Source: Segetibacter sp. | GTDB taxonomy: Bacteria > Bacteroidota > Bacteroidia > Chitinophagales > Chitinophagaceae | Length of the DNA: 45,233 nt | Assembly: GCA_028288485.1 (NCBI GenBank) | Contig: JAQBNO010000162.1 | Span: 1-45,233 of the forward strand | Direction of reading: 5' to 3' | Shown: one piece after another, positions 1-45,233 of the stretch | Layout: the number at the start of each line of letters is the position of its first letter | How positions within the stretch are numbered: the first letter of the stretch is position 1 | Made by a program: the position numbers and the translations under genes | The notes under the pieces: generated by a model | The model's input: the letters and a program-made list of their open reading frames with translations, nothing else | Told to the model about the DNA's origin: nothing | The model's database searches: none

Positions 1-83
1 GGGAGGGATTCGAACCCTCGGTACAGTTTAACCCGTACGACGGTTTAGCAAACCGTTCCTTTCGGCCACTCAGGCACCTCACC
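1..83 (-). tRNA. tRNA-Ser (anticodon GCU), 3' end beyond the window edge
   Basis: Read on the minus strand this is a class II tRNA. The acceptor strand GGTGAGG (complement of 77-83) is followed by a D arm (CCTGAGTGG), an anticodon arm with GCT at complement of 47-49, a long variable arm as expected for serine, and a T arm GAGGG-TTCGAAT-CCCTC. The window ends two bases into the 3' acceptor strand, so about five acceptor bases and the discriminator are missing. GCU decodes AGC/AGU. Confidence 0.93.
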
Positions 84-454
84 AACCCTTCCTTTTTTAA
101 AGGGGTGGCAAAAATAAGGGTATTTACTTTGACAGACAAAATTGAAGCGAAACTTTTTTTCAAAACATTGAAATACACCTGAAATTATTGGATTCTGCAG
201 GCTCAATGGAGGTAATACAATCACAAGAGTGCAACGCAGAAACCTTAGGGCGCCCCCAACCATTCAAATCAACTTTTAGTGCGATCATTATAGCGCCGGC
301 CGCGTGACTTCGTTTTTGCAACTTGACTCCACCCGGCTGATGTCCTTTATGCAATTACTGTCGTCAGAAGCGAATATTATAACACCAGCCGATAAAAACA
401 AACAGCAACTTTACTCTTTTGTTGCCAGTAGCAATGCAGACGAATGGATTGCGA

Positions 455-653
455 CCCTTCTGCTTGGCTCACGGTGCCCTTCTGCTTGGCTCACGATACC
501 CTTCGGCTTGGCTCACGGTGCCCTTCTGCTTTGCTCACGGTGCCCTTCTGCTTCGCTCACGGTGCCCTTCTGCTTCGCTTACGGTGCCCTTCTGCTTAGC
601 TCACGGTACCCCTTCGGCTTCGCTCAGGGTCCCTAGCCTTCGGCTTCGCTAAG
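455..653. repeat. 22-bp tandem repeat, about 8-9 imperfect copies
   Basis: Units begin at 455, 477, 499, 521, 543, 565, 587 and 609, with a partial unit at the end. Each reads like CCCTTCTGCTTGGCTCACGG plus two bases. The last units drift to CCTTCGGCTTCGCTCAGGG, a motif type found dispersed in many Bacteroidota genomes. A 22-bp period is not divisible by three, so coding function is unlikely. Confidence 0.92.
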
Positions 654-796
654 TTCTATTAAAGAATTAAAAGTTGAACTGAGCGTAGCAACGATGATTC
701 TTATTGTACAAAAAACCGGTATCAAAAAAATAAAAATCAAGACAGCAAAAACGAGTTCATTAGTAGAATGCTTAATAGATTTATTCTGCTGGTGCC

Positions 797-825
797 AAAA
801 AAAAATCCCGGGAAAAATCCCGGGA
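797..825 (-). terminator. Rho-independent terminator of dnaA
   Basis: TCCCGGGA (818-825), loop AAAA, TCCCGGGA (806-813) gives a perfect 8-bp GC-rich stem. On the minus strand it is followed directly by a run of about nine T (complement of 797-805). It lies 25 bp after the dnaA stop codon. Confidence 0.88.
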
Positions 826-850
826 CAAGTATTTATTTTCAAGTGTTAGC

Positions 851-2284
851 TTACATGGCTGCAAGTTGTACTTTCTGTTGCAGTTCCATTACATTTTCGC
901 GAAAAAGGCTATCTGTATCCATCAGGTCTTTTACGGTTTGACAGCTATGAATAACTGTGGTATGATCGCGCCCTCCAAAATGCTCTCCAATTGTCTTTAA
1001 GGAGTTCTTAGTGAAAGCCTTTGCCAGGAACATAGTGATTTGTCGGGCCTGAACAATTTCGCGCTTCCTGGTTTTCTGAAGCAGTTTATCATACGGTACA
1101 TCGAAAAATTCGCAAACCATTTTTTGTATAGTATCGATAGTAATTTCTTTGCTGCTGGTCTTTACAAAGTTTCGAAGAACCTTTTTTGCAAGTTCAAGGT
1201 CAATTTCTCTTTTATTTAATGAAGACTGCGCAAGTAGCGAGATTAATGCGCCTTCTAATTCACGGATATTGCTGTTGATGTTGTAGGAAACATACTTTAC
1301 AACTTCACGCGGCATATCAAGACCGTCGTTCTTCATTTTCTTGTCAAGGATCTCAATGCGGGTGTCATAATCGGGCATTTGCAGATCGGCACTTAATCCC
1401 CATCGGAAACGGCTTAACAATCTTTCCTGTAAACCATCAAGATCTTTGGGCGGTTTGTCAGATGATAATACTAACTGTTTACCAGACTGGTGCAGGTGAT
1501 TGAAGATGGCAAAGAATGCATCCTGGCTTCTTTCGGCGCGGTTGAAAAATTGTACATCATCAATGATCAGTACGTCTATCAACTGGTAGAAATGTATAAA
1601 GTCGTTTATGGCGTTATTGCGGCTATGGTCCTGGAACTGGTTAATAAACTTTTCGGAGCTCACATACAATACCACCTTATTCGGATGCATTCGTTTCACT
1701 TCATTCCCAATCGCTTGCGCAAGGTGGGTTTTGCCTAAGCCTACCCCTCCGTAAACTACCAGGGGATTAAACGAGTTTGCGCCCGGCTTTTCAGCAACGG
1801 TTTTACCTGCACGACGAGCAACCCTGTTACAATCGCCTTCAATGTACGAATCAAAAGTATAGATAGGATTCAGCTGCGGATCGATTTGCATTTTTTTAAG
1901 ACCCGGTATAACAAAAGGGTTTTTAACCGGGTTATTAATAACCAGCGGAAAGTCCATTTCGTTATTGCTGTATGTCTTAATATTATTTGCAGGCACATCC
2001 ATGGTTAAGGGTTTATTATTGCTGTTACCACTGTCAACCATTATCCGGTATTCAAGGCGTGCATCTTTTCCCAATTCTCTTTTTAGCGTTTTGGCTAAAA
2101 GATTGACATAATGTTCTTCGAGGTACTCATAAAAAAACTGGCTTGGCACCTGTATCAGTAATACATTGCCTTTTAACTCGACTGGTTTAATCGGTTCAAA
2201 CCATGTTTTGTAATGCTGCCATTCTACTATGTCTTTAATAATTTTTAAACAATTACTCCAAACGATATCAGCAGTTTTGGCCAT
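851..2284 (-). CDS. dnaA: Chromosomal replication initiator protein DnaA
   Basis: DnaA binds DnaA boxes at oriC, melts the origin and recruits DnaB. The protein has about 477 residues, normal for the family. Domain I (VWSNCLKIIKD) is at the N-terminus, then a variable linker. The AAA+ domain carries Walker A GGVGLGKTH (about residues 180-187) and Walker B LIIDDVQFF (about 240-247). The C-terminal domain IV ends with the DnaA signature GGRDHTTVIHSC that reads the DnaA box. I chose the ATG at 2284; the frame extends three codons upstream to a GTG at 2293, which is also possible. The gene is monocistronic, with a strong terminator downstream and a 1.3-kb AT-rich gap upstream. Identity is certain from the motifs. 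Confidence 0.98.
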   Translation of the reverse strand: MAKTADIVWSNCLKIIKDIVEWQHYKTWFEPIKPVELKGNVLLIQVPSQFFYEYLEEHYVNLLAKTLKRELGKDARLEYRIMVDSGNSNNKPLTMDVPANNIKTYSNNEMDFPLVINNPVKNPFVIPGLKKMQIDPQLNPIYTFDSYIEGDCNRVARRAGKTVAEKPGANSFNPLVVYGGVGLGKTHLAQAIGNEVKRMHPNKVVLYVSSEKFINQFQDHSRNNAINDFIHFYQLIDVLIIDDVQFFNRAERSQDAFFAIFNHLHQSGKQLVLSSDKPPKDLDGLQERLLSRFRWGLSADLQMPDYDTRIEILDKKMKNDGLDMPREVVKYVSYNINSNIRELEGALISLLAQSSLNKREIDLELAKKVLRNFVKTSSKEITIDTIQKMVCEFFDVPYDKLLQKTRKREIVQARQITMFLAKAFTKNSLKTIGEHFGGRDHTTVIHSCQTVKDLMDTDSLFRENVMELQQKVQLAAM

Positions 2285-3620
2285 ATTTATCACTACAGTT
2301 TTTTTATTATTAAGTTATGGTTGCTTCAACGTTTTTTCTCTTCAAATGTTTCTCCACCTATGTGAACAAAAAAATTTGGTGGGACGGCGAATATCAAACA
2401 TTATTGGTTAAAAAAAAATTTTAAAAAGTTTGTTTTTTCCGTATGTACTACAGTATACATTTTTTAAAAGAATATATTTTTTTCGTTGTTAAAACTTTAA
2501 ATTAAGTGATTACGATGAATAGTTACGTGAAGGCCTCATACAGCCTAACTTACTGATTATTAATATTTTTAAAGTTATAAGCCGATGTTAAAAAACAAGT
2601 TTTATTTGATATAGCCTAACAAAAGATGAATTAAATTTTGTTAATCTAACCACTGCTGTTTTTATATGATTTCGTCTTTAATCGTTCGTTCACAGCCACT
2701 TACCCTCAACCCTGTTTTAGCATCTTTTTTTCTTTACAAAATGTTACTTATTAACATTTTAGCTTGTTTAAAAGCTTGCTTACCTAGAAGTTTATCTACA
2801 ACTGTTCCACTTATTTCATTTTGGAATACCAAAAGAACAATCATCGAAAATCTTCCGGCGGAACCAGCTGGTCTTCATTACCAACCCTGGCTCGTTCTTT
2901 CGTCGTCGAAGCCGAAATACGACAACGAGCAGGTGTAATTAAATTATAATTCGGCACACATAAAGAATATCAGATATTCATAAGTCTGCTTAAAAAAATA
3001 CTATCGAAATTTTAGATTTTTTCTAAAAAGGTTAGGTTTGAAATATTACCGTTTATGCCAGGTGTGCAAAAGAATATACCAACAGTACAATTTCTTCCTC
3101 ACTTCTTACAATAATGAATTGTGCCACCTGCTTTTAAACGCGCCTCCTATATAATATGACCGGCAAAAACCTGTTGTTATACATTTTACAATTGATTTGT
3201 GCACGAAATTGTTTCTTACATTTTTAGTAAAAGAATGTATCGGCCAGTCAAAAAATAAATCGGATCCGAATCTTAGTTTTTTTCAATGATATTATACCGG
3301 AGTACCGTATATCTATTACTGCAGGGTAAAAGTATAAACTGATAAAGAGCAAGGTTATAGCAGAAGAAGTTGTGATTTTTATTTATTTGCTAATCAATTT
3401 AATAATCCTTCGATAAGAAAAAATTTCACAATCGAAAATACAACTGTGATGGTTAAGTGTATGCAGTAATAACAACGAAAAGAAAAGATACTACTAAATA
3501 TCAGATTTTCATAAAGAGATAAAAAAAGATTTTTTAACCTAATAAATATAGCAAACAAATTACCTTATTTCGTCTGGCAATATTTTAAATGATACTTTTG
3601 CCGACAAATAATAACAAATA
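2285..3620. other. AT-rich 1.3-kb gap upstream of dnaA (possible origin region, not shown)
   Basis: Very AT-rich tracts lie at about 2400-2490 and 3530-3600. I found only one near-match to the DnaA box TTATCCACA (TTATCTACA, near 2793), too little to call an origin. A 90-codon open frame at 2666-2938 has low-complexity, non-protein-like composition and is not called. The only supported element is the promoter of the next gene near 3593. Confidence 0.55.
3593..3600 (+). promoter_or_regulatory. Putative Bacteroidota -7 promoter element for the DUF3127 gene
   Basis: TACTTTTG matches the Bacteroidota primary-sigma -7 consensus TAnnTTTG and sits 20 bp before the ATG at 3621. The -33 region is not a clear TTTG, so this rests on the -7 element and its position. 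Confidence 0.5.
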
Positions 3621-4001
3621 ATGGCTTACGAGATTACAGGAAAATTAGTTGTACGTTTTGAAATTGTTCAACGCAGTGAAAGCTTTAAAACCAGAGAATT
3701 TGTAATAGAGAGCACTGAAGACAGTAATGGAAGAACTTTTACCAATTATGTGAAGTTCCAGTGCGTTCAGGATAAAACAGCAATGCCCGACCGGTTCAGT
3801 ATTGGAGAGGAGGTGAAGGTTCAATTCAATATAAAAGGTACAAAATGGGAAAAGGACGGAAGGACGTCTTACATTACCAATCTTGATGCATGGCGAATGG
3901 AAAGTTTAAAGTTGAGTCAGAATAATGCGCAGGCCCAGGGGCAGGAAGTGAATTACAACGACATACCGCCTACTGATAATGTAGACGATCTCCCATTTTA
4001 G
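3621..4001 (+). CDS. DUF3127 family protein, OB-fold-like with SSB-type acidic C-terminal tip
   Basis: 126 residues, resembling the Bacteroidota-specific DUF3127 family. The N-terminal ~95 residues read as a compact beta-rich domain (ITGKLVVRFEIVQRSESFKTREFVI, split over strands, then VKFQCVQDK and VKVQFNIKGTKW), in the style of single-stranded DNA-binding OB folds. A flexible Gln/Asn-rich linker follows (about 98-112), then an acidic end DNVDDLPF. SSB proteins end in DDDIPF, the tip that recruits replication and repair partners. An ssDNA-binding or SSB-partner role is therefore inferred, not proven. ATG at 3621 follows a good -7 element. The gene stands alone. Confidence 0.85.
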   Translation: MAYEITGKLVVRFEIVQRSESFKTREFVIESTEDSNGRTFTNYVKFQCVQDKTAMPDRFSIGEEVKVQFNIKGTKWEKDGRTSYITNLDAWRMESLKLSQNNAQAQGQEVNYNDIPPTDNVDDLPF

Positions 4002-4117
4002 TTCGGCAGATTACCGAATTGGAATAAGTGTTGATGAATTTGAAGAAGATTCTAATCATAGGTAATAAGGAAGCCGGGGAGATTCTTTTTGTTACCGGCA
4101 TTTGAATTTCAATGCAG

Positions 4118-4141
4118 CATCGTTGCGTCGCACTCTTGTAC
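4118..4141 (-). repeat. Interspersed repeat, subtype B (GTACAAGAGTGCGACGCAAC)
   Basis: Reverse-orientation copy of the repeat family with consensus GTACAAGWGWGYGACRCAAC, extended here by GATG. It lies between the DUF3127 gene and the flavoprotein gene. Confidence 0.8.
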
Positions 4142-4228
4142 TGTCTTTTCTTCATTCATCACCTTTTAAATATTTTAGCTCCTTCCTTAACAGTTGGAGC
4201 TTCATCTTTTAGGATAAATACCTAACAC

Positions 4229-5821
4229 ATGCAACAACAAATTTCATTGAAACTGCTTCCCTCCGAAGCAGCGGATGACAACATTTTAAAAAGTTACATA
4301 GCGAATAGCATTGGCACAAAGCCCGATGAAATCAGTGGATTTCGATTGTTAAAAAGATCAATAGATGCAAGAGGAAAACAGGTATATATTAATCTCACGC
4401 TGCATGCTTATATCAATGAGCCTTTTATTGACCGGGACACAGTAAACATAAACTTTAAAGATGTTAGTAAAGCAGCAAGGAAAGTGATCGTGATTGGTGC
4501 CGGCCCCGCAGGTTTATTTGCAGCATTGAAGTTAATAGAGGAAGGTATTCAGCCGATATTATTGGAAAGAGGCAAAGACGTGAGGGCACGTAGAAGAGAC
4601 CTTGCAGCATTAAACAGGGAAGGTATTGTAAACCCCGACAGTAACTATTGCTTTGGCGAAGGTGGAGCGGGAACATACAGCGATGGTAAACTGTATACAC
4701 GCAGTAACAAACGGGGCGACATCAATCGAATACTGAATTTATTTGTAAAGTTTGGAGCTGAAGATCAAATCTTGTACGAAGCTCATCCTCATATTGGCAC
4801 TAATAAACTGCCTAACATTATTACTGCTATACGAGAGTGCATTACAAGTTGTGGAGGTGTGTTTTTGTTTGATAAAAAAGTAACCGATTTTGTTATCGAA
4901 GACGACAGTATTAAATGTGTGATCACTGCTGATAATAATGCGTTTCACGGAGAGGCTGTAATATTAGCAACGGGACATTCTGCGAGGGATATTTTTACGC
5001 TGCTCAATAATAAACAAATTGCTATAGAGGCAAAGCCATTTGCATTAGGTGTACGAATAGAACATCCCCAAAGTATAATAGATACGATACAATACCATTG
5101 CAGTAGCAGGGGCGAGTATCTGCCACCTGCTTCCTACTCGTTGGTACAACAGGTTGAAAGCAAAGGCGTGTTCAGCTTTTGCATGTGCCCAGGTGGAATT
5201 ATCGCGCCTGCATCAACAAACAATGAAGAACTTGTTGTAAACGGATGGAGTCCAAGTAAGCGGAATAATCCTTTTGCAAACAGTGGAATGGTAGTAACAG
5301 TAGAAGACAAGGATTTGGCTGGTTTAAAGGATTTTAAAGAATATTTGAAGGAGAGAACAACAGGATTGGATTCTCCTCTTAGTATGATGTATTTCCAGGA
5401 GATGGTAGAGCGAAATGCCTACAAGGCGGGCGGTGGAAAGTTTGTTGCACCGGCTCAGCGAATGGCGGATTACTGTAATAATAAAACATCGGGTTCTTTA
5501 CCAGCCTGTAGTTATTTACCCGGAATACAAACCACTGATTTACGTACAACTTTGCCTCGATTTATTCATAAAAGCTTACAGGAAGGTTTTAAAGCGTTTG
5601 GTAAAAAAATGAAGGGTTACTATACGAATGAAGCAGTAGTAGTCGCAACAGAAAGTCGTACTTCTTCTCCGGTCCGGATACCAAGGGATAGTTCTACTTT
5701 ACAGCATCCTCAAATAAAAAACTTATACCCTTGCGCGGAAGGGGCAGGTTATGCAGGCGGAATTGTAAGTGCAGCAATGGATGGTGAAAGAGTGGCTGCA
5801 ATGATTGCAGTAACTCAGTAA
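4229..5821 (+). CDS. FAD-dependent dehydrogenase of the COG2509 type
   Basis: 530 residues. An N-terminal domain of about 80 residues (ISLKLLPSEAADD...) precedes an FAD/NAD-binding Rossmann fold with the dinucleotide motif VIVIGAGPAGLFAA (residues 86-99), followed by an acidic residue in LLERG. A second flavin-family motif AVILATGHSARDIF is near residue 250. The C-terminus has EGAGYAGGIVSAAMDGERVA, the FAD-binding closing motif. This order matches the uncharacterised COG2509 dehydrogenases. Substrate is unknown. It is probably cytosolic, with no signal peptide or membrane helix. It is separated from both neighbours by more than 200 bp, so it is likely transcribed alone. Confidence 0.88.
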   Translation: MQQQISLKLLPSEAADDNILKSYIANSIGTKPDEISGFRLLKRSIDARGKQVYINLTLHAYINEPFIDRDTVNINFKDVSKAARKVIVIGAGPAGLFAALKLIEEGIQPILLERGKDVRARRRDLAALNREGIVNPDSNYCFGEGGAGTYSDGKLYTRSNKRGDINRILNLFVKFGAEDQILYEAHPHIGTNKLPNIITAIRECITSCGGVFLFDKKVTDFVIEDDSIKCVITADNNAFHGEAVILATGHSARDIFTLLNNKQIAIEAKPFALGVRIEHPQSIIDTIQYHCSSRGEYLPPASYSLVQQVESKGVFSFCMCPGGIIAPASTNNEELVVNGWSPSKRNNPFANSGMVVTVEDKDLAGLKDFKEYLKERTTGLDSPLSMMYFQEMVERNAYKAGGGKFVAPAQRMADYCNNKTSGSLPACSYLPGIQTTDLRTTLPRFIHKSLQEGFKAFGKKMKGYYTNEAVVVATESRTSSPVRIPRDSSTLQHPQIKNLYPCAEGAGYAGGIVSAAMDGERVAAMIAVTQ

Positions 5822-6081
5822 CAGTAACAGCAGAGCTCTTAGTTCTTAGGTCTCTTCTTAAAAGCAGTTAGGTATTATGATATTAAAAAAGATTGTAGTA
5901 TTTTACCCTTGCTATTATTATCATTTTCGGGAACTGAATTTGAAATAGGCGCCCGCAATTGCATGTTATGATTGTAATAAAAAGCTGCGGGTAAAAAAAC
6001 TATTTTTTTCGTGATCCGTCTACGAACAACTGCTAACTTTTTTAAGGTTCTGCTAATAGCGTACATACTAAAACTAACGTT

Positions 6082-7605
6082 ATGCCTTTCTTTGATTTTC
6101 ATTGCCATCCTGGTTTAAAGCCCCAATTTTCTGCCCTTGATCATGCTCCTTCGCCGTGGGATAATATTACAGCAACCCTTGAGGTTCCCATCCTGAAAAC
6201 ATTAGGTATTAATTTGCTTTTTAATGAAGTACTCAACTCTCAGTCTTCCCTCACGCAACTATCGAAAGAGGTAAAAATGATAGGTCTTGTGCTTCATGCT
6301 CCCGAGCAAAATATGGCGAAGAGTCTTGCAGAAAGAAAGATCATTCGAAGCAGCAGTATTTCTCTCTTAAACCTTGACCGTATCGAATTCATTGCCGAGG
6401 GAACGCATTATTTTACAATCATTCAACAGGAACTTCAACGGTTAAGATCATCAACATCACAAGATGGGGCAAGTCTGAAAATAATAAGTAAACGAAGTGA
6501 TTTTGATGAACAAAAAACGCAAACAGTTTTTGGGATCATCACTGTTGAAGGTTTGCATTGTTTTTTTAGTGATCCTGCTGCTCCTGATGCAAAGCAGCAG
6601 TTCGAAGTCAATTTTGAAACCTTTACAAATCAACAAAAGGTATTTGCTGCCAACCTGTGCCATCTTCAGCAAAATCCATTCTGTAATCATGCGTTCGGTA
6701 TACAGTTCTTTAAGAATGAATATTTCTACCCGGTAGGTAATGGTATTACAGAATGGGGAAGAGAAATGATAGAAAGGTTGAAGGTAAAAGATATATTGAT
6801 AGATGTGAAACACATGAGCCTCAAATCGCGCCGCGACTTTTACGATCTCATGAGAGACGACAATGGAAAATATGCCCAACCATTGATCTGTACACATGCG
6901 GGCGTTACGGGATTATCAATTAACGACAGGGTAAAGTTCCTTGCTGAAAAGCCTAAAGATGTGGGTGCAGTTTATGAAGTTATATGGCTGAAGCCCCGCA
7001 GCAAGCATCTACGCAATACTTACTTCAATTGCTCCAGTATAAACTTATACGATGAAGACATTGAAGTAATCCTACGTTCGGGTGGTTTAATAGGGTTATC
7101 ATTCGATCAGCGGATAATCGGCTTTGCAAATGAGAACATGTTGCGAAGTGCTACTTTTCCACATGAAGCGGAGTTTATAAGTAAAAGCGAAGCAAGATTC
7201 TTCCTCGGACCCTCACCGTCCACCTTACCTTCATATTCTGGAAATGATGCATGGAAGTCGGAAGATTTTGAAAACCTCGATCCATCTTTAAACGAAATTC
7301 TTCACCTGGAATTTTTCTTTAACCAGGCCTTTCATATTTTAGATGTCGCGCGGCTAAATGGAATGAGTGTGAAACAAGCATCGAAACAGATATGCCTGGG
7401 AACAGATTTCGATGGTTTAATAAATGCCATTGACAATTGTAAAACAGCGACCGATCTTCCTTCATTTAAACAAACGGCAACATCAAGACTTCCTCAATTA
7501 TTGAAAGAAGCAAAGCTTGATAATGAAGGATTGAATGTGCAGGAATTTGTTGAAGATCTTTTTTATAGGAACGGGAGGAACTTTGTTTTAAGCAGGTTGA
7601 AGTGA
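6082..7605 (+). CDS. M19 (membrane/renal dipeptidase) family metallohydrolase
   Basis: 507 residues. It starts with a metal-binding HxH in FDFHCHPG (H7, H9), has a further candidate metal ligand in CTHAGVTG (H272) and the M19 signature GTDFDG (D442, D444), all expected of the amidohydrolase-fold zinc dipeptidases. The family cleaves dipeptides with broad specificity, including D-residue-containing ones. No signal peptide is seen, so the enzyme is likely cytoplasmic. It is longer than the typical ~400 residues, with insertions in the first half (about 70-200). The exact substrate is not deducible. The stop is followed within a few bases by a GTTACCG-type repeat tract. Confidence 0.82.
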   Translation: MPFFDFHCHPGLKPQFSALDHAPSPWDNITATLEVPILKTLGINLLFNEVLNSQSSLTQLSKEVKMIGLVLHAPEQNMAKSLAERKIIRSSSISLLNLDRIEFIAEGTHYFTIIQQELQRLRSSTSQDGASLKIISKRSDFDEQKTQTVFGIITVEGLHCFFSDPAAPDAKQQFEVNFETFTNQQKVFAANLCHLQQNPFCNHAFGIQFFKNEYFYPVGNGITEWGREMIERLKVKDILIDVKHMSLKSRRDFYDLMRDDNGKYAQPLICTHAGVTGLSINDRVKFLAEKPKDVGAVYEVIWLKPRSKHLRNTYFNCSSINLYDEDIEVILRSGGLIGLSFDQRIIGFANENMLRSATFPHEAEFISKSEARFFLGPSPSTLPSYSGNDAWKSEDFENLDPSLNEILHLEFFFNQAFHILDVARLNGMSVKQASKQICLGTDFDGLINAIDNCKTATDLPSFKQTATSRLPQLLKEAKLDNEGLNVQEFVEDLFYRNGRNFVLSRLK

Positions 7606-7609
7606 TTGA

Positions 7610-7668
7610 AGTAACCGGTTATCGCTTGCCCGTTACCCGTTACCGGTCACAAGTTTCCAGTTACAAAA
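7610..7668. repeat. GTTACCG/GTTACCC heptad-like repeat tract
   Basis: Just after the dipeptidase stop codon the sequence cycles through CGTTACCCGTTACCGGT and decayed variants (GTAACCGGTTATCG, CAGTTAC). The same vocabulary makes up a longer tract at 21046-21123, also directly after a stop codon. Confidence 0.75.
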
Positions 7669-7832
7669 CCCAGGAGCGGTGCAGCCTGAAAAACTGCGAT
7701 TTCAACTCTTGCTCACGGCTTACTTCCGTCTTTCGTGAAGGTGCCTCCTTCATGCAACACAGGTGTGCTGTTGCTTTGCATTACGAAATGAGCATTGAGG
7801 TGTTGTAATAAGCAGCTTATCAGGATTTACCA

Positions 7833-7860
7833 GTACAAGTGAGTGACACAACGATGTTGA
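7833..7860 (+). repeat. Interspersed repeat, subtype A (28-bp form)
   Basis: Begins GTACAAGTGAGTGACACAAC and continues GATGTTGA. All 28 bases are identical to the copy at 12253-12280. Confidence 0.92.
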
Positions 7861-8267
7861 GCAGGAGTATAATGTTGGTTAACAAAAAGAAATATCATTA
7901 TTTCAAGTGGTGTCAATTATAATAAGAGATAGGTAGGGTTACGGCTTACATATAACATTCTTTCTGAAAGGTTATTATGAAAAGTAGTTCCTTTTACTAA
8001 CTTGCTTTCTATTCTAATTTTTAGACCTAATGCTTCAATGTGAGATTTAGTGATATACAAACCTAAACGTGACCATTGGTGGTCTCATGAAAACGTTGAT
8101 ATAACCCAAAGATGCTGTATTTATGTCTTTCAAGATCTATTCCTGCTCCATGCTCAGAACACCTTCAAACCGTGTTCCCGCTTTCGTTAATATTACTGCC
8201 GATATAAATGGTTGGGCGCCTCCTGCAAAAACGATATGCTATTGCATTTGAATTAAATAGTAATTGA

Positions 8268-8780
8268 ATGAGTAACTCCGATAAACGTGAAGTTTGGCAG
8301 CGCGGACCTGTTGAAGGAATTCCGGCCTTATTACAGCCTGTTGCTCATGCCTTGTTGCAGGCAAGGGAAGAAGTCGGTGAGTTAATGATCGATTTTCCCG
8401 AAGCTCAACTTTGGCAAAAGCCTGCCGGAGTAGCATCGGTTGGTTTTCACTTACAACACTTAAGCGGCGTTCTTGACCGATTGTTTACTTATGCCAAAGG
8501 CGAGTTGCTAAGCGAAGAACAATTACAATACCTCTTGCAGGAAGGTAAAGGCACGGATCTAACTGTTCAATCTCTCCTCGAAAATTTTAATACACAAGTA
8601 GACAAATCGCTTCAGCAACTGTCGAGTATACACGAGCAGACGCTTACAGAGTATCGTGGAGTGGGACGTTCCCAACTTCCATCCACAGTTATCGGGCTTT
8701 TGGTTCATTCTGCCGAACATACCATGCGTCACGTCGGACAGTTGCAGGTAACATCCAGAATAGTAAAAGCTGCTGTTTGA
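8268..8780 (+). CDS. DinB-like four-helix-bundle protein
   Basis: 170 residues, with histidines spaced as in the DinB/YfiT metal-binding four-helix bundle: GFHLQHLSGVLDR (H61, H64) and HSAEHTMRHVGQL (H147, H151, H155). Members are metal-dependent proteins, some of them thiol transferases (bacillithiol or mycothiol S-transferases). The function of this one is unknown. Cytosolic, no signal peptide. Start ATG at 8268. Flanked by non-coding gaps of more than 600 bp on both sides, so it is a single-gene unit. Confidence 0.85.
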   Translation: MSNSDKREVWQRGPVEGIPALLQPVAHALLQAREEVGELMIDFPEAQLWQKPAGVASVGFHLQHLSGVLDRLFTYAKGELLSEEQLQYLLQEGKGTDLTVQSLLENFNTQVDKSLQQLSSIHEQTLTEYRGVGRSQLPSTVIGLLVHSAEHTMRHVGQLQVTSRIVKAAV

Positions 8781-9470
8781 ATTATTCACGTAGATTTTTT
8801 GGATCTGCCATTGCAACAACGGAAGCTTTTGTTGCCCGTTGGAATAGCTTACGGGGCGAACGTCGCACTCTTCACCCTACAGTGGTGTTTGAGCAACGAT
8901 ACGCCCTAAAACCTCTGTTATTTTTTGACCAAATGTTATTAGTTTTAACAAAACATAACAGGTCAGGACAGTTGAATTAATTGCTTGAAATAGCTTCAAC
9001 CTATCGTTTTTTAAATAGAGGTGTAGAAAAGAAAAAACTTTAAGAACTTTTGCCAAACAAAGATTTCCTGTATTTTGATAACGACAACTACTAACGAGTT
9101 ATAAAACGACTGTATGAAAATTAAAATTCTTCACTATTGTCTTAAAGACATTGGGTTTCTTTCAATTTCATTTACCGATACATCTGATCATTTTTTTACC
9201 CTCAATAAGCTGTGTGTCTCAGCCATAAAAAGTTAATATTTGTTGCATAAAACTCGTTTTTCGCGGTAGTTGAAAAATGAAACTCCAGCTAAACCTATTT
9301 ACATTTACACGGTTCTGGTTTTAACTTTTGGTAGGTCTGTTTCTTCCCGTTAAGAAAGAATGCCGGCTACCTTTTTATAATATCACGTTCTGCAATAATC
9401 CGGTCATGAACGTGTAATAATTACCTGTGTCGCGGGTAATATTTCTCCTTTTAAAAATTAAAAAATATTT
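8781..9470. other. 690-bp gap without a recognisable gene
   Basis: A degenerate piece of the interspersed repeat (ACGTCGCACTCTT, about 8859-8871) is the only recognisable element. The remainder is AT-rich and presumably carries the promoter of the sugar locus, but I could not place it with confidence. Confidence 0.5.
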
Positions 9471-12203
9471 ATGGCTACCAACTGGAAATTATCTTTAAAA
9501 TTAGTCTTAGCCCTTTCTGTTGTTATTCTTATAGGCATCTTTTCTACCAACAGGCGCTTTGGTTTTTTTCGCGACGATGTAAATCCTAAAGTTCAGAAGC
9601 TTAAGCTGCAACCGAATTTCAAAGCAGAACATTTATATAGTCCTTCAGAGGCTGGTAATGGATCGTGGGTAGCAATGTGCTTTGATGATAAAGGCAGAAT
9701 GATTACCTCCGATCAATACGGATATCTATATCGCCTTACCATTCCACCGATTGGTGCAGATACCAACACCAATAAAATCAAAGTAGAAAAACTTGAAATT
9801 GTCATGGAGGGAGACACCTCCTCCAGTAAGATAAAAATGGGCTTTGCCCATGGCTTATTGTATGCCTTCAACAGTTTGTACGTGATGGTTAACAATAACC
9901 CGAATGCAGTAATGAATAGAAACAGCGGCCTTTACAGGTTGCAGGATATGAATAACGACGATCAATTCGATAAAATTACTTTACTGAAAAACCTGGTAAC
10001 ACCGGGCGGAGAGCACGGACCTCATAGCATCGTATTGGCTCCTGATAAAAAGTCTATTTATGTAATAGCCGGCAATCATACCGATGCTCCCGAGATGAAT
10101 TCGTACCGTCTGCCAAAAACATGGAAGGAAGACAATTTATTTCCATTAATAAAAGATCCCAATGGTCATGCCAACGATATTTATGCTCCCGGAGGTTGGA
10201 TTGCACACATAAATCCTGAAGGAACAAACTGGGAGTTAGTTAGTGCAGGCTATAGAAATCCTTTTGATATTGCTTTTAATGAGGATGACGAACTGTTTAC
10301 TTATGATGCCGATATGGAATGGGATTTTGGTATGCCGTGGTACAGGCCTACCCGCATTAATCATGTTACAAGCGGAAGCGAATATGGATGGCGCACAGGT
10401 AACAGCAAATGGTCGGCAACTTACCCTGATAATTTGCCTGCAGTTCTAAACATCGGCCAGGGATCTCCAACCAGCCTGACAAGCGGAAAGGATGCACGGT
10501 TCCCGGAAAAATATCGCCGTTCTCTTTTTGCTTTCGATTGGAGTTTCGGGATTATTTATTCAATCTTACTACGTCCTGAAGGCTCTTCTTATAAGGCTGA
10601 CGCAGAAGTATTTGTTTCCGGCACACCTTTGCCTGTAACTGATGGCGTTGTTGGCCCCGACGGTGCTCTTTATTTCCTTACCGGAGGTCGCAGGCTTGAT
10701 TCAGATATGTACCGCGTTTATTATGGCGATAACAATACACCCACTCCTCCGCTAACTTCCCGTTTAACAGCCGCGCAGAAACAGGCGCAGAACACAAGGA
10801 AACAACTGGAGAAATTTCATGAAGGTGCAAACCCCCAGGCTTTAATTACTGCATGGCCCCATTTGAAAAACCCTGATCGTTTTATCCGCTACGCTGCCCG
10901 TATTGCAGTAGAACACCAACCGGTAAGCGAGTGGCAGGAGAAGGCATTATCAGAAAAAGACCCACAGATCTTAACCCAGGCTATGATAGCATTGGCACGT
11001 TGCGGAACCGCGGACCTCGAGCCAGGAATGATAAATGCATTAGCATCGATTAATTTTACTGCATTACCCGTTTCTCAAAAAATAGATGTTGTAAGAGCCT
11101 TTGAATTAATCGTGTTGCGTATGGGAAAACCGGAAGGCGCTGCTTATACAAAAATGATCTCTTACCTGAACCCTCATTTCCCGGCCACAACCCATGAATT
11201 AAACCGGATATTAAGTAAAGTTTTGGTACATGTAGATGCTCCCCAGGCCGTAACAAAAACAATGGCATTAATGGCTACTGTTAAAGATAACGAGGAGTCG
11301 GCAGGTCAAAAAACCTTTACCAGTTCGGCAGACCTTGTCGCTCGTCACCCGATGTACGGACTGGATATTGCCGGTATGCTTGCCAAAACACCTCCGGCCG
11401 AAAAAATTTATTATTTAACCATATTAAGTGAGGCTAAAAAAGGTTGGACCCCGTTACTACGTGAAAAGTATTTTAAGTTTTTCAATACTGCTTTCAGCTA
11501 TAAGGGAGGAAATAGCTATATCGGTTTTATCGAAAAGGCCAGGAAAATGGCCCTTGCAAATGTTCCTAAAGAAAAAATGGAACACTTCAATACTGTTTCA
11601 GGAAACTCTTTAGTAATAACGAATGGAAGAAGGACGACTGTTGTTGGTAATCCAAAAGGTCCCGGAAGAGATTGGAAAATAGAAGATGCCCTTGCGGTGG
11701 TTAATAGCGACTCAACAGACCGAAATTTTGCCCAGGGAAAAATGTTGTTCAGTGCCACTCTTTGTGCCACTTGTCATAGTATGAGAGGCGAAGGCGGTGG
11801 TGCAGTAGGCCCCGACCTTACCCAATTAGGCACCCGTTTCTCTAACAGGGATATACTTGAATCTATCATTTTACCTAGTAAAGTAATATCTGATCAATAT
11901 GCGGCTACCGATTTTAAAATGAAAGACGGTAGTACTATAACAGGGAGGCTCAAAAACGAAGAAAATGGTAAATATTATATTTCAATGAATCCATTTGCGC
12001 CTCAATCGCTTCAAACAATTTTAAAGAAAGATGTTGTAGCCACAAAAATGTCTGAGGTATCTATTATGTATCCCGGAACAATCAACAGGTTAAATAAGGA
12101 GGAGCTAAAAGATTTAATGGCCTACCTGACTTCGGGGGCAAATAAAAATCACGAGGTATATAAACCAAAAGCAAACAAGCAGGCAACAGCATCGTCAAAA
12201 TAA
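9471..12203 (+). CDS. Membrane-anchored beta-propeller (sorbosone-dehydrogenase-like) protein with C-terminal cytochrome c domain
   Basis: 910 residues. An N-terminal hydrophobic segment (about 7-25) exports or anchors it. Residues of about 40-420 form a glucose/sorbosone-dehydrogenase-like beta-propeller (GGEHGPHSIVLAPD, AGYRNPFDIAFN, PVTDGVVGPDGALYFLTGG). About 440-700 is alpha-helical and HEAT-like. The last ~150 residues are a heme-binding domain with CATCH (C765, C768, H769) followed by GGGAVGPDLTQLGTRF, as in the planctomycete-type heme-binding family. Such proteins are proposed periplasmic sugar oxidoreductases that pass electrons to the respiratory chain. It opens the sugar locus, so a role in sugar oxidation or in taking electrons from it is inferred. 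Confidence 0.88.
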   Translation: MATNWKLSLKLVLALSVVILIGIFSTNRRFGFFRDDVNPKVQKLKLQPNFKAEHLYSPSEAGNGSWVAMCFDDKGRMITSDQYGYLYRLTIPPIGADTNTNKIKVEKLEIVMEGDTSSSKIKMGFAHGLLYAFNSLYVMVNNNPNAVMNRNSGLYRLQDMNNDDQFDKITLLKNLVTPGGEHGPHSIVLAPDKKSIYVIAGNHTDAPEMNSYRLPKTWKEDNLFPLIKDPNGHANDIYAPGGWIAHINPEGTNWELVSAGYRNPFDIAFNEDDELFTYDADMEWDFGMPWYRPTRINHVTSGSEYGWRTGNSKWSATYPDNLPAVLNIGQGSPTSLTSGKDARFPEKYRRSLFAFDWSFGIIYSILLRPEGSSYKADAEVFVSGTPLPVTDGVVGPDGALYFLTGGRRLDSDMYRVYYGDNNTPTPPLTSRLTAAQKQAQNTRKQLEKFHEGANPQALITAWPHLKNPDRFIRYAARIAVEHQPVSEWQEKALSEKDPQILTQAMIALARCGTADLEPGMINALASINFTALPVSQKIDVVRAFELIVLRMGKPEGAAYTKMISYLNPHFPATTHELNRILSKVLVHVDAPQAVTKTMALMATVKDNEESAGQKTFTSSADLVARHPMYGLDIAGMLAKTPPAEKIYYLTILSEAKKGWTPLLREKYFKFFNTAFSYKGGNSYIGFIEKARKMALANVPKEKMEHFNTVSGNSLVITNGRRTTVVGNPKGPGRDWKIEDALAVVNSDSTDRNFAQGKMLFSATLCATCHSMRGEGGGAVGPDLTQLGTRFSNRDILESIILPSKVISDQYAATDFKMKDGSTITGRLKNEENGKYYISMNPFAPQSLQTILKKDVVATKMSEVSIMYPGTINRLNKEELKDLMAYLTSGANKNHEVYKPKANKQATASSK

Positions 12204-12252
12204 TCTCAACTATAACAGGTAAATTTTCTTAAAGCTCAATATTCAGACGTAA

Positions 12253-12280
12253 GTACAAGTGAGTGACACAACGATGTTGA
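12253..12280 (+). repeat. Interspersed repeat, subtype A, left arm of an inverted pair
   Basis: Same 28 bases as the copy at 7833-7860. Faces the reverse copy at 12426-12449. Confidence 0.92.
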
Positions 12281-12425
12281 CGGAAGTTGCTGCGCCTGTC
12301 CCCAAAAAAATCTTAAACATATGATTCCTTTACAACCATTCTTTAATTCGTACACTGGCTAGCCGGTCGTAATTATTGTAATTGAGTTGGAAGTTTTGTT
12401 TACCGGCAAGTGGTTTTCATAGCGT

Positions 12426-12449
12426 CATCGTTGTGTCACTCACTTGTAC
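12426..12449 (-). repeat. Interspersed repeat, subtype A, right arm of an inverted pair
   Basis: Reverse complement of the first 24 bases of the copy at 12253, with no mismatch. Confidence 0.92.
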
Positions 12450-12505
12450 GACAGGTTCTTTATTGCCAAAACTGACACAACAATATCAAAAGGAGAACAG
12501 GTTCA

Positions 12506-13561
12506 ATGCATCAAAACTGGAGCGACAAAATTTCTAATTCTGCGCAACTTGGCGGTATAGAAACGTACGTAATTGATAATGGGCCGGGCCGGGGAACACG
12601 AATAGCATGGATCAACACCGGATCGGGACTTCGGTTTAAAGTGGTAATTGACCGGGCAATGGATATAGCAGATGCCTTTTATAACCGACACAGCCTCGCC
12701 TGGTTAAGTCATGGCGGCATAACTGCCCCCGAGCCTTTTTCGAATAAGGGATTAGATTGGCTGAAGACATTTGGTGGTGGATTATTTACTACTTGCGGCC
12801 TGGACCACGTTGGCGGGCCCGAAGGGGATGAATACGGAGAGCGTGGTTTGCACGGACAAATAAGTAACATTAGTGCAGAGCTAGAATCTATAATTCAACC
12901 TGACCCTTTAGCCGGTAAAATGGAAATGAGTATTACCGGAACAATGAAACAAAGCACCGTACTCGGGCCCAACCTGGAGCTGAGACGAACAATATCTGCA
13001 ACATTAGGACAGTCAAAAATACGAATACACGATGAAGTGATAAACCGTGGTAATACAGTGGCCCCGCACATGCTGCTTTATCATTTCAATTTTGGCTGGC
13101 CCTTAGTTGACGAAGGAACGAATATTACCTGGCAGGGCGAATGGAAACCACGCGAAGGCAATAGCAATAAGATCTTCAGGGAAGGAAATGATTTTCATAA
13201 ATGTATTGCGCCGTTACCTGAGCATAGTGGGGGAGGAGAAGAAGCTGCATTTATTGATATTATACCCGATAGTTCAGGATGGTGTACCTGTGGACTTCAT
13301 AACGCTGAAATCGGGCTCGCTCTTTCATTACGGTTTCAAAAAAAGCAATTACCCTGGTTAACCAACTGGCAACATTGGGGTAAAGGTGAATACGTCACAG
13401 GGCTTGAGCCTGGAACAAATCCTCCCGTGGGCCAGGCAAAAGCGAGGGAGCAACAAGAGCTGATCTTTTTAGCACCCGGTGAAACAAGGACGTATGACCT
13501 GGAAGTTGATGTGTTGGAAAATCATAAAAAAATAACTGAATTTCCGGAAAATAAAATGTAG
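12506..13561 (+). CDS. DUF4432 / aldose 1-epimerase-family protein
   Basis: 351 residues, with the galactose-mutarotase-like beta-sandwich pattern of the DUF4432 family: VIDRAMDIADAFYNRHSLAWLSHGG, the GGGLFTTCGLDHVGGP region (about 90-105), RGLHGQISN and the late GLEPGTNPPVGQ. The family is related to aldose 1-epimerases that interconvert sugar anomers. Substrate is unknown. No signal peptide, so cytosolic. Unusually for this phylum, a purine-rich AAAGGAGAACAGG precedes the ATG by about 5-15 bases and supports the start. Placed between the propeller-cytochrome gene and susC, it probably handles the imported sugar. Confidence 0.85.
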   Translation: MHQNWSDKISNSAQLGGIETYVIDNGPGRGTRIAWINTGSGLRFKVVIDRAMDIADAFYNRHSLAWLSHGGITAPEPFSNKGLDWLKTFGGGLFTTCGLDHVGGPEGDEYGERGLHGQISNISAELESIIQPDPLAGKMEMSITGTMKQSTVLGPNLELRRTISATLGQSKIRIHDEVINRGNTVAPHMLLYHFNFGWPLVDEGTNITWQGEWKPREGNSNKIFREGNDFHKCIAPLPEHSGGGEEAAFIDIIPDSSGWCTCGLHNAEIGLALSLRFQKKQLPWLTNWQHWGKGEYVTGLEPGTNPPVGQAKAREQQELIFLAPGETRTYDLEVDVLENHKKITEFPENKM

Positions 13562-13615
13562 ATAATTAAAAACGCTTTTAATGCAAACTCCTGTAAAATG
13601 TTCCCCAAGAAGAGT

Positions 13616-13646
13616 GTTGGCACGGGGACAGTCAATAGTACGTTTG
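13616..13646 (+). promoter_or_regulatory. Putative Bacteroidota promoter of susC-susD
   Basis: TACGTTTG (13639-13646) fits the -7 consensus TAnnTTTG. GTTG (13616-13619) lies 19 bp upstream, the usual spacing of the -33 element. Predicted transcription starts near 13653, giving about 100 bases of leader before susC. Confidence 0.5.
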
Positions 13647-13750
13647 GCGCCAACATAATCCATTTTTTGTATAGCCCAAAAAACAGAAAACAATGAACCC
13701 AAAACGCATTAATCTATTAATGTATTTCTAACGCAGATCGCTTGTCAATT

Positions 13751-16700
13751 ATGAAAAAAATTATACTGAAAAAGATAAAGTACCTGTGTGTACTTTACCT
13801 GGTGCTACTCTCCTCAACCGGAGCATGGGCACAAGCCAACATTAGAGGAAAAATTACCGACGAGAAAGGCGCGGGCCTTTCCGGTGTATCCATTCTACTT
13901 AAAGGTACAGGCAATGGTACGGGCACCGATGCAAACGGCGACTTTGCCATTAGCGTGCCAGGTGGAACGGGCACACTGGTTATTTCGAGTGTCGGTTATG
14001 GCTCTATGGAAGTAGCCATCAATAACCGAAATACCATAAATGTAACTTTAGCTGCTGATATCAGATCGTTGGAAAACGTGGTGGTGGTAGGTTATGGCAG
14101 CCAGTTAAAGAGAGAAGTTACCGGGGCAGTGCAAACAATTAACAGTAAAGAGTTAAAAGACTTGCCGGTGTCGCAGATAGGCCAAAAACTGCAGGGGCGT
14201 TTAGCTGGTGTTCAAATTAACCAGACAACAGGAAAGCCAGGCCAGGGTATGAATATTAGAATTCGCGGTCAGTTGTCTGTATCTGCAGGTAGCGATCCTT
14301 TGTATGTTGTTGACGGTTTTCCTCTTACAGGAAATATAGGTGCTATTAACCCTGATGAGATAGAAACTATCTCAATACTAAAGGATGCCGCTTCTACCTC
14401 GCTGTACGGATCCAGGGCAGCCAATGGTGTTGTTTTAATAACCACCAAAAAAGGGAGAAAAGGCCAAACGAATATGAGTTTCAACACTTTTGTGGGAACC
14501 CAGCATGTACCCATGCGTGGCAGGGTAAAAATGATGGATGCCGTTGAATTTGCACAATTCAAAAAGGAATACTATCAAGATGCAGGACAAGCTGTACCTG
14601 TTGAATTTCAAAACCCATCTCAGTATGAAGGCAAGAACAACGACTGGTACGGAGCATTGTTAAGAGATGCACCTTTACAAAGCTATAACCTGACTGTAAC
14701 CTCAAATACCGAGAAGATGAACACCGCATTGGTGGCAGGGGTTTTTGACCAGCAAGGCGTTGTTTTAAATACGAAATACAAAAGATATTCGCTTCGGATG
14801 AACTCAGACTTTTCTGTGTCTGATAAAGTGAAATTAGGTTTTAATATAGCTCCCCAATACGTTTTTGATAATACACCAAGGACGGACGGTGACAGGGGAA
14901 CAGGTATTCTTTTTAATGCCCTGCATACCTGGCCGGTAATGCCTATTTACGATGCAAATGGCCAATTAACCAAGTTTAACCAGTTTCCGGGAAGCACCGG
15001 TAATATTTTTGCTTACCCTAACTGGGTAAGAGCTGCAGAGGAGTTGAAAAATGAGACCAAAACCTACAGCATTATATCAAATGCTTATCTCCAATACCAA
15101 CCTTTTAAGGGGTTGGTTCTGAAGTCTACGATGAATGTTGAATACCAGAACAATAGGTTCTTCTTTTTCAATCCTTCAACCGCTACCAGTCAGATCAATG
15201 TGCCTATACCAACTACGGCCGTTTCGATCAGGCAAAATTCGGAAAGCATGAGTTGGCTGAACGAGAACCTTGCTACATATACAAGAAGCATAGGCGAACA
15301 CAACTTTGAATTGTTGGGCGGATTTACGCAGCAGAAATTTAACCAGAATATTACCCGAATCCAGGCCGACACCTATACAGATGACAGACTTCCTACTATT
15401 CAGTCAGCTGTTAACATAAACAGGGGAGGCAATCCTTCGAATACAAGAAATGATGTAAATGAATGGGGCCTTAACTCTTTTCTTTCCAGGCTGACATATA
15501 ATTTCAAGGGTAAATACTTATTAACTGCGTCGGTCCGTACTGATGGTTCCTCCCGCTTTGGACTTAATAATCGCTGGGGTACTTTCCCATCTGTCTCTGC
15601 AGGATGGGTGATGTCGGATGAAAATTTCTTTCGAAACTCAGGGTCAGTATCTTTTGCAAAATTAAGAGCAAGCTATGGAGTTATTGGGAATAATAACATT
15701 GGTAATTACACTCAGTTTGCTCTTGTAAATAATACTATTAATGCTGTTTTTGGTAATACGGTAGCTACTGGCGCCGTAAGAACTTCGTTAGCCAACCCCA
15801 ACCTTGGCTGGGAAACAACGAAACAAATAGACATCGGGTTAGATTTGGGCTTATTTAACGACAGGATACAGTTTACATACGACTTTTATACTAAAAACAC
15901 TACTAATTTATTGTACAGTGTTCAGGTGCCACAAGAATCAGGATTTACAAACTATAACGACAACATTGGAGAAATTAAATTCTGGGGTCACGAGTTTGCT
16001 GTAACTACAAGAAATACAGAAGGTAAACTCAGGTGGACCACCAATGCAAACATCTCTTTTAACCGCAACAGGGTTTTAGCTCTAGCTGAAGGTATCGACC
16101 GCGTATATGGTCCCGGCGGTTGGCACATTACCCAGGTCGGTCAGCCATTTGGACAATTTTACGGTCTTGTATCGGAAGGGATGTATTTGAACCAGGCAGA
16201 TCTTGACAAGAGTCCAAAAATTCCCGGTCGTTCCACTGTCGGCAGCATAAAAATGAAGGATGTAAATGGAGACGGGCTTATTACGTATGGCGGCGACTTC
16301 GACGACAGGACAATAATAGGATCTCCATTCCCTAAATTTACCTATGGTATTGTTAATACCTTAACTTACGGCAATTTCGATTTTAGCGTTGTCGGTTCCG
16401 GCTCTTACGGCAACCAGCTCTTCGTTAGGCATATCTACAGCACAGCGAACCTGGATGGTGTATTTAACTTGTTGCAGGAAGTGAAATATCGTTTCAGATC
16501 TGTATCTAATCCTGGAAAAGGATTTTTTGGAACAACCGTGGGTGGTGGTAATGTAACCGGTATCGAGAGAGATTGGATCAATAGCCGCTTTGTTGCAGAT
16601 GCGTCTTTCTTTTCCATTAAAAATGTAACCCTCGGCTATAATATCGGTGTAAAAAACAGGGTGTTTAAGTCTGCCCGTGTTTATGGTTCCGTTCAGCAGG

Positions 16701-16855
16701 TATATACATTTACAAATTACTGGGGAGGTCCAAATCCTGAGGTAAGTGGACAGGGAGATGGCAATGGCGACGGCGGTAACTTGGCCCAGGGCGTTGACTT
16801 TTCAAGTTACCCTGTTCCGCGCACGTATACTTTAGGCGTTAACCTTAATTTTTAG
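13751..16855 (+). CDS. SusC/RagA-family TonB-dependent outer-membrane transporter
   Basis: 1034 residues. Signal peptide of about 28 residues ending AWA/AWAQ, then a carboxypeptidase-regulatory-like domain (30-105), the SusC motif VVVGYGSQ (111-118), a plug domain (about 120-240, with LYVVDGFPL and DAASTSLYGSRAANGVVLI) and a 22-strand-type barrel to the C-terminal aromatic residue (GVNLNF). No N-terminal STN domain is present, so it is not the anti-sigma-signalling kind. It imports an oligosaccharide or glycoside with the SusD lid across the outer membrane. I chose ATG at 13751; the frame also allows an upstream TTG at 13742. SusD follows 48 bp downstream. Confidence 0.96.
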   Translation: MKKIILKKIKYLCVLYLVLLSSTGAWAQANIRGKITDEKGAGLSGVSILLKGTGNGTGTDANGDFAISVPGGTGTLVISSVGYGSMEVAINNRNTINVTLAADIRSLENVVVVGYGSQLKREVTGAVQTINSKELKDLPVSQIGQKLQGRLAGVQINQTTGKPGQGMNIRIRGQLSVSAGSDPLYVVDGFPLTGNIGAINPDEIETISILKDAASTSLYGSRAANGVVLITTKKGRKGQTNMSFNTFVGTQHVPMRGRVKMMDAVEFAQFKKEYYQDAGQAVPVEFQNPSQYEGKNNDWYGALLRDAPLQSYNLTVTSNTEKMNTALVAGVFDQQGVVLNTKYKRYSLRMNSDFSVSDKVKLGFNIAPQYVFDNTPRTDGDRGTGILFNALHTWPVMPIYDANGQLTKFNQFPGSTGNIFAYPNWVRAAEELKNETKTYSIISNAYLQYQPFKGLVLKSTMNVEYQNNRFFFFNPSTATSQINVPIPTTAVSIRQNSESMSWLNENLATYTRSIGEHNFELLGGFTQQKFNQNITRIQADTYTDDRLPTIQSAVNINRGGNPSNTRNDVNEWGLNSFLSRLTYNFKGKYLLTASVRTDGSSRFGLNNRWGTFPSVSAGWVMSDENFFRNSGSVSFAKLRASYGVIGNNNIGNYTQFALVNNTINAVFGNTVATGAVRTSLANPNLGWETTKQIDIGLDLGLFNDRIQFTYDFYTKNTTNLLYSVQVPQESGFTNYNDNIGEIKFWGHEFAVTTRNTEGKLRWTTNANISFNRNRVLALAEGIDRVYGPGGWHITQVGQPFGQFYGLVSEGMYLNQADLDKSPKIPGRSTVGSIKMKDVNGDGLITYGGDFDDRTIIGSPFPKFTYGIVNTLTYGNFDFSVVGSGSYGNQLFVRHIYSTANLDGVFNLLQEVKYRFRSVSNPGKGFFGTTVGGGNVTGIERDWINSRFVADASFFSIKNVTLGYNIGVKNRVFKSARVYGSVQQVYTFTNYWGGPNPEVSGQGDGNGDGGNLAQGVDFSSYPVPRTYTLGVNLNF

Positions 16856-16903
16856 GAACAGAGTTTACATAAATCATTTTCTAACATTCTTAGTCATTAT
16901 AAA

Positions 16904-18418
16904 ATGAAAGCAAAAATTATAATTTCGGGGCTGATCGGCTTTGTTCTAACAGGTTGTTCTAAAAACCTGGACGTACTTCCCGAGACGGCTTTGAGTTCAA
17001 ATGTCTTTTTCAAAACCGAGATAGAGTTCAAACAAGCGATCAATGGGGCCTATGTTCCTCTCAGGACTATCTATAACGATCGCGACTGGCTATTAGGTGA
17101 AATGCATTCCGACAACACGTATTACTTTCGTAACATCCTTTTCGGAGCTACAGAACAGCAGGAGAACCTTGCCGATTTTAGTATACCTACTGCTAATGGT
17201 ATTACAACCAACACCCACGTTCGCGACGAATACCGCGCACTTTACCAGATCGTAGCACGTGCAAACGAGATCCTGGCTCAAATTGATCCAGTAGATTTTG
17301 ATGCCGTCTCGAAAGCCAACTTAAAAGGACAAGCACAATTTCTGCGCGCCTTTGCGTACTTTAAATTGGTGCAGTATTTTGGAAAGGTTCCCTTGCATTT
17401 AACACCAGTTACCAATCGGCAGGAAGCCCCGGCGCAACTTGGATCGGTTGAGGACCTGTACAAGCAGATTGAAACTGACGCAAAAGCCGCAGCACAATCG
17501 TTGCCACTAAAATCAAAACAGGATGCCGGAAGGGTGACTTCAGGTGCAGCCAAAACGTTACTCGGTAATGTTTATATCGTTCAGAAAAAATGGCCTGAAG
17601 CGGAAGCTCTTTTGAAGGAAGTTGTAACCAGCGGCGAGTATGATCTCATGCCCGACTATAGCAATGCGTTTTCAGGAACCAACAGTAATAAAAATAACAA
17701 AGAGTCCGTCTTTGAAGTACAGTTTATGGAAGGATCTGCAGGCTACAACGGAACTTTAATTTACAACTTTCTACCTCGTCCGATGACTGCAGCGGAACTG
17801 GCGCCTATTACTGGTGTTGCAAATCCGCAGGCACTTTCGGGTGAAGGAAATAACGCACCCACCCCTGATATCATTGCTGCTTATGAAACCGGTGATAAAA
17901 GAAAAGATGCTTCTATTGCATATGTTACATTAAGTTCAAGCTTGAGGGAAAATAAAGTGTTTCCTTACATCAAGAAATTTGCTTTCCCCCATGCTACATT
18001 TAATAATACAGGTAATAACTGGCCGGTTTACAGGTATGCCGAAGTTTTGTTATTCCTCGCCGAAGCGCTGAACGAACAGAATAAGGGGGGAGAAGCGTTG
18101 CCCCATTTAAATAAGGTAAGAGACAGGGCCTTTGGTGCAGGTGTATCTCCGGTAACAACCACAGGCCAGGCAGAGTTGCGCGATATTATCATGCGCGAAA
18201 GAAGAGTTGAATTAGCGTTCGAAAACAAACGCTGGCACGATCTCGTAAGAACTGGTAAGGCGGTTGAAGTGATTACTGCTTATGGAAGTAGAGTTAAAGC
18301 AAACCCCCAGGCTTACTATTACCCGAATGGTGCCGTTCCTCCTAATAATGCCTTCACTAATATAACCTTAACCTACGGCCTTCCTGCAGACGAGGCTGCT
18401 TTAAGTCCCTATTTTTAG
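16904..18418 (+). CDS. SusD/RagB-family nutrient-binding outer-membrane lipoprotein
   Basis: 504 residues. Lipoprotein signal with lipobox VLTGC (Cys18). The N-terminal SusD-like helical region has LRAFAYFKLVQYFGKVPL, and the C-terminal RagB/SusD domain has the typical IIMRERRVELAFENKRWHDLVRTG run (split here between residues about 425-450). SusD proteins cap the SusC barrel and bind the glycan at the cell surface. It is 48 bp after susC and followed by a strong terminator, so susC-susD form a transcription unit. The ligand cannot be inferred from the sequence. Confidence 0.96.
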   Translation: MKAKIIISGLIGFVLTGCSKNLDVLPETALSSNVFFKTEIEFKQAINGAYVPLRTIYNDRDWLLGEMHSDNTYYFRNILFGATEQQENLADFSIPTANGITTNTHVRDEYRALYQIVARANEILAQIDPVDFDAVSKANLKGQAQFLRAFAYFKLVQYFGKVPLHLTPVTNRQEAPAQLGSVEDLYKQIETDAKAAAQSLPLKSKQDAGRVTSGAAKTLLGNVYIVQKKWPEAEALLKEVVTSGEYDLMPDYSNAFSGTNSNKNNKESVFEVQFMEGSAGYNGTLIYNFLPRPMTAAELAPITGVANPQALSGEGNNAPTPDIIAAYETGDKRKDASIAYVTLSSSLRENKVFPYIKKFAFPHATFNNTGNNWPVYRYAEVLLFLAEALNEQNKGGEALPHLNKVRDRAFGAGVSPVTTTGQAELRDIIMRERRVELAFENKRWHDLVRTGKAVEVITAYGSRVKANPQAYYYPNGAVPPNNAFTNITLTYGLPADEAALSPYF

Positions 18419-18437
18419 TGGCAAAAAATATTAGTAT

Positions 18438-18484
18438 CTACACCAACGAAAAGAGTGATTCTCTGTTTCGTTGGTGTAGTTTTA
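18438..18484 (+). terminator. Rho-independent terminator after susD
   Basis: CTACACCAACGAAA (18438-18451) pairs perfectly with TTTCGTTGGTGTAG (18466-18479). The loop contains a further AGAG/CTCT pair. TTTT follows. It begins 19 bp after the susD stop, so the downstream genes need read-through or their own promoter. Confidence 0.9.
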
Positions 18485-18570
18485 AGCTGTACTTGTTTGC
18501 CTTAGCTTAAATAGCGATGGTAAAAGATCAACTCTGATAATTTAAGTTCGAAAATTTAAAATCTATTTTA

Positions 18571-19794
18571 ATGGAAGTTTTGGAAAAAACCAGTTTAGCA
18601 AAAAAAGCATTAGAACAGGGAGAAGGAATATTACGCCTTGCTCCAACGTGGGTTCCACGTTCATTTTGTGTTCCCGGCAGAAGAATTAAGTTACACCCTG
18701 ATGATTATTATGTGCTTGGCGGTAATCGGGGTGGAATAGATGAACGTTGGCTGTCTTCAACCACACCCGCAAAAAACGGCCCGTTGACCGGCGAAAACGA
18801 GGGCTTAAGCGCCGTGGTTTTTAACGACGGAACAAACGAAAATCAAATACTATTAAAAGATGCAATCGACGAACTGAAAGGTGAATTGATCGGCGAGCGG
18901 TTGTGGAATGAATACCAAAGCTGGCCGATGTATTCAAAGTTTTTCGACAACATGGGTCCCTTGCCTCACCATATACATCATAACGATGAACACGCTGCTC
19001 ATATTGGCCAGTTAGGAAAACCTGAAGCTTACTACTTTCCTCCGCAACTAAATAATCATGGCGGCGATTTTCCCTATACATTTTTTGGAATTGCACCCGG
19101 TACCACTAAAGAGGAAATCAAAGAATGCCTCGTAAATTTTACCAAGGGCGATAATAAGATAACCAATTATTCCCAGGCTTTCCGCCTCGAACCTGGAACA
19201 GGTTGGGATGTACCCCCGGGAATGCTTCATGCCCCTGGTAGTATGTGTACATATGAACCACAAAAGGCGTCCGACGTTTTTGCCATGTACCAGTCGCTGG
19301 TGAATGAAGCTATCATTCCTGAGGAGTTATTGTGGAACGGAACCCCTCCTGATCGGATAGGAGATTATGACCAGTTGATGGAAGTTATCGATTGGGAACT
19401 TAATACAAATCCCAATATTTTGGAAACCCGTTTTATGCGTCCTAAGCCTGTTAAAGCTGTAGAAGAAATGAAAGCTGAAGGATACATTGAAAACTGGGTT
19501 TGTTACCTATCCGATGCGTTCAGTGCGAAGGAACTTACTGTTTTTCCGGGTCAAACGGTTACCATTAAAGACAATGCTGCTTATGGTTTGATCATGATGC
19601 AGGGTCGCGGCAAAATGGGGGTATGGGAGATTGAAACGCCTGCTTTGATCCGTTACGGCCAGTTAACAAACGACGAATTCTTTGTAAGTGAAGCCGCGGC
19701 TACACAAGGTGTAACCATCACTAATGCTTCAACAACCGACCCGATAGTAATGCTAAAACATTACGGACCGGGAAATCCTGACATGGTTTTATAG
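18571..19794 (+). CDS. Cupin-type phosphomannose-isomerase-like protein
   Basis: 407 residues. The metal site is LPHHIHHNDEHA (H133, H134, H136, H137, E140, H141), with a later PPGMLHAPGSMC, as in type I mannose-6-phosphate isomerases and related cupin sugar isomerases. A second small cupin-like region lies near residues 325-400 (VFPGQTVTIKDNAAYGLIMMQG). It is larger than simple cupins and smaller than ManA fusions. Cytosolic. A sugar or keto-sugar isomerase role is inferred from the fold and from its neighbours, the TIM-barrel and Gfo/Idh genes. It might also act on a phosphorylated hexose. Confidence 0.8.
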   Translation: MEVLEKTSLAKKALEQGEGILRLAPTWVPRSFCVPGRRIKLHPDDYYVLGGNRGGIDERWLSSTTPAKNGPLTGENEGLSAVVFNDGTNENQILLKDAIDELKGELIGERLWNEYQSWPMYSKFFDNMGPLPHHIHHNDEHAAHIGQLGKPEAYYFPPQLNNHGGDFPYTFFGIAPGTTKEEIKECLVNFTKGDNKITNYSQAFRLEPGTGWDVPPGMLHAPGSMCTYEPQKASDVFAMYQSLVNEAIIPEELLWNGTPPDRIGDYDQLMEVIDWELNTNPNILETRFMRPKPVKAVEEMKAEGYIENWVCYLSDAFSAKELTVFPGQTVTIKDNAAYGLIMMQGRGKMGVWEIETPALIRYGQLTNDEFFVSEAAATQGVTITNASTTDPIVMLKHYGPGNPDMVL

Positions 19795-19853
19795 TTATTT
19801 AAGGGATACGCAAACGTTTTTTTTTTGAGCCAGGCGACAAAGCGTCTATTTAA

Positions 19854-19877
19854 CACCGTTGCGTCGCACTCTTGTAC
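19854..19877 (-). repeat. Interspersed repeat, subtype B
   Basis: Contains the reverse complement of GTACAAGAGTGCGACGCAAC, in the gap between the cupin and TIM-barrel genes. Confidence 0.85.
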
Positions 19878-20006
19878 TGTTGTTACTTCATGCACCAATT
19901 CTATAAGCGGCACTAAATTATTTCCTGGAAAATGCAATTAATACTAATGTAACAATTTTAAATCGCTAACTCGTGATTGTTTTTATTAAACCAAATCATC
20001 TAACGA

Positions 20007-21041
20007 ATGAACCAAAATAATTATCCTAAGCTGCACAATGCCACCTGGCCTGGTATAGTTGGAAAAGGGCCCGATTCTGAACCCGTTATTTCTTTTGATG
20101 AAATGCTTCGAATGACCGCCGCCGCTGAAGTGGATGGGGTGAAGTTTGACGGTGTTGATCTTGGCCTCTTTGATCCCCATATAAATATAAATAGTACTGA
20201 TGATGAAATAAAACAGCTGGCCGATAAAGTTGGTGGCCTCAACCTGAATATAGGTAGTCTTGTTGCGCCTATCTGGGGTGGCCCTGCAATGGGTAGTAAA
20301 GAAGATCGTGCACTATTTGTTGAAATGGTTAGAAAAGCTTGTCACTTCGGTAAGACTTTACGCGAATTGGGGGTCCGTCCTTCTGGAATTGTTCGTATAG
20401 ACTCCGCCAGTTCTCCTGTCGATTGGGAAAAAGACCCTGTAAACAATACAAAACTAATTGCTGAAACTTTTCGCGAAGCCTGTGATGTTGCTGCCGACTA
20501 CGGCGAAAGACTTGCTGCCGAAGGAGAGATCTGCTGGGGCGGTATGCACAGTTGGAGAACGATGATTGATACTTTGGAGGCTGTAGATCGTCCTAATATA
20601 GGTTTCCAGGCCGATATGTCTCATACAACTTTATACCTGCTAGGTTACAACAGGCCCGAAGATCGTATCCTTCCTGAAAATTTTGATTGGACTGATCGTG
20701 AAGCTTTGACTGAAGGTCTTAAAACTGTAACAAAAGCACTTCGTCCGTGGACAATTGACTTTCATGTCGCTCAGAACGACGGAACGGTTCACGGAACAGG
20801 TTCGCACGATAAAACAGGGCGCCATTGCCAGGCTACTGACCCTAACGGGAAACTTGATATTGTACGTGATGCCGGTTACTGGCTGCGCGATGAGAATGGC
20901 GAACTAACCAGGGCGTTTAAACACATTTGCTGGGACGGTTGCATGTTCTCGAATGAAGTAATGAAACGCCAGCAAACCTGGAACGACATACTCGCAACCA
21001 TGATAAAAGTGCGCGACGCACATGGATGGAACGAAGGGTAG
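20007..21041 (+). CDS. Sugar phosphate isomerase/epimerase-like TIM-barrel protein
   Basis: 344 residues, of the xylose-isomerase-like TIM-barrel superfamily. Acidic and histidine ligands sit at strand ends in [20 protein letters not shown] and [14 protein letters not shown], which also opens a His-rich insert ([12 protein letters not shown]). The superfamily includes epimerases, inosose dehydratase (IolE) and the 3-keto-sugar beta-eliminases/hydratases of levoglucosan catabolism. Cytosolic, no signal. It is directly followed by a Gfo/Idh/MocA gene, a pairing seen in C3-oxidation pathways, so an elimination, hydration or epimerisation step on a keto-sugar is the favoured inference. Confidence 0.88.
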
Positions 21042-21045
21042 ACGC

Positions 21046-21123
21046 GTTACCGGTTACCGGTTGCCGGTTGCCTGTAACGAGTTGCCGGTAACGGGAAACT
21101 GGTAACTTGTAACTGGTAACCCT
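21046..21123. repeat. GTTACCG heptad repeat tract with inverted second half
   Basis: GTTACCG repeats about three times, drifts to GTTGCCG, then appears in inverse form (GGTAACGGG, CTGGTAACTTGTAACTGG). The tract starts 4 bp after the TIM-barrel stop and could fold into an imperfect hairpin. A sister tract is at 7610-7668. Confidence 0.85.
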
Positions 21124-21157
21124 GACAGTATTTTTCAATGTTTAATCGTACCGACAA

Positions 21158-22312
21158 ATGAATAATAAAAAAGAATTAAGGATTGGATTAATAGGAGGCG
21201 GTTTTATGGGCCGCACCCATTCGAATGGTTATAATCGTGTTTCAAATTTCTTTCCGCAGTTGGAATACAAGCCGGTTTTGAAAGCTGTTTGCTCCCGTAC
21301 CTTAGATAAGGTTCGTGCATTTGCCGATCAATGGGGCTACGAGTCGGTTGAAACAGACTGGAAGGCTTTGGTGGCTCGCGACGATATTGATGCAGTAGAT
21401 ATTTGCACGCCAAATGATACGCATGCCGAAATTTCTATTGCCGCTGCAGCTGCAGGAAAAATGATCCTGTGTGAAAAACCACTTGCACGTTCTTTAAGCG
21501 AAGCTCAAACAATGGTGGATGCGGTTGAAAAGGCGGGTGTTCAAAATACGGTTTGGTACAACTACCGCCGTCTGCCTGCTGTTACTTTAGCCAAACAAAT
21601 AATTGATTCAGGAAAACTGGGACGGATTTTCCATTACCGCGCCAATTTTTTACAGGACTGGACCATCAATGCAAATGTTCCGCAGGGAGGCGCAGGTACG
21701 TGGCGCCTCGATGTGGAAGCAGCCGGTTCTGGCGTTACAGGTGACCTGCTGGCGCACTGTATCGACGCCGCTATCTGGATGAATGGAAGCATTAAGGACG
21801 TTTCTGCGGTTACCGAAACCTTTATTAAAGAACGTGTTCACCAGGCAACCGGCCAGGTGCAAAAGGTGGGTATCGACGACGCATGCATATTCCACTGTCA
21901 TTTCGAGAATGGCTCTTTGGGTCTCTTCGAATCTACCCGCTATGCACGTGGCCACAAAGCTTTATACACTTTCGAAATTAACGGCGAACATGCATCTATC
22001 CGTTGGGACCTGCACGACTTAAACAAACTTGAATATTTCGACCATAGAGACGAGTCTATCGTTCGTGGCTGGCGAACCATTCATGTTACGGACGGTGATC
22101 AGCCTTACATGGATAAATGGTGGGTTCCCGGCTTATCGATTGGTTACGAACACTCTTTTGTACACCAGGCAGCAGATTTCCTGAAAAGCCTTGAAACAGG
22201 TGAACCCTGTTCGCCAACGTTTAAAGAAGCGCTTGAAACGCAGAAGGTCTGCCAGGCAGTTTTAGACTCAGCCGCTTCACGAACGTGGAAAGACATTAAT
22301 GAAGATTACTAG
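21158..22312 (+). CDS. Gfo/Idh/MocA-family NAD(P)-dependent sugar oxidoreductase
   Basis: 384 residues. N-terminal Rossmann motif [13 protein letters not shown] (9-21). The family active-site motif CEKPLA has its lysine at 107. The C-terminal alpha/beta domain contains [31 protein letters not shown], with the usual catalytic Asp/His pair in this region. Cytosolic, no Tat or Sec signal. The family oxidises or reduces ring carbons, often C3 of glucosides, levoglucosan or inositol. Together with the TIM-barrel gene upstream and the DUF1080 gene downstream, C3 oxidation of a glycoside is the best-supported inference. Confidence 0.9.
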
Positions 22313-22928
22313 AGGGATATCAAACGTTATTACATTAAGCGACTATTGTATTGGTTTAAATATTCGTAAGCAATGTTCAATACTGAATTAGCAATACAGG
22401 CAGTTATATTTCTTTAATTAAAATAAAGCATTGAGCGTAGAATATTGAACATTGTTTTGTTAAGTTGATGAATGCGAAAAATTACTAATCCTGTATAAGC
22501 AAAGCCAGGTGGAATGCAACGAATACAAACAAAATAAATGATAACAAAATAACTGTAATTGGTTCTTCGGTATAGTTGGTTAAGCCTGTTTTATAAATTG
22601 AAACAGCTTTTGACTTTAAAACCAAAGATGCTTACTGCACAATAGATGAAAGGATTGCGACGCAACGATGTTGCCATAAATGCAAATGCTTGTATCACAA
22701 AATATCTGTTATGCAAATTATACCGGAGGGCCAATTATTATAATCGCATTACTATAAAGAAAGTTTTTATAGTTCCTGGTACCTGTTGTAAATGAACACT
22801 TATCGTAGGTCGTATTACTTATCTTACTATAGGCATACGCTTCGCCGCTGTATTAAATGCAATTATCGCAAAGTTTATTGTTACACTTTCAGTTAGAAAC
22901 AAAAATGGTTCGGGAATAAACAATAAAA
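22313..22928. other. 615-bp gap with a long-loop inverted repeat and a partial interspersed repeat
   Basis: CAATGTTCAATA (22371-22382) pairs with TATTGAACATTG (22443-22454) across about 60 bases, followed by TTTTG. A partial interspersed repeat (TGCGACGCAACGATGTTG, 22656-22673) lies further on. There is no supported gene. Confidence 0.55.
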
Positions 22929-24104
22929 ATGGATAAAGCTATAATACCCTGTTTACTCTTTCTTTTTATTTCATTTGCAGGGTTTAGCCAATCGACTGCA
23001 AATGCTTCTCAACAGGCTCCAAAGCCTTTAAAATTTTTAAAAAAACAGGTGGCGGCAGAGAGTTATGAATCTGTAGAGGTGTTTGATGTAAACAACGACA
23101 AAATTCCGGACATAGTCTCGGGCGGGTATTGGTACGAAGGGCCATCTTACTGGAAAAGAAATTATATCGGCCCGGTAAAAAAAGTAGGGGAGTATTGGGA
23201 TGAATTTTCTACCATACCGCTTGATGTTAATGGTGACGGTCGAATAGATTTTGTAACCGGCGGTTGGTTTGGTAAAACACTTACCTGGCGTGAAAACCCG
23301 GGAAATAATAAGGAGTGGCCGGAACACGCAATAGCGGAAACAGGAAACATTGAATCGAGCCGATCATGGGATATTGACGGAGACGGTGTACAAGAGATTG
23401 TTCCAAATACTCCCAACGATCCTTTAGTGGTTTACCGGCTGGTAAAAGACGGCCAGGGAAAGGGTACCGGCAAGTTTGAAGTTTCAAAAATTTCGGATTC
23501 TAAAAGTGGTCACGGTTTAGGCTTTGGTGATATTAATGGCGATGGCAGAGGCGATTTAATTGTCAGCGGTGGTTGGGCCGAAGCTCCGGTAAATCCTTTC
23601 AAAGATCCATGGACTTTTCATGGAGATTTTTCACTCGGAACTTCCAGTGTTCCCGTACTCGTTGCAGATGTAAATAAAGATGGTTTGAACGATTTAATTG
23701 TGGGACAAGCACATAGCTACGGATTGGATTGGTACGAACAAAAAAAGGATAAAAAAGCAAAAGTGTCCTGGGTCAAACATTCTATCGATCCCTTCAATTC
23801 GCAGTTTCATACCATGAAATGGGTTGATTTGGATGGCGACGGAAAAGAAGAATTACTGACAGGTAAACGCTACCGTGCTCATAATGGCAATGATCCTGGC
23901 GAGAATGATCCGTTAGGAATTTATTATTATAAATGGACCGGGGAATCGTTTACCAAGCAAGTAATCAGCTTTGGTCCCTTTGGAGAAGGTAAAGGTTTAG
24001 GGGTGTATTTCTCGGTGGCGGATTTAACCGGATCGGGAAGAAAGGATATTATCGCAGCCGGTAAAGATGGACTGTTTGTATTTTACAACAAGGGGGCTGA
24101 ATAA
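22929..24104 (+). CDS. Secreted FG-GAP/VCBS repeat protein (seven-bladed propeller)
   Basis: 391 residues with a signal peptide of about 20 residues (CLLFLFISFAGFSQ). Seven calcium-binding-like Asp-rich repeats are visible: DVNNDKIPD, DVNGDGRID, DIDGDGVQE, DINGDGRGD, DVNKDGLND, DLDGDGKEE and DLTGSGRKD, each followed by a hydrophobic strand and Gly. This is the layout of a seven-bladed FG-GAP propeller. Such proteins accompany 3-keto-disaccharide hydrolase genes in Bacteroidota and Planctomycetes; a binding or lyase-like role is possible, but no catalytic residues can be named. It is 38 bp before the DUF1080 gene, so the two are probably co-transcribed. Confidence 0.87.
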   Translation: MDKAIIPCLLFLFISFAGFSQSTANASQQAPKPLKFLKKQVAAESYESVEVFDVNNDKIPDIVSGGYWYEGPSYWKRNYIGPVKKVGEYWDEFSTIPLDVNGDGRIDFVTGGWFGKTLTWRENPGNNKEWPEHAIAETGNIESSRSWDIDGDGVQEIVPNTPNDPLVVYRLVKDGQGKGTGKFEVSKISDSKSGHGLGFGDINGDGRGDLIVSGGWAEAPVNPFKDPWTFHGDFSLGTSSVPVLVADVNKDGLNDLIVGQAHSYGLDWYEQKKDKKAKVSWVKHSIDPFNSQFHTMKWVDLDGDGKEELLTGKRYRAHNGNDPGENDPLGIYYYKWTGESFTKQVISFGPFGEGKGLGVYFSVADLTGSGRKDIIAAGKDGLFVFYNKGAE

Positions 24105-24142
24105 TCACCTGGAACATTTAAAAATTACTAATTAATATTAAG

Positions 24143-24928
24143 ATGCTAAAAAATTCTTCGTTCAAATTTGTTCCGTTAGGCGTAATCCTGGTTGTATTTC
24201 TGCCAGTCGCATTATTGATTGCCAGTTGCAAGGCCCAAAGCAAGAACAATAAAAATGCCGCTGGCTTTGTACAGATCTTCGATGGTAAAACTCTTAACGG
24301 CTGGGCAGGCGATCCAACCTATTGGAGGGTAGAAAACGGCAACCTTGTCGGCGAAATAACACCAACGACGCTTTTGAAAACCAATTCATTCATCATTTGG
24401 GGTGGCGGAAAGCCGAAAGATTTTGAGCTCACCCTTGAATTTAAAATAACAAAAGCCGGCAATAGCGGAATTAATTACCGTAGTGTTGAGTTCACCGAAG
24501 TTCCTCATGCCTTAAAGGGTTACCAGCTTGATATTGATGGGGCTATTCGGTATACGGGTCAGAACTATGAAGAACGTGGAAGAACCACTTTGGCTTACCG
24601 TGGAGAGATTGTAACTGTTAATCCACCCGGCAGTTCAACAGCTGCTGTTAGAGATTATGTTAAAAGCAATGCATGGACGGTCAGAACCGTAACAGGTTCC
24701 CTGGGTAGTTCTGATGAGTTAAAGAATAATATCAAATCTGAAGATTGGAATACCTGCAGGCTGGTTGCAAAAGGAAACCGCCTCCAGCATTATATTAACG
24801 GCGTATTAATGAGCGATGTAACCGATAACGATCCGGTCAATGGAAAGTCTGAAGGTTTATTGGGTGTACAGGTTCACGTTGGACCTCCAATGAAAGTAGA
24901 GTATAGAAACATTATGTTGAAGCAATAA
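24143..24928 (+). CDS. DUF1080 (3-keto-disaccharide hydrolase family) lipoprotein
   Basis: 261 residues. Hydrophobic N-terminus with lipobox LIASC (Cys29), then a DUF1080 beta-sandwich: FVQIFDGKTLNGWAGDPTYW, FELTLEFKITKAGNSGINYR, VPHALKGYQLDIDG, and the closing LQHYINGVLMSDVTD with GLLGVQVHVGPPMKVEYRNI. DUF1080 was renamed after members that hydrolyse 3-keto-glucosides, which are made by C3-dehydrogenases. The lipid anchor places it in the periplasm or at the outer membrane. It closes the plus-strand sugar locus; a terminator-like hairpin lies about 410 bp downstream. Confidence 0.92.
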   Translation: MLKNSSFKFVPLGVILVVFLPVALLIASCKAQSKNNKNAAGFVQIFDGKTLNGWAGDPTYWRVENGNLVGEITPTTLLKTNSFIIWGGGKPKDFELTLEFKITKAGNSGINYRSVEFTEVPHALKGYQLDIDGAIRYTGQNYEERGRTTLAYRGEIVTVNPPGSSTAAVRDYVKSNAWTVRTVTGSLGSSDELKNNIKSEDWNTCRLVAKGNRLQHYINGVLMSDVTDNDPVNGKSEGLLGVQVHVGPPMKVEYRNIMLKQ

Positions 24929-25335
24929 TTTTGCTGCGAAAGTATAAGAGCTTGTTTGATGAAGGTTTGCATGAAACACTTACACGAACCTGGCGAAAGC
25001 TGTCGTACTTAACTCTTTGCTGTCTTGTTTCAATAGAATAGACCTGGTTCTATCATCTGTTAACTCACTCCTGGTAAAGGAATTTATTTCTAAAATAGGG
25101 GGCAGTCGCTGCATTGAATGTGAGGGGAACATTGTTTTCGCGGCAAAGCAGTTATCTATTTTCTTTAACAATTTTTTTGTGCCCGCCTGTAATAAAAGAA
25201 ACAATTTTTCAGTTTAATAGTAGCATCATTTTTGAACGGGGCAGAAGAAAAGGATTGTTTATCAAAAAAAAATGATCGGTAAGGTTTAAATAACAGATTT
25301 TTCAGAACTCTTCATATGGCAAGCAATCGTTAGAG

Positions 25336-25367
25336 GCCCGCTGTTTTTACAGGGGGCATTTTTTTTT
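25336..25367 (+). terminator. Rho-independent terminator downstream of the sugar locus
   Basis: GCCCGCTGT (25336-25344), loop TTTT, ACAGGGGGC (25349-25357), with one mismatch in a 9-bp GC-rich stem, followed by a run of nine or more T after one A. Confidence 0.72.
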
Positions 25368-25421
25368 ATTAGAACTTCTAAAGAAAGTTATTGCCAACTA
25401 TTGCTGATGTTTTTGTAACTG

Positions 25422-25437
25422 TACAAGTGTGCGACCC
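25422..25437 (+). repeat. Partial interspersed repeat
   Basis: GTACAAGTGTGCGACC matches the first 15 bases of the repeat consensus, then diverges. Confidence 0.6.
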
Positions 25438-25578
25438 CTGGGCTTTGCGCAGGGTAAGCTGCCATAGTGCAATTACAGTTTAAGAAACCACTTCAGTTCA
25501 AGAACAACCTTACGGCAGGTCAGCCTACCCTTTGACCCTTTGGAGGGCAAGAACTGCCATGATGAATAATGCGTTACA

Positions 25579-25600
25579 GTACAAGCGAGCGTGGCAACGG
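25579..25600 (+). repeat. Divergent interspersed repeat
   Basis: GTACAAGCGAGCGTGGCAAC followed by GG; same length and frame as the consensus with about four changes. Confidence 0.65.
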
Positions 25601-25638
25601 CGGCTTAATAGTTATTCAACACCCTGGTTCAAAAAAAA

Positions 25639-26646
25639 TCAGTTATTCATTTCCTGCTGCACTTCGCTCCACGATAACTTTTTTCCGCTTTGTTCTGTTA
25701 ATACTTTTTCCATTGCAGCGGGGCTATTAAAGGCAGCAACATTTCCACCCATCGGGCTCTTTAACTCGTGGCTATAAACAAAAAACTTTTCAGTTGCCGG
25801 TACTAACTCTTTGCTTCCTGAATAATCGTTGATATAGGCAGTTCCATTACTGGGGTTTGTTTTCCGGAATGCCACCTGGCAATGAACATCATCAAAGCGA
25901 TAAACTTTGCCTTTATCGGTTACCCACTCATTTGCAAAACGTTTGTCCATAATAGTCATCTTGCAATTATCGCACGCATCACTTCCATATTTTATGGGCT
26001 GCGGCCCGGTTGAGCAAGCCTGCAGCGAAAATATTATTAAAAAAGCTACAGCAAATTTTCTCTTTTGCAGCGGTAGCCATTTTGGTTTAAGAATGAGCAG
26101 GTATGCAACCAGCAACAAAACACCGGCACCAATAAACATCCATCCACCTTTTTCGGGAATGGAATAAGCACCAAAATTCAATAGTTGCTTGTAGCCAATC
26201 AGTGGCGGCTGGTAGGCCATGCCCGGAACACGTATGGCCGCGTTTGGGTCAAGATTGTGGCCGTAGTTATAATTCCACCTGTAAAAATCAATCATCGATA
26301 CAATGCCAAACAAAATAAAAGTTGCGATATAGGCGTAGTACAATTTCTTTTTGTTGAAAAAAGCAACCAACAAACCAAGCACTACAAACGAACCAATAAT
26401 GTAAGGCAGTATTTTAAATTCAATGAAGTCGTCGGTATGCAAAGTCTTCATACCAATATAGTGATTAAGGCCGTTTATTACGTCAACATTTCCTGCCAGT
26501 TTGTTGGCATATATCTTCAATGCAAGACCTTCAGGATATTGCGGGGCCGATAGTTCTATTTTCCAGATTGGTAAAAAAAGTGCGCCAATTAAAATGACTG
26601 CCGCTGTTGTTACCAATACCCTTGGCCATTTTAGTGAATCTTTCAT
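25639..26646 (-). CDS. nosL: NosL copper-chaperone domain fused to an N-terminal multi-pass membrane region
   Basis: 335 residues. The first ~190 carry four hydrophobic segments (about 10-28, 80-97, 102-120, 168-187). The C-terminal ~130 residues are a NosL domain with CDNCKM (C225, C228, M230), the Cu(I) site that supplies copper for the CuZ cluster of nitrous oxide reductase. The junction retains an internal lipobox-like AFLIIFSLQACS (Cys211), as if an ancestral lipoprotein NosL had been joined to a membrane protein. There is no ATG near the junction, so this is one ORF. It lies 79 bp after nosZ, with a hairpin between. Confidence 0.92.
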   Translation of the reverse strand: MKDSLKWPRVLVTTAAVILIGALFLPIWKIELSAPQYPEGLALKIYANKLAGNVDVINGLNHYIGMKTLHTDDFIEFKILPYIIGSFVVLGLLVAFFNKKKLYYAYIATFILFGIVSMIDFYRWNYNYGHNLDPNAAIRVPGMAYQPPLIGYKQLLNFGAYSIPEKGGWMFIGAGVLLLVAYLLILKPKWLPLQKRKFAVAFLIIFSLQACSTGPQPIKYGSDACDNCKMTIMDKRFANEWVTDKGKVYRFDDVHCQVAFRKTNPSNGTAYINDYSGSKELVPATEKFFVYSHELKSPMGGNVAAFNSPAAMEKVLTEQSGKKLSWSEVQQEMNN

Positions 26647-26669
26647 ATCCGTTGAATTATGGAATGAAT

Positions 26670-26716
26670 TATAAAAATTGCAAAGAAGGCGAGCCTATGC
26701 TCACCTTCTTTGCAAT
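26670..26716 (-). terminator. Hairpin between nosZ and nosL (terminator or attenuator)
   Basis: ATTGCAAAGAAGG (26677-26689) and CCTTCTTTGCAAT (26704-26716) pair over 13 bp. An inner GAGC/GCTC pair extends the stem after one mismatch. On the minus strand TTTTTATA follows. It would reduce transcription from nosZ into nosL or protect the nosZ 3' end. Confidence 0.82.
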
Positions 26717-26725
26717 GTGAAGATT

Positions 26726-28759
26726 TTACCTTGATCTTGATGTGCCGGTAGCGCCTGAACCCTTACTGGCGGAAGCCGTTTTGCTGGTAGCACCATTATC
26801 AGTACCCATAGACCATTTCAAAGCTATATTGGAGCTGGCGGGCGATACCCTTACATAACCCGACATTTCCTGGTGTAATGCACTGCAGAAGTCGGTACAG
26901 TAGAAAGGAAATATTCCTACTCTGCCAGGTATCCATTTCAATGTGGTTGTTTCTCCCGGCATGATTAACAGTTCACCATTGTCGGCTCCTTTTATGGCAA
27001 AACCATGGGGCACGTCCCAATCCTGTTCCAGGTTGGTTACGTGGAAGTAAACCTCATCGCCCATTTTTATTCCTTCAATGTTATCGGGATTTATGTGTGA
27101 GCGAATAACAGTGGCGTACACATGCACCTTGTTTCCGTCGCGTACTATCTTGGTTGTTCCTTCACCTTTAGATACATAGGGGTGATTGTTTTCTTCAATC
27201 TTAAAAATCTTTACCGAATTTTTGCTGACAACATCAGCCACCACCGCCTGTGCATAGTGCGGTTCTCCAATTGTTGGATAATCGAGCAACAGCTTCATTT
27301 TATCGCCGCTGATATCAAACAACTGCGCACTTTGCGATAGTTCAGGACCTGTAGGAAGATACCTGTCTTTGGTAATTTTATTATAAGCTACCATGTATTT
27401 GCCATTTGGCTTCCTGGTATCTCCACCGGGTATCATTAAGTGACCGATTGAATAATAAGTAGGAACCCTGTCGAGCACTTTCAAATCTTTTATGTTCCAT
27501 TTTACTATTTCAGAAGAAACGAACATGGACGTGTACGCATTTCCTCTTCCATCAAACTCGGTATGCAACGGACCAAGGCCCGGCTTGGGTACTTCACCAT
27601 ATAAAGCAGCTTCGTACTTAATGATAGGTAAGCCATCATATTCACCGTCGTAGGTTTTGTTCTTAATAGCTTCCTGGATTTTAGTAAATGAGAACACCGG
27701 GATTAAGGCTGCAAGTTTACCACTACCAACAATGTATTCTCCAGTAGGGTCTATATCGGTACCGTGCGGTGACTTAGGACATGGTATCATGTAGCAGATA
27801 TCTTTTAATACCTTAGGGTCTAATGTAGTTACCTCGGTAAGTATTTCAGATTTTGTAGTGTGTGTTTTTTCATCGAAAGTATTACGTGAATACCTTACTT
27901 TTTTCTTAATGCCCTTTCCTGCTTTCAGGTATTCTTCCGCTTTCTTCCAGTTTACGGCCATGATAAAATCTTTATCACGCTGGCTTGCATTTACTTCCAA
28001 TAAAGTATTCGCTTTTTCAGAATTGTAGCAGCTAAAGAAGAACCATCCGTGGCTGGGTCCTTTACCCGCATGGCTGAGGTCGAAGTTTACACCGGGGGTT
28101 TCTATCTGGAATGAAATATCCATTTTGCCACTGGTTTTATCTACACCAATAAAACTAATGGTTCCTTTGAAATTGTCTTTATAAGTGTTAATCGGCACAT
28201 CGCCATCCTGGTCGTCTAAGGGTACGCTGAAACGCGTACCTGCCACTACATATTCAGTGTTTTCAGTAATGAATGGTGAAGAGTGGTTGCCTGCACTATT
28301 AGGTAATTCTATGATCTCTGCGGTACGGAAAGTTTTAAGATCAACACGGGCTACACGGGGAGTGTTGTTGCCATTAACAAAAACCCAGCGGCCGTCAATT
28401 TCGCCATTTGTTTGCGACATATTTACGTGGTGAAGATCATCCCAGGGAACAAAGCCATGTGATGTTCTCAGCATACCTTTTGTTTCTTCACTGTATCCAT
28501 ATCCTTTTTCAGGATCTACAGAAAATACGGGAATGACCCTTAACAATCTTCCGCTTGGCAACCCATACACGGCTAATTGCCCGCTAAAACCACCGGATAC
28601 AAAATTGTAGAATTCATCGTATTTGCCTGGTGCAACATATGTTTGTGCAGCAGCATCTCCACTTACGGCGCTTCCTGCATTTTTGGGCTTACAGGCCTGC
28701 ATACTTCCGATAAGGCAAAGCGCAGCTATAGCCAAAAAACTGACTTTAATTTTTTTCAT
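26726..28759 (-). CDS. nosZ: Nitrous oxide reductase, clade II (Sec-dependent)
   Basis: Reduces N2O to N2 in the periplasm. 677 residues. The signal sequence has a lipobox-like SMQAC and no twin arginine, which marks the Sec-exported clade II. The N-terminal beta-propeller has CuZ-ligand-type histidine motifs (DDLHHVNMSQTNG, GPSHGWFFFSCYN, CPKSPHGTDIDP, GPLHTEFDGRGNAYTS). The C-terminal cupredoxin domain has the CuA site FYCTDFCSALHQEM (C621, C625, H629, M632). A low-complexity Ser/Thr/Gly tail of about 25 residues follows. It is second in the operon, 26 bp after the cytochrome gene, its likely electron donor. Confidence 0.97.
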   Translation of the reverse strand: MKKIKVSFLAIAALCLIGSMQACKPKNAGSAVSGDAAAQTYVAPGKYDEFYNFVSGGFSGQLAVYGLPSGRLLRVIPVFSVDPEKGYGYSEETKGMLRTSHGFVPWDDLHHVNMSQTNGEIDGRWVFVNGNNTPRVARVDLKTFRTAEIIELPNSAGNHSSPFITENTEYVVAGTRFSVPLDDQDGDVPINTYKDNFKGTISFIGVDKTSGKMDISFQIETPGVNFDLSHAGKGPSHGWFFFSCYNSEKANTLLEVNASQRDKDFIMAVNWKKAEEYLKAGKGIKKKVRYSRNTFDEKTHTTKSEILTEVTTLDPKVLKDICYMIPCPKSPHGTDIDPTGEYIVGSGKLAALIPVFSFTKIQEAIKNKTYDGEYDGLPIIKYEAALYGEVPKPGLGPLHTEFDGRGNAYTSMFVSSEIVKWNIKDLKVLDRVPTYYSIGHLMIPGGDTRKPNGKYMVAYNKITKDRYLPTGPELSQSAQLFDISGDKMKLLLDYPTIGEPHYAQAVVADVVSKNSVKIFKIEENNHPYVSKGEGTTKIVRDGNKVHVYATVIRSHINPDNIEGIKMGDEVYFHVTNLEQDWDVPHGFAIKGADNGELLIMPGETTTLKWIPGRVGIFPFYCTDFCSALHQEMSGYVRVSPASSNIALKWSMGTDNGATSKTASASKGSGATGTSRSR

Positions 28760-28785
28760 TGTATAATCTTTAAGGAATCGTTTTA

Positions 28786-29274
28786 TTATTTTACGCCATC
28801 ATTCTTACGCATAAATTCATATATACCTCTTGCGTCTTCATCAGTCAGGCTTTGGTTAGGCATACGTACCAGGCAAAGTTCTAATTGCGCCTGGAGCTTA
28901 GGATCTTTATCAATCATTTCGTCTGTATTCGTAATAAAGTTCATTATCCATTCCGGCTTGTGTCTCTCAGATACACCTTTCCAACCCGGACCAACCAGTT
29001 TTTCGTCAGTCATCCTATGGCATCCTGAACATTTTAACCCGGCTACCTTTTCACCCGTTTTTGCCATCGCAGGATCTAGTTTGTCAGAAACATCAACGTG
29101 TGTAAATTTTCCTTTACCTCTTTCGGGATCGTAAGCGGGGTTTTCTTTTGATGCCTCTGAATTTTGTGAAGCTGTAGCGTCGTTTTCAGCTACAACTGGT
29201 TTGTTTTCACTGCCGCCACATGAATAGACAAAGAAAGTACCGGCAATCACAATCAATACAAATAATTTTTTCAT
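28786..29274 (-). CDS. Lipoprotein cytochrome c of the nos operon
   Basis: 162 residues. Lipobox FVYSC (Cys19), a disordered linker of about 45 residues, then a class I cytochrome c fold with CSGCH (C82, C85, H86), GPGWKGV and a distal methionine candidate in LVRMPNQ (M138). A membrane-tethered periplasmic monoheme cytochrome is a standard first gene in clade II nos clusters and probably carries electrons to NosZ. It is the promoter-proximal gene; an FNR-like palindrome is centred about 86 bp before the start. Confidence 0.93.
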   Translation of the reverse strand: MKKLFVLIVIAGTFFVYSCGGSENKPVVAENDATASQNSEASKENPAYDPERGKGKFTHVDVSDKLDPAMAKTGEKVAGLKCSGCHRMTDEKLVGPGWKGVSERHKPEWIMNFITNTDEMIDKDPKLQAQLELCLVRMPNQSLTDEDARGIYEFMRKNDGVK

Positions 29275-29581
29275 GAGTCTCTTAGATTTGATGAGTTTTA
29301 AACCGGCGAATAGTTTTGTTATGTAAGATTAGACTGAAAAAGCCGTCTATAATATGATTTAAATCATGTTATAGATGGCTTTTCATCACTAATTGCGTAA
29401 TACCTGTTATGCGGCGATCAATTTCAGACTTATAAAGGGAATAATGAGTGCCTGCAGAAACTGGATTCCCTGAAAGTAGTAGCCAAGTATTCTGCCTTAA
29501 GGATACCGCAAAACTTTAGGGCGATGCATTTTAAAATACATCACCCTGGAAGCCTTTAGATATGTGATAAGTGAAAATGTA
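29275..29581. other. nos operon control region
   Basis: Carries the FNR-like palindrome inside a 40-bp inverted repeat (29341-29380) and the putative nos promoter. From 29381 to 29581 I see nothing recognisable. Confidence 0.6.
29341..29380. promoter_or_regulatory. 40-bp near-perfect palindrome with FNR/DNR-like core, upstream of nos
   Basis: The core ATGATTTAAATCAT (29354-29367) fits the FNR/DNR form TTGAT-N4-ATCAA except for the outermost base on each side. It is flanked by AGCCGTCTATAA and TTATAGATGGCT, complementary apart from one position. A -10-like TAATCTTA lies about 33 bases closer to the nos genes on the minus strand, which would place the core near -41, as for a class II activator site. 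The arms also have A and T runs outside, so the hairpin may terminate transcription of the baeRF gene too. Confidence 0.65.
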
Positions 29582-30625
29582 TTAGGTGATAAGAGCAATA
29601 TGCATGTGGTCCACCAAAGTGTCATTGCTTACAAATTCTACATTACCTCCATCAGCCAGGAATCTTTCAATAGAATTTCCTACGGCATCCGTTATTGACA
29701 ATGGACCACTGACTGTAATTGTATCTGAAAAGTTTATTTCATTATTATCTGAACAAGTGACTGGATAAGAAAAATCTTTTTCTACTATTAATAACTTACC
29801 CCGTTTATCTTTTGTAGCCTTCAAAACCTTCTGAATGCCTATTTCAGCTTTACCATTTGCTAAAGCTTTTTCTACTTTCATCAGGAGGAAATTTTCTCGC
29901 AGCTTTTTCCAATCTGCCAAAACCGGTCGAATTAATTGTTGAACCTTGTTTAGACTTAACTTTTTATCATCAGAATAAATTGTTTCTGACAATTCTTTCC
30001 GGTTTTTAGATATAGACTGAAAAAGAGATAACACGCTTTCGCTTCCCACCACGATCAATGGTAAAGAATATGTTTTCAAAACATGAGATAACACATTATC
30101 AACGTGATGAAGAAAGTTTTCGGTGCCATTATTTAAATGAGATTTTAAGTGTTCTGAAGAATTAAAAACAATAACGTTCAATTTGTCCCCTTCACCTAAA
30201 TAAGTATATGCTTCATTATGTTGGAGCGATAAAACCAGGTATTTCTTTTCTTCCCTTTTTTCAAGCAATAATTCCTTTAAGTTTAACGGTTCACCTATAA
30301 TTACCTTGGCATCGGTAAAATGATTAACATAAAACACCTTCTCGATGAAAGGCGATAAAAAAATAATAACGCTTTTCTTATCTGAATTATAATCAAGAGC
30401 ATCTACTATTGCTTTTAATTTTATAACTGCCGGATTTAGGATATACACGGGAATATCTTTGATCATACTAAGGCCTTTTACAGCCTTGTCAGTCAAAAGT
30501 TGTAATCTTTTTTCAAGCTGTTCTCTAGGAGTAATTTTTGGTTCAAATGGAAGAGCGATGGTAATAAATGGTGGGATAAGTCGTTTTTTAACAACTACAT
30601 CCTCCCCGAGAAGTAAAGTGTTCAT
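29582..30625 (-). CDS. Bacterial archaeo-eukaryotic release-factor-like protein (baeRF family)
   Basis: About 347 residues. The pattern fits bacterial eRF1-like proteins: an N-terminal alpha/beta region (LLLGEDVVVKKRLIPPFITIALP), a middle RNase-H-like domain (YLVLSLQHNEAYTYLGEGD, PLIVVGSESVLSLFQSI) and an eRF1 domain 3-like C-terminus (AVGNSIERFLADGGNVEFVSNDTLVDHMHIALIT). They are predicted to act on stalled or hibernating ribosomes under stress; the exact action is unknown. The start at 30625 is an ATG. A TTG six codons upstream (30643) is less likely. It is divergent from the hemerythrin gene, with an FNR-like palindrome between them. Confidence 0.8.
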   Translation of the reverse strand: MNTLLLGEDVVVKKRLIPPFITIALPFEPKITPREQLEKRLQLLTDKAVKGLSMIKDIPVYILNPAVIKLKAIVDALDYNSDKKSVIIFLSPFIEKVFYVNHFTDAKVIIGEPLNLKELLLEKREEKKYLVLSLQHNEAYTYLGEGDKLNVIVFNSSEHLKSHLNNGTENFLHHVDNVLSHVLKTYSLPLIVVGSESVLSLFQSISKNRKELSETIYSDDKKLSLNKVQQLIRPVLADWKKLRENFLLMKVEKALANGKAEIGIQKVLKATKDKRGKLLIVEKDFSYPVTCSDNNEINFSDTITVSGPLSITDAVGNSIERFLADGGNVEFVSNDTLVDHMHIALIT

Positions 30626-31016
30626 TGGTAAGATTTTAGACAATGTCAGATGTAAGTAAAACCGTTAATGCAACGACAGAAATTTTTTCAGGCAAAAAAT
30701 ATTGCAATCGAGATAGTTCCAAAACCGTTTGCTTATTTACCAAAACTATTGTTAATCGTTACCCTTTCTATTGACTGCAGCCGGAATAATAGATGATTTA
30801 AATCATGATTATTAGTTCGTGCTATCATAAGTTGAGTTAAACTTAATGCATAGTTTTAATAAATAGTTTATTCCTGATTTCCGACGGTCTTTAAAATATA
30901 GCATTGCTGCCCGTCCAAAAATTTAAGAACAAACACCACCAGGATTTACAGTTGATTCAATAACAACTCTTGAGAGTATCTTCTAAAAGACTGTATAATC
31001 GCTATTCAGAAAGTAT
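30626..31016. other. Divergent control region of baeRF and hemerythrin genes
   Basis: About 390 bp, AT-rich, containing one FNR-like palindrome (30793-30806). No gene is seen. Confidence 0.6.
30793..30806. promoter_or_regulatory. FNR/DNR-like palindrome between baeRF and hemerythrin genes
   Basis: ATGATTTAAATCAT, identical to the core upstream of the nos operon. Flanking AATAAT and ATTATT extend the dyad. It lies about 168 bp from the baeRF start and 211 bp from the hemerythrin start, so it could serve either gene. Confidence 0.65.
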
Positions 31017-31511
31017 ATGGAAAATAAACCTATTAAACGCAGCGAGCATATCGTTCAGCTGTCAAAAGAGCATCACTCTACTTTGTTGTTTTGTTGGAAA
31101 ATAAGAAACGGGCTAAAGTTTAGCGTTGAATTTGAACGAATAAACAACTACGTTCAATACTTCTGGCAGCACCATATGCTGCCGCATTTCGTGCAGGAAC
31201 AATCTATTTTATTTGCGCCGGTAATAGATGAAGCAGTGCAAAGGGCATTGAACGAACATGCACAGATTGCAAGCCAAATACAGGACCTGGAAGCAACCAC
31301 CAACAAAGAGCCGCATCAACTTTCAAATCTTGCTGACCTCGTCGATAATCATGTACGTTATGAAGAACGCGTACTGTTTCCACACCTCGAAAAAGTATTG
31401 TCGGGTGAGCAATTGGAAAAGATAGGAATGCAAATAGCAGCACAGCATGATCCTACTTTAAAAGATAATTTTAGTGACGCATTCTGGTTAAGGAAAATAG
31501 ACCCGGTGTAA
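31017..31511 (+). CDS. Hemerythrin HHE-domain protein
   Basis: 164 residues, all-helical, with the His/Glu pattern of hemerythrin-like di-iron proteins: EHH (H19, H20), FWQHHMLPHFVQEQ (H52, H53, H57, E61), NEHAQI (H81), NHVRYEERVLFPHLE (H112, E116, H123). It binds a non-heme di-iron centre and may sense or detoxify O2 or NO, or repair iron-sulfur clusters. Cytosolic. It is downstream of a shared FNR-like palindrome and close to nosZ, which fits nitrosative or oxygen stress. The start ATG has no clear ribosome site, as usual in this phylum. Confidence 0.9.
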   Translation: MENKPIKRSEHIVQLSKEHHSTLLFCWKIRNGLKFSVEFERINNYVQYFWQHHMLPHFVQEQSILFAPVIDEAVQRALNEHAQIASQIQDLEATTNKEPHQLSNLADLVDNHVRYEERVLFPHLEKVLSGEQLEKIGMQIAAQHDPTLKDNFSDAFWLRKIDPV

Positions 31512-31609
31512 TGGGAATAAATAACAAATAACTTGCACTCACCGGTCAATTTCAGTCAGAAGTACTTTACCTTTTTTGATCCCGGCAGCAATTTACTATT
31601 AGGCTTTTC

Positions 31610-31628
31610 TTGCGTCGCACTCTTGTAC
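31610..31628 (-). repeat. Interspersed repeat, subtype B (short form)
   Basis: TTGCGTCGCACTCTTGTAC, the reverse complement of the first 19 bases of subtype B. Confidence 0.8.
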
Positions 31629-31712
31629 TTTTAATTCTATATGTAGCAGTTGCCAACCGTAAAACAACAGCAAAAACTATTGTAATTACTTAACCTCAAA
31701 ATCGTTTTTTTT

Positions 31713-32381
31713 ATGTTACCTGTAATAAAAATGTTTTCCCGAACTAGAATGAATGATATTCCGTTCAGAAGGGACAAACATATCCTATCCGGTGGAATGA
31801 TTAGTAATCTTATTGTTAAGGGTAATAATATACCGAACGGGTTTGTTGTTACTGCTGAGGCTTTCAGGATTTATCTTAAAGAAAATAATCTAAAGATTCC
31901 TCTTTTAAAAATCCTGTCACAACTTGACACAAAAACTTTTTTAAATTTAGCGGAAACAGGAAAGGCGGCGAGGCAATTAATACTTGAAAATGAATTACCG
32001 CATAAACTTGCTGTAGAAATAAAAAATGCACATTACACACTTTGCGGAGAAGACACAAATGTTTCGGTTACAGTTCACGGCACTGCAACTACGCCGGAGT
32101 TCCCGTTTTCCCGCTTAACACTGCAGCTTGAAAGTTTTTTAAATATCCGCGACGAAGATGCCCTTATAAATGCTGTTCATAAATGCTTTGCTTCATTATT
32201 CGGGGATAAGGCTATCTGTTACAGGCAGCAGCACGGTTTTGGCAATGCTGATATTGCAATTTCTATGATTGTTGCAAAAGTGGCGCGGACTACTCCCTCT
32301 TCATCAAACACTGCGTTTACACCTCATACCTTATTTGGTTCTGATGAAGTAGTGTTATCGAGACTAGAAAAGGCTCGGTAG
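31713..32381 (+). CDS. Truncated PEP-synthase-like protein (N-terminal nucleotide-binding part, degenerate)
   Basis: 222 residues that follow the start of PEP/pyruvate-binding domains of PpsA-like enzymes: NIPNGFVVTAEAF (39-51), NLAETGKAARQLILENELP (78-96), then ESFLNIRDEDALINAVHKCFASLFGDKAICYR (140-171, split motif). The catalytic stretch is broken: the usual GGKNASLGEM is RDKHILSGGM here, and the usual RSSATAEDLP is VHGTATTPEF (121-130), losing the arginine. Full-length enzymes have about 800 residues, so the phosphohistidine and PEP domains are absent. It is either a non-catalytic derived protein or a gene remnant. An in-frame segment resembling another family follows the stop. Confidence 0.6.
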   Translation: MLPVIKMFSRTRMNDIPFRRDKHILSGGMISNLIVKGNNIPNGFVVTAEAFRIYLKENNLKIPLLKILSQLDTKTFLNLAETGKAARQLILENELPHKLAVEIKNAHYTLCGEDTNVSVTVHGTATTPEFPFSRLTLQLESFLNIRDEDALINAVHKCFASLFGDKAICYRQQHGFGNADIAISMIVAKVARTTPSSSNTAFTPHTLFGSDEVVLSRLEKAR

Positions 32382-32522
32382 GCGTGGGTCGAATACAATG
32401 CAAATTACCAGACATCTGGCGAACAAGCAGCAATGGATGCATCAAAAGCAAGCCGGATTCCTCTTGAAGAACCGATCAAGGTATTAATAGCTTATTTTAC
32501 TCTACTTGATATGGATGGATAG
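32382..32522 (+). pseudogene. L,D-transpeptidase C-terminal remnant (46 codons)
   Basis: Directly after the stop of the PpsA-like ORF, in the same frame, 46 codons read to a new stop. The end (PLEEPIKVLIAYFTLLDMDG) resembles the C-terminal signature of YcbB-type L,D-transpeptidases, such as LKEPMPVFITYFTAWVDNDG of the intact gene at 43488-45089. No catalytic HGC motif is present, so only a tail survives. Confidence 0.45.
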
Positions 32523-32655
32523 GGAAGTTTTGGGAATAGATGTATATAGGTGACGCGAAAAAAAAACCGGGACATTTATTTAAACATACAAGATTAAGAT
32601 CTCATTGCCATTTTTACTATAGCATAAGTTACTAAAATACACTGAAACATTATTA

Positions 32656-33210
32656 ATGGAGAATAAAGAAATCGACCAGCTATTATCCGACGAAAACGAG
32701 CATCTTGATAAGCTGCACAAGATAGTCAAGGAAACGATTGCTGCAGAAGACCTCATTATACATAACCTATCACATCCCCCGTTGGAAATTCTATCACCGG
32801 GGCAAAAAATTTCTGATAAAGTCGCAAGATTTGGAGGGAGCTGGAAGTTCATCATCCTGTTTGGAGTCATATTAACCCTTTGGATTATTTTTAATGTGGT
32901 AGCCGTGGGGCATTACAAGTTCGATCCCTACCCATTTATTTTAATGAACCTGATACTTTCCTGCATTGCAGCCTTACAAGCTCCTGTTATTATGATGAGT
33001 CAAAACAGGCAGGAAGAAAAAGACAGGATGAGGAGTGAAAACGATTACCTGATAAACCTGAAAGCAGAAATGCAGATCCGTAGCCTAAATCAAAAAATGG
33101 ATTTATTATTGGAAGAACAAATCAAGACCCTTTTTGAAACCCAGGAAAAGCAATTCACTTTACTGAAAGACATTAATTTAAAACTTGACAATCTTTATAA
33201 TAAGGCATAA
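32656..33210 (+). CDS. DUF1003 membrane protein
   Basis: 184 residues. A soluble N-terminal region (1-80) is followed by two membrane helices (about 84-105 and 112-130) with the DUF1003 pattern FDPYPFILMNLILSCIAALQAPVIMMSQNRQ, then a coiled-coil-like C-terminal helix (about 135-184, heptad-like, DYLINLKAEMQIRSLNQKMDLL). An inner-membrane protein of unknown function. ATG at 32656. It is 100 bp from the next gene and may form a unit with it. Confidence 0.88.
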   Translation: MENKEIDQLLSDENEHLDKLHKIVKETIAAEDLIIHNLSHPPLEILSPGQKISDKVARFGGSWKFIILFGVILTLWIIFNVVAVGHYKFDPYPFILMNLILSCIAALQAPVIMMSQNRQEEKDRMRSENDYLINLKAEMQIRSLNQKMDLLLEEQIKTLFETQEKQFTLLKDINLKLDNLYNKA

Positions 33211-33312
33211 CTACCTTCACTTTTTTCACTAATTATAGTTAGACCTCGCGTGCTTCTTACGTTTGGCTTGCACACCACGGAATATAAGCGACCACAGCAA
33301 AAATAGTTAACT

Positions 33313-34452
33313 ATGAGAATAGCATTTTTTATACTCGTTATAGTTCATGGTCTCATTCATCTGGCAGGCTTCGTTAAAGCCTTTGGACTATCAGATGTAA
33401 AACAACTAACTCAAACTATTTCAAAACCTTTTGGAGTAGTTTGGCTGCTTGCATTTATCTTTTTTGCAATAGCAGCGATCATGTTTGCATTTAAAACTGG
33501 TCATTGGTGGTTGTTTGGATTAATTGCAGTCGTGACCTCCCAGGTCCTGATTATCTCCTTCTGGCACGATGCGAAGTTCGGAACAATTGTAAATGTGATT
33601 ATTCTTATTGCAGCTATCATTGGGTATGTAACATTCGGTTATTATAGTAAATATCAGAATGATGTAAAGATTGCTTTGCAACAGCCAGCGTATTTCCAAA
33701 GTTCTGAACTAACAGAAGCGGACATCCAATACCTGCCCGGGCCAGTTAAAAATTACCTTCGTTTTACAGGGTCTATTGGCAAGCCGAAAGTGAATAATTT
33801 CAAAATAGAATTTACAGGCAAAATCAGGAAGGACGAACAATCAGAATGGATGCAATTTACTTCAGAGCAGTATAATTTTATGGGAACTCCAACCCGGCTA
33901 TTTTTTATGAAAGCAGTAATGAAAAATCTGCCAGTTGCCGGTTATCACTGCTTTAGGAATGGAGACGCTTTTATGGACATCAGATTACTATCATTATTCA
34001 AAGTGCAGTACCAGGACGGAGTAGAAATGGATTTATCAGAGACGGTTACCTTTTTCAATGATATGTGTTGCCTGGCACCGCCTACATTGATAGACAAGCG
34101 TATAAAGTGGTCAGACGTTCAAGGTAATAAAGTGAAAGGGTCGTTTACCAACAATAATATTACAGTTTCTGCCTGGCTGTATTTTAATGACAAAGGCGAA
34201 CTCATTAATTTTATTTCTGAAGACCGCTATTCAGCCGACCCTGGAAAGCAATTTCCATGGTCAACTCCATTGAAAGATTACCAGGAAATAAGTGGATACA
34301 AACTGATGGGAAATGGCGATGCCATTTACAGTTACCCGGATAGAGATTTATGTTACGGAACATTCAAGCTTACCAGCATAGAATATAACTGCAAAAACAT
34401 AGATCAAATTGACCACAAGGGACAGTTAGCGAAACCTCCAGCTAAATTCTAA
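33313..34452 (+). CDS. DUF6544-family membrane protein
   Basis: 379 residues. Four N-terminal hydrophobic helices (about 2-20, 42-60, 66-84, 90-112), then a soluble domain with YLPGPVKNYLRFTGSIGKPKV (split near 140-162), FTGKIRKDEQSEWMQFTSEQYN, TFFNDMCCLAPPTLID and a C-terminal DLCYGTFKLTSIEYNC. This matches the pattern of the DUF6544 family. Function unknown. Located in the inner membrane with the soluble part probably outside. ATG at 33313. Confidence 0.8.
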   Translation: MRIAFFILVIVHGLIHLAGFVKAFGLSDVKQLTQTISKPFGVVWLLAFIFFAIAAIMFAFKTGHWWLFGLIAVVTSQVLIISFWHDAKFGTIVNVIILIAAIIGYVTFGYYSKYQNDVKIALQQPAYFQSSELTEADIQYLPGPVKNYLRFTGSIGKPKVNNFKIEFTGKIRKDEQSEWMQFTSEQYNFMGTPTRLFFMKAVMKNLPVAGYHCFRNGDAFMDIRLLSLFKVQYQDGVEMDLSETVTFFNDMCCLAPPTLIDKRIKWSDVQGNKVKGSFTNNNITVSAWLYFNDKGELINFISEDRYSADPGKQFPWSTPLKDYQEISGYKLMGNGDAIYSYPDRDLCYGTFKLTSIEYNCKNIDQIDHKGQLAKPPAKF

Positions 34453-34543
34453 TCTTATAAACATAACATTGTATCTAACAAAGTTTGCGGAACTTTAGAT
34501 GCGTTCGACCCAATCAAACTTTATAACAATTAGTAAATTCATC

Positions 34544-34786
34544 ATGGAAGATAAAAACTTAAGTACCGTGAAAGATGATTACAGTAAGGCATTAACTCCG
34601 GCAGAGTTAATTAGAAAACATAACGCTGATCCAAAACATGTTATTACAGCGGATGAAATCAAGAACTTAAAAGTAGGTAAAGAAGCAGAAGATGAGAAAG
34701 AATTAAATAGAGAGATTGACGATAAAGAAGCAGAAGATAATTGCCGCCACCACGAAAACAATATTTACGATATTTTAGATGCTTAA
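34544..34786 (+). CDS. Small acidic hypothetical protein
   Basis: 80 residues from the ATG at 34544 (MEDKNLSTV...). The frame is open from an earlier ATG at 34499, but the segment in between is not protein-like. Rich in Glu, Asp and Lys, with two predicted helices (ALTPAELIRKHNADPKH and DEIKNLKVGKEAEDEKELNR) and a hydrophilic end. No domain recognised, no signal, no membrane segment. Codon use looks like that of its neighbours. Could be a stress-related small protein; this is only a guess from the context. Confidence 0.6.
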   Translation: MEDKNLSTVKDDYSKALTPAELIRKHNADPKHVITADEIKNLKVGKEAEDEKELNREIDDKEAEDNCRHHENNIYDILDA

Positions 34787-35226
34787 TTACATATAAACGG
34801 ATTCTCATAATAGCAGTCCATTTTTTTTAGCTTTCCGTAATATTAGAACAGGCATAGAAAGCATGTAGCTGCCCTTAGTTTAAAAGGTTGATGTCGTAAA
34901 AGTTTAACAGGCATTCATTTTCTTGTCTGAACTGTACTTTACTTCTGTGTTTTATCGTATAGATTTTCATGCTGGCGATGCTTGCATTGACATTCGTATC
35001 ATTTTCTGTAGTTAAAATTTTTAAAGGCATCAAGGATATACAAATGAACACGACTATCGGCCGAATATTTTCTCGAAGTAAGAAAAGATGGAATATTCTT
35101 CCAACATGTTTCTGGTTGGAAGGCTTTAAGTAATTTACCGGTAAAGGCAAAATTGCAGAATAAAATTGGTATCGTTAAAAGCAACCAGTTTGGTGAAATA
35201 TTATTCAATGGATTTAAATTTCACGT
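34787..35226. other. 440-bp gap without a recognisable gene
   Basis: Both strands have short open frames (up to 91 codons) but none has a convincing start, composition or known motif. Some stretches look coding-like in shifting frames, which may be decay. Confidence 0.45.
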
Positions 35227-35772
35227 CTATATTTTATTGATGCCAATGCTTGCTGCTTCAATCCCCGTTTCTAAAGTCTTATTTATTATACCCCCTGCAA
35301 TCATAGACACTGCAATAAAAATGGCAGCAGGAAATATGAACCAGAACACAAATGTTTCAGCATTATCAAAGGTCATCCAATCTTCGAGCAAAGCATAGAA
35401 CAAGGTATAGGTAACGATAAGCATTGCTAAAGCCGTCATACAGCTGATGAGCATAGCTCTTTTTGAATTGAACCGGCGATTAAAGTATTGCAGTGATTTT
35501 TTAAGGATAACGGCAGCAACTGATCCTGCTACTGATGAGAGCGCAGCCATTACAAGAGAAAAAATAGCGACCGAATATGCAATTGAAAAACCATTAGCAA
35601 TTATGATGGTATTTCTTTCTAATATTGGCATAACGCCGTAAATAGTTACTGAAGAACGGATAATGGCATATATCATAGTTATTAAAGAATAAGCAAATAC
35701 TGTAGCAGCAGCTACTACTCCGCCGCGATACGCCACCGTCTTATTGGAAATATTTAATTTACTCTTTTCCAT
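35227..35772 (-). CDS. Hypothetical membrane protein
   Basis: 181 residues with four hydrophobic segments (about 18-38, 58-85, 107-128, 140-162) and charged ends. I do not recognise a family. It begins 2 bp after the SRPBCC gene, so it is the last gene of a tightly packed minus-strand operon. Confidence 0.72.
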   Translation of the reverse strand: MEKSKLNISNKTVAYRGGVVAAATVFAYSLITMIYAIIRSSVTIYGVMPILERNTIIIANGFSIAYSVAIFSLVMAALSSVAGSVAAVILKKSLQYFNRRFNSKRAMLISCMTALAMLIVTYTLFYALLEDWMTFDNAETFVFWFIFPAAIFIAVSMIAGGIINKTLETGIEAASIGINKI

Positions 35773-35774
35773 GT

Positions 35775-36380
35775 TTATTGTCTTTCTGAACTTTGCTTAA
35801 TACCCATCATCATTCCTGATTCCATAATAAAATGTAGCGGCTCAAACAAGCCGTAGTAATAAACAGTTTTGAACCGGCTTTGCTTTACCTCCATAGATGG
35901 ATAGCGAACAATTAATCTTGTATTGTTTGCACCAACAGGCAGCAGATACAATGTCCATCCGCCAAGGGAATAATATTCATTAACATTAACCAATGAGACC
36001 AATGCATAACCTTCATGTTTTCCATAATAAACGGTATCGCCGGGTTGGCTGTTTTGCCACTCGGGGTGGGCAGTGGCCGCATTTACCATCTTTGCACCGA
36101 ACAAATTCTCTAACCAATAGTAGCTGTTAAAGCCACCGCGGTTTTGCCCTGTTTGAGCAATCCATGGCCATACTTGTTCTTTTGGTGCGTAAATGTTGAT
36201 AGCGCGTGTTGAAACGATTCTGTTTGAAGAAATAAGTTCATCTCCTGGTAATTTCATATTTATTTCCTCAATTGATGCACCCCATTTTATGTGCACGGGA
36301 CGTATCAGGATCCAATAGAGTAATGCAATGAATACGTAAAAAATAACCGTGTATTTAATAAATCGACTTACCTGTTTCAT
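35775..36380 (-). CDS. SRPBCC (START-like) family protein with N-terminal membrane anchor
   Basis: 201 residues. One hydrophobic helix (about 10-27) is followed by a START/SRPBCC fold with the recognisable runs STRAINIYAPKEQVWPWIAQ (about 57-76) and TGQNRGGFNSYYWLENLFG. The fold binds hydrophobic ligands; the ligand here is unknown. The anchor implies it works at the membrane. It lies 12 bp after the DUF998 remnant and 2 bp before the next gene, so it is part of an operon of envelope proteins. Confidence 0.85.
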   Translation of the reverse strand: MKQVSRFIKYTVIFYVFIALLYWILIRPVHIKWGASIEEINMKLPGDELISSNRIVSTRAINIYAPKEQVWPWIAQTGQNRGGFNSYYWLENLFGAKMVNAATAHPEWQNSQPGDTVYYGKHEGYALVSLVNVNEYYSLGGWTLYLLPVGANNTRLIVRYPSMEVKQSRFKTVYYYGLFEPLHFIMESGMMMGIKQSSERQ

Positions 36381-36392
36381 AATTGCAACTGA

Positions 36393-36558
36393 TTACTTTT
36401 TTAAACTATTTGGGGGTTTTGTTGCACCGAGGTCACTTATTTCGTTTTTGAAAGTTGTGTAAATTGAAGGGTAGAATGCTTCCGCCGTGATGATGCCCAG
36501 TAGCACGATTGCACCAGCCCAGGAAATACAGCAAGCCGGATAATTGTAACTTATTCAT
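36393..36558 (-). pseudogene. DUF998 gene remnant, frameshifted and truncated
   Basis: Starts [15 protein letters not shown] in one frame (ATG at 36558). After a single-base shift it continues in another: [16 protein letters not shown], then [18 protein letters not shown], before a stop at 36393. ISDLGA after a first helix is the hallmark of DUF998 membrane proteins, which are about 200 residues long, so most of the gene is lost. Its ATG overlaps the stop of the upstream gene (ATGAATAA), showing it was once translationally coupled. Confidence 0.7.
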
Positions 36559-37024
36559 AGTAGTTTTTTTGTTCCCGCTTTTTGTATAAAGTTCTAATCT
36601 TCGGCAACAGGGCCACAAAGAGGATGGCTACCGCTAAAAACATATAAAGCGTATGTGACCAATGAACAGCACCAAGAAATGTCATTTCAATTTGTATCCA
36701 GATAATAAGTGCAAAGGCGACATAAATACAATATGTCCACCCCCAATACATATCCTTATAAAAATTAAAGCGTTCAGCAAACTTGTAAGCTGGTTTTTTT
36801 ATCAAAGCTATTGTTACCCCAACAGGCACTATTCCGAGTACTAAGAATAAAATAATGCCGGGGACTAAAAAATTACTAAAAGGCGAATTTGCCAACAGCG
36901 ACAAAGGCATTCCGAATAACTTACCCGAAGGAGAGATTATTAATACACCTCCGCCAAATATTGCTCCTACGCCAAGGAAGGCTAACAATATGAGAAGGAC
37001 ATTACGAACTGATTTTGTTTTCAT
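36551..37024 (-). CDS. Hypothetical four-helix membrane protein
   Basis: 157 residues from the ATG at 37024. The frame is open to 37159, but that extension runs into an interspersed repeat and is not credible. Four hydrophobic segments (about 7-27, 45-68, 88-110, 118-137) and a basic C-terminus. No known family recognised. It is the first gene of the minus-strand cluster with the DUF998 remnant, SRPBCC gene and a second membrane protein. Confidence 0.72.
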
Positions 37025-37089
37025 AGCTTTATTTTTATGTTTAACCTCTCTTAAGATAGTGCCTGGTATTGCTGAGCATTGAACCAATT

Positions 37090-37111
37090 GTACAAGAGTG
37101 CGACGCAACGG
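37090..37111 (+). repeat. Interspersed repeat, subtype B, left arm of an inverted pair
   Basis: GTACAAGAGTGCGACGCAAC plus GG. It faces the reverse copy at 37284-37301, about 170 bp away. Confidence 0.88.
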
Positions 37112-37283
37112 AAGTTTAATAGTACCACGGAAGTTTGGCTCACAAAACCGGCTGCACATTTCTTAAACTGTTTCATATTAAAACGGTTGAAGCGATAAAA
37201 AAGTGAGTAGAAACTTTTTTGCGGGTACCAGGCTACATTGTTACTATTTTTCATTGTTGCCTGTGCGAATAGGCAGCCCGGCA

Positions 37284-37301
37284 GACGTCGCACTCTTGTA
37301 C
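37284..37301 (-). repeat. Interspersed repeat, subtype B, right arm of an inverted pair
   Basis: GACGTCGCACTCTTGTAC. Its last 15 bases are the reverse complement of the left arm's first 15. Confidence 0.82.
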
Positions 37302-37371
37302 TTTTTTTCTTTATTCAGCATCATTAAACGTTACTAATTCATGCCGCTTACTATAGAAAAAAAGGGTGGCA

Positions 37372-38178
37372 TTAAGTCTTGTTTTTAACGCTTCTACAAT
37401 ACCATATTAGTAATATCAGGCTAATCAAGGCGAATGCACCCATTATAAGCGTAAGCGTTAAATTACTTTCAATACCTTTCGTTTTCATTACTACTACTAG
37501 CATACCTATTGTAATGTCCATGAGCACAAAAAAGGTGAGCATTACCGGGGTGAGAATGAAGCCCAACGATTTTCCTTTCAACAGAAAAACACCGGTGATA
37601 AAAACAGCAGGGAGAAAAACAGCAAGGTCGATCACGTGCACCCCGTTCGTAAATAAACCTGTTTCAGCTAAGCTCCTGGGTATAGTATTTTTGATTATTG
37701 ATGGAATAATTTCTGCCAGCCATAAAGAATAGAAAATTACGGATACGAGAATGAAATAAATAGCGATGATACGTATAAGCCGCTTGTTTTTGATATCCTC
37801 ATTTTTGGATTCAGTATAATTCCTGAAAAGAAAATACATAAACGAATAAAAAGATAAACCGAGGCAAAGGCAGTAGATGACAAACAATTTGTTGAAATGA
37901 ATATCAAAGCAATAGAGAACAAAAGTGTAAGTAAGATAAAGCACGACACCACCCCAAACCATTGTGGCTGCGCTATTATTCCGATACGCTAAAATTGAAG
38001 TAATGAGCAAGCAGGGTACAATGAGAAACAAATCAATCATATCCTGCCAGGTGGCCTGCGCCTGCCAGTTTAAGGTTTCCGTTGAATAGAAACCGGGGGT
38101 AAGCAATCCAACACAACTTACAAATATTATTAACGCCGAAAGAGGTAATGATAAAAACAGAACGGTTCTATTTTGCAT
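37372..38178 (-). CDS. Hypothetical multi-pass membrane protein
   Basis: 268 residues with seven or eight hydrophobic segments spread over the whole length (for instance 5-25, 45-62, 72-90, 98-118, 135-155, 188-205, 210-232, 240-260). A short polar loop (YTESKNEDIKNKR) lies near the middle. No family recognised and no catalytic motif evident. Start ATG at 38178. It may share a transcript with the small membrane gene at 38297, 118 bp upstream. Confidence 0.75.
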   Translation of the reverse strand: MQNRTVLFLSLPLSALIIFVSCVGLLTPGFYSTETLNWQAQATWQDMIDLFLIVPCLLITSILAYRNNSAATMVWGGVVLYLTYTFVLYCFDIHFNKLFVIYCLCLGLSFYSFMYFLFRNYTESKNEDIKNKRLIRIIAIYFILVSVIFYSLWLAEIIPSIIKNTIPRSLAETGLFTNGVHVIDLAVFLPAVFITGVFLLKGKSLGFILTPVMLTFFVLMDITIGMLVVVMKTKGIESNLTLTLIMGAFALISLILLIWYCRSVKNKT

Positions 38179-38296
38179 TGACTTCGTGTTTTGCTTCTTG
38201 AATAAATGCCTGCTGTGAGGCGCCGTATTACATTTAATCTGTGTTACTTTAATGGTTTGACTTTTAAAGGTTTCCTTTTCTGTATTCTTCGCTTTA

Positions 38297-38635
38297 TTAT
38301 CGCGTCCCCATTCTATAAATAAGTATAAAAATTATTGCAATAAAAATAATGGTGTAAATGATTTTGTTATACCTGGCAAGCCAAATGGGGAGATAAATAT
38401 CAAAGTTTGGTTTTGTTGAAGCAGAATATTTACGGGCAATGATAGTTAATGGGCAAACGCCTTTGAAGGAAAGCAGAACAACGCCTTCGAGCATAATTAT
38501 GCCAATACAAAGCCAAACAAGGTTGTCAATTTTATTTAGGATAACAGCATAAGACAAATAAAATATTACCACATTGAAAAACGTCCAGATGAGTGTATGG
38601 ATAATTTTGACACGTGTTAATTTTGGTATGCTCAT
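38297..38635 (-). CDS. Small membrane protein with CPLTIIARKY motif
   Basis: 112 residues, three hydrophobic helices (about 12-32, 38-58, 90-108). After the second helix comes CPLTIIARKYSASTKPNFDIYLPIWLARYNK, a block I associate with small conserved membrane proteins of unknown function (DUF2784-like); the assignment is tentative. Start ATG at 38635. Confidence 0.7.
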   Translation of the reverse strand: MSIPKLTRVKIIHTLIWTFFNVVIFYLSYAVILNKIDNLVWLCIGIIMLEGVVLLSFKGVCPLTIIARKYSASTKPNFDIYLPIWLARYNKIIYTIIFIAIIFILIYRMGTR

Positions 38636-38701
38636 GCTGGTTGTTGAAGATGATCTTTAAGGAATTGAAAAAAGTAGGAAATGGTGAATAAAGATTTACC
38701 A

Positions 38702-38722
38702 GTACCAGTCAGTGACACAACC
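38702..38722 (+). repeat. Interspersed repeat, subtype A, diverged
   Basis: GTACCAGTCAGTGACACAAC plus C, two changes from the consensus. The preceding GATTTACCA is also shared with the copy at 7833. Confidence 0.78.
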
Positions 38723-38915
38723 TTTGCCGCTCAGGGAACGATGCATAATAGGGAACATATGCACGCAACAGAAAAGCCCAACATTTGACAACGATAATGT
38801 GACTGTAAGGTGGTAGTTGAGCCGGGTGTTTGTAGGTTGCTTTAGCTTTTTGTGCGAACGTTGTAAATGATACAAAGGAGGCGATTAAAATTATTAATAG
38901 CGCTTTCGTGTTTAT
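38709..38915 (-). pseudogene. Decayed gene for a small secreted protein (ATA at start position)
   Basis: 68 codons read from an ATA at 38915: (I)NTKALLIILIASFVSFTTFAQ, a textbook signal peptide ending in TFA-Q, then KAKATYKHPAQLPPYSH and an odd tail. The upstream frame hits a stop seven codons earlier without any ATG, GTG or TTG. The stop lies inside the interspersed repeat, so the original 3' end is probably lost. A -7 element (TACTTTTG, complement of 38938-38945) is 23 bp upstream. It is either a remnant with a mutated start or a gene using ATA. Confidence 0.5.
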
Positions 38916-38936
38916 GTCTTTTGTATTCCCTAATCA

Positions 38937-39003
38937 TCAAAAGTAACTTTACTGAAAGCAGCTATTTATGACTATAACCATTGTTAAAAATGATTGTGGT
39001 CAT
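38937..39003 (-). promoter_or_regulatory. Promoter/operator module, copy 1 (decayed secreted ORF)
   Basis: On the minus strand: ATGACCACAATCATT, then ACAATG, then AGTCATAAAT, ending with the -7 element TACTTTTG (38938-38945). It aligns without gaps to 43413-43479. The outer ATGAC and GTCAT are inverted, suggesting a dyad operator. Confidence 0.65.
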
Positions 39004-39277
39004 ATTGTTGCATAACAAGGATTTGAGCAACTTCAGATGAAGAGGAAAATGATTACAACGTAATAATATTACCGTTCAGCGTCTAAGAATAAGATACTGC
39101 GCAATTGCAACCAGGCTCGTGCATCACCGTATTTTGAACAAAGGTTGAAAAGCTAAAATGTGTGATACGAATAATTGTAGGATATCGACAAAATGTATAT
39201 CAGCTAGTATGTTAAATAGAGTATACCATTAAGAAAATATCTCGCTAAAAAAGAAATATATCCCTAGATTTGAAATA

Positions 39278-39715
39278 ATGATAACTACAACCAGCAATTC
39301 AAATCCCATAATTATCATTGATGATGATGTGGAGGATATTGAACTTTTCCAGGAGGGTTTTAAGGAATTAGGAATTGAAAATGAAATAATGGTTTTTACT
39401 GACGGCAATAAATTCTACGATTACATTTCTACAACGGACAGGAAATCCTTCTTTATTTTCTGCGATATTAATATGAACCGACTTAATGGTTTTGAACTTA
39501 AACAGAAGATTTTTGATAACGAAGAAATACGATTAAAATGTATTCCATTCCTGATGTTGTCGACCAGCGGCGCTTCTGCGAGTGTACTCGAAGCATATAG
39601 CCTTAACGTACAGGGTTATTTTATTAAACCAAACACCGTCGATGGAATAAAAGATATGTTTGAGATAGTAGTAAAATACTGGTCAATATCTCAGCGCCCT
39701 GCTACCGAACAATAA
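39278..39715 (+). CDS. Single-domain response regulator (CheY-like)
   Basis: 145 residues, receiver domain only. Acidic pocket DDD (15-17), phospho-acceptor Asp63 in FCDINMNRLNG, Ser95/Thr96 in LMLSTSG and the conserved Lys117-Pro in YFIKPNT. No output domain, so it acts by protein contact or phosphorelay. Its kinase is not in the window. ATG at 39278. Confidence 0.92.
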   Translation: MITTTSNSNPIIIIDDDVEDIELFQEGFKELGIENEIMVFTDGNKFYDYISTTDRKSFFIFCDINMNRLNGFELKQKIFDNEEIRLKCIPFLMLSTSGASASVLEAYSLNVQGYFIKPNTVDGIKDMFEIVVKYWSISQRPATEQ

Positions 39716-39870
39716 TTCAGGAAGCAATTATAGGAACGCTTTGCATTCATCAAAAAGCACCTGTAAAAGGGGAGTGAAGAAAGCTGGTATTTCAAACCAT
39801 ATTGCTGCCACCATCGTAGTGAGGATTTGCTATAATTAGGTTACCAGCATTAGTTATTATAGGATCTTTT

Positions 39871-39890
39871 GTTGTGTCACTCACTTGTAC
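39871..39890 (-). repeat. Interspersed repeat, subtype A
   Basis: GTTGTGTCACTCACTTGTAC, the exact reverse complement of the first 20 bases of subtype A. Confidence 0.9.
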
Positions 39891-39896
39891 TTGTAG

Positions 39897-40058
39897 GTCA
39901 ATGAGCAGCTTCAGCTTGAATTAGGCGAACCCTGGTCTTTACCATTCAGTTTCTTGCCACAAGCGAAAGGGGAACCCAACCTGCCTTTATACGTTAACCT
40001 AAAACGAGAACGATTAACACGTCAGAAAAAAATGCTGGAATGGGTAGCCCGCTTCTAG
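39897..40058 (+). pseudogene. Unassigned gene 3' fragment beginning at a repeat
   Basis: 53 codons (VNEQLQLELGEPWSLPFSF, LPQAKGEPNLPLYVNLKRER, LTRQKKMLEWVARF) in a protein-like composition, ending in TAG. There is no start codon near the beginning, and the frame begins 7 bp after the repeat. It looks like the C-terminus of a lost gene. Family not recognised. Confidence 0.35.
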
Positions 40059-40381
40059 CCTTATAAACCAGCAGGGGCAATCGTAGATTAAACAACTAGC
40101 AGGATAAAGGCTGCCATAGTTGTTTAAATGTTTATTCGACCTGTCGCTAATAATTCAATACTTCAGCTTCACAAACCTTCATACTAATAAGACTGCCTTT
40201 GTTATAAAAAGGGCTGCATACTGAGCTGTACCTTTATACGCTTGCATTTAAGGCACTTCCCGATACAGGCTTAGTTTAATTTTCTATAAATAAAACCGGG
40301 TGTCAATCAGGTGTAAGTATGATTAACATCATCAAATAAATTGAATATTGGGATTAGCTTACACTCCATTAAAACTTTTTT

Positions 40382-41278
40382 ATGAAAAAGATATTAGTGC
40401 CAACCGACTTCTCTTCTAATGCTAATAAAGCCCTTGACTTTGCTGTACAGATAGCAAAACAGGCAGAAGCAGAAATCGTTTTAGTACATGCGTGCGATTT
40501 GTTAAGCACTACGTTTAAAGACCACCTGGCCATCAAAAATGAACACAACGAGGCATTACTGGATAAGGCGAATGAACATCTTGCATTCTTAAAAAAGAGT
40601 ATTGAAGACACTGAAAAGGTTACCGTTACTATAAAGATCTATAACGGCAACATAACTGACAGTATTCTTCAGGCTTCTGAAGAGAACAGTGCCGATTTTA
40701 TTGTAATCGGCACACGGGGTGAGACGGAACTAACAGAAAGAATATTTGGTAGCACAACATCAGGTATTCTTGGGAAAACAAAAGTGCCTCTAATGGTAGT
40801 AACGCCTTTAACCGAATGGGAGATTTCTGTAAAACCACTTACTGAAACAATACCAGGCGAAAGTGGAAAGTTTGCACCCGATGCCATTTTATTTGCCACA
40901 AATCATTTTGAAGAAAACAAAGAATTGCTGAACCCAATTGTGGATGTGGCAAAGCTTTTTTCCTCGACAATACATGTTGCAGTGTTTGTGGATACAGATT
41001 TTGCTGAAGCATACGATTACGTGTACAACATAGGGGAATTACATCGTTATATAGAATTTTTACAAAAAACCTATCCCGGCGTTTCATTTAAAGGTGAATT
41101 GTTGGAAGGTGAGGACTTTGAGAGCACAATAGAAAAGTATAATGATAAAAATGGCGTTGATATTATTGCCATGATAACGTACCCCAAAACTTTCTGGGAT
41201 AGATTGCTGAAGAAAAGTGTGACGAAAGAAATGGCTTTTTATTCTAAGATTCCGGTAATGGCGATAACTGCTAAATAG
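40382..41278 (+). CDS. Universal stress protein with two tandem Usp domains
   Basis: 298 residues. Domain 1 (1-150) has the start MKKILVPTDFSSNANKALDFA and the ATP-binding motif G-2x-G-9x-G-S/T at G110, G113, G123-S124. Domain 2 (about 165-298) starts AILFATNHFEENKELLNP and ends IPVMAITAK, but lacks the G-2x-G motif, so only one ATP site is likely. USPs are induced by starvation, hypoxia and other stresses. The VTT-like gene begins 6 bp downstream, so the two are an operon. Confidence 0.92.
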   Translation: MKKILVPTDFSSNANKALDFAVQIAKQAEAEIVLVHACDLLSTTFKDHLAIKNEHNEALLDKANEHLAFLKKSIEDTEKVTVTIKIYNGNITDSILQASEENSADFIVIGTRGETELTERIFGSTTSGILGKTKVPLMVVTPLTEWEISVKPLTETIPGESGKFAPDAILFATNHFEENKELLNPIVDVAKLFSSTIHVAVFVDTDFAEAYDYVYNIGELHRYIEFLQKTYPGVSFKGELLEGEDFESTIEKYNDKNGVDIIAMITYPKTFWDRLLKKSVTKEMAFYSKIPVMAITAK

Positions 41279-41284
41279 CATTCA

Positions 41285-41878
41285 GTGAGCAGTAACACCG
41301 ACCCCTCTTTTTTAAAAAAATATATTGTCCAAAAAATATTATGGACAATCATTGCATTGTTGCTGGTTGTAGCCATCAATCTCTTAATCAATAAATATGC
41401 AGGCGGATATTTTAATGACCTTGCTCAAAGGGTATCCGGAAACTATATGCTTACGGGGTTGTCCTTTTTCTTCAGTGAAATACTGATAGGTATTTTTCCG
41501 GCAGAATTATTTATGATGATCTATCAGTCGAAAGGCTGGAATGAATTCTTTTTTATCGTACTAAGTTTAGGCATCATATCTTCCGTATGTGGTTTCATTG
41601 CTTTTTTAGCCGGTAAACATTTGAACGAGGCTAAAATTTCGAAAATGGTAATACTTCAAAAGAAATTCAAAAAATACGGCGACCTGTTCTTAAAATACGG
41701 ATGGATAATAATAATACTTGCAGCCACTACACCGCTACCTTTTGCAATGGTAAGTTTCGTGGCGGGATATTTTAAATTCTCGCCTGCTACCTACCTGAAA
41801 ATTGTTGTGCCTGTGCGAATTGTCAGGTTTTTTATTTCAGCATATTTTATAAAATACAGTATTACACTGTTACAGTGA
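41285..41878 (+). CDS. VTT/DedA-like membrane protein
   Basis: 197 residues with about five hydrophobic segments (19-37, 50-72, 83-108, 138-158, 165-188). The arrangement GDLFLKYGWIIIILAATTPLPFAMVSFVAGYFKFSPATY (split near 130-170) resembles the VTT (DedA/SNARE-associated) fold, which includes lipid scramblases and transporters. The annotated start is GTG, 6 bp after the USP stop; no in-frame ATG follows before residue 55, so GTG is needed to keep the first helix. Confidence 0.68.
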   Translation: MSSNTDPSFLKKYIVQKILWTIIALLLVVAINLLINKYAGGYFNDLAQRVSGNYMLTGLSFFFSEILIGIFPAELFMMIYQSKGWNEFFFIVLSLGIISSVCGFIAFLAGKHLNEAKISKMVILQKKFKKYGDLFLKYGWIIIILAATTPLPFAMVSFVAGYFKFSPATYLKIVVPVRIVRFFISAYFIKYSITLLQ

Positions 41879-41974
41879 CGTAGACAAGATATCCATAAAA
41901 CGAAAGAAGTAATATAAGTATAACAACAATGTTAGATTTTTTTGGTACCAGCCATAGTTTTCCAATGTATCTCC

Positions 41975-41995
41975 GGTTGTGTCACTAACTTGTAC
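41975..41995 (-). repeat. Interspersed repeat, subtype A, one change
   Basis: GGTTGTGTCACTAACTTGTA plus C, in the 267-bp gap between convergent genes, which is otherwise empty. Confidence 0.85.
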
Positions 41996-42145
41996 CTGCG
42001 GGTTTTCATGTCAACCTTTCTAAGCCATAACAAGAACCAAGAATTTGAAATAGATGCCTATGTTTTTGCTAATGGCACAGGCTTACACACGATATAGTTT
42101 TGAAATTCTTATGGCAGTTATTGCATCGTAGCTGCAGGGATGGGA

Positions 42146-43267
42146 CTATGGCTCAATTATAACTTTCATTGCATTTTCTTTAGAAGCGTTGCCAAAAACT
42201 TTATAGGCTTCAAGTATTGCATCCAATTTAAAATGATGGGTTATTAATTTTGCCGGTTCTAATTTTCCTGATGTAACGGTTTTTAATAACATTGGAGTAG
42301 TGTTAGTATTAACTAGCCCGGTAGTAATTGTTATGTTACTAATCCACAATTTTTGAATTTGAAGATCTACTTTCTTACCATGAACTCCAACGTTTGCAAG
42401 ATGACCACCAGGACGAACAATGTTTTGGCAAATATCAAAAGTATCAGGAATGCCGACTGCTTCAATGGATACGTCAACTCCATCCTTTGTTTCTGACATT
42501 ATCTTTTTTACAGCATCTTCTTTACCCGAATTAATGGTGTGAGTTGCACCAAACTTCTTCGCCAAATCAAGCCTGTTCTGGTCCACATCAATCATATAAA
42601 TAATAGCAGGAGAATAAAATTGTGCGGTAAGCAATGCTGCCATACCTACAGGTCCTGCACCTACTATAGCAACTGTATCCCCCGGCTTAACACAGCCATT
42701 GATTACGCCTATTTCATGGCCTGTGGGTAATATATCACTTAACATCACCAATGCTTCTTCATCTGCCCCTGCCGGAATTGCATACAGGCTATTGTCTGCA
42801 TGAGGAATACGTACATATTCTGCCTGTGTGCCGTTGATCGTATTGCCAAGTATCCAACCACCGTCCTCGCAGTGTGAGTACATCTGTTTTTTGCAATATT
42901 CGCAAGTACCACACGAGGTAATACATGATATAATTACATGGTCCCCTTTTTTGAAATTCCTAATAGCTGCGCCCACTTCATCTACTACACCAACTCCCTC
43001 GTGACCAAGCGTAGTACCAGGCAATACCGAAGGGATCTTGCCGTGTGAAATGCCGAGATCTGTACCGCAAATCGTCGTCTTTAAAATTTTAATTACTGCA
43101 TCTGTAGGTTCTAGAATTTCCGGAATGGGTATATTTTTTAATTCAATGATGCCCGGTCCACCATATACAAGTCCCTTCATCGTTGCCCTTGTTATGCCTG
43201 GTTTTAATATCTCGTTCAACTCAAATGTCCCTGTTTTATCAGAAAGCACACTTTGTATATTGTTCAT
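42146..43267 (-). CDS. Zinc-dependent alcohol dehydrogenase (MDR family)
   Basis: 373 residues. Catalytic zinc ligands in TTICGTDLG (C67) and LGHEGVG (H89, E90). Structural zinc cysteines C119, C122, C125 and C133 in CGTCEYCKKQMYSHC. NAD(P) Rossmann motif AIVGAGPVGMAA near 205. It oxidises alcohols or reduces aldehydes. An N-terminal extension of about 29 residues precedes the usual start (MKGLVYGGPGI, Met30), but the ATG at 43267 is in frame and both starts are possible. The promoter/operator module at 43413-43479 lies about 145 bp upstream. Confidence 0.92.
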   Translation of the reverse strand: MNNIQSVLSDKTGTFELNEILKPGITRATMKGLVYGGPGIIELKNIPIPEILEPTDAVIKILKTTICGTDLGISHGKIPSVLPGTTLGHEGVGVVDEVGAAIRNFKKGDHVIISCITSCGTCEYCKKQMYSHCEDGGWILGNTINGTQAEYVRIPHADNSLYAIPAGADEEALVMLSDILPTGHEIGVINGCVKPGDTVAIVGAGPVGMAALLTAQFYSPAIIYMIDVDQNRLDLAKKFGATHTINSGKEDAVKKIMSETKDGVDVSIEAVGIPDTFDICQNIVRPGGHLANVGVHGKKVDLQIQKLWISNITITTGLVNTNTTPMLLKTVTSGKLEPAKLITHHFKLDAILEAYKVFGNASKENAMKVIIEP

Positions 43268-43412
43268 GACTATTTTTTTATTGATTATTTGTTATCGTAG
43301 GGAATTTCCGGAAGTCTTTCGGCTTTAATCACAACGGAGTTTAAAGAAACCTTAATGAATAATTTTTATTCAATGTATTAGGCTCATTATTTTTAGCTGT
43401 GTTGATTGATTA

Positions 43413-43479
43413 CCAAAAGTAACCTTGCCAAACGCCACAATTTATGACCTGCAGCATTGTAAAGAATGATTGTAGTCAT
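43413..43479 (-). promoter_or_regulatory. Promoter/operator module, copy 2 (alcohol dehydrogenase)
   Basis: On the minus strand: ATGACTACAATCATT, then ACAATG, then GGTCATAAAT and the -7 element TACTTTTG (43414-43421). About 50 of 67 bases match copy 1 at 38937-39003 by hand count, with no gaps. Predicted start of transcription near 43407 gives a leader of about 140 bases. Confidence 0.65.
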
Positions 43480-43487
43480 GCAACCTG

Positions 43488-45089
43488 TTATTGATGCTCA
43501 AATAAATGAGCAGCCAGCTTTTTATCATTTCCGTATACATCATTTCTAAAGTTCATAAGTCCGTCATTATCTACCCATGCAGTAAAATAGGTAATGAATA
43601 CCGGCATTGGCTCTTTAAGTTTTACCCAATTTTCTTTATTTAAATTCATTGCCTTATCAATTTTATCAACCGTCCACTCCGGCTGGTTACGTAAAAGATA
43701 TTGCGCCAATTTTTCAGGATGTGCCACCCTGATGCATCCGTGGCTGAAAGCCCTGTTCCTATTATCGAATAAAGACTTCGACGGGGTATCATGAAAGTAA
43801 ATGTTGTAGCTGTTTGGAAAGATAAATTTTACCCTCCCTAATGAATTTTCACCGCCTGGCTTTTGCCGGATAACAGGCAAGCCATTTTCTCTGCCGGTTT
43901 GTTCCATGTTTTTATTAGCCAGGTAGTTTGAATTTCTATTAATGCCCGGTAGTATTTCCTTACGTACTATACTTGGAGGTACGTTCCAATACGGACTAAA
44001 AACAATGAATTGCAGTATATCATTAAAAATAACCGTTTTGTTGGCGTCAGTACCAACAACAATATCCATATCAAAAACCTTTTTTGTTTTCTCAAATACG
44101 TGCAGTTTGAAATCCGGAATGTTAGCCATTATCCTGTTTCCTGCCGGTTCTTCGGGCATCCATCTCATTCGCTCCATATTGACAAGTAGTTGTTCAATCC
44201 TATCCTCAAGTGGTACGTTCAATTCTTTTACGAGAGCAGCAGTTATAATTCCATCCTGCTTAATGCCATATTGTTTTTGTGCTTGTTTTACTGCTGCCAA
44301 TAATTCAATGCCAAAGGCTTCTGATGTATCTTTTGTATTATATCGGCCGTCTGTGGCCAGCCGTTGTTTCAATTGCTTAACCAGTATTGCCTCGTCACCT
44401 GGATTATAAGGTTTATGATTGCCCGAAACTATAACGTTCCATCCTCCCGCTTTCTTAATATCCGCATATCGTCTAAGCTCTTTGTTCATCAATTTATATT
44501 GCCGGTTCACCGGTTCCCATTGTTCTGTTTTCTGACCTTTATTAGCTATTAAAGTATCTAACAATGCCATTACGTTTACCTTTTTTCTTGGTATGTGCCA
44601 TTGTAATTCTCCAGGGTTTACTCTGCCTGCGTAGGCATGTTGAACAAATTTGAAAAAGTGACCTGTTAGTTGAAGTTCTAGAATTGTTATTTTGTTATTT
44701 GCAGCACTAACAGCTGTGTCTTCATCACTCAACTGGTTCATTTGCTCATGTAGGTGCTTATCTCCCATCGAACTATCATTAGCTAATTGAATGTAATTAT
44801 TGTGCAGGTTTAGAAATACTCGTGTTTGTTCTGCCAGTCCATCTTTGGTAAACCAGGCAAACTGGTAATTACGGCTGTTATAAAAGTTTCGGAGCCTGTT
44901 TGCGGCTGTGTCTGTTAGTTCTGCTGCTGCAATAAAGGTTTCAAGTTTGATGCTGTCGAGAAACAGTTCCGAAAAGGAATTGCCGGCTGTAATGGTAGTA
45001 TCTCTAGCTGTTCCTTTGGTATTTACCGGCTGAGCTTTGCAGGCTGTAAAAAAAATAATTATAAGGGATAGAAGATATGTTGCCTTCAT
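43488..45089 (-). CDS. YcbB-type L,D-transpeptidase (lipoprotein)
   Basis: 533 residues. Lipobox FFTAC (Cys17), a scaffold domain (about 50-220), a peptidoglycan-binding-like region (about 235-300, with ELLAAVKQAQKQYGIKQDGIITAALVKELNV split around it), then a YkuD catalytic domain with YFHDTPSKSLF and SHGCIRV (catalytic Cys452, H450, R454). The C-terminal block ITYFTAWVDNDG is typical. It forms 3-3 cross-links in peptidoglycan, acting in the periplasm. The length fits the YcbB group. ATG at 45089. Confidence 0.93.
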   Translation of the reverse strand: MKATYLLSLIIIFFTACKAQPVNTKGTARDTTITAGNSFSELFLDSIKLETFIAAAELTDTAANRLRNFYNSRNYQFAWFTKDGLAEQTRVFLNLHNNYIQLANDSSMGDKHLHEQMNQLSDEDTAVSAANNKITILELQLTGHFFKFVQHAYAGRVNPGELQWHIPRKKVNVMALLDTLIANKGQKTEQWEPVNRQYKLMNKELRRYADIKKAGGWNVIVSGNHKPYNPGDEAILVKQLKQRLATDGRYNTKDTSEAFGIELLAAVKQAQKQYGIKQDGIITAALVKELNVPLEDRIEQLLVNMERMRWMPEEPAGNRIMANIPDFKLHVFEKTKKVFDMDIVVGTDANKTVIFNDILQFIVFSPYWNVPPSIVRKEILPGINRNSNYLANKNMEQTGRENGLPVIRQKPGGENSLGRVKFIFPNSYNIYFHDTPSKSLFDNRNRAFSHGCIRVAHPEKLAQYLLRNQPEWTVDKIDKAMNLNKENWVKLKEPMPVFITYFTAWVDNDGLMNFRNDVYGNDKKLAAHLFEHQ

Positions 45090-45150
45090 TGGTAGGTATT
45101 AAGGCTAACAGGTGAAGTGCCTGTTAGGGTGACTTAGACAAATCTACTCT

Positions 45151-45233
45151 TTAATGAAGGGCTCTACTGTTAAACATATTATCGGGATAACTCTTTCCTT
45201 TCCGGGTTTTAAAGTCAATTACATAGCCTTTCT
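45151..45233 (-). CDS. Possible 3' end of a gene running in from beyond the window
   Basis: A minus-strand frame is open from the window edge for 26 codons (GYVIDFKTRKGKSYPDNMFN, then SRALH and stop). Composition is protein-like, and it lies 61 bp upstream of the L,D-transpeptidase gene on the same strand. Too short to assign a family or to exclude chance. Confidence 0.3.
   Translation of the reverse strand, partial: KGYVIDFKTRKGKSYPDNMFNSRALH

Follow-up and report, generated by a model that had tools for sequence, protein, structure and literature searches.

Nine co-directional genes on the + strand of the window (the whole 45,233-nucleotide stretch of Segetibacter sp. DNA that was analyzed), spanning positions 9471-24928 in the ORF list, may represent a conserved sugar operon of Bacteroidota. 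Reading their sequences, we tentatively propose that a rhamnose-containing glycoside is imported by this system and undergoes keto-type processing, with its product entering the L-rhamnose pathway. The core of the operon specifies a DUF4432 protein, a ManA-related cupin, a xylose-isomerase-like TIM barrel and a Gfo/Idh oxidoreductase, a set for which our literature search found no assigned function. At least 593 stretches encode a relative of the cupin, and we examined the best 80 by cupin identity; in all 47 of these that have 9 kb or more of flanking sequence on either side of the module (hereafter well-flanked), the near-invariant four-enzyme set occurs in the same order and on one strand. 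In the window it is accompanied by a SusC-type TonB-dependent transporter (13742-16855; TIGR04056, 820 bits), a SusD-type lipoprotein (16904-18418; PF07980, 121 bits), a periplasmic cytochrome c propeller protein, an FG-GAP protein and a DUF1080 lipoprotein. Family scans thus bear out the preliminary description, both in the named ORFs, with the SusC/SusD pair and all its partners on one strand, and in what they lack, as the nine proteins gave no glycoside hydrolase, polysaccharide lyase, two-component hybrid or ECF/anti-sigma match. The names of the sulfatase-like and lactate-utilization ORFs are our assumption from their first residues alone.

From the gene content, its conservation, the retained residues and the genomic linkage, we infer the reactions, the substrate and the protein responsible for periplasmic oxidation as follows. 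SusC/SusD would bring the glycoside across the outer membrane, and in the periplasm the DUF1080 lipoprotein would attack it, with the cytochrome c propeller protein acting alongside. The freed sugar could then pass into the cytoplasm, where a ribose-type ABC importer is a candidate carrier, being encoded alongside in a third of the well-flanked relatives among the best 80. There, the DUF4432 protein as a putative mutarotase, the cupin as a putative metal-dependent isomerase of the free, non-phosphorylated sugar, the TIM barrel and the Gfo/Idh protein would convert it via keto-sugar chemistry. A substrate that contains rhamnose is the most likely, and what is formed from it would be handed to RhaI, RhaB and RhaEW, which the host encodes on contig C11, apart from the window contig.

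The preliminary description had called for a search for this gene set in other Bacteroidota and held that finding its genes apart in homologous loci would speak against it; the core proved to be unbroken in 47/47 well-flanked loci among the best 80, and all four core genes are also present in each of the nine non-host carriers from an even draw of 395 genomes. This synteny in other genomes excludes the co-occurrence of the genes by chance, and together with the 71-89% identity of the TIM and Gfo/Idh proteins to those of the window (23 and 20 sequences, respectively) it argues for one shared function. An orthologue of the cytochrome propeller protein is encoded in 42 of the 47 well-flanked loci and the optional FG-GAP gene in nine (best 80 in both cases). 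A sugar ABC transporter is represented by its ATPase gene in 17/47 and by three subunits together in 14/47 well-flanked relatives (best 80); these subunits are closest to ribose, xylose and arabinose importers, with every score below cut-off. Distant cupin relatives (35-40% identity) were set aside as a functional guide, their loci being devoid of the other module genes. The genes downstream of the module in four loci (L035, L067, L072 and L083; TatD, UbiA, DHQ-synthase-like and others), which we take to be an ebo-type cluster, were likewise judged to be unrelated neighbors.

The module's relatives suggest a tie to L-rhamnose catabolism, a link that is new in this analysis. The function of RhaEW as rhamnulose-1-phosphate aldolase and its confinement to rha loci are documented in the available text of PMC3870299. 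Four of 34 genomes place its gene less than 10 kb from the module (at 1.5, 3.7, 4.7 and 8.3 kb) against 0.117 expected, with a Poisson P of 7e-6 that is optimistic, as RhaEW was picked after the neighbors had been seen, and that is drawn from related, non-independent genomes. Within 60 kb the figure is 7/34 against 0.70 expected, while RhaEW is on a different contig in 22/34 genomes and 269 and 1157 kb away in two. Full-length RhaEW is present in 43/43 module genomes (G182 and G416, being the same genome, counted once) versus 12/18 module-negative ones (Fisher P 3e-4, optimistic on the same grounds), so that it is itself common without the module. Individual arrangements include RhaEW within the module in G171 and about 11 kb off in G076; a RhaB-RhaI-RhaEW run divergent from a GntR gene and followed by one ORF, SusC and the module in Maribacter stanieri; a GH106 protein immediately after the ABC genes in two Emticicia; and, in two Pontibacter, a GntR beside the module that shares 40-41% identity with the one encoded in the host rhamnose locus. 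In Zobellia amurskyensis, the module and the rha locus are on separate contigs, and the window has no linked RhaEW, rhamnulokinase or other rhamnose gene. No match to RhaI, which is the usual isomerase, was found in 89 module loci; RhaI is beside RhaEW in 35 of 36 RhaEW regions, and hence most hosts would be able to use free rhamnose without the module. We know of no rhamnose step that needs a Gfo/Idh protein of this type. An operator common to the window and the host rhamnose locus was also considered and rejected, as most of the long words that the two have in common come from a repeat dispersed through the genome and no convincing palindrome was seen. Two copies of a 21-bp repeat that is dispersed in the genome lie inverted to each other at 12253-12449, between the cytochrome and DUF4432 genes, and are probably outside the function of the locus.

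The cupin (407 aa; 18571-19794) has no Pfam or NCBIfam match, TIGR00218 included, and against the PDB sequences it gave three implausible matches alone (E 0.037 or worse). The label "ManA-like" given to it earlier is nevertheless right as a distant relation: profile-profile comparison (hhalign) with ten Bacteroidota ManA-like proteins, of which L110 is confirmed as ManA by TIGR00218, returned a probability of 97.3% (E 1.7e-11), and a distant cupin member (L130) scores 20 bits with TIGR00218 against a cut-off of 116. Its putative metal ligands H134, H136, E152 and H220 (hhalign positions) are invariant in 33 sequences and correspond to what we take, in positions and residue roles, to be the ManA metal site Q/H, H, E, H. 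In Zobellia uliginosa (G182), genes for GntR, RhaEW and an FGGY kinase adjoin the module, and a search of the genome found no RhaI and no RhaA; of the 23 RhaEW genomes searched, it alone gave this result. It is on this genome that we base a narrower and unlikely version of our proposal, in which the module gives rhamnosides a keto-sugar route of their own and the cupin would convert free L-rhamnose (or a 6-deoxyhexose) as a third, hitherto unrecognized type of isomerase. The galactose-mutarotase-like DUF4432 protein (12506-13561; PF14486, 329 bits; solved relative PDB 3ty1) shows invariant H116, H193 and E301 in 20 aligned sequences and is a putative cytoplasmic mutarotase or epimerase; our search of the available literature text on DUF4432 returned nothing on its enzymology.

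The Gfo/Idh protein (21158-22312; PF01408 and PF02894) has as its top solved chain the uncharacterized 4h3v (329 bits); its nearest relative of known activity among the solved chains is levoglucosan dehydrogenase (6a3f entry set, 271 bits). Its E106 and H200 align with the catalytic E103 and H193 of 6a3f, and K107 and D196, whose role we assume, are likewise kept. The levoglucosan link drawn in the preliminary description therefore stands as regards closest activity and residues, but not as regards family membership: the best curated family, NF052479, gives 336 bits against the LgdA equivalog cut-off of 650, a score on which we rule out a place in the levoglucosan pathway, and the matches to BT_2158_fam (34.7 bits, cut-off 750) and the BT_2159 family (33.4 bits, cut-off 650) are far lower. 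Family scans found no second, LgdC-like Gfo/Idh in the locus; LgdA, in which E103 and H193 are named as catalytic, also lacks this partner in about half of its loci (PMC10066097). The TIM barrel (344 aa; 20007-21041; PF01261, 44.5 bits) had no match among PDB sequences and has no relative that is informative on its role, and its candidate metal ligands E174, D203/H206 and H253 are invariant in 23 sequences. A relationship to RhaI was ruled out (hhalign 0.25%).

On the periplasmic side, the DUF1080 protein (24143-24928) belongs to PF06439 as first described (125.8 bits, cut-off 26.8) and starts with a lipobox, which we called, as we did all export features, by eye from the N-terminus and without a predictor; its nearest solved chain, 4jqt, is annotated just as a putative hydrolase. 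The cytochrome protein (910 aa; 9471-12203) matches PF00034 and TIGR02603 above cut-off and combines an N-terminal propeller-type part, where a PVC-type match to TIGR02604 at residues 67-402 stays below cut-off (66 versus 122 bits), with a middle part that matches no family and a C-terminal cytochrome c bearing a CATCH motif (C765, C768, H769). A lipobox-like cysteine is present in 12 of its 25 aligned orthologues. Its H182 and R262-N263 may resemble the soluble glucose dehydrogenase motif. PQQ dependence is unsupported: the propeller profile found no PDB match, solved PQQ sugar dehydrogenase members included, and PqqD, the one pqq gene sought, is absent from the host genome, which leaves room for PQQ uptake. 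The secreted FG-GAP protein (22929-24104) does contain FG-GAP_3 repeats, of which three stretches exceed the threshold, leaving the seven repeats first reported unconfirmed. The starts of the Gfo/Idh, TIM, cupin and DUF4432 proteins show no signal peptide. The original scheme, in which the imported glycoside is oxidized at C3 and then cleaved, is plausible by family, but it sets a Gfo/Idh protein without export signal before an exported lipoprotein, and given these differing compartments the keto-sugar would have to exit the cytoplasm between the two steps. The host genome also has, on contig C149, a separate exported-looking 3-keto set that includes GMC and gluconate-2-dh3 subunits, and its nearer BT_2158 relatives (449-503 bits, cut-off 750), with twin-arginine-like starts, lie outside the locus. 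In view of the missed cut-offs, the compartments, the C149 set, the rhamnose link and the ABC transporter, levoglucosan, trehalose and p-nitrophenyl glucosides are not our first candidate substrates.

A C3-oxidation reading can still be framed for the cytoplasm, with the Gfo/Idh protein oxidizing a general glycoside or anhydrosugar, the TIM barrel performing elimination and hydration (levoglucosan type), DUF1080 acting on a separately oxidized pool and the rhamnose linkage being incidental. The levoglucosan-dehydrogenase type and catalytic residues of the Gfo/Idh protein, the PF06439 membership of DUF1080 and the documented TIM-barrel beta-eliminases (PMC7676230, PMC10628242) are all in keeping with it. 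So is a further TIM barrel, c9 (nearest D-psicose 3-epimerase and IolO; 25% identical to the window TIM across just 80 residues), in 15/47 well-flanked relatives among the best 80, and in one locus (L029) the module adjoins an MFS protein that shares 80% identity with its counterpart in the C149 set. Nonetheless, with scores far short of the LgdA and BT_2158 cut-offs, no LgdC-like partner in the window locus, enzymes split between two compartments and a rhamnose linkage exceeding expectation, we regard it as doubtful.

Oxidation at C1 of an L-sugar or 6-deoxyhexose by the Gfo/Idh protein is a slimmer prospect than any of the above. In loci that encode c16, a lactonase-like alpha/beta hydrolase whose nearest match is 3-oxoadipate enol-lactonase, and c15, an IolE-like dehydratase, the product would go through a lactone to a keto-deoxy acid, leaving the cupin and DUF4432 as a parallel isomerase branch. 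The relatives of the Gfo/Idh protein do include 5ya8, a scyllo-inositol dehydrogenase with L-glucose dehydrogenase activity, but at 166 bits it is more distant than levoglucosan dehydrogenase; c15 and c16, both below cut-offs, each occur in 7/47 well-flanked loci (best 80) and are missing from the window, and the scheme has no place for DUF1080. Lastly, the module's patchy spread (10 of the 395 Bacteroidota genomes drawn, at an identity of at least 73%; 0/13 listed same-family genomes besides the host) and the variability of SusCD, FG-GAP, ABC, c8, c9 and ThuA among the 47 well-flanked loci of the best 80 would be expected of a horizontally moving cassette with loosely related functions on several rare sugars and no single pathway. 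The unbroken core and the high identity of its TIM and Gfo/Idh proteins make this the most improbable of the readings.

Rhamnose is a common sugar of plants and algae. A rhamnoside pathway without classical hydrolases, if it exists as proposed, would go some way toward explaining the use of rhamnose-rich material by Bacteroidota of soil and sea, a capacity that would be invisible to hydrolase-based annotation, and it would provide a testable role for DUF4432 and a new free-sugar isomerase.

Among known systems, class I ManA (mannose-6-phosphate isomerase) shares with the cupin a profile relation across the catalytic half and the metal-site pattern, but its first ligand, Gln, is replaced by His134 and the arginine of its SD-x-TYRIYD motif by Met239. 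The LgdA-LgdB1-LgdB2-LgdC levoglucosan pathway of Bacillus smithii (PMC7676230, PMC10066097) likewise joins an NAD-type Gfo/Idh protein, whose catalytic residues are kept here, to a PF01261 TIM barrel and often to a sugar ABC transporter. The window locus has one TIM barrel and one Gfo/Idh protein, and adds DUF4432, the cupin, SusCD, the cytochrome propeller protein and DUF1080. The Bacteroides BT2156-BT2158 operon, as presented in the available part of PMC10434189, similarly unites TIM, DUF1080 and Gfo/Idh proteins, with BT2157 named a 3-ketotrehalose hydrolase in that of PMC9007349; the window Gfo/Idh protein differs in its subfamily and in being without an export signal. The LacABC systems with DUF1080 of Caulobacter and Pedobacter, as far as the same part of PMC9007349 describes them, also place a DUF1080 lipoprotein near a cytochrome c, whereas family scans of the window locus yield no GMC or gluconate-2-dh3 subunit. 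Finally, as regards L-rhamnose loci with RhaEW, the window has no rha gene and the available text of PMC3870299 does not name the module enzymes as rhamnose enzymes; in several genomes, however, such loci adjoin the module, and some carry a sugar ABC importer and a GntR regulator.

The nine genes at 9471-24928 (+) form a real, conserved sugar operon. All nine ORFs of the preliminary description are present at its coordinates, on the plus strand throughout, and its claim that the locus lacks glycoside hydrolases, lyases and regulators holds for all nine proteins. Family scans identified a cytochrome c domain, DUF4432, SusC, SusD, a xylose-isomerase-like TIM barrel, Gfo/Idh, FG-GAP and DUF1080, with a PVC-type propeller match below the family cut-off in the cytochrome protein; the 407-aa protein (18571-19794), a ManA-related cupin, returned no family match in these scans and no credible PDB match. 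On the 5' side lie dnaA and genes for an FAD protein, an M19 peptidase and a DinB protein, while a 710-bp gap separates the operon from the opposite-strand N2O reductase cluster directly downstream (NosL, nitrous oxide reductase propeller protein and cytochrome c; 25639-29274, strand -). A dispersed 21-bp repeat, GTACAAGWGWGYGACRCAACG, occurs in 11 window copies at up to 3 mismatches against 0.01 expected (4121, 7833, 12253, 12429, 19857, 25579, 31608, 37090, 38702, 39870 and 41975), an inverted pair sitting between the cytochrome and DUF4432 genes.

Scanning genome contigs with the cupin recovered at least 593 confirmed relatives, of which the best 80 (82-90% identity) were kept; nearly all are labeled as Bacteroidota, one as Eubacteriaceae and two only as "uncultured bacterium". 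Contig ends truncate many of these best 80 loci; across all 80, DUF4432 occurs in 79, the TIM barrel in 72, Gfo/Idh in 69, the cytochrome protein in 64, DUF1080 in 58, SusD in 31, SusC in 30 and FG-GAP in 17. Sought in other Bacteroidota, as had been proposed, the core stands together in every well-flanked locus and every close carrier of an even genome draw. In the 47 loci with at least 9 kb on either side of the cupin, DUF4432-cupin-TIM-Gfo/Idh keeps the same order on one strand (47/47), accompanied by DUF1080 in 45 (same strand in 42), the cytochrome protein in 42 (same strand in 40), SusC and SusD in 25, an ABC ATPase in 17, ThuA in 13, FG-GAP in 9 and the neighbor families c8 and c9 (a TIM protein) in 15 each and c15 (IolE-like) and c16 (lactonase-like) in 7 each. 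The best 80 having been selected for a highly similar cupin, a less biased sample comes from 395 Bacteroidota genomes drawn evenly: 42 have a cupin match of any kind, which reaches at least 73% identity in 10 (one of them the host), falls at 35-50% in 9 and is only short and weak in 23, the one scanned of these last being a ManA. The close members other than the host all carry DUF4432, TIM, Gfo/Idh and DUF1080 (9/9), with the cytochrome protein in 8/9 and the SusCD pair in 4/9; in L125 and L127 of this draw the gene order is rearranged with the four core genes still together. The eight fully flanked distant cupin loci (L129-L136) have no further module gene, and some show ABC ATPase matches of 25-29% only. 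A tree of the four core proteins, concatenated (74 rows) and rooted at the midpoint, pairs the window with L009, a Segetibacter MAG, and places it in a group with Pontibacter L020, L021 and L029 plus L028 and L049, not with Chitinophagaceae loci; this placement and the patchy distribution hint that the module may have been horizontally transferred. Partial coverage of the literature on DUF4432, DUF1080 with PVC-type proteins, cupin rhamnose isomerases and rhamnose with 3-keto chemistry brought up no description recognizable as this operon.

PVC-type cytochrome proteins, with the architectures GDSL-like+DUF7133+cytochrome and PSCyt1-PSCyt2-PSD1, and DUF1501 proteins recur next to the module in Bacteroidota (L061:11264-14428, L062:1312-3696, L045:2236-3660). 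On an Arthrobacter plasmid (L141, NZ_CP084551.1), a cupin relative (32% identity) is the last gene of a cluster that includes a dihydroxyacetone-kinase-family gene, ribose-5-phosphate isomerase, a triose-phosphate-isomerase family gene and a ribose-type ABC importer, presumably akin to tetritol/erythrulose catabolism. A Spirosoma oryzicola plasmid (L143) carries another uncharacterized sugar locus, in which SusCD stands with Gfo/Idh, two proteins of TIM type, phytanoyl-CoA dioxygenase, ThuA, GH5 and GH140.

Keto-sugar chemistry by the operon is likely. The Gfo/Idh protein has the uncharacterized 4h3v as its nearest chain, followed by levoglucosan dehydrogenase (6a3f set), and retains E106-K107-P108, D196 and H200; it scores 336 bits against LgdA (cut-off 650) and 34.7 bits against the Bacteroides glycoside 3-dehydrogenase (cut-off 750). 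Profile alignment of the cupin with ten ManA-like proteins gave 97.3% (E 1.7e-11). Its H134, H136, E152 and H220, invariant in 33 sequences, coincide with the ManA metal-ligand positions. In the ManA motif SD-x-TYRIYD, by contrast, M239 of the window cupin takes the place of the arginine; we infer a putative metal-dependent isomerase whose substrate would be a free sugar and not a sugar phosphate. In DUF4432, H116, H193 and E301 are conserved in 20/20 sequences, 3ty1 being the single solved relative found, and the nearest solved relative of DUF1080 is 4jqt. The TIM barrel, 71-86% identical to its counterparts in 22 relatives, has E174, D203/H206 and H253 as candidate metal ligands and by sequence and profile comparison shows little or no resemblance to the c9 and c15 TIM proteins or to RhaI.

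Rhamnose compounds are the best-supported substrate class for the operon. RhaEW, a bifunctional rhamnulose-1-phosphate aldolase/lactaldehyde dehydrogenase, is reported to convert L-rhamnulose-1-phosphate to L-lactate and dihydroxyacetone phosphate and to have its orthologs always encoded in rha loci (PMC3870299). It occurs inside fetched loci of three lineages: L125 (NF006189, 1018 bits, cut-off 634), L068 of Zobellia uliginosa (the genome of L119, G182) and L057 (77% identical to the host RhaEW). Across 34 module genomes reached via named loci, RhaEW shares the module's contig (contig identity judged by length) in 12, at gaps of 1.5, 3.7, 4.7, 8.3, 24.9, 33.7, 56, 62, 76, 92, 269 and 1157 kb, the other 22 giving no distance. 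It lies within 10 kb in 4/34 (0.117 expected, P 7e-6) and within 60 kb in 7/34 (0.70 expected, P 9e-6), and is present at full length in 43/43 module genomes (taking G182 and G416 as one) versus 12/18 module-negative ones (P 3e-4) and 1/8 distant-cupin genomes, figures that concern a gene selected after inspection of the neighbors, non-independent relatives and mostly large module genomes.

In genome G171 one RhaEW lies within the module, and another follows a further 10-15 kb away together with a kinase and RhaI; in G076 the distance is about 11 kb. Maribacter stanieri shows RhaB-RhaI-RhaEW, a divergent GntR gene and one ORF, then SusC, SusD, cytochrome, DUF1080, c9, DUF4432, cupin, TIM and Gfo/Idh. 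The Pontibacter module locus L029 (G405) is without DUF1080, but the same genome encodes, at 5 kb from RhaEW, a DUF1080 protein with 60% identity to that of the window. The recurrent neighboring ABC importer is nearest to ribose, xylose and arabinose importers, and two Emticicia encode a GH106 protein directly 3' of the ABC genes. The host's own rha locus, on contig C11, comprises GH106, an FGGY kinase (a rhamnulokinase only through a weak 63-bit match), a RhaI-type isomerase (491 bits, missing the cut-off of 647), RhaEW and RhaT, both above their cut-offs, and a GntR-like gene. Words of the 21-bp repeat also occur in the host's RhaI-RhaEW gap. Next to the in-module RhaEW is an FGGY kinase of only 251 aa (L125:4478-5230); it contains parts of both the N- and the C-terminal domain and looks reduced relative to full-length kinases. 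Sulfatase-like starts of the RPNIIFILADD type, read by eye (L075:13956-17474, L186:10202-11950, L162:5517-6905), are found in Maribacter and G171 next to the module or to rha genes, which may hint at sulfated rhamnose-rich glycans in these cases.

Since RhaI adjoins RhaEW in 35/36 fetched RhaEW regions, the cupin is unnecessary for free rhamnose in most carriers. RhaI and RhaA are both missing only in Z. uliginosa among 23 RhaEW genomes searched; there the module is adjoined by RhaEW, a kinase and GntR, and the reading of the cupin as a rhamnose isomerase comes down to this single case. A MAG (L057/G427) has two RhaEW copies with RhaI in the flanking region of neither. The search that found RhaEW gave no RhaI match in 89 module loci and a single weak RhaT match (28%); of nine host control genes, five were unmatched in these loci and the others had 1, 2, 4 and 7 matches, some weak. 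In Zobellia amurskyensis, module and rha locus are on separate contigs, the latter adjoined by a SusC that shares 57% identity with the window SusC. One control-gene match favors a 3-keto reading of the module: the MFS protein adjoining the module in L029 shares 80% identity with that of a 3-keto-type set on host contig C149.

As read by eye from the N-termini, DUF1080 combines a signal with the lipobox LIASC, the FG-GAP protein has a signal, and the cytochrome protein has a hydrophobic stretch with a lipobox-like Cys in 12/25 aligned orthologs; DUF4432, the cupin, TIM and Gfo/Idh open straight into their domains with no signal. A Gfo/Idh without an export signal cannot simply oxidize the substrate of an exported DUF1080 lipoprotein, so that the initially proposed sequence, Gfo/Idh oxidation of a SusCD-imported glycoside at C3 followed by DUF1080 cleavage, is unlikely as written, the putative locations being different. 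By gene position, the cytochrome propeller protein is a candidate periplasmic oxidant; a PDB search with its propeller profile and a search for PqqD in the host genome demonstrated no PQQ link. The host genome has 22 PF06439 matches, and its contig C149 (L151) encodes a DUF1080 lipoprotein, cytochrome c, three PF01261 TIM barrels, an MFS protein, a GMC dehydrogenase, a gluconate-2-dh3 subunit and a BT_2158-type Gfo/Idh (488 bits, cut-off 750), several of these proteins, the Gfo/Idh among them, having twin-arginine-like starts. Its predicted proteins give the C149 set the look of an ordinary 3-keto system of the exported kind, from which the window locus differs.
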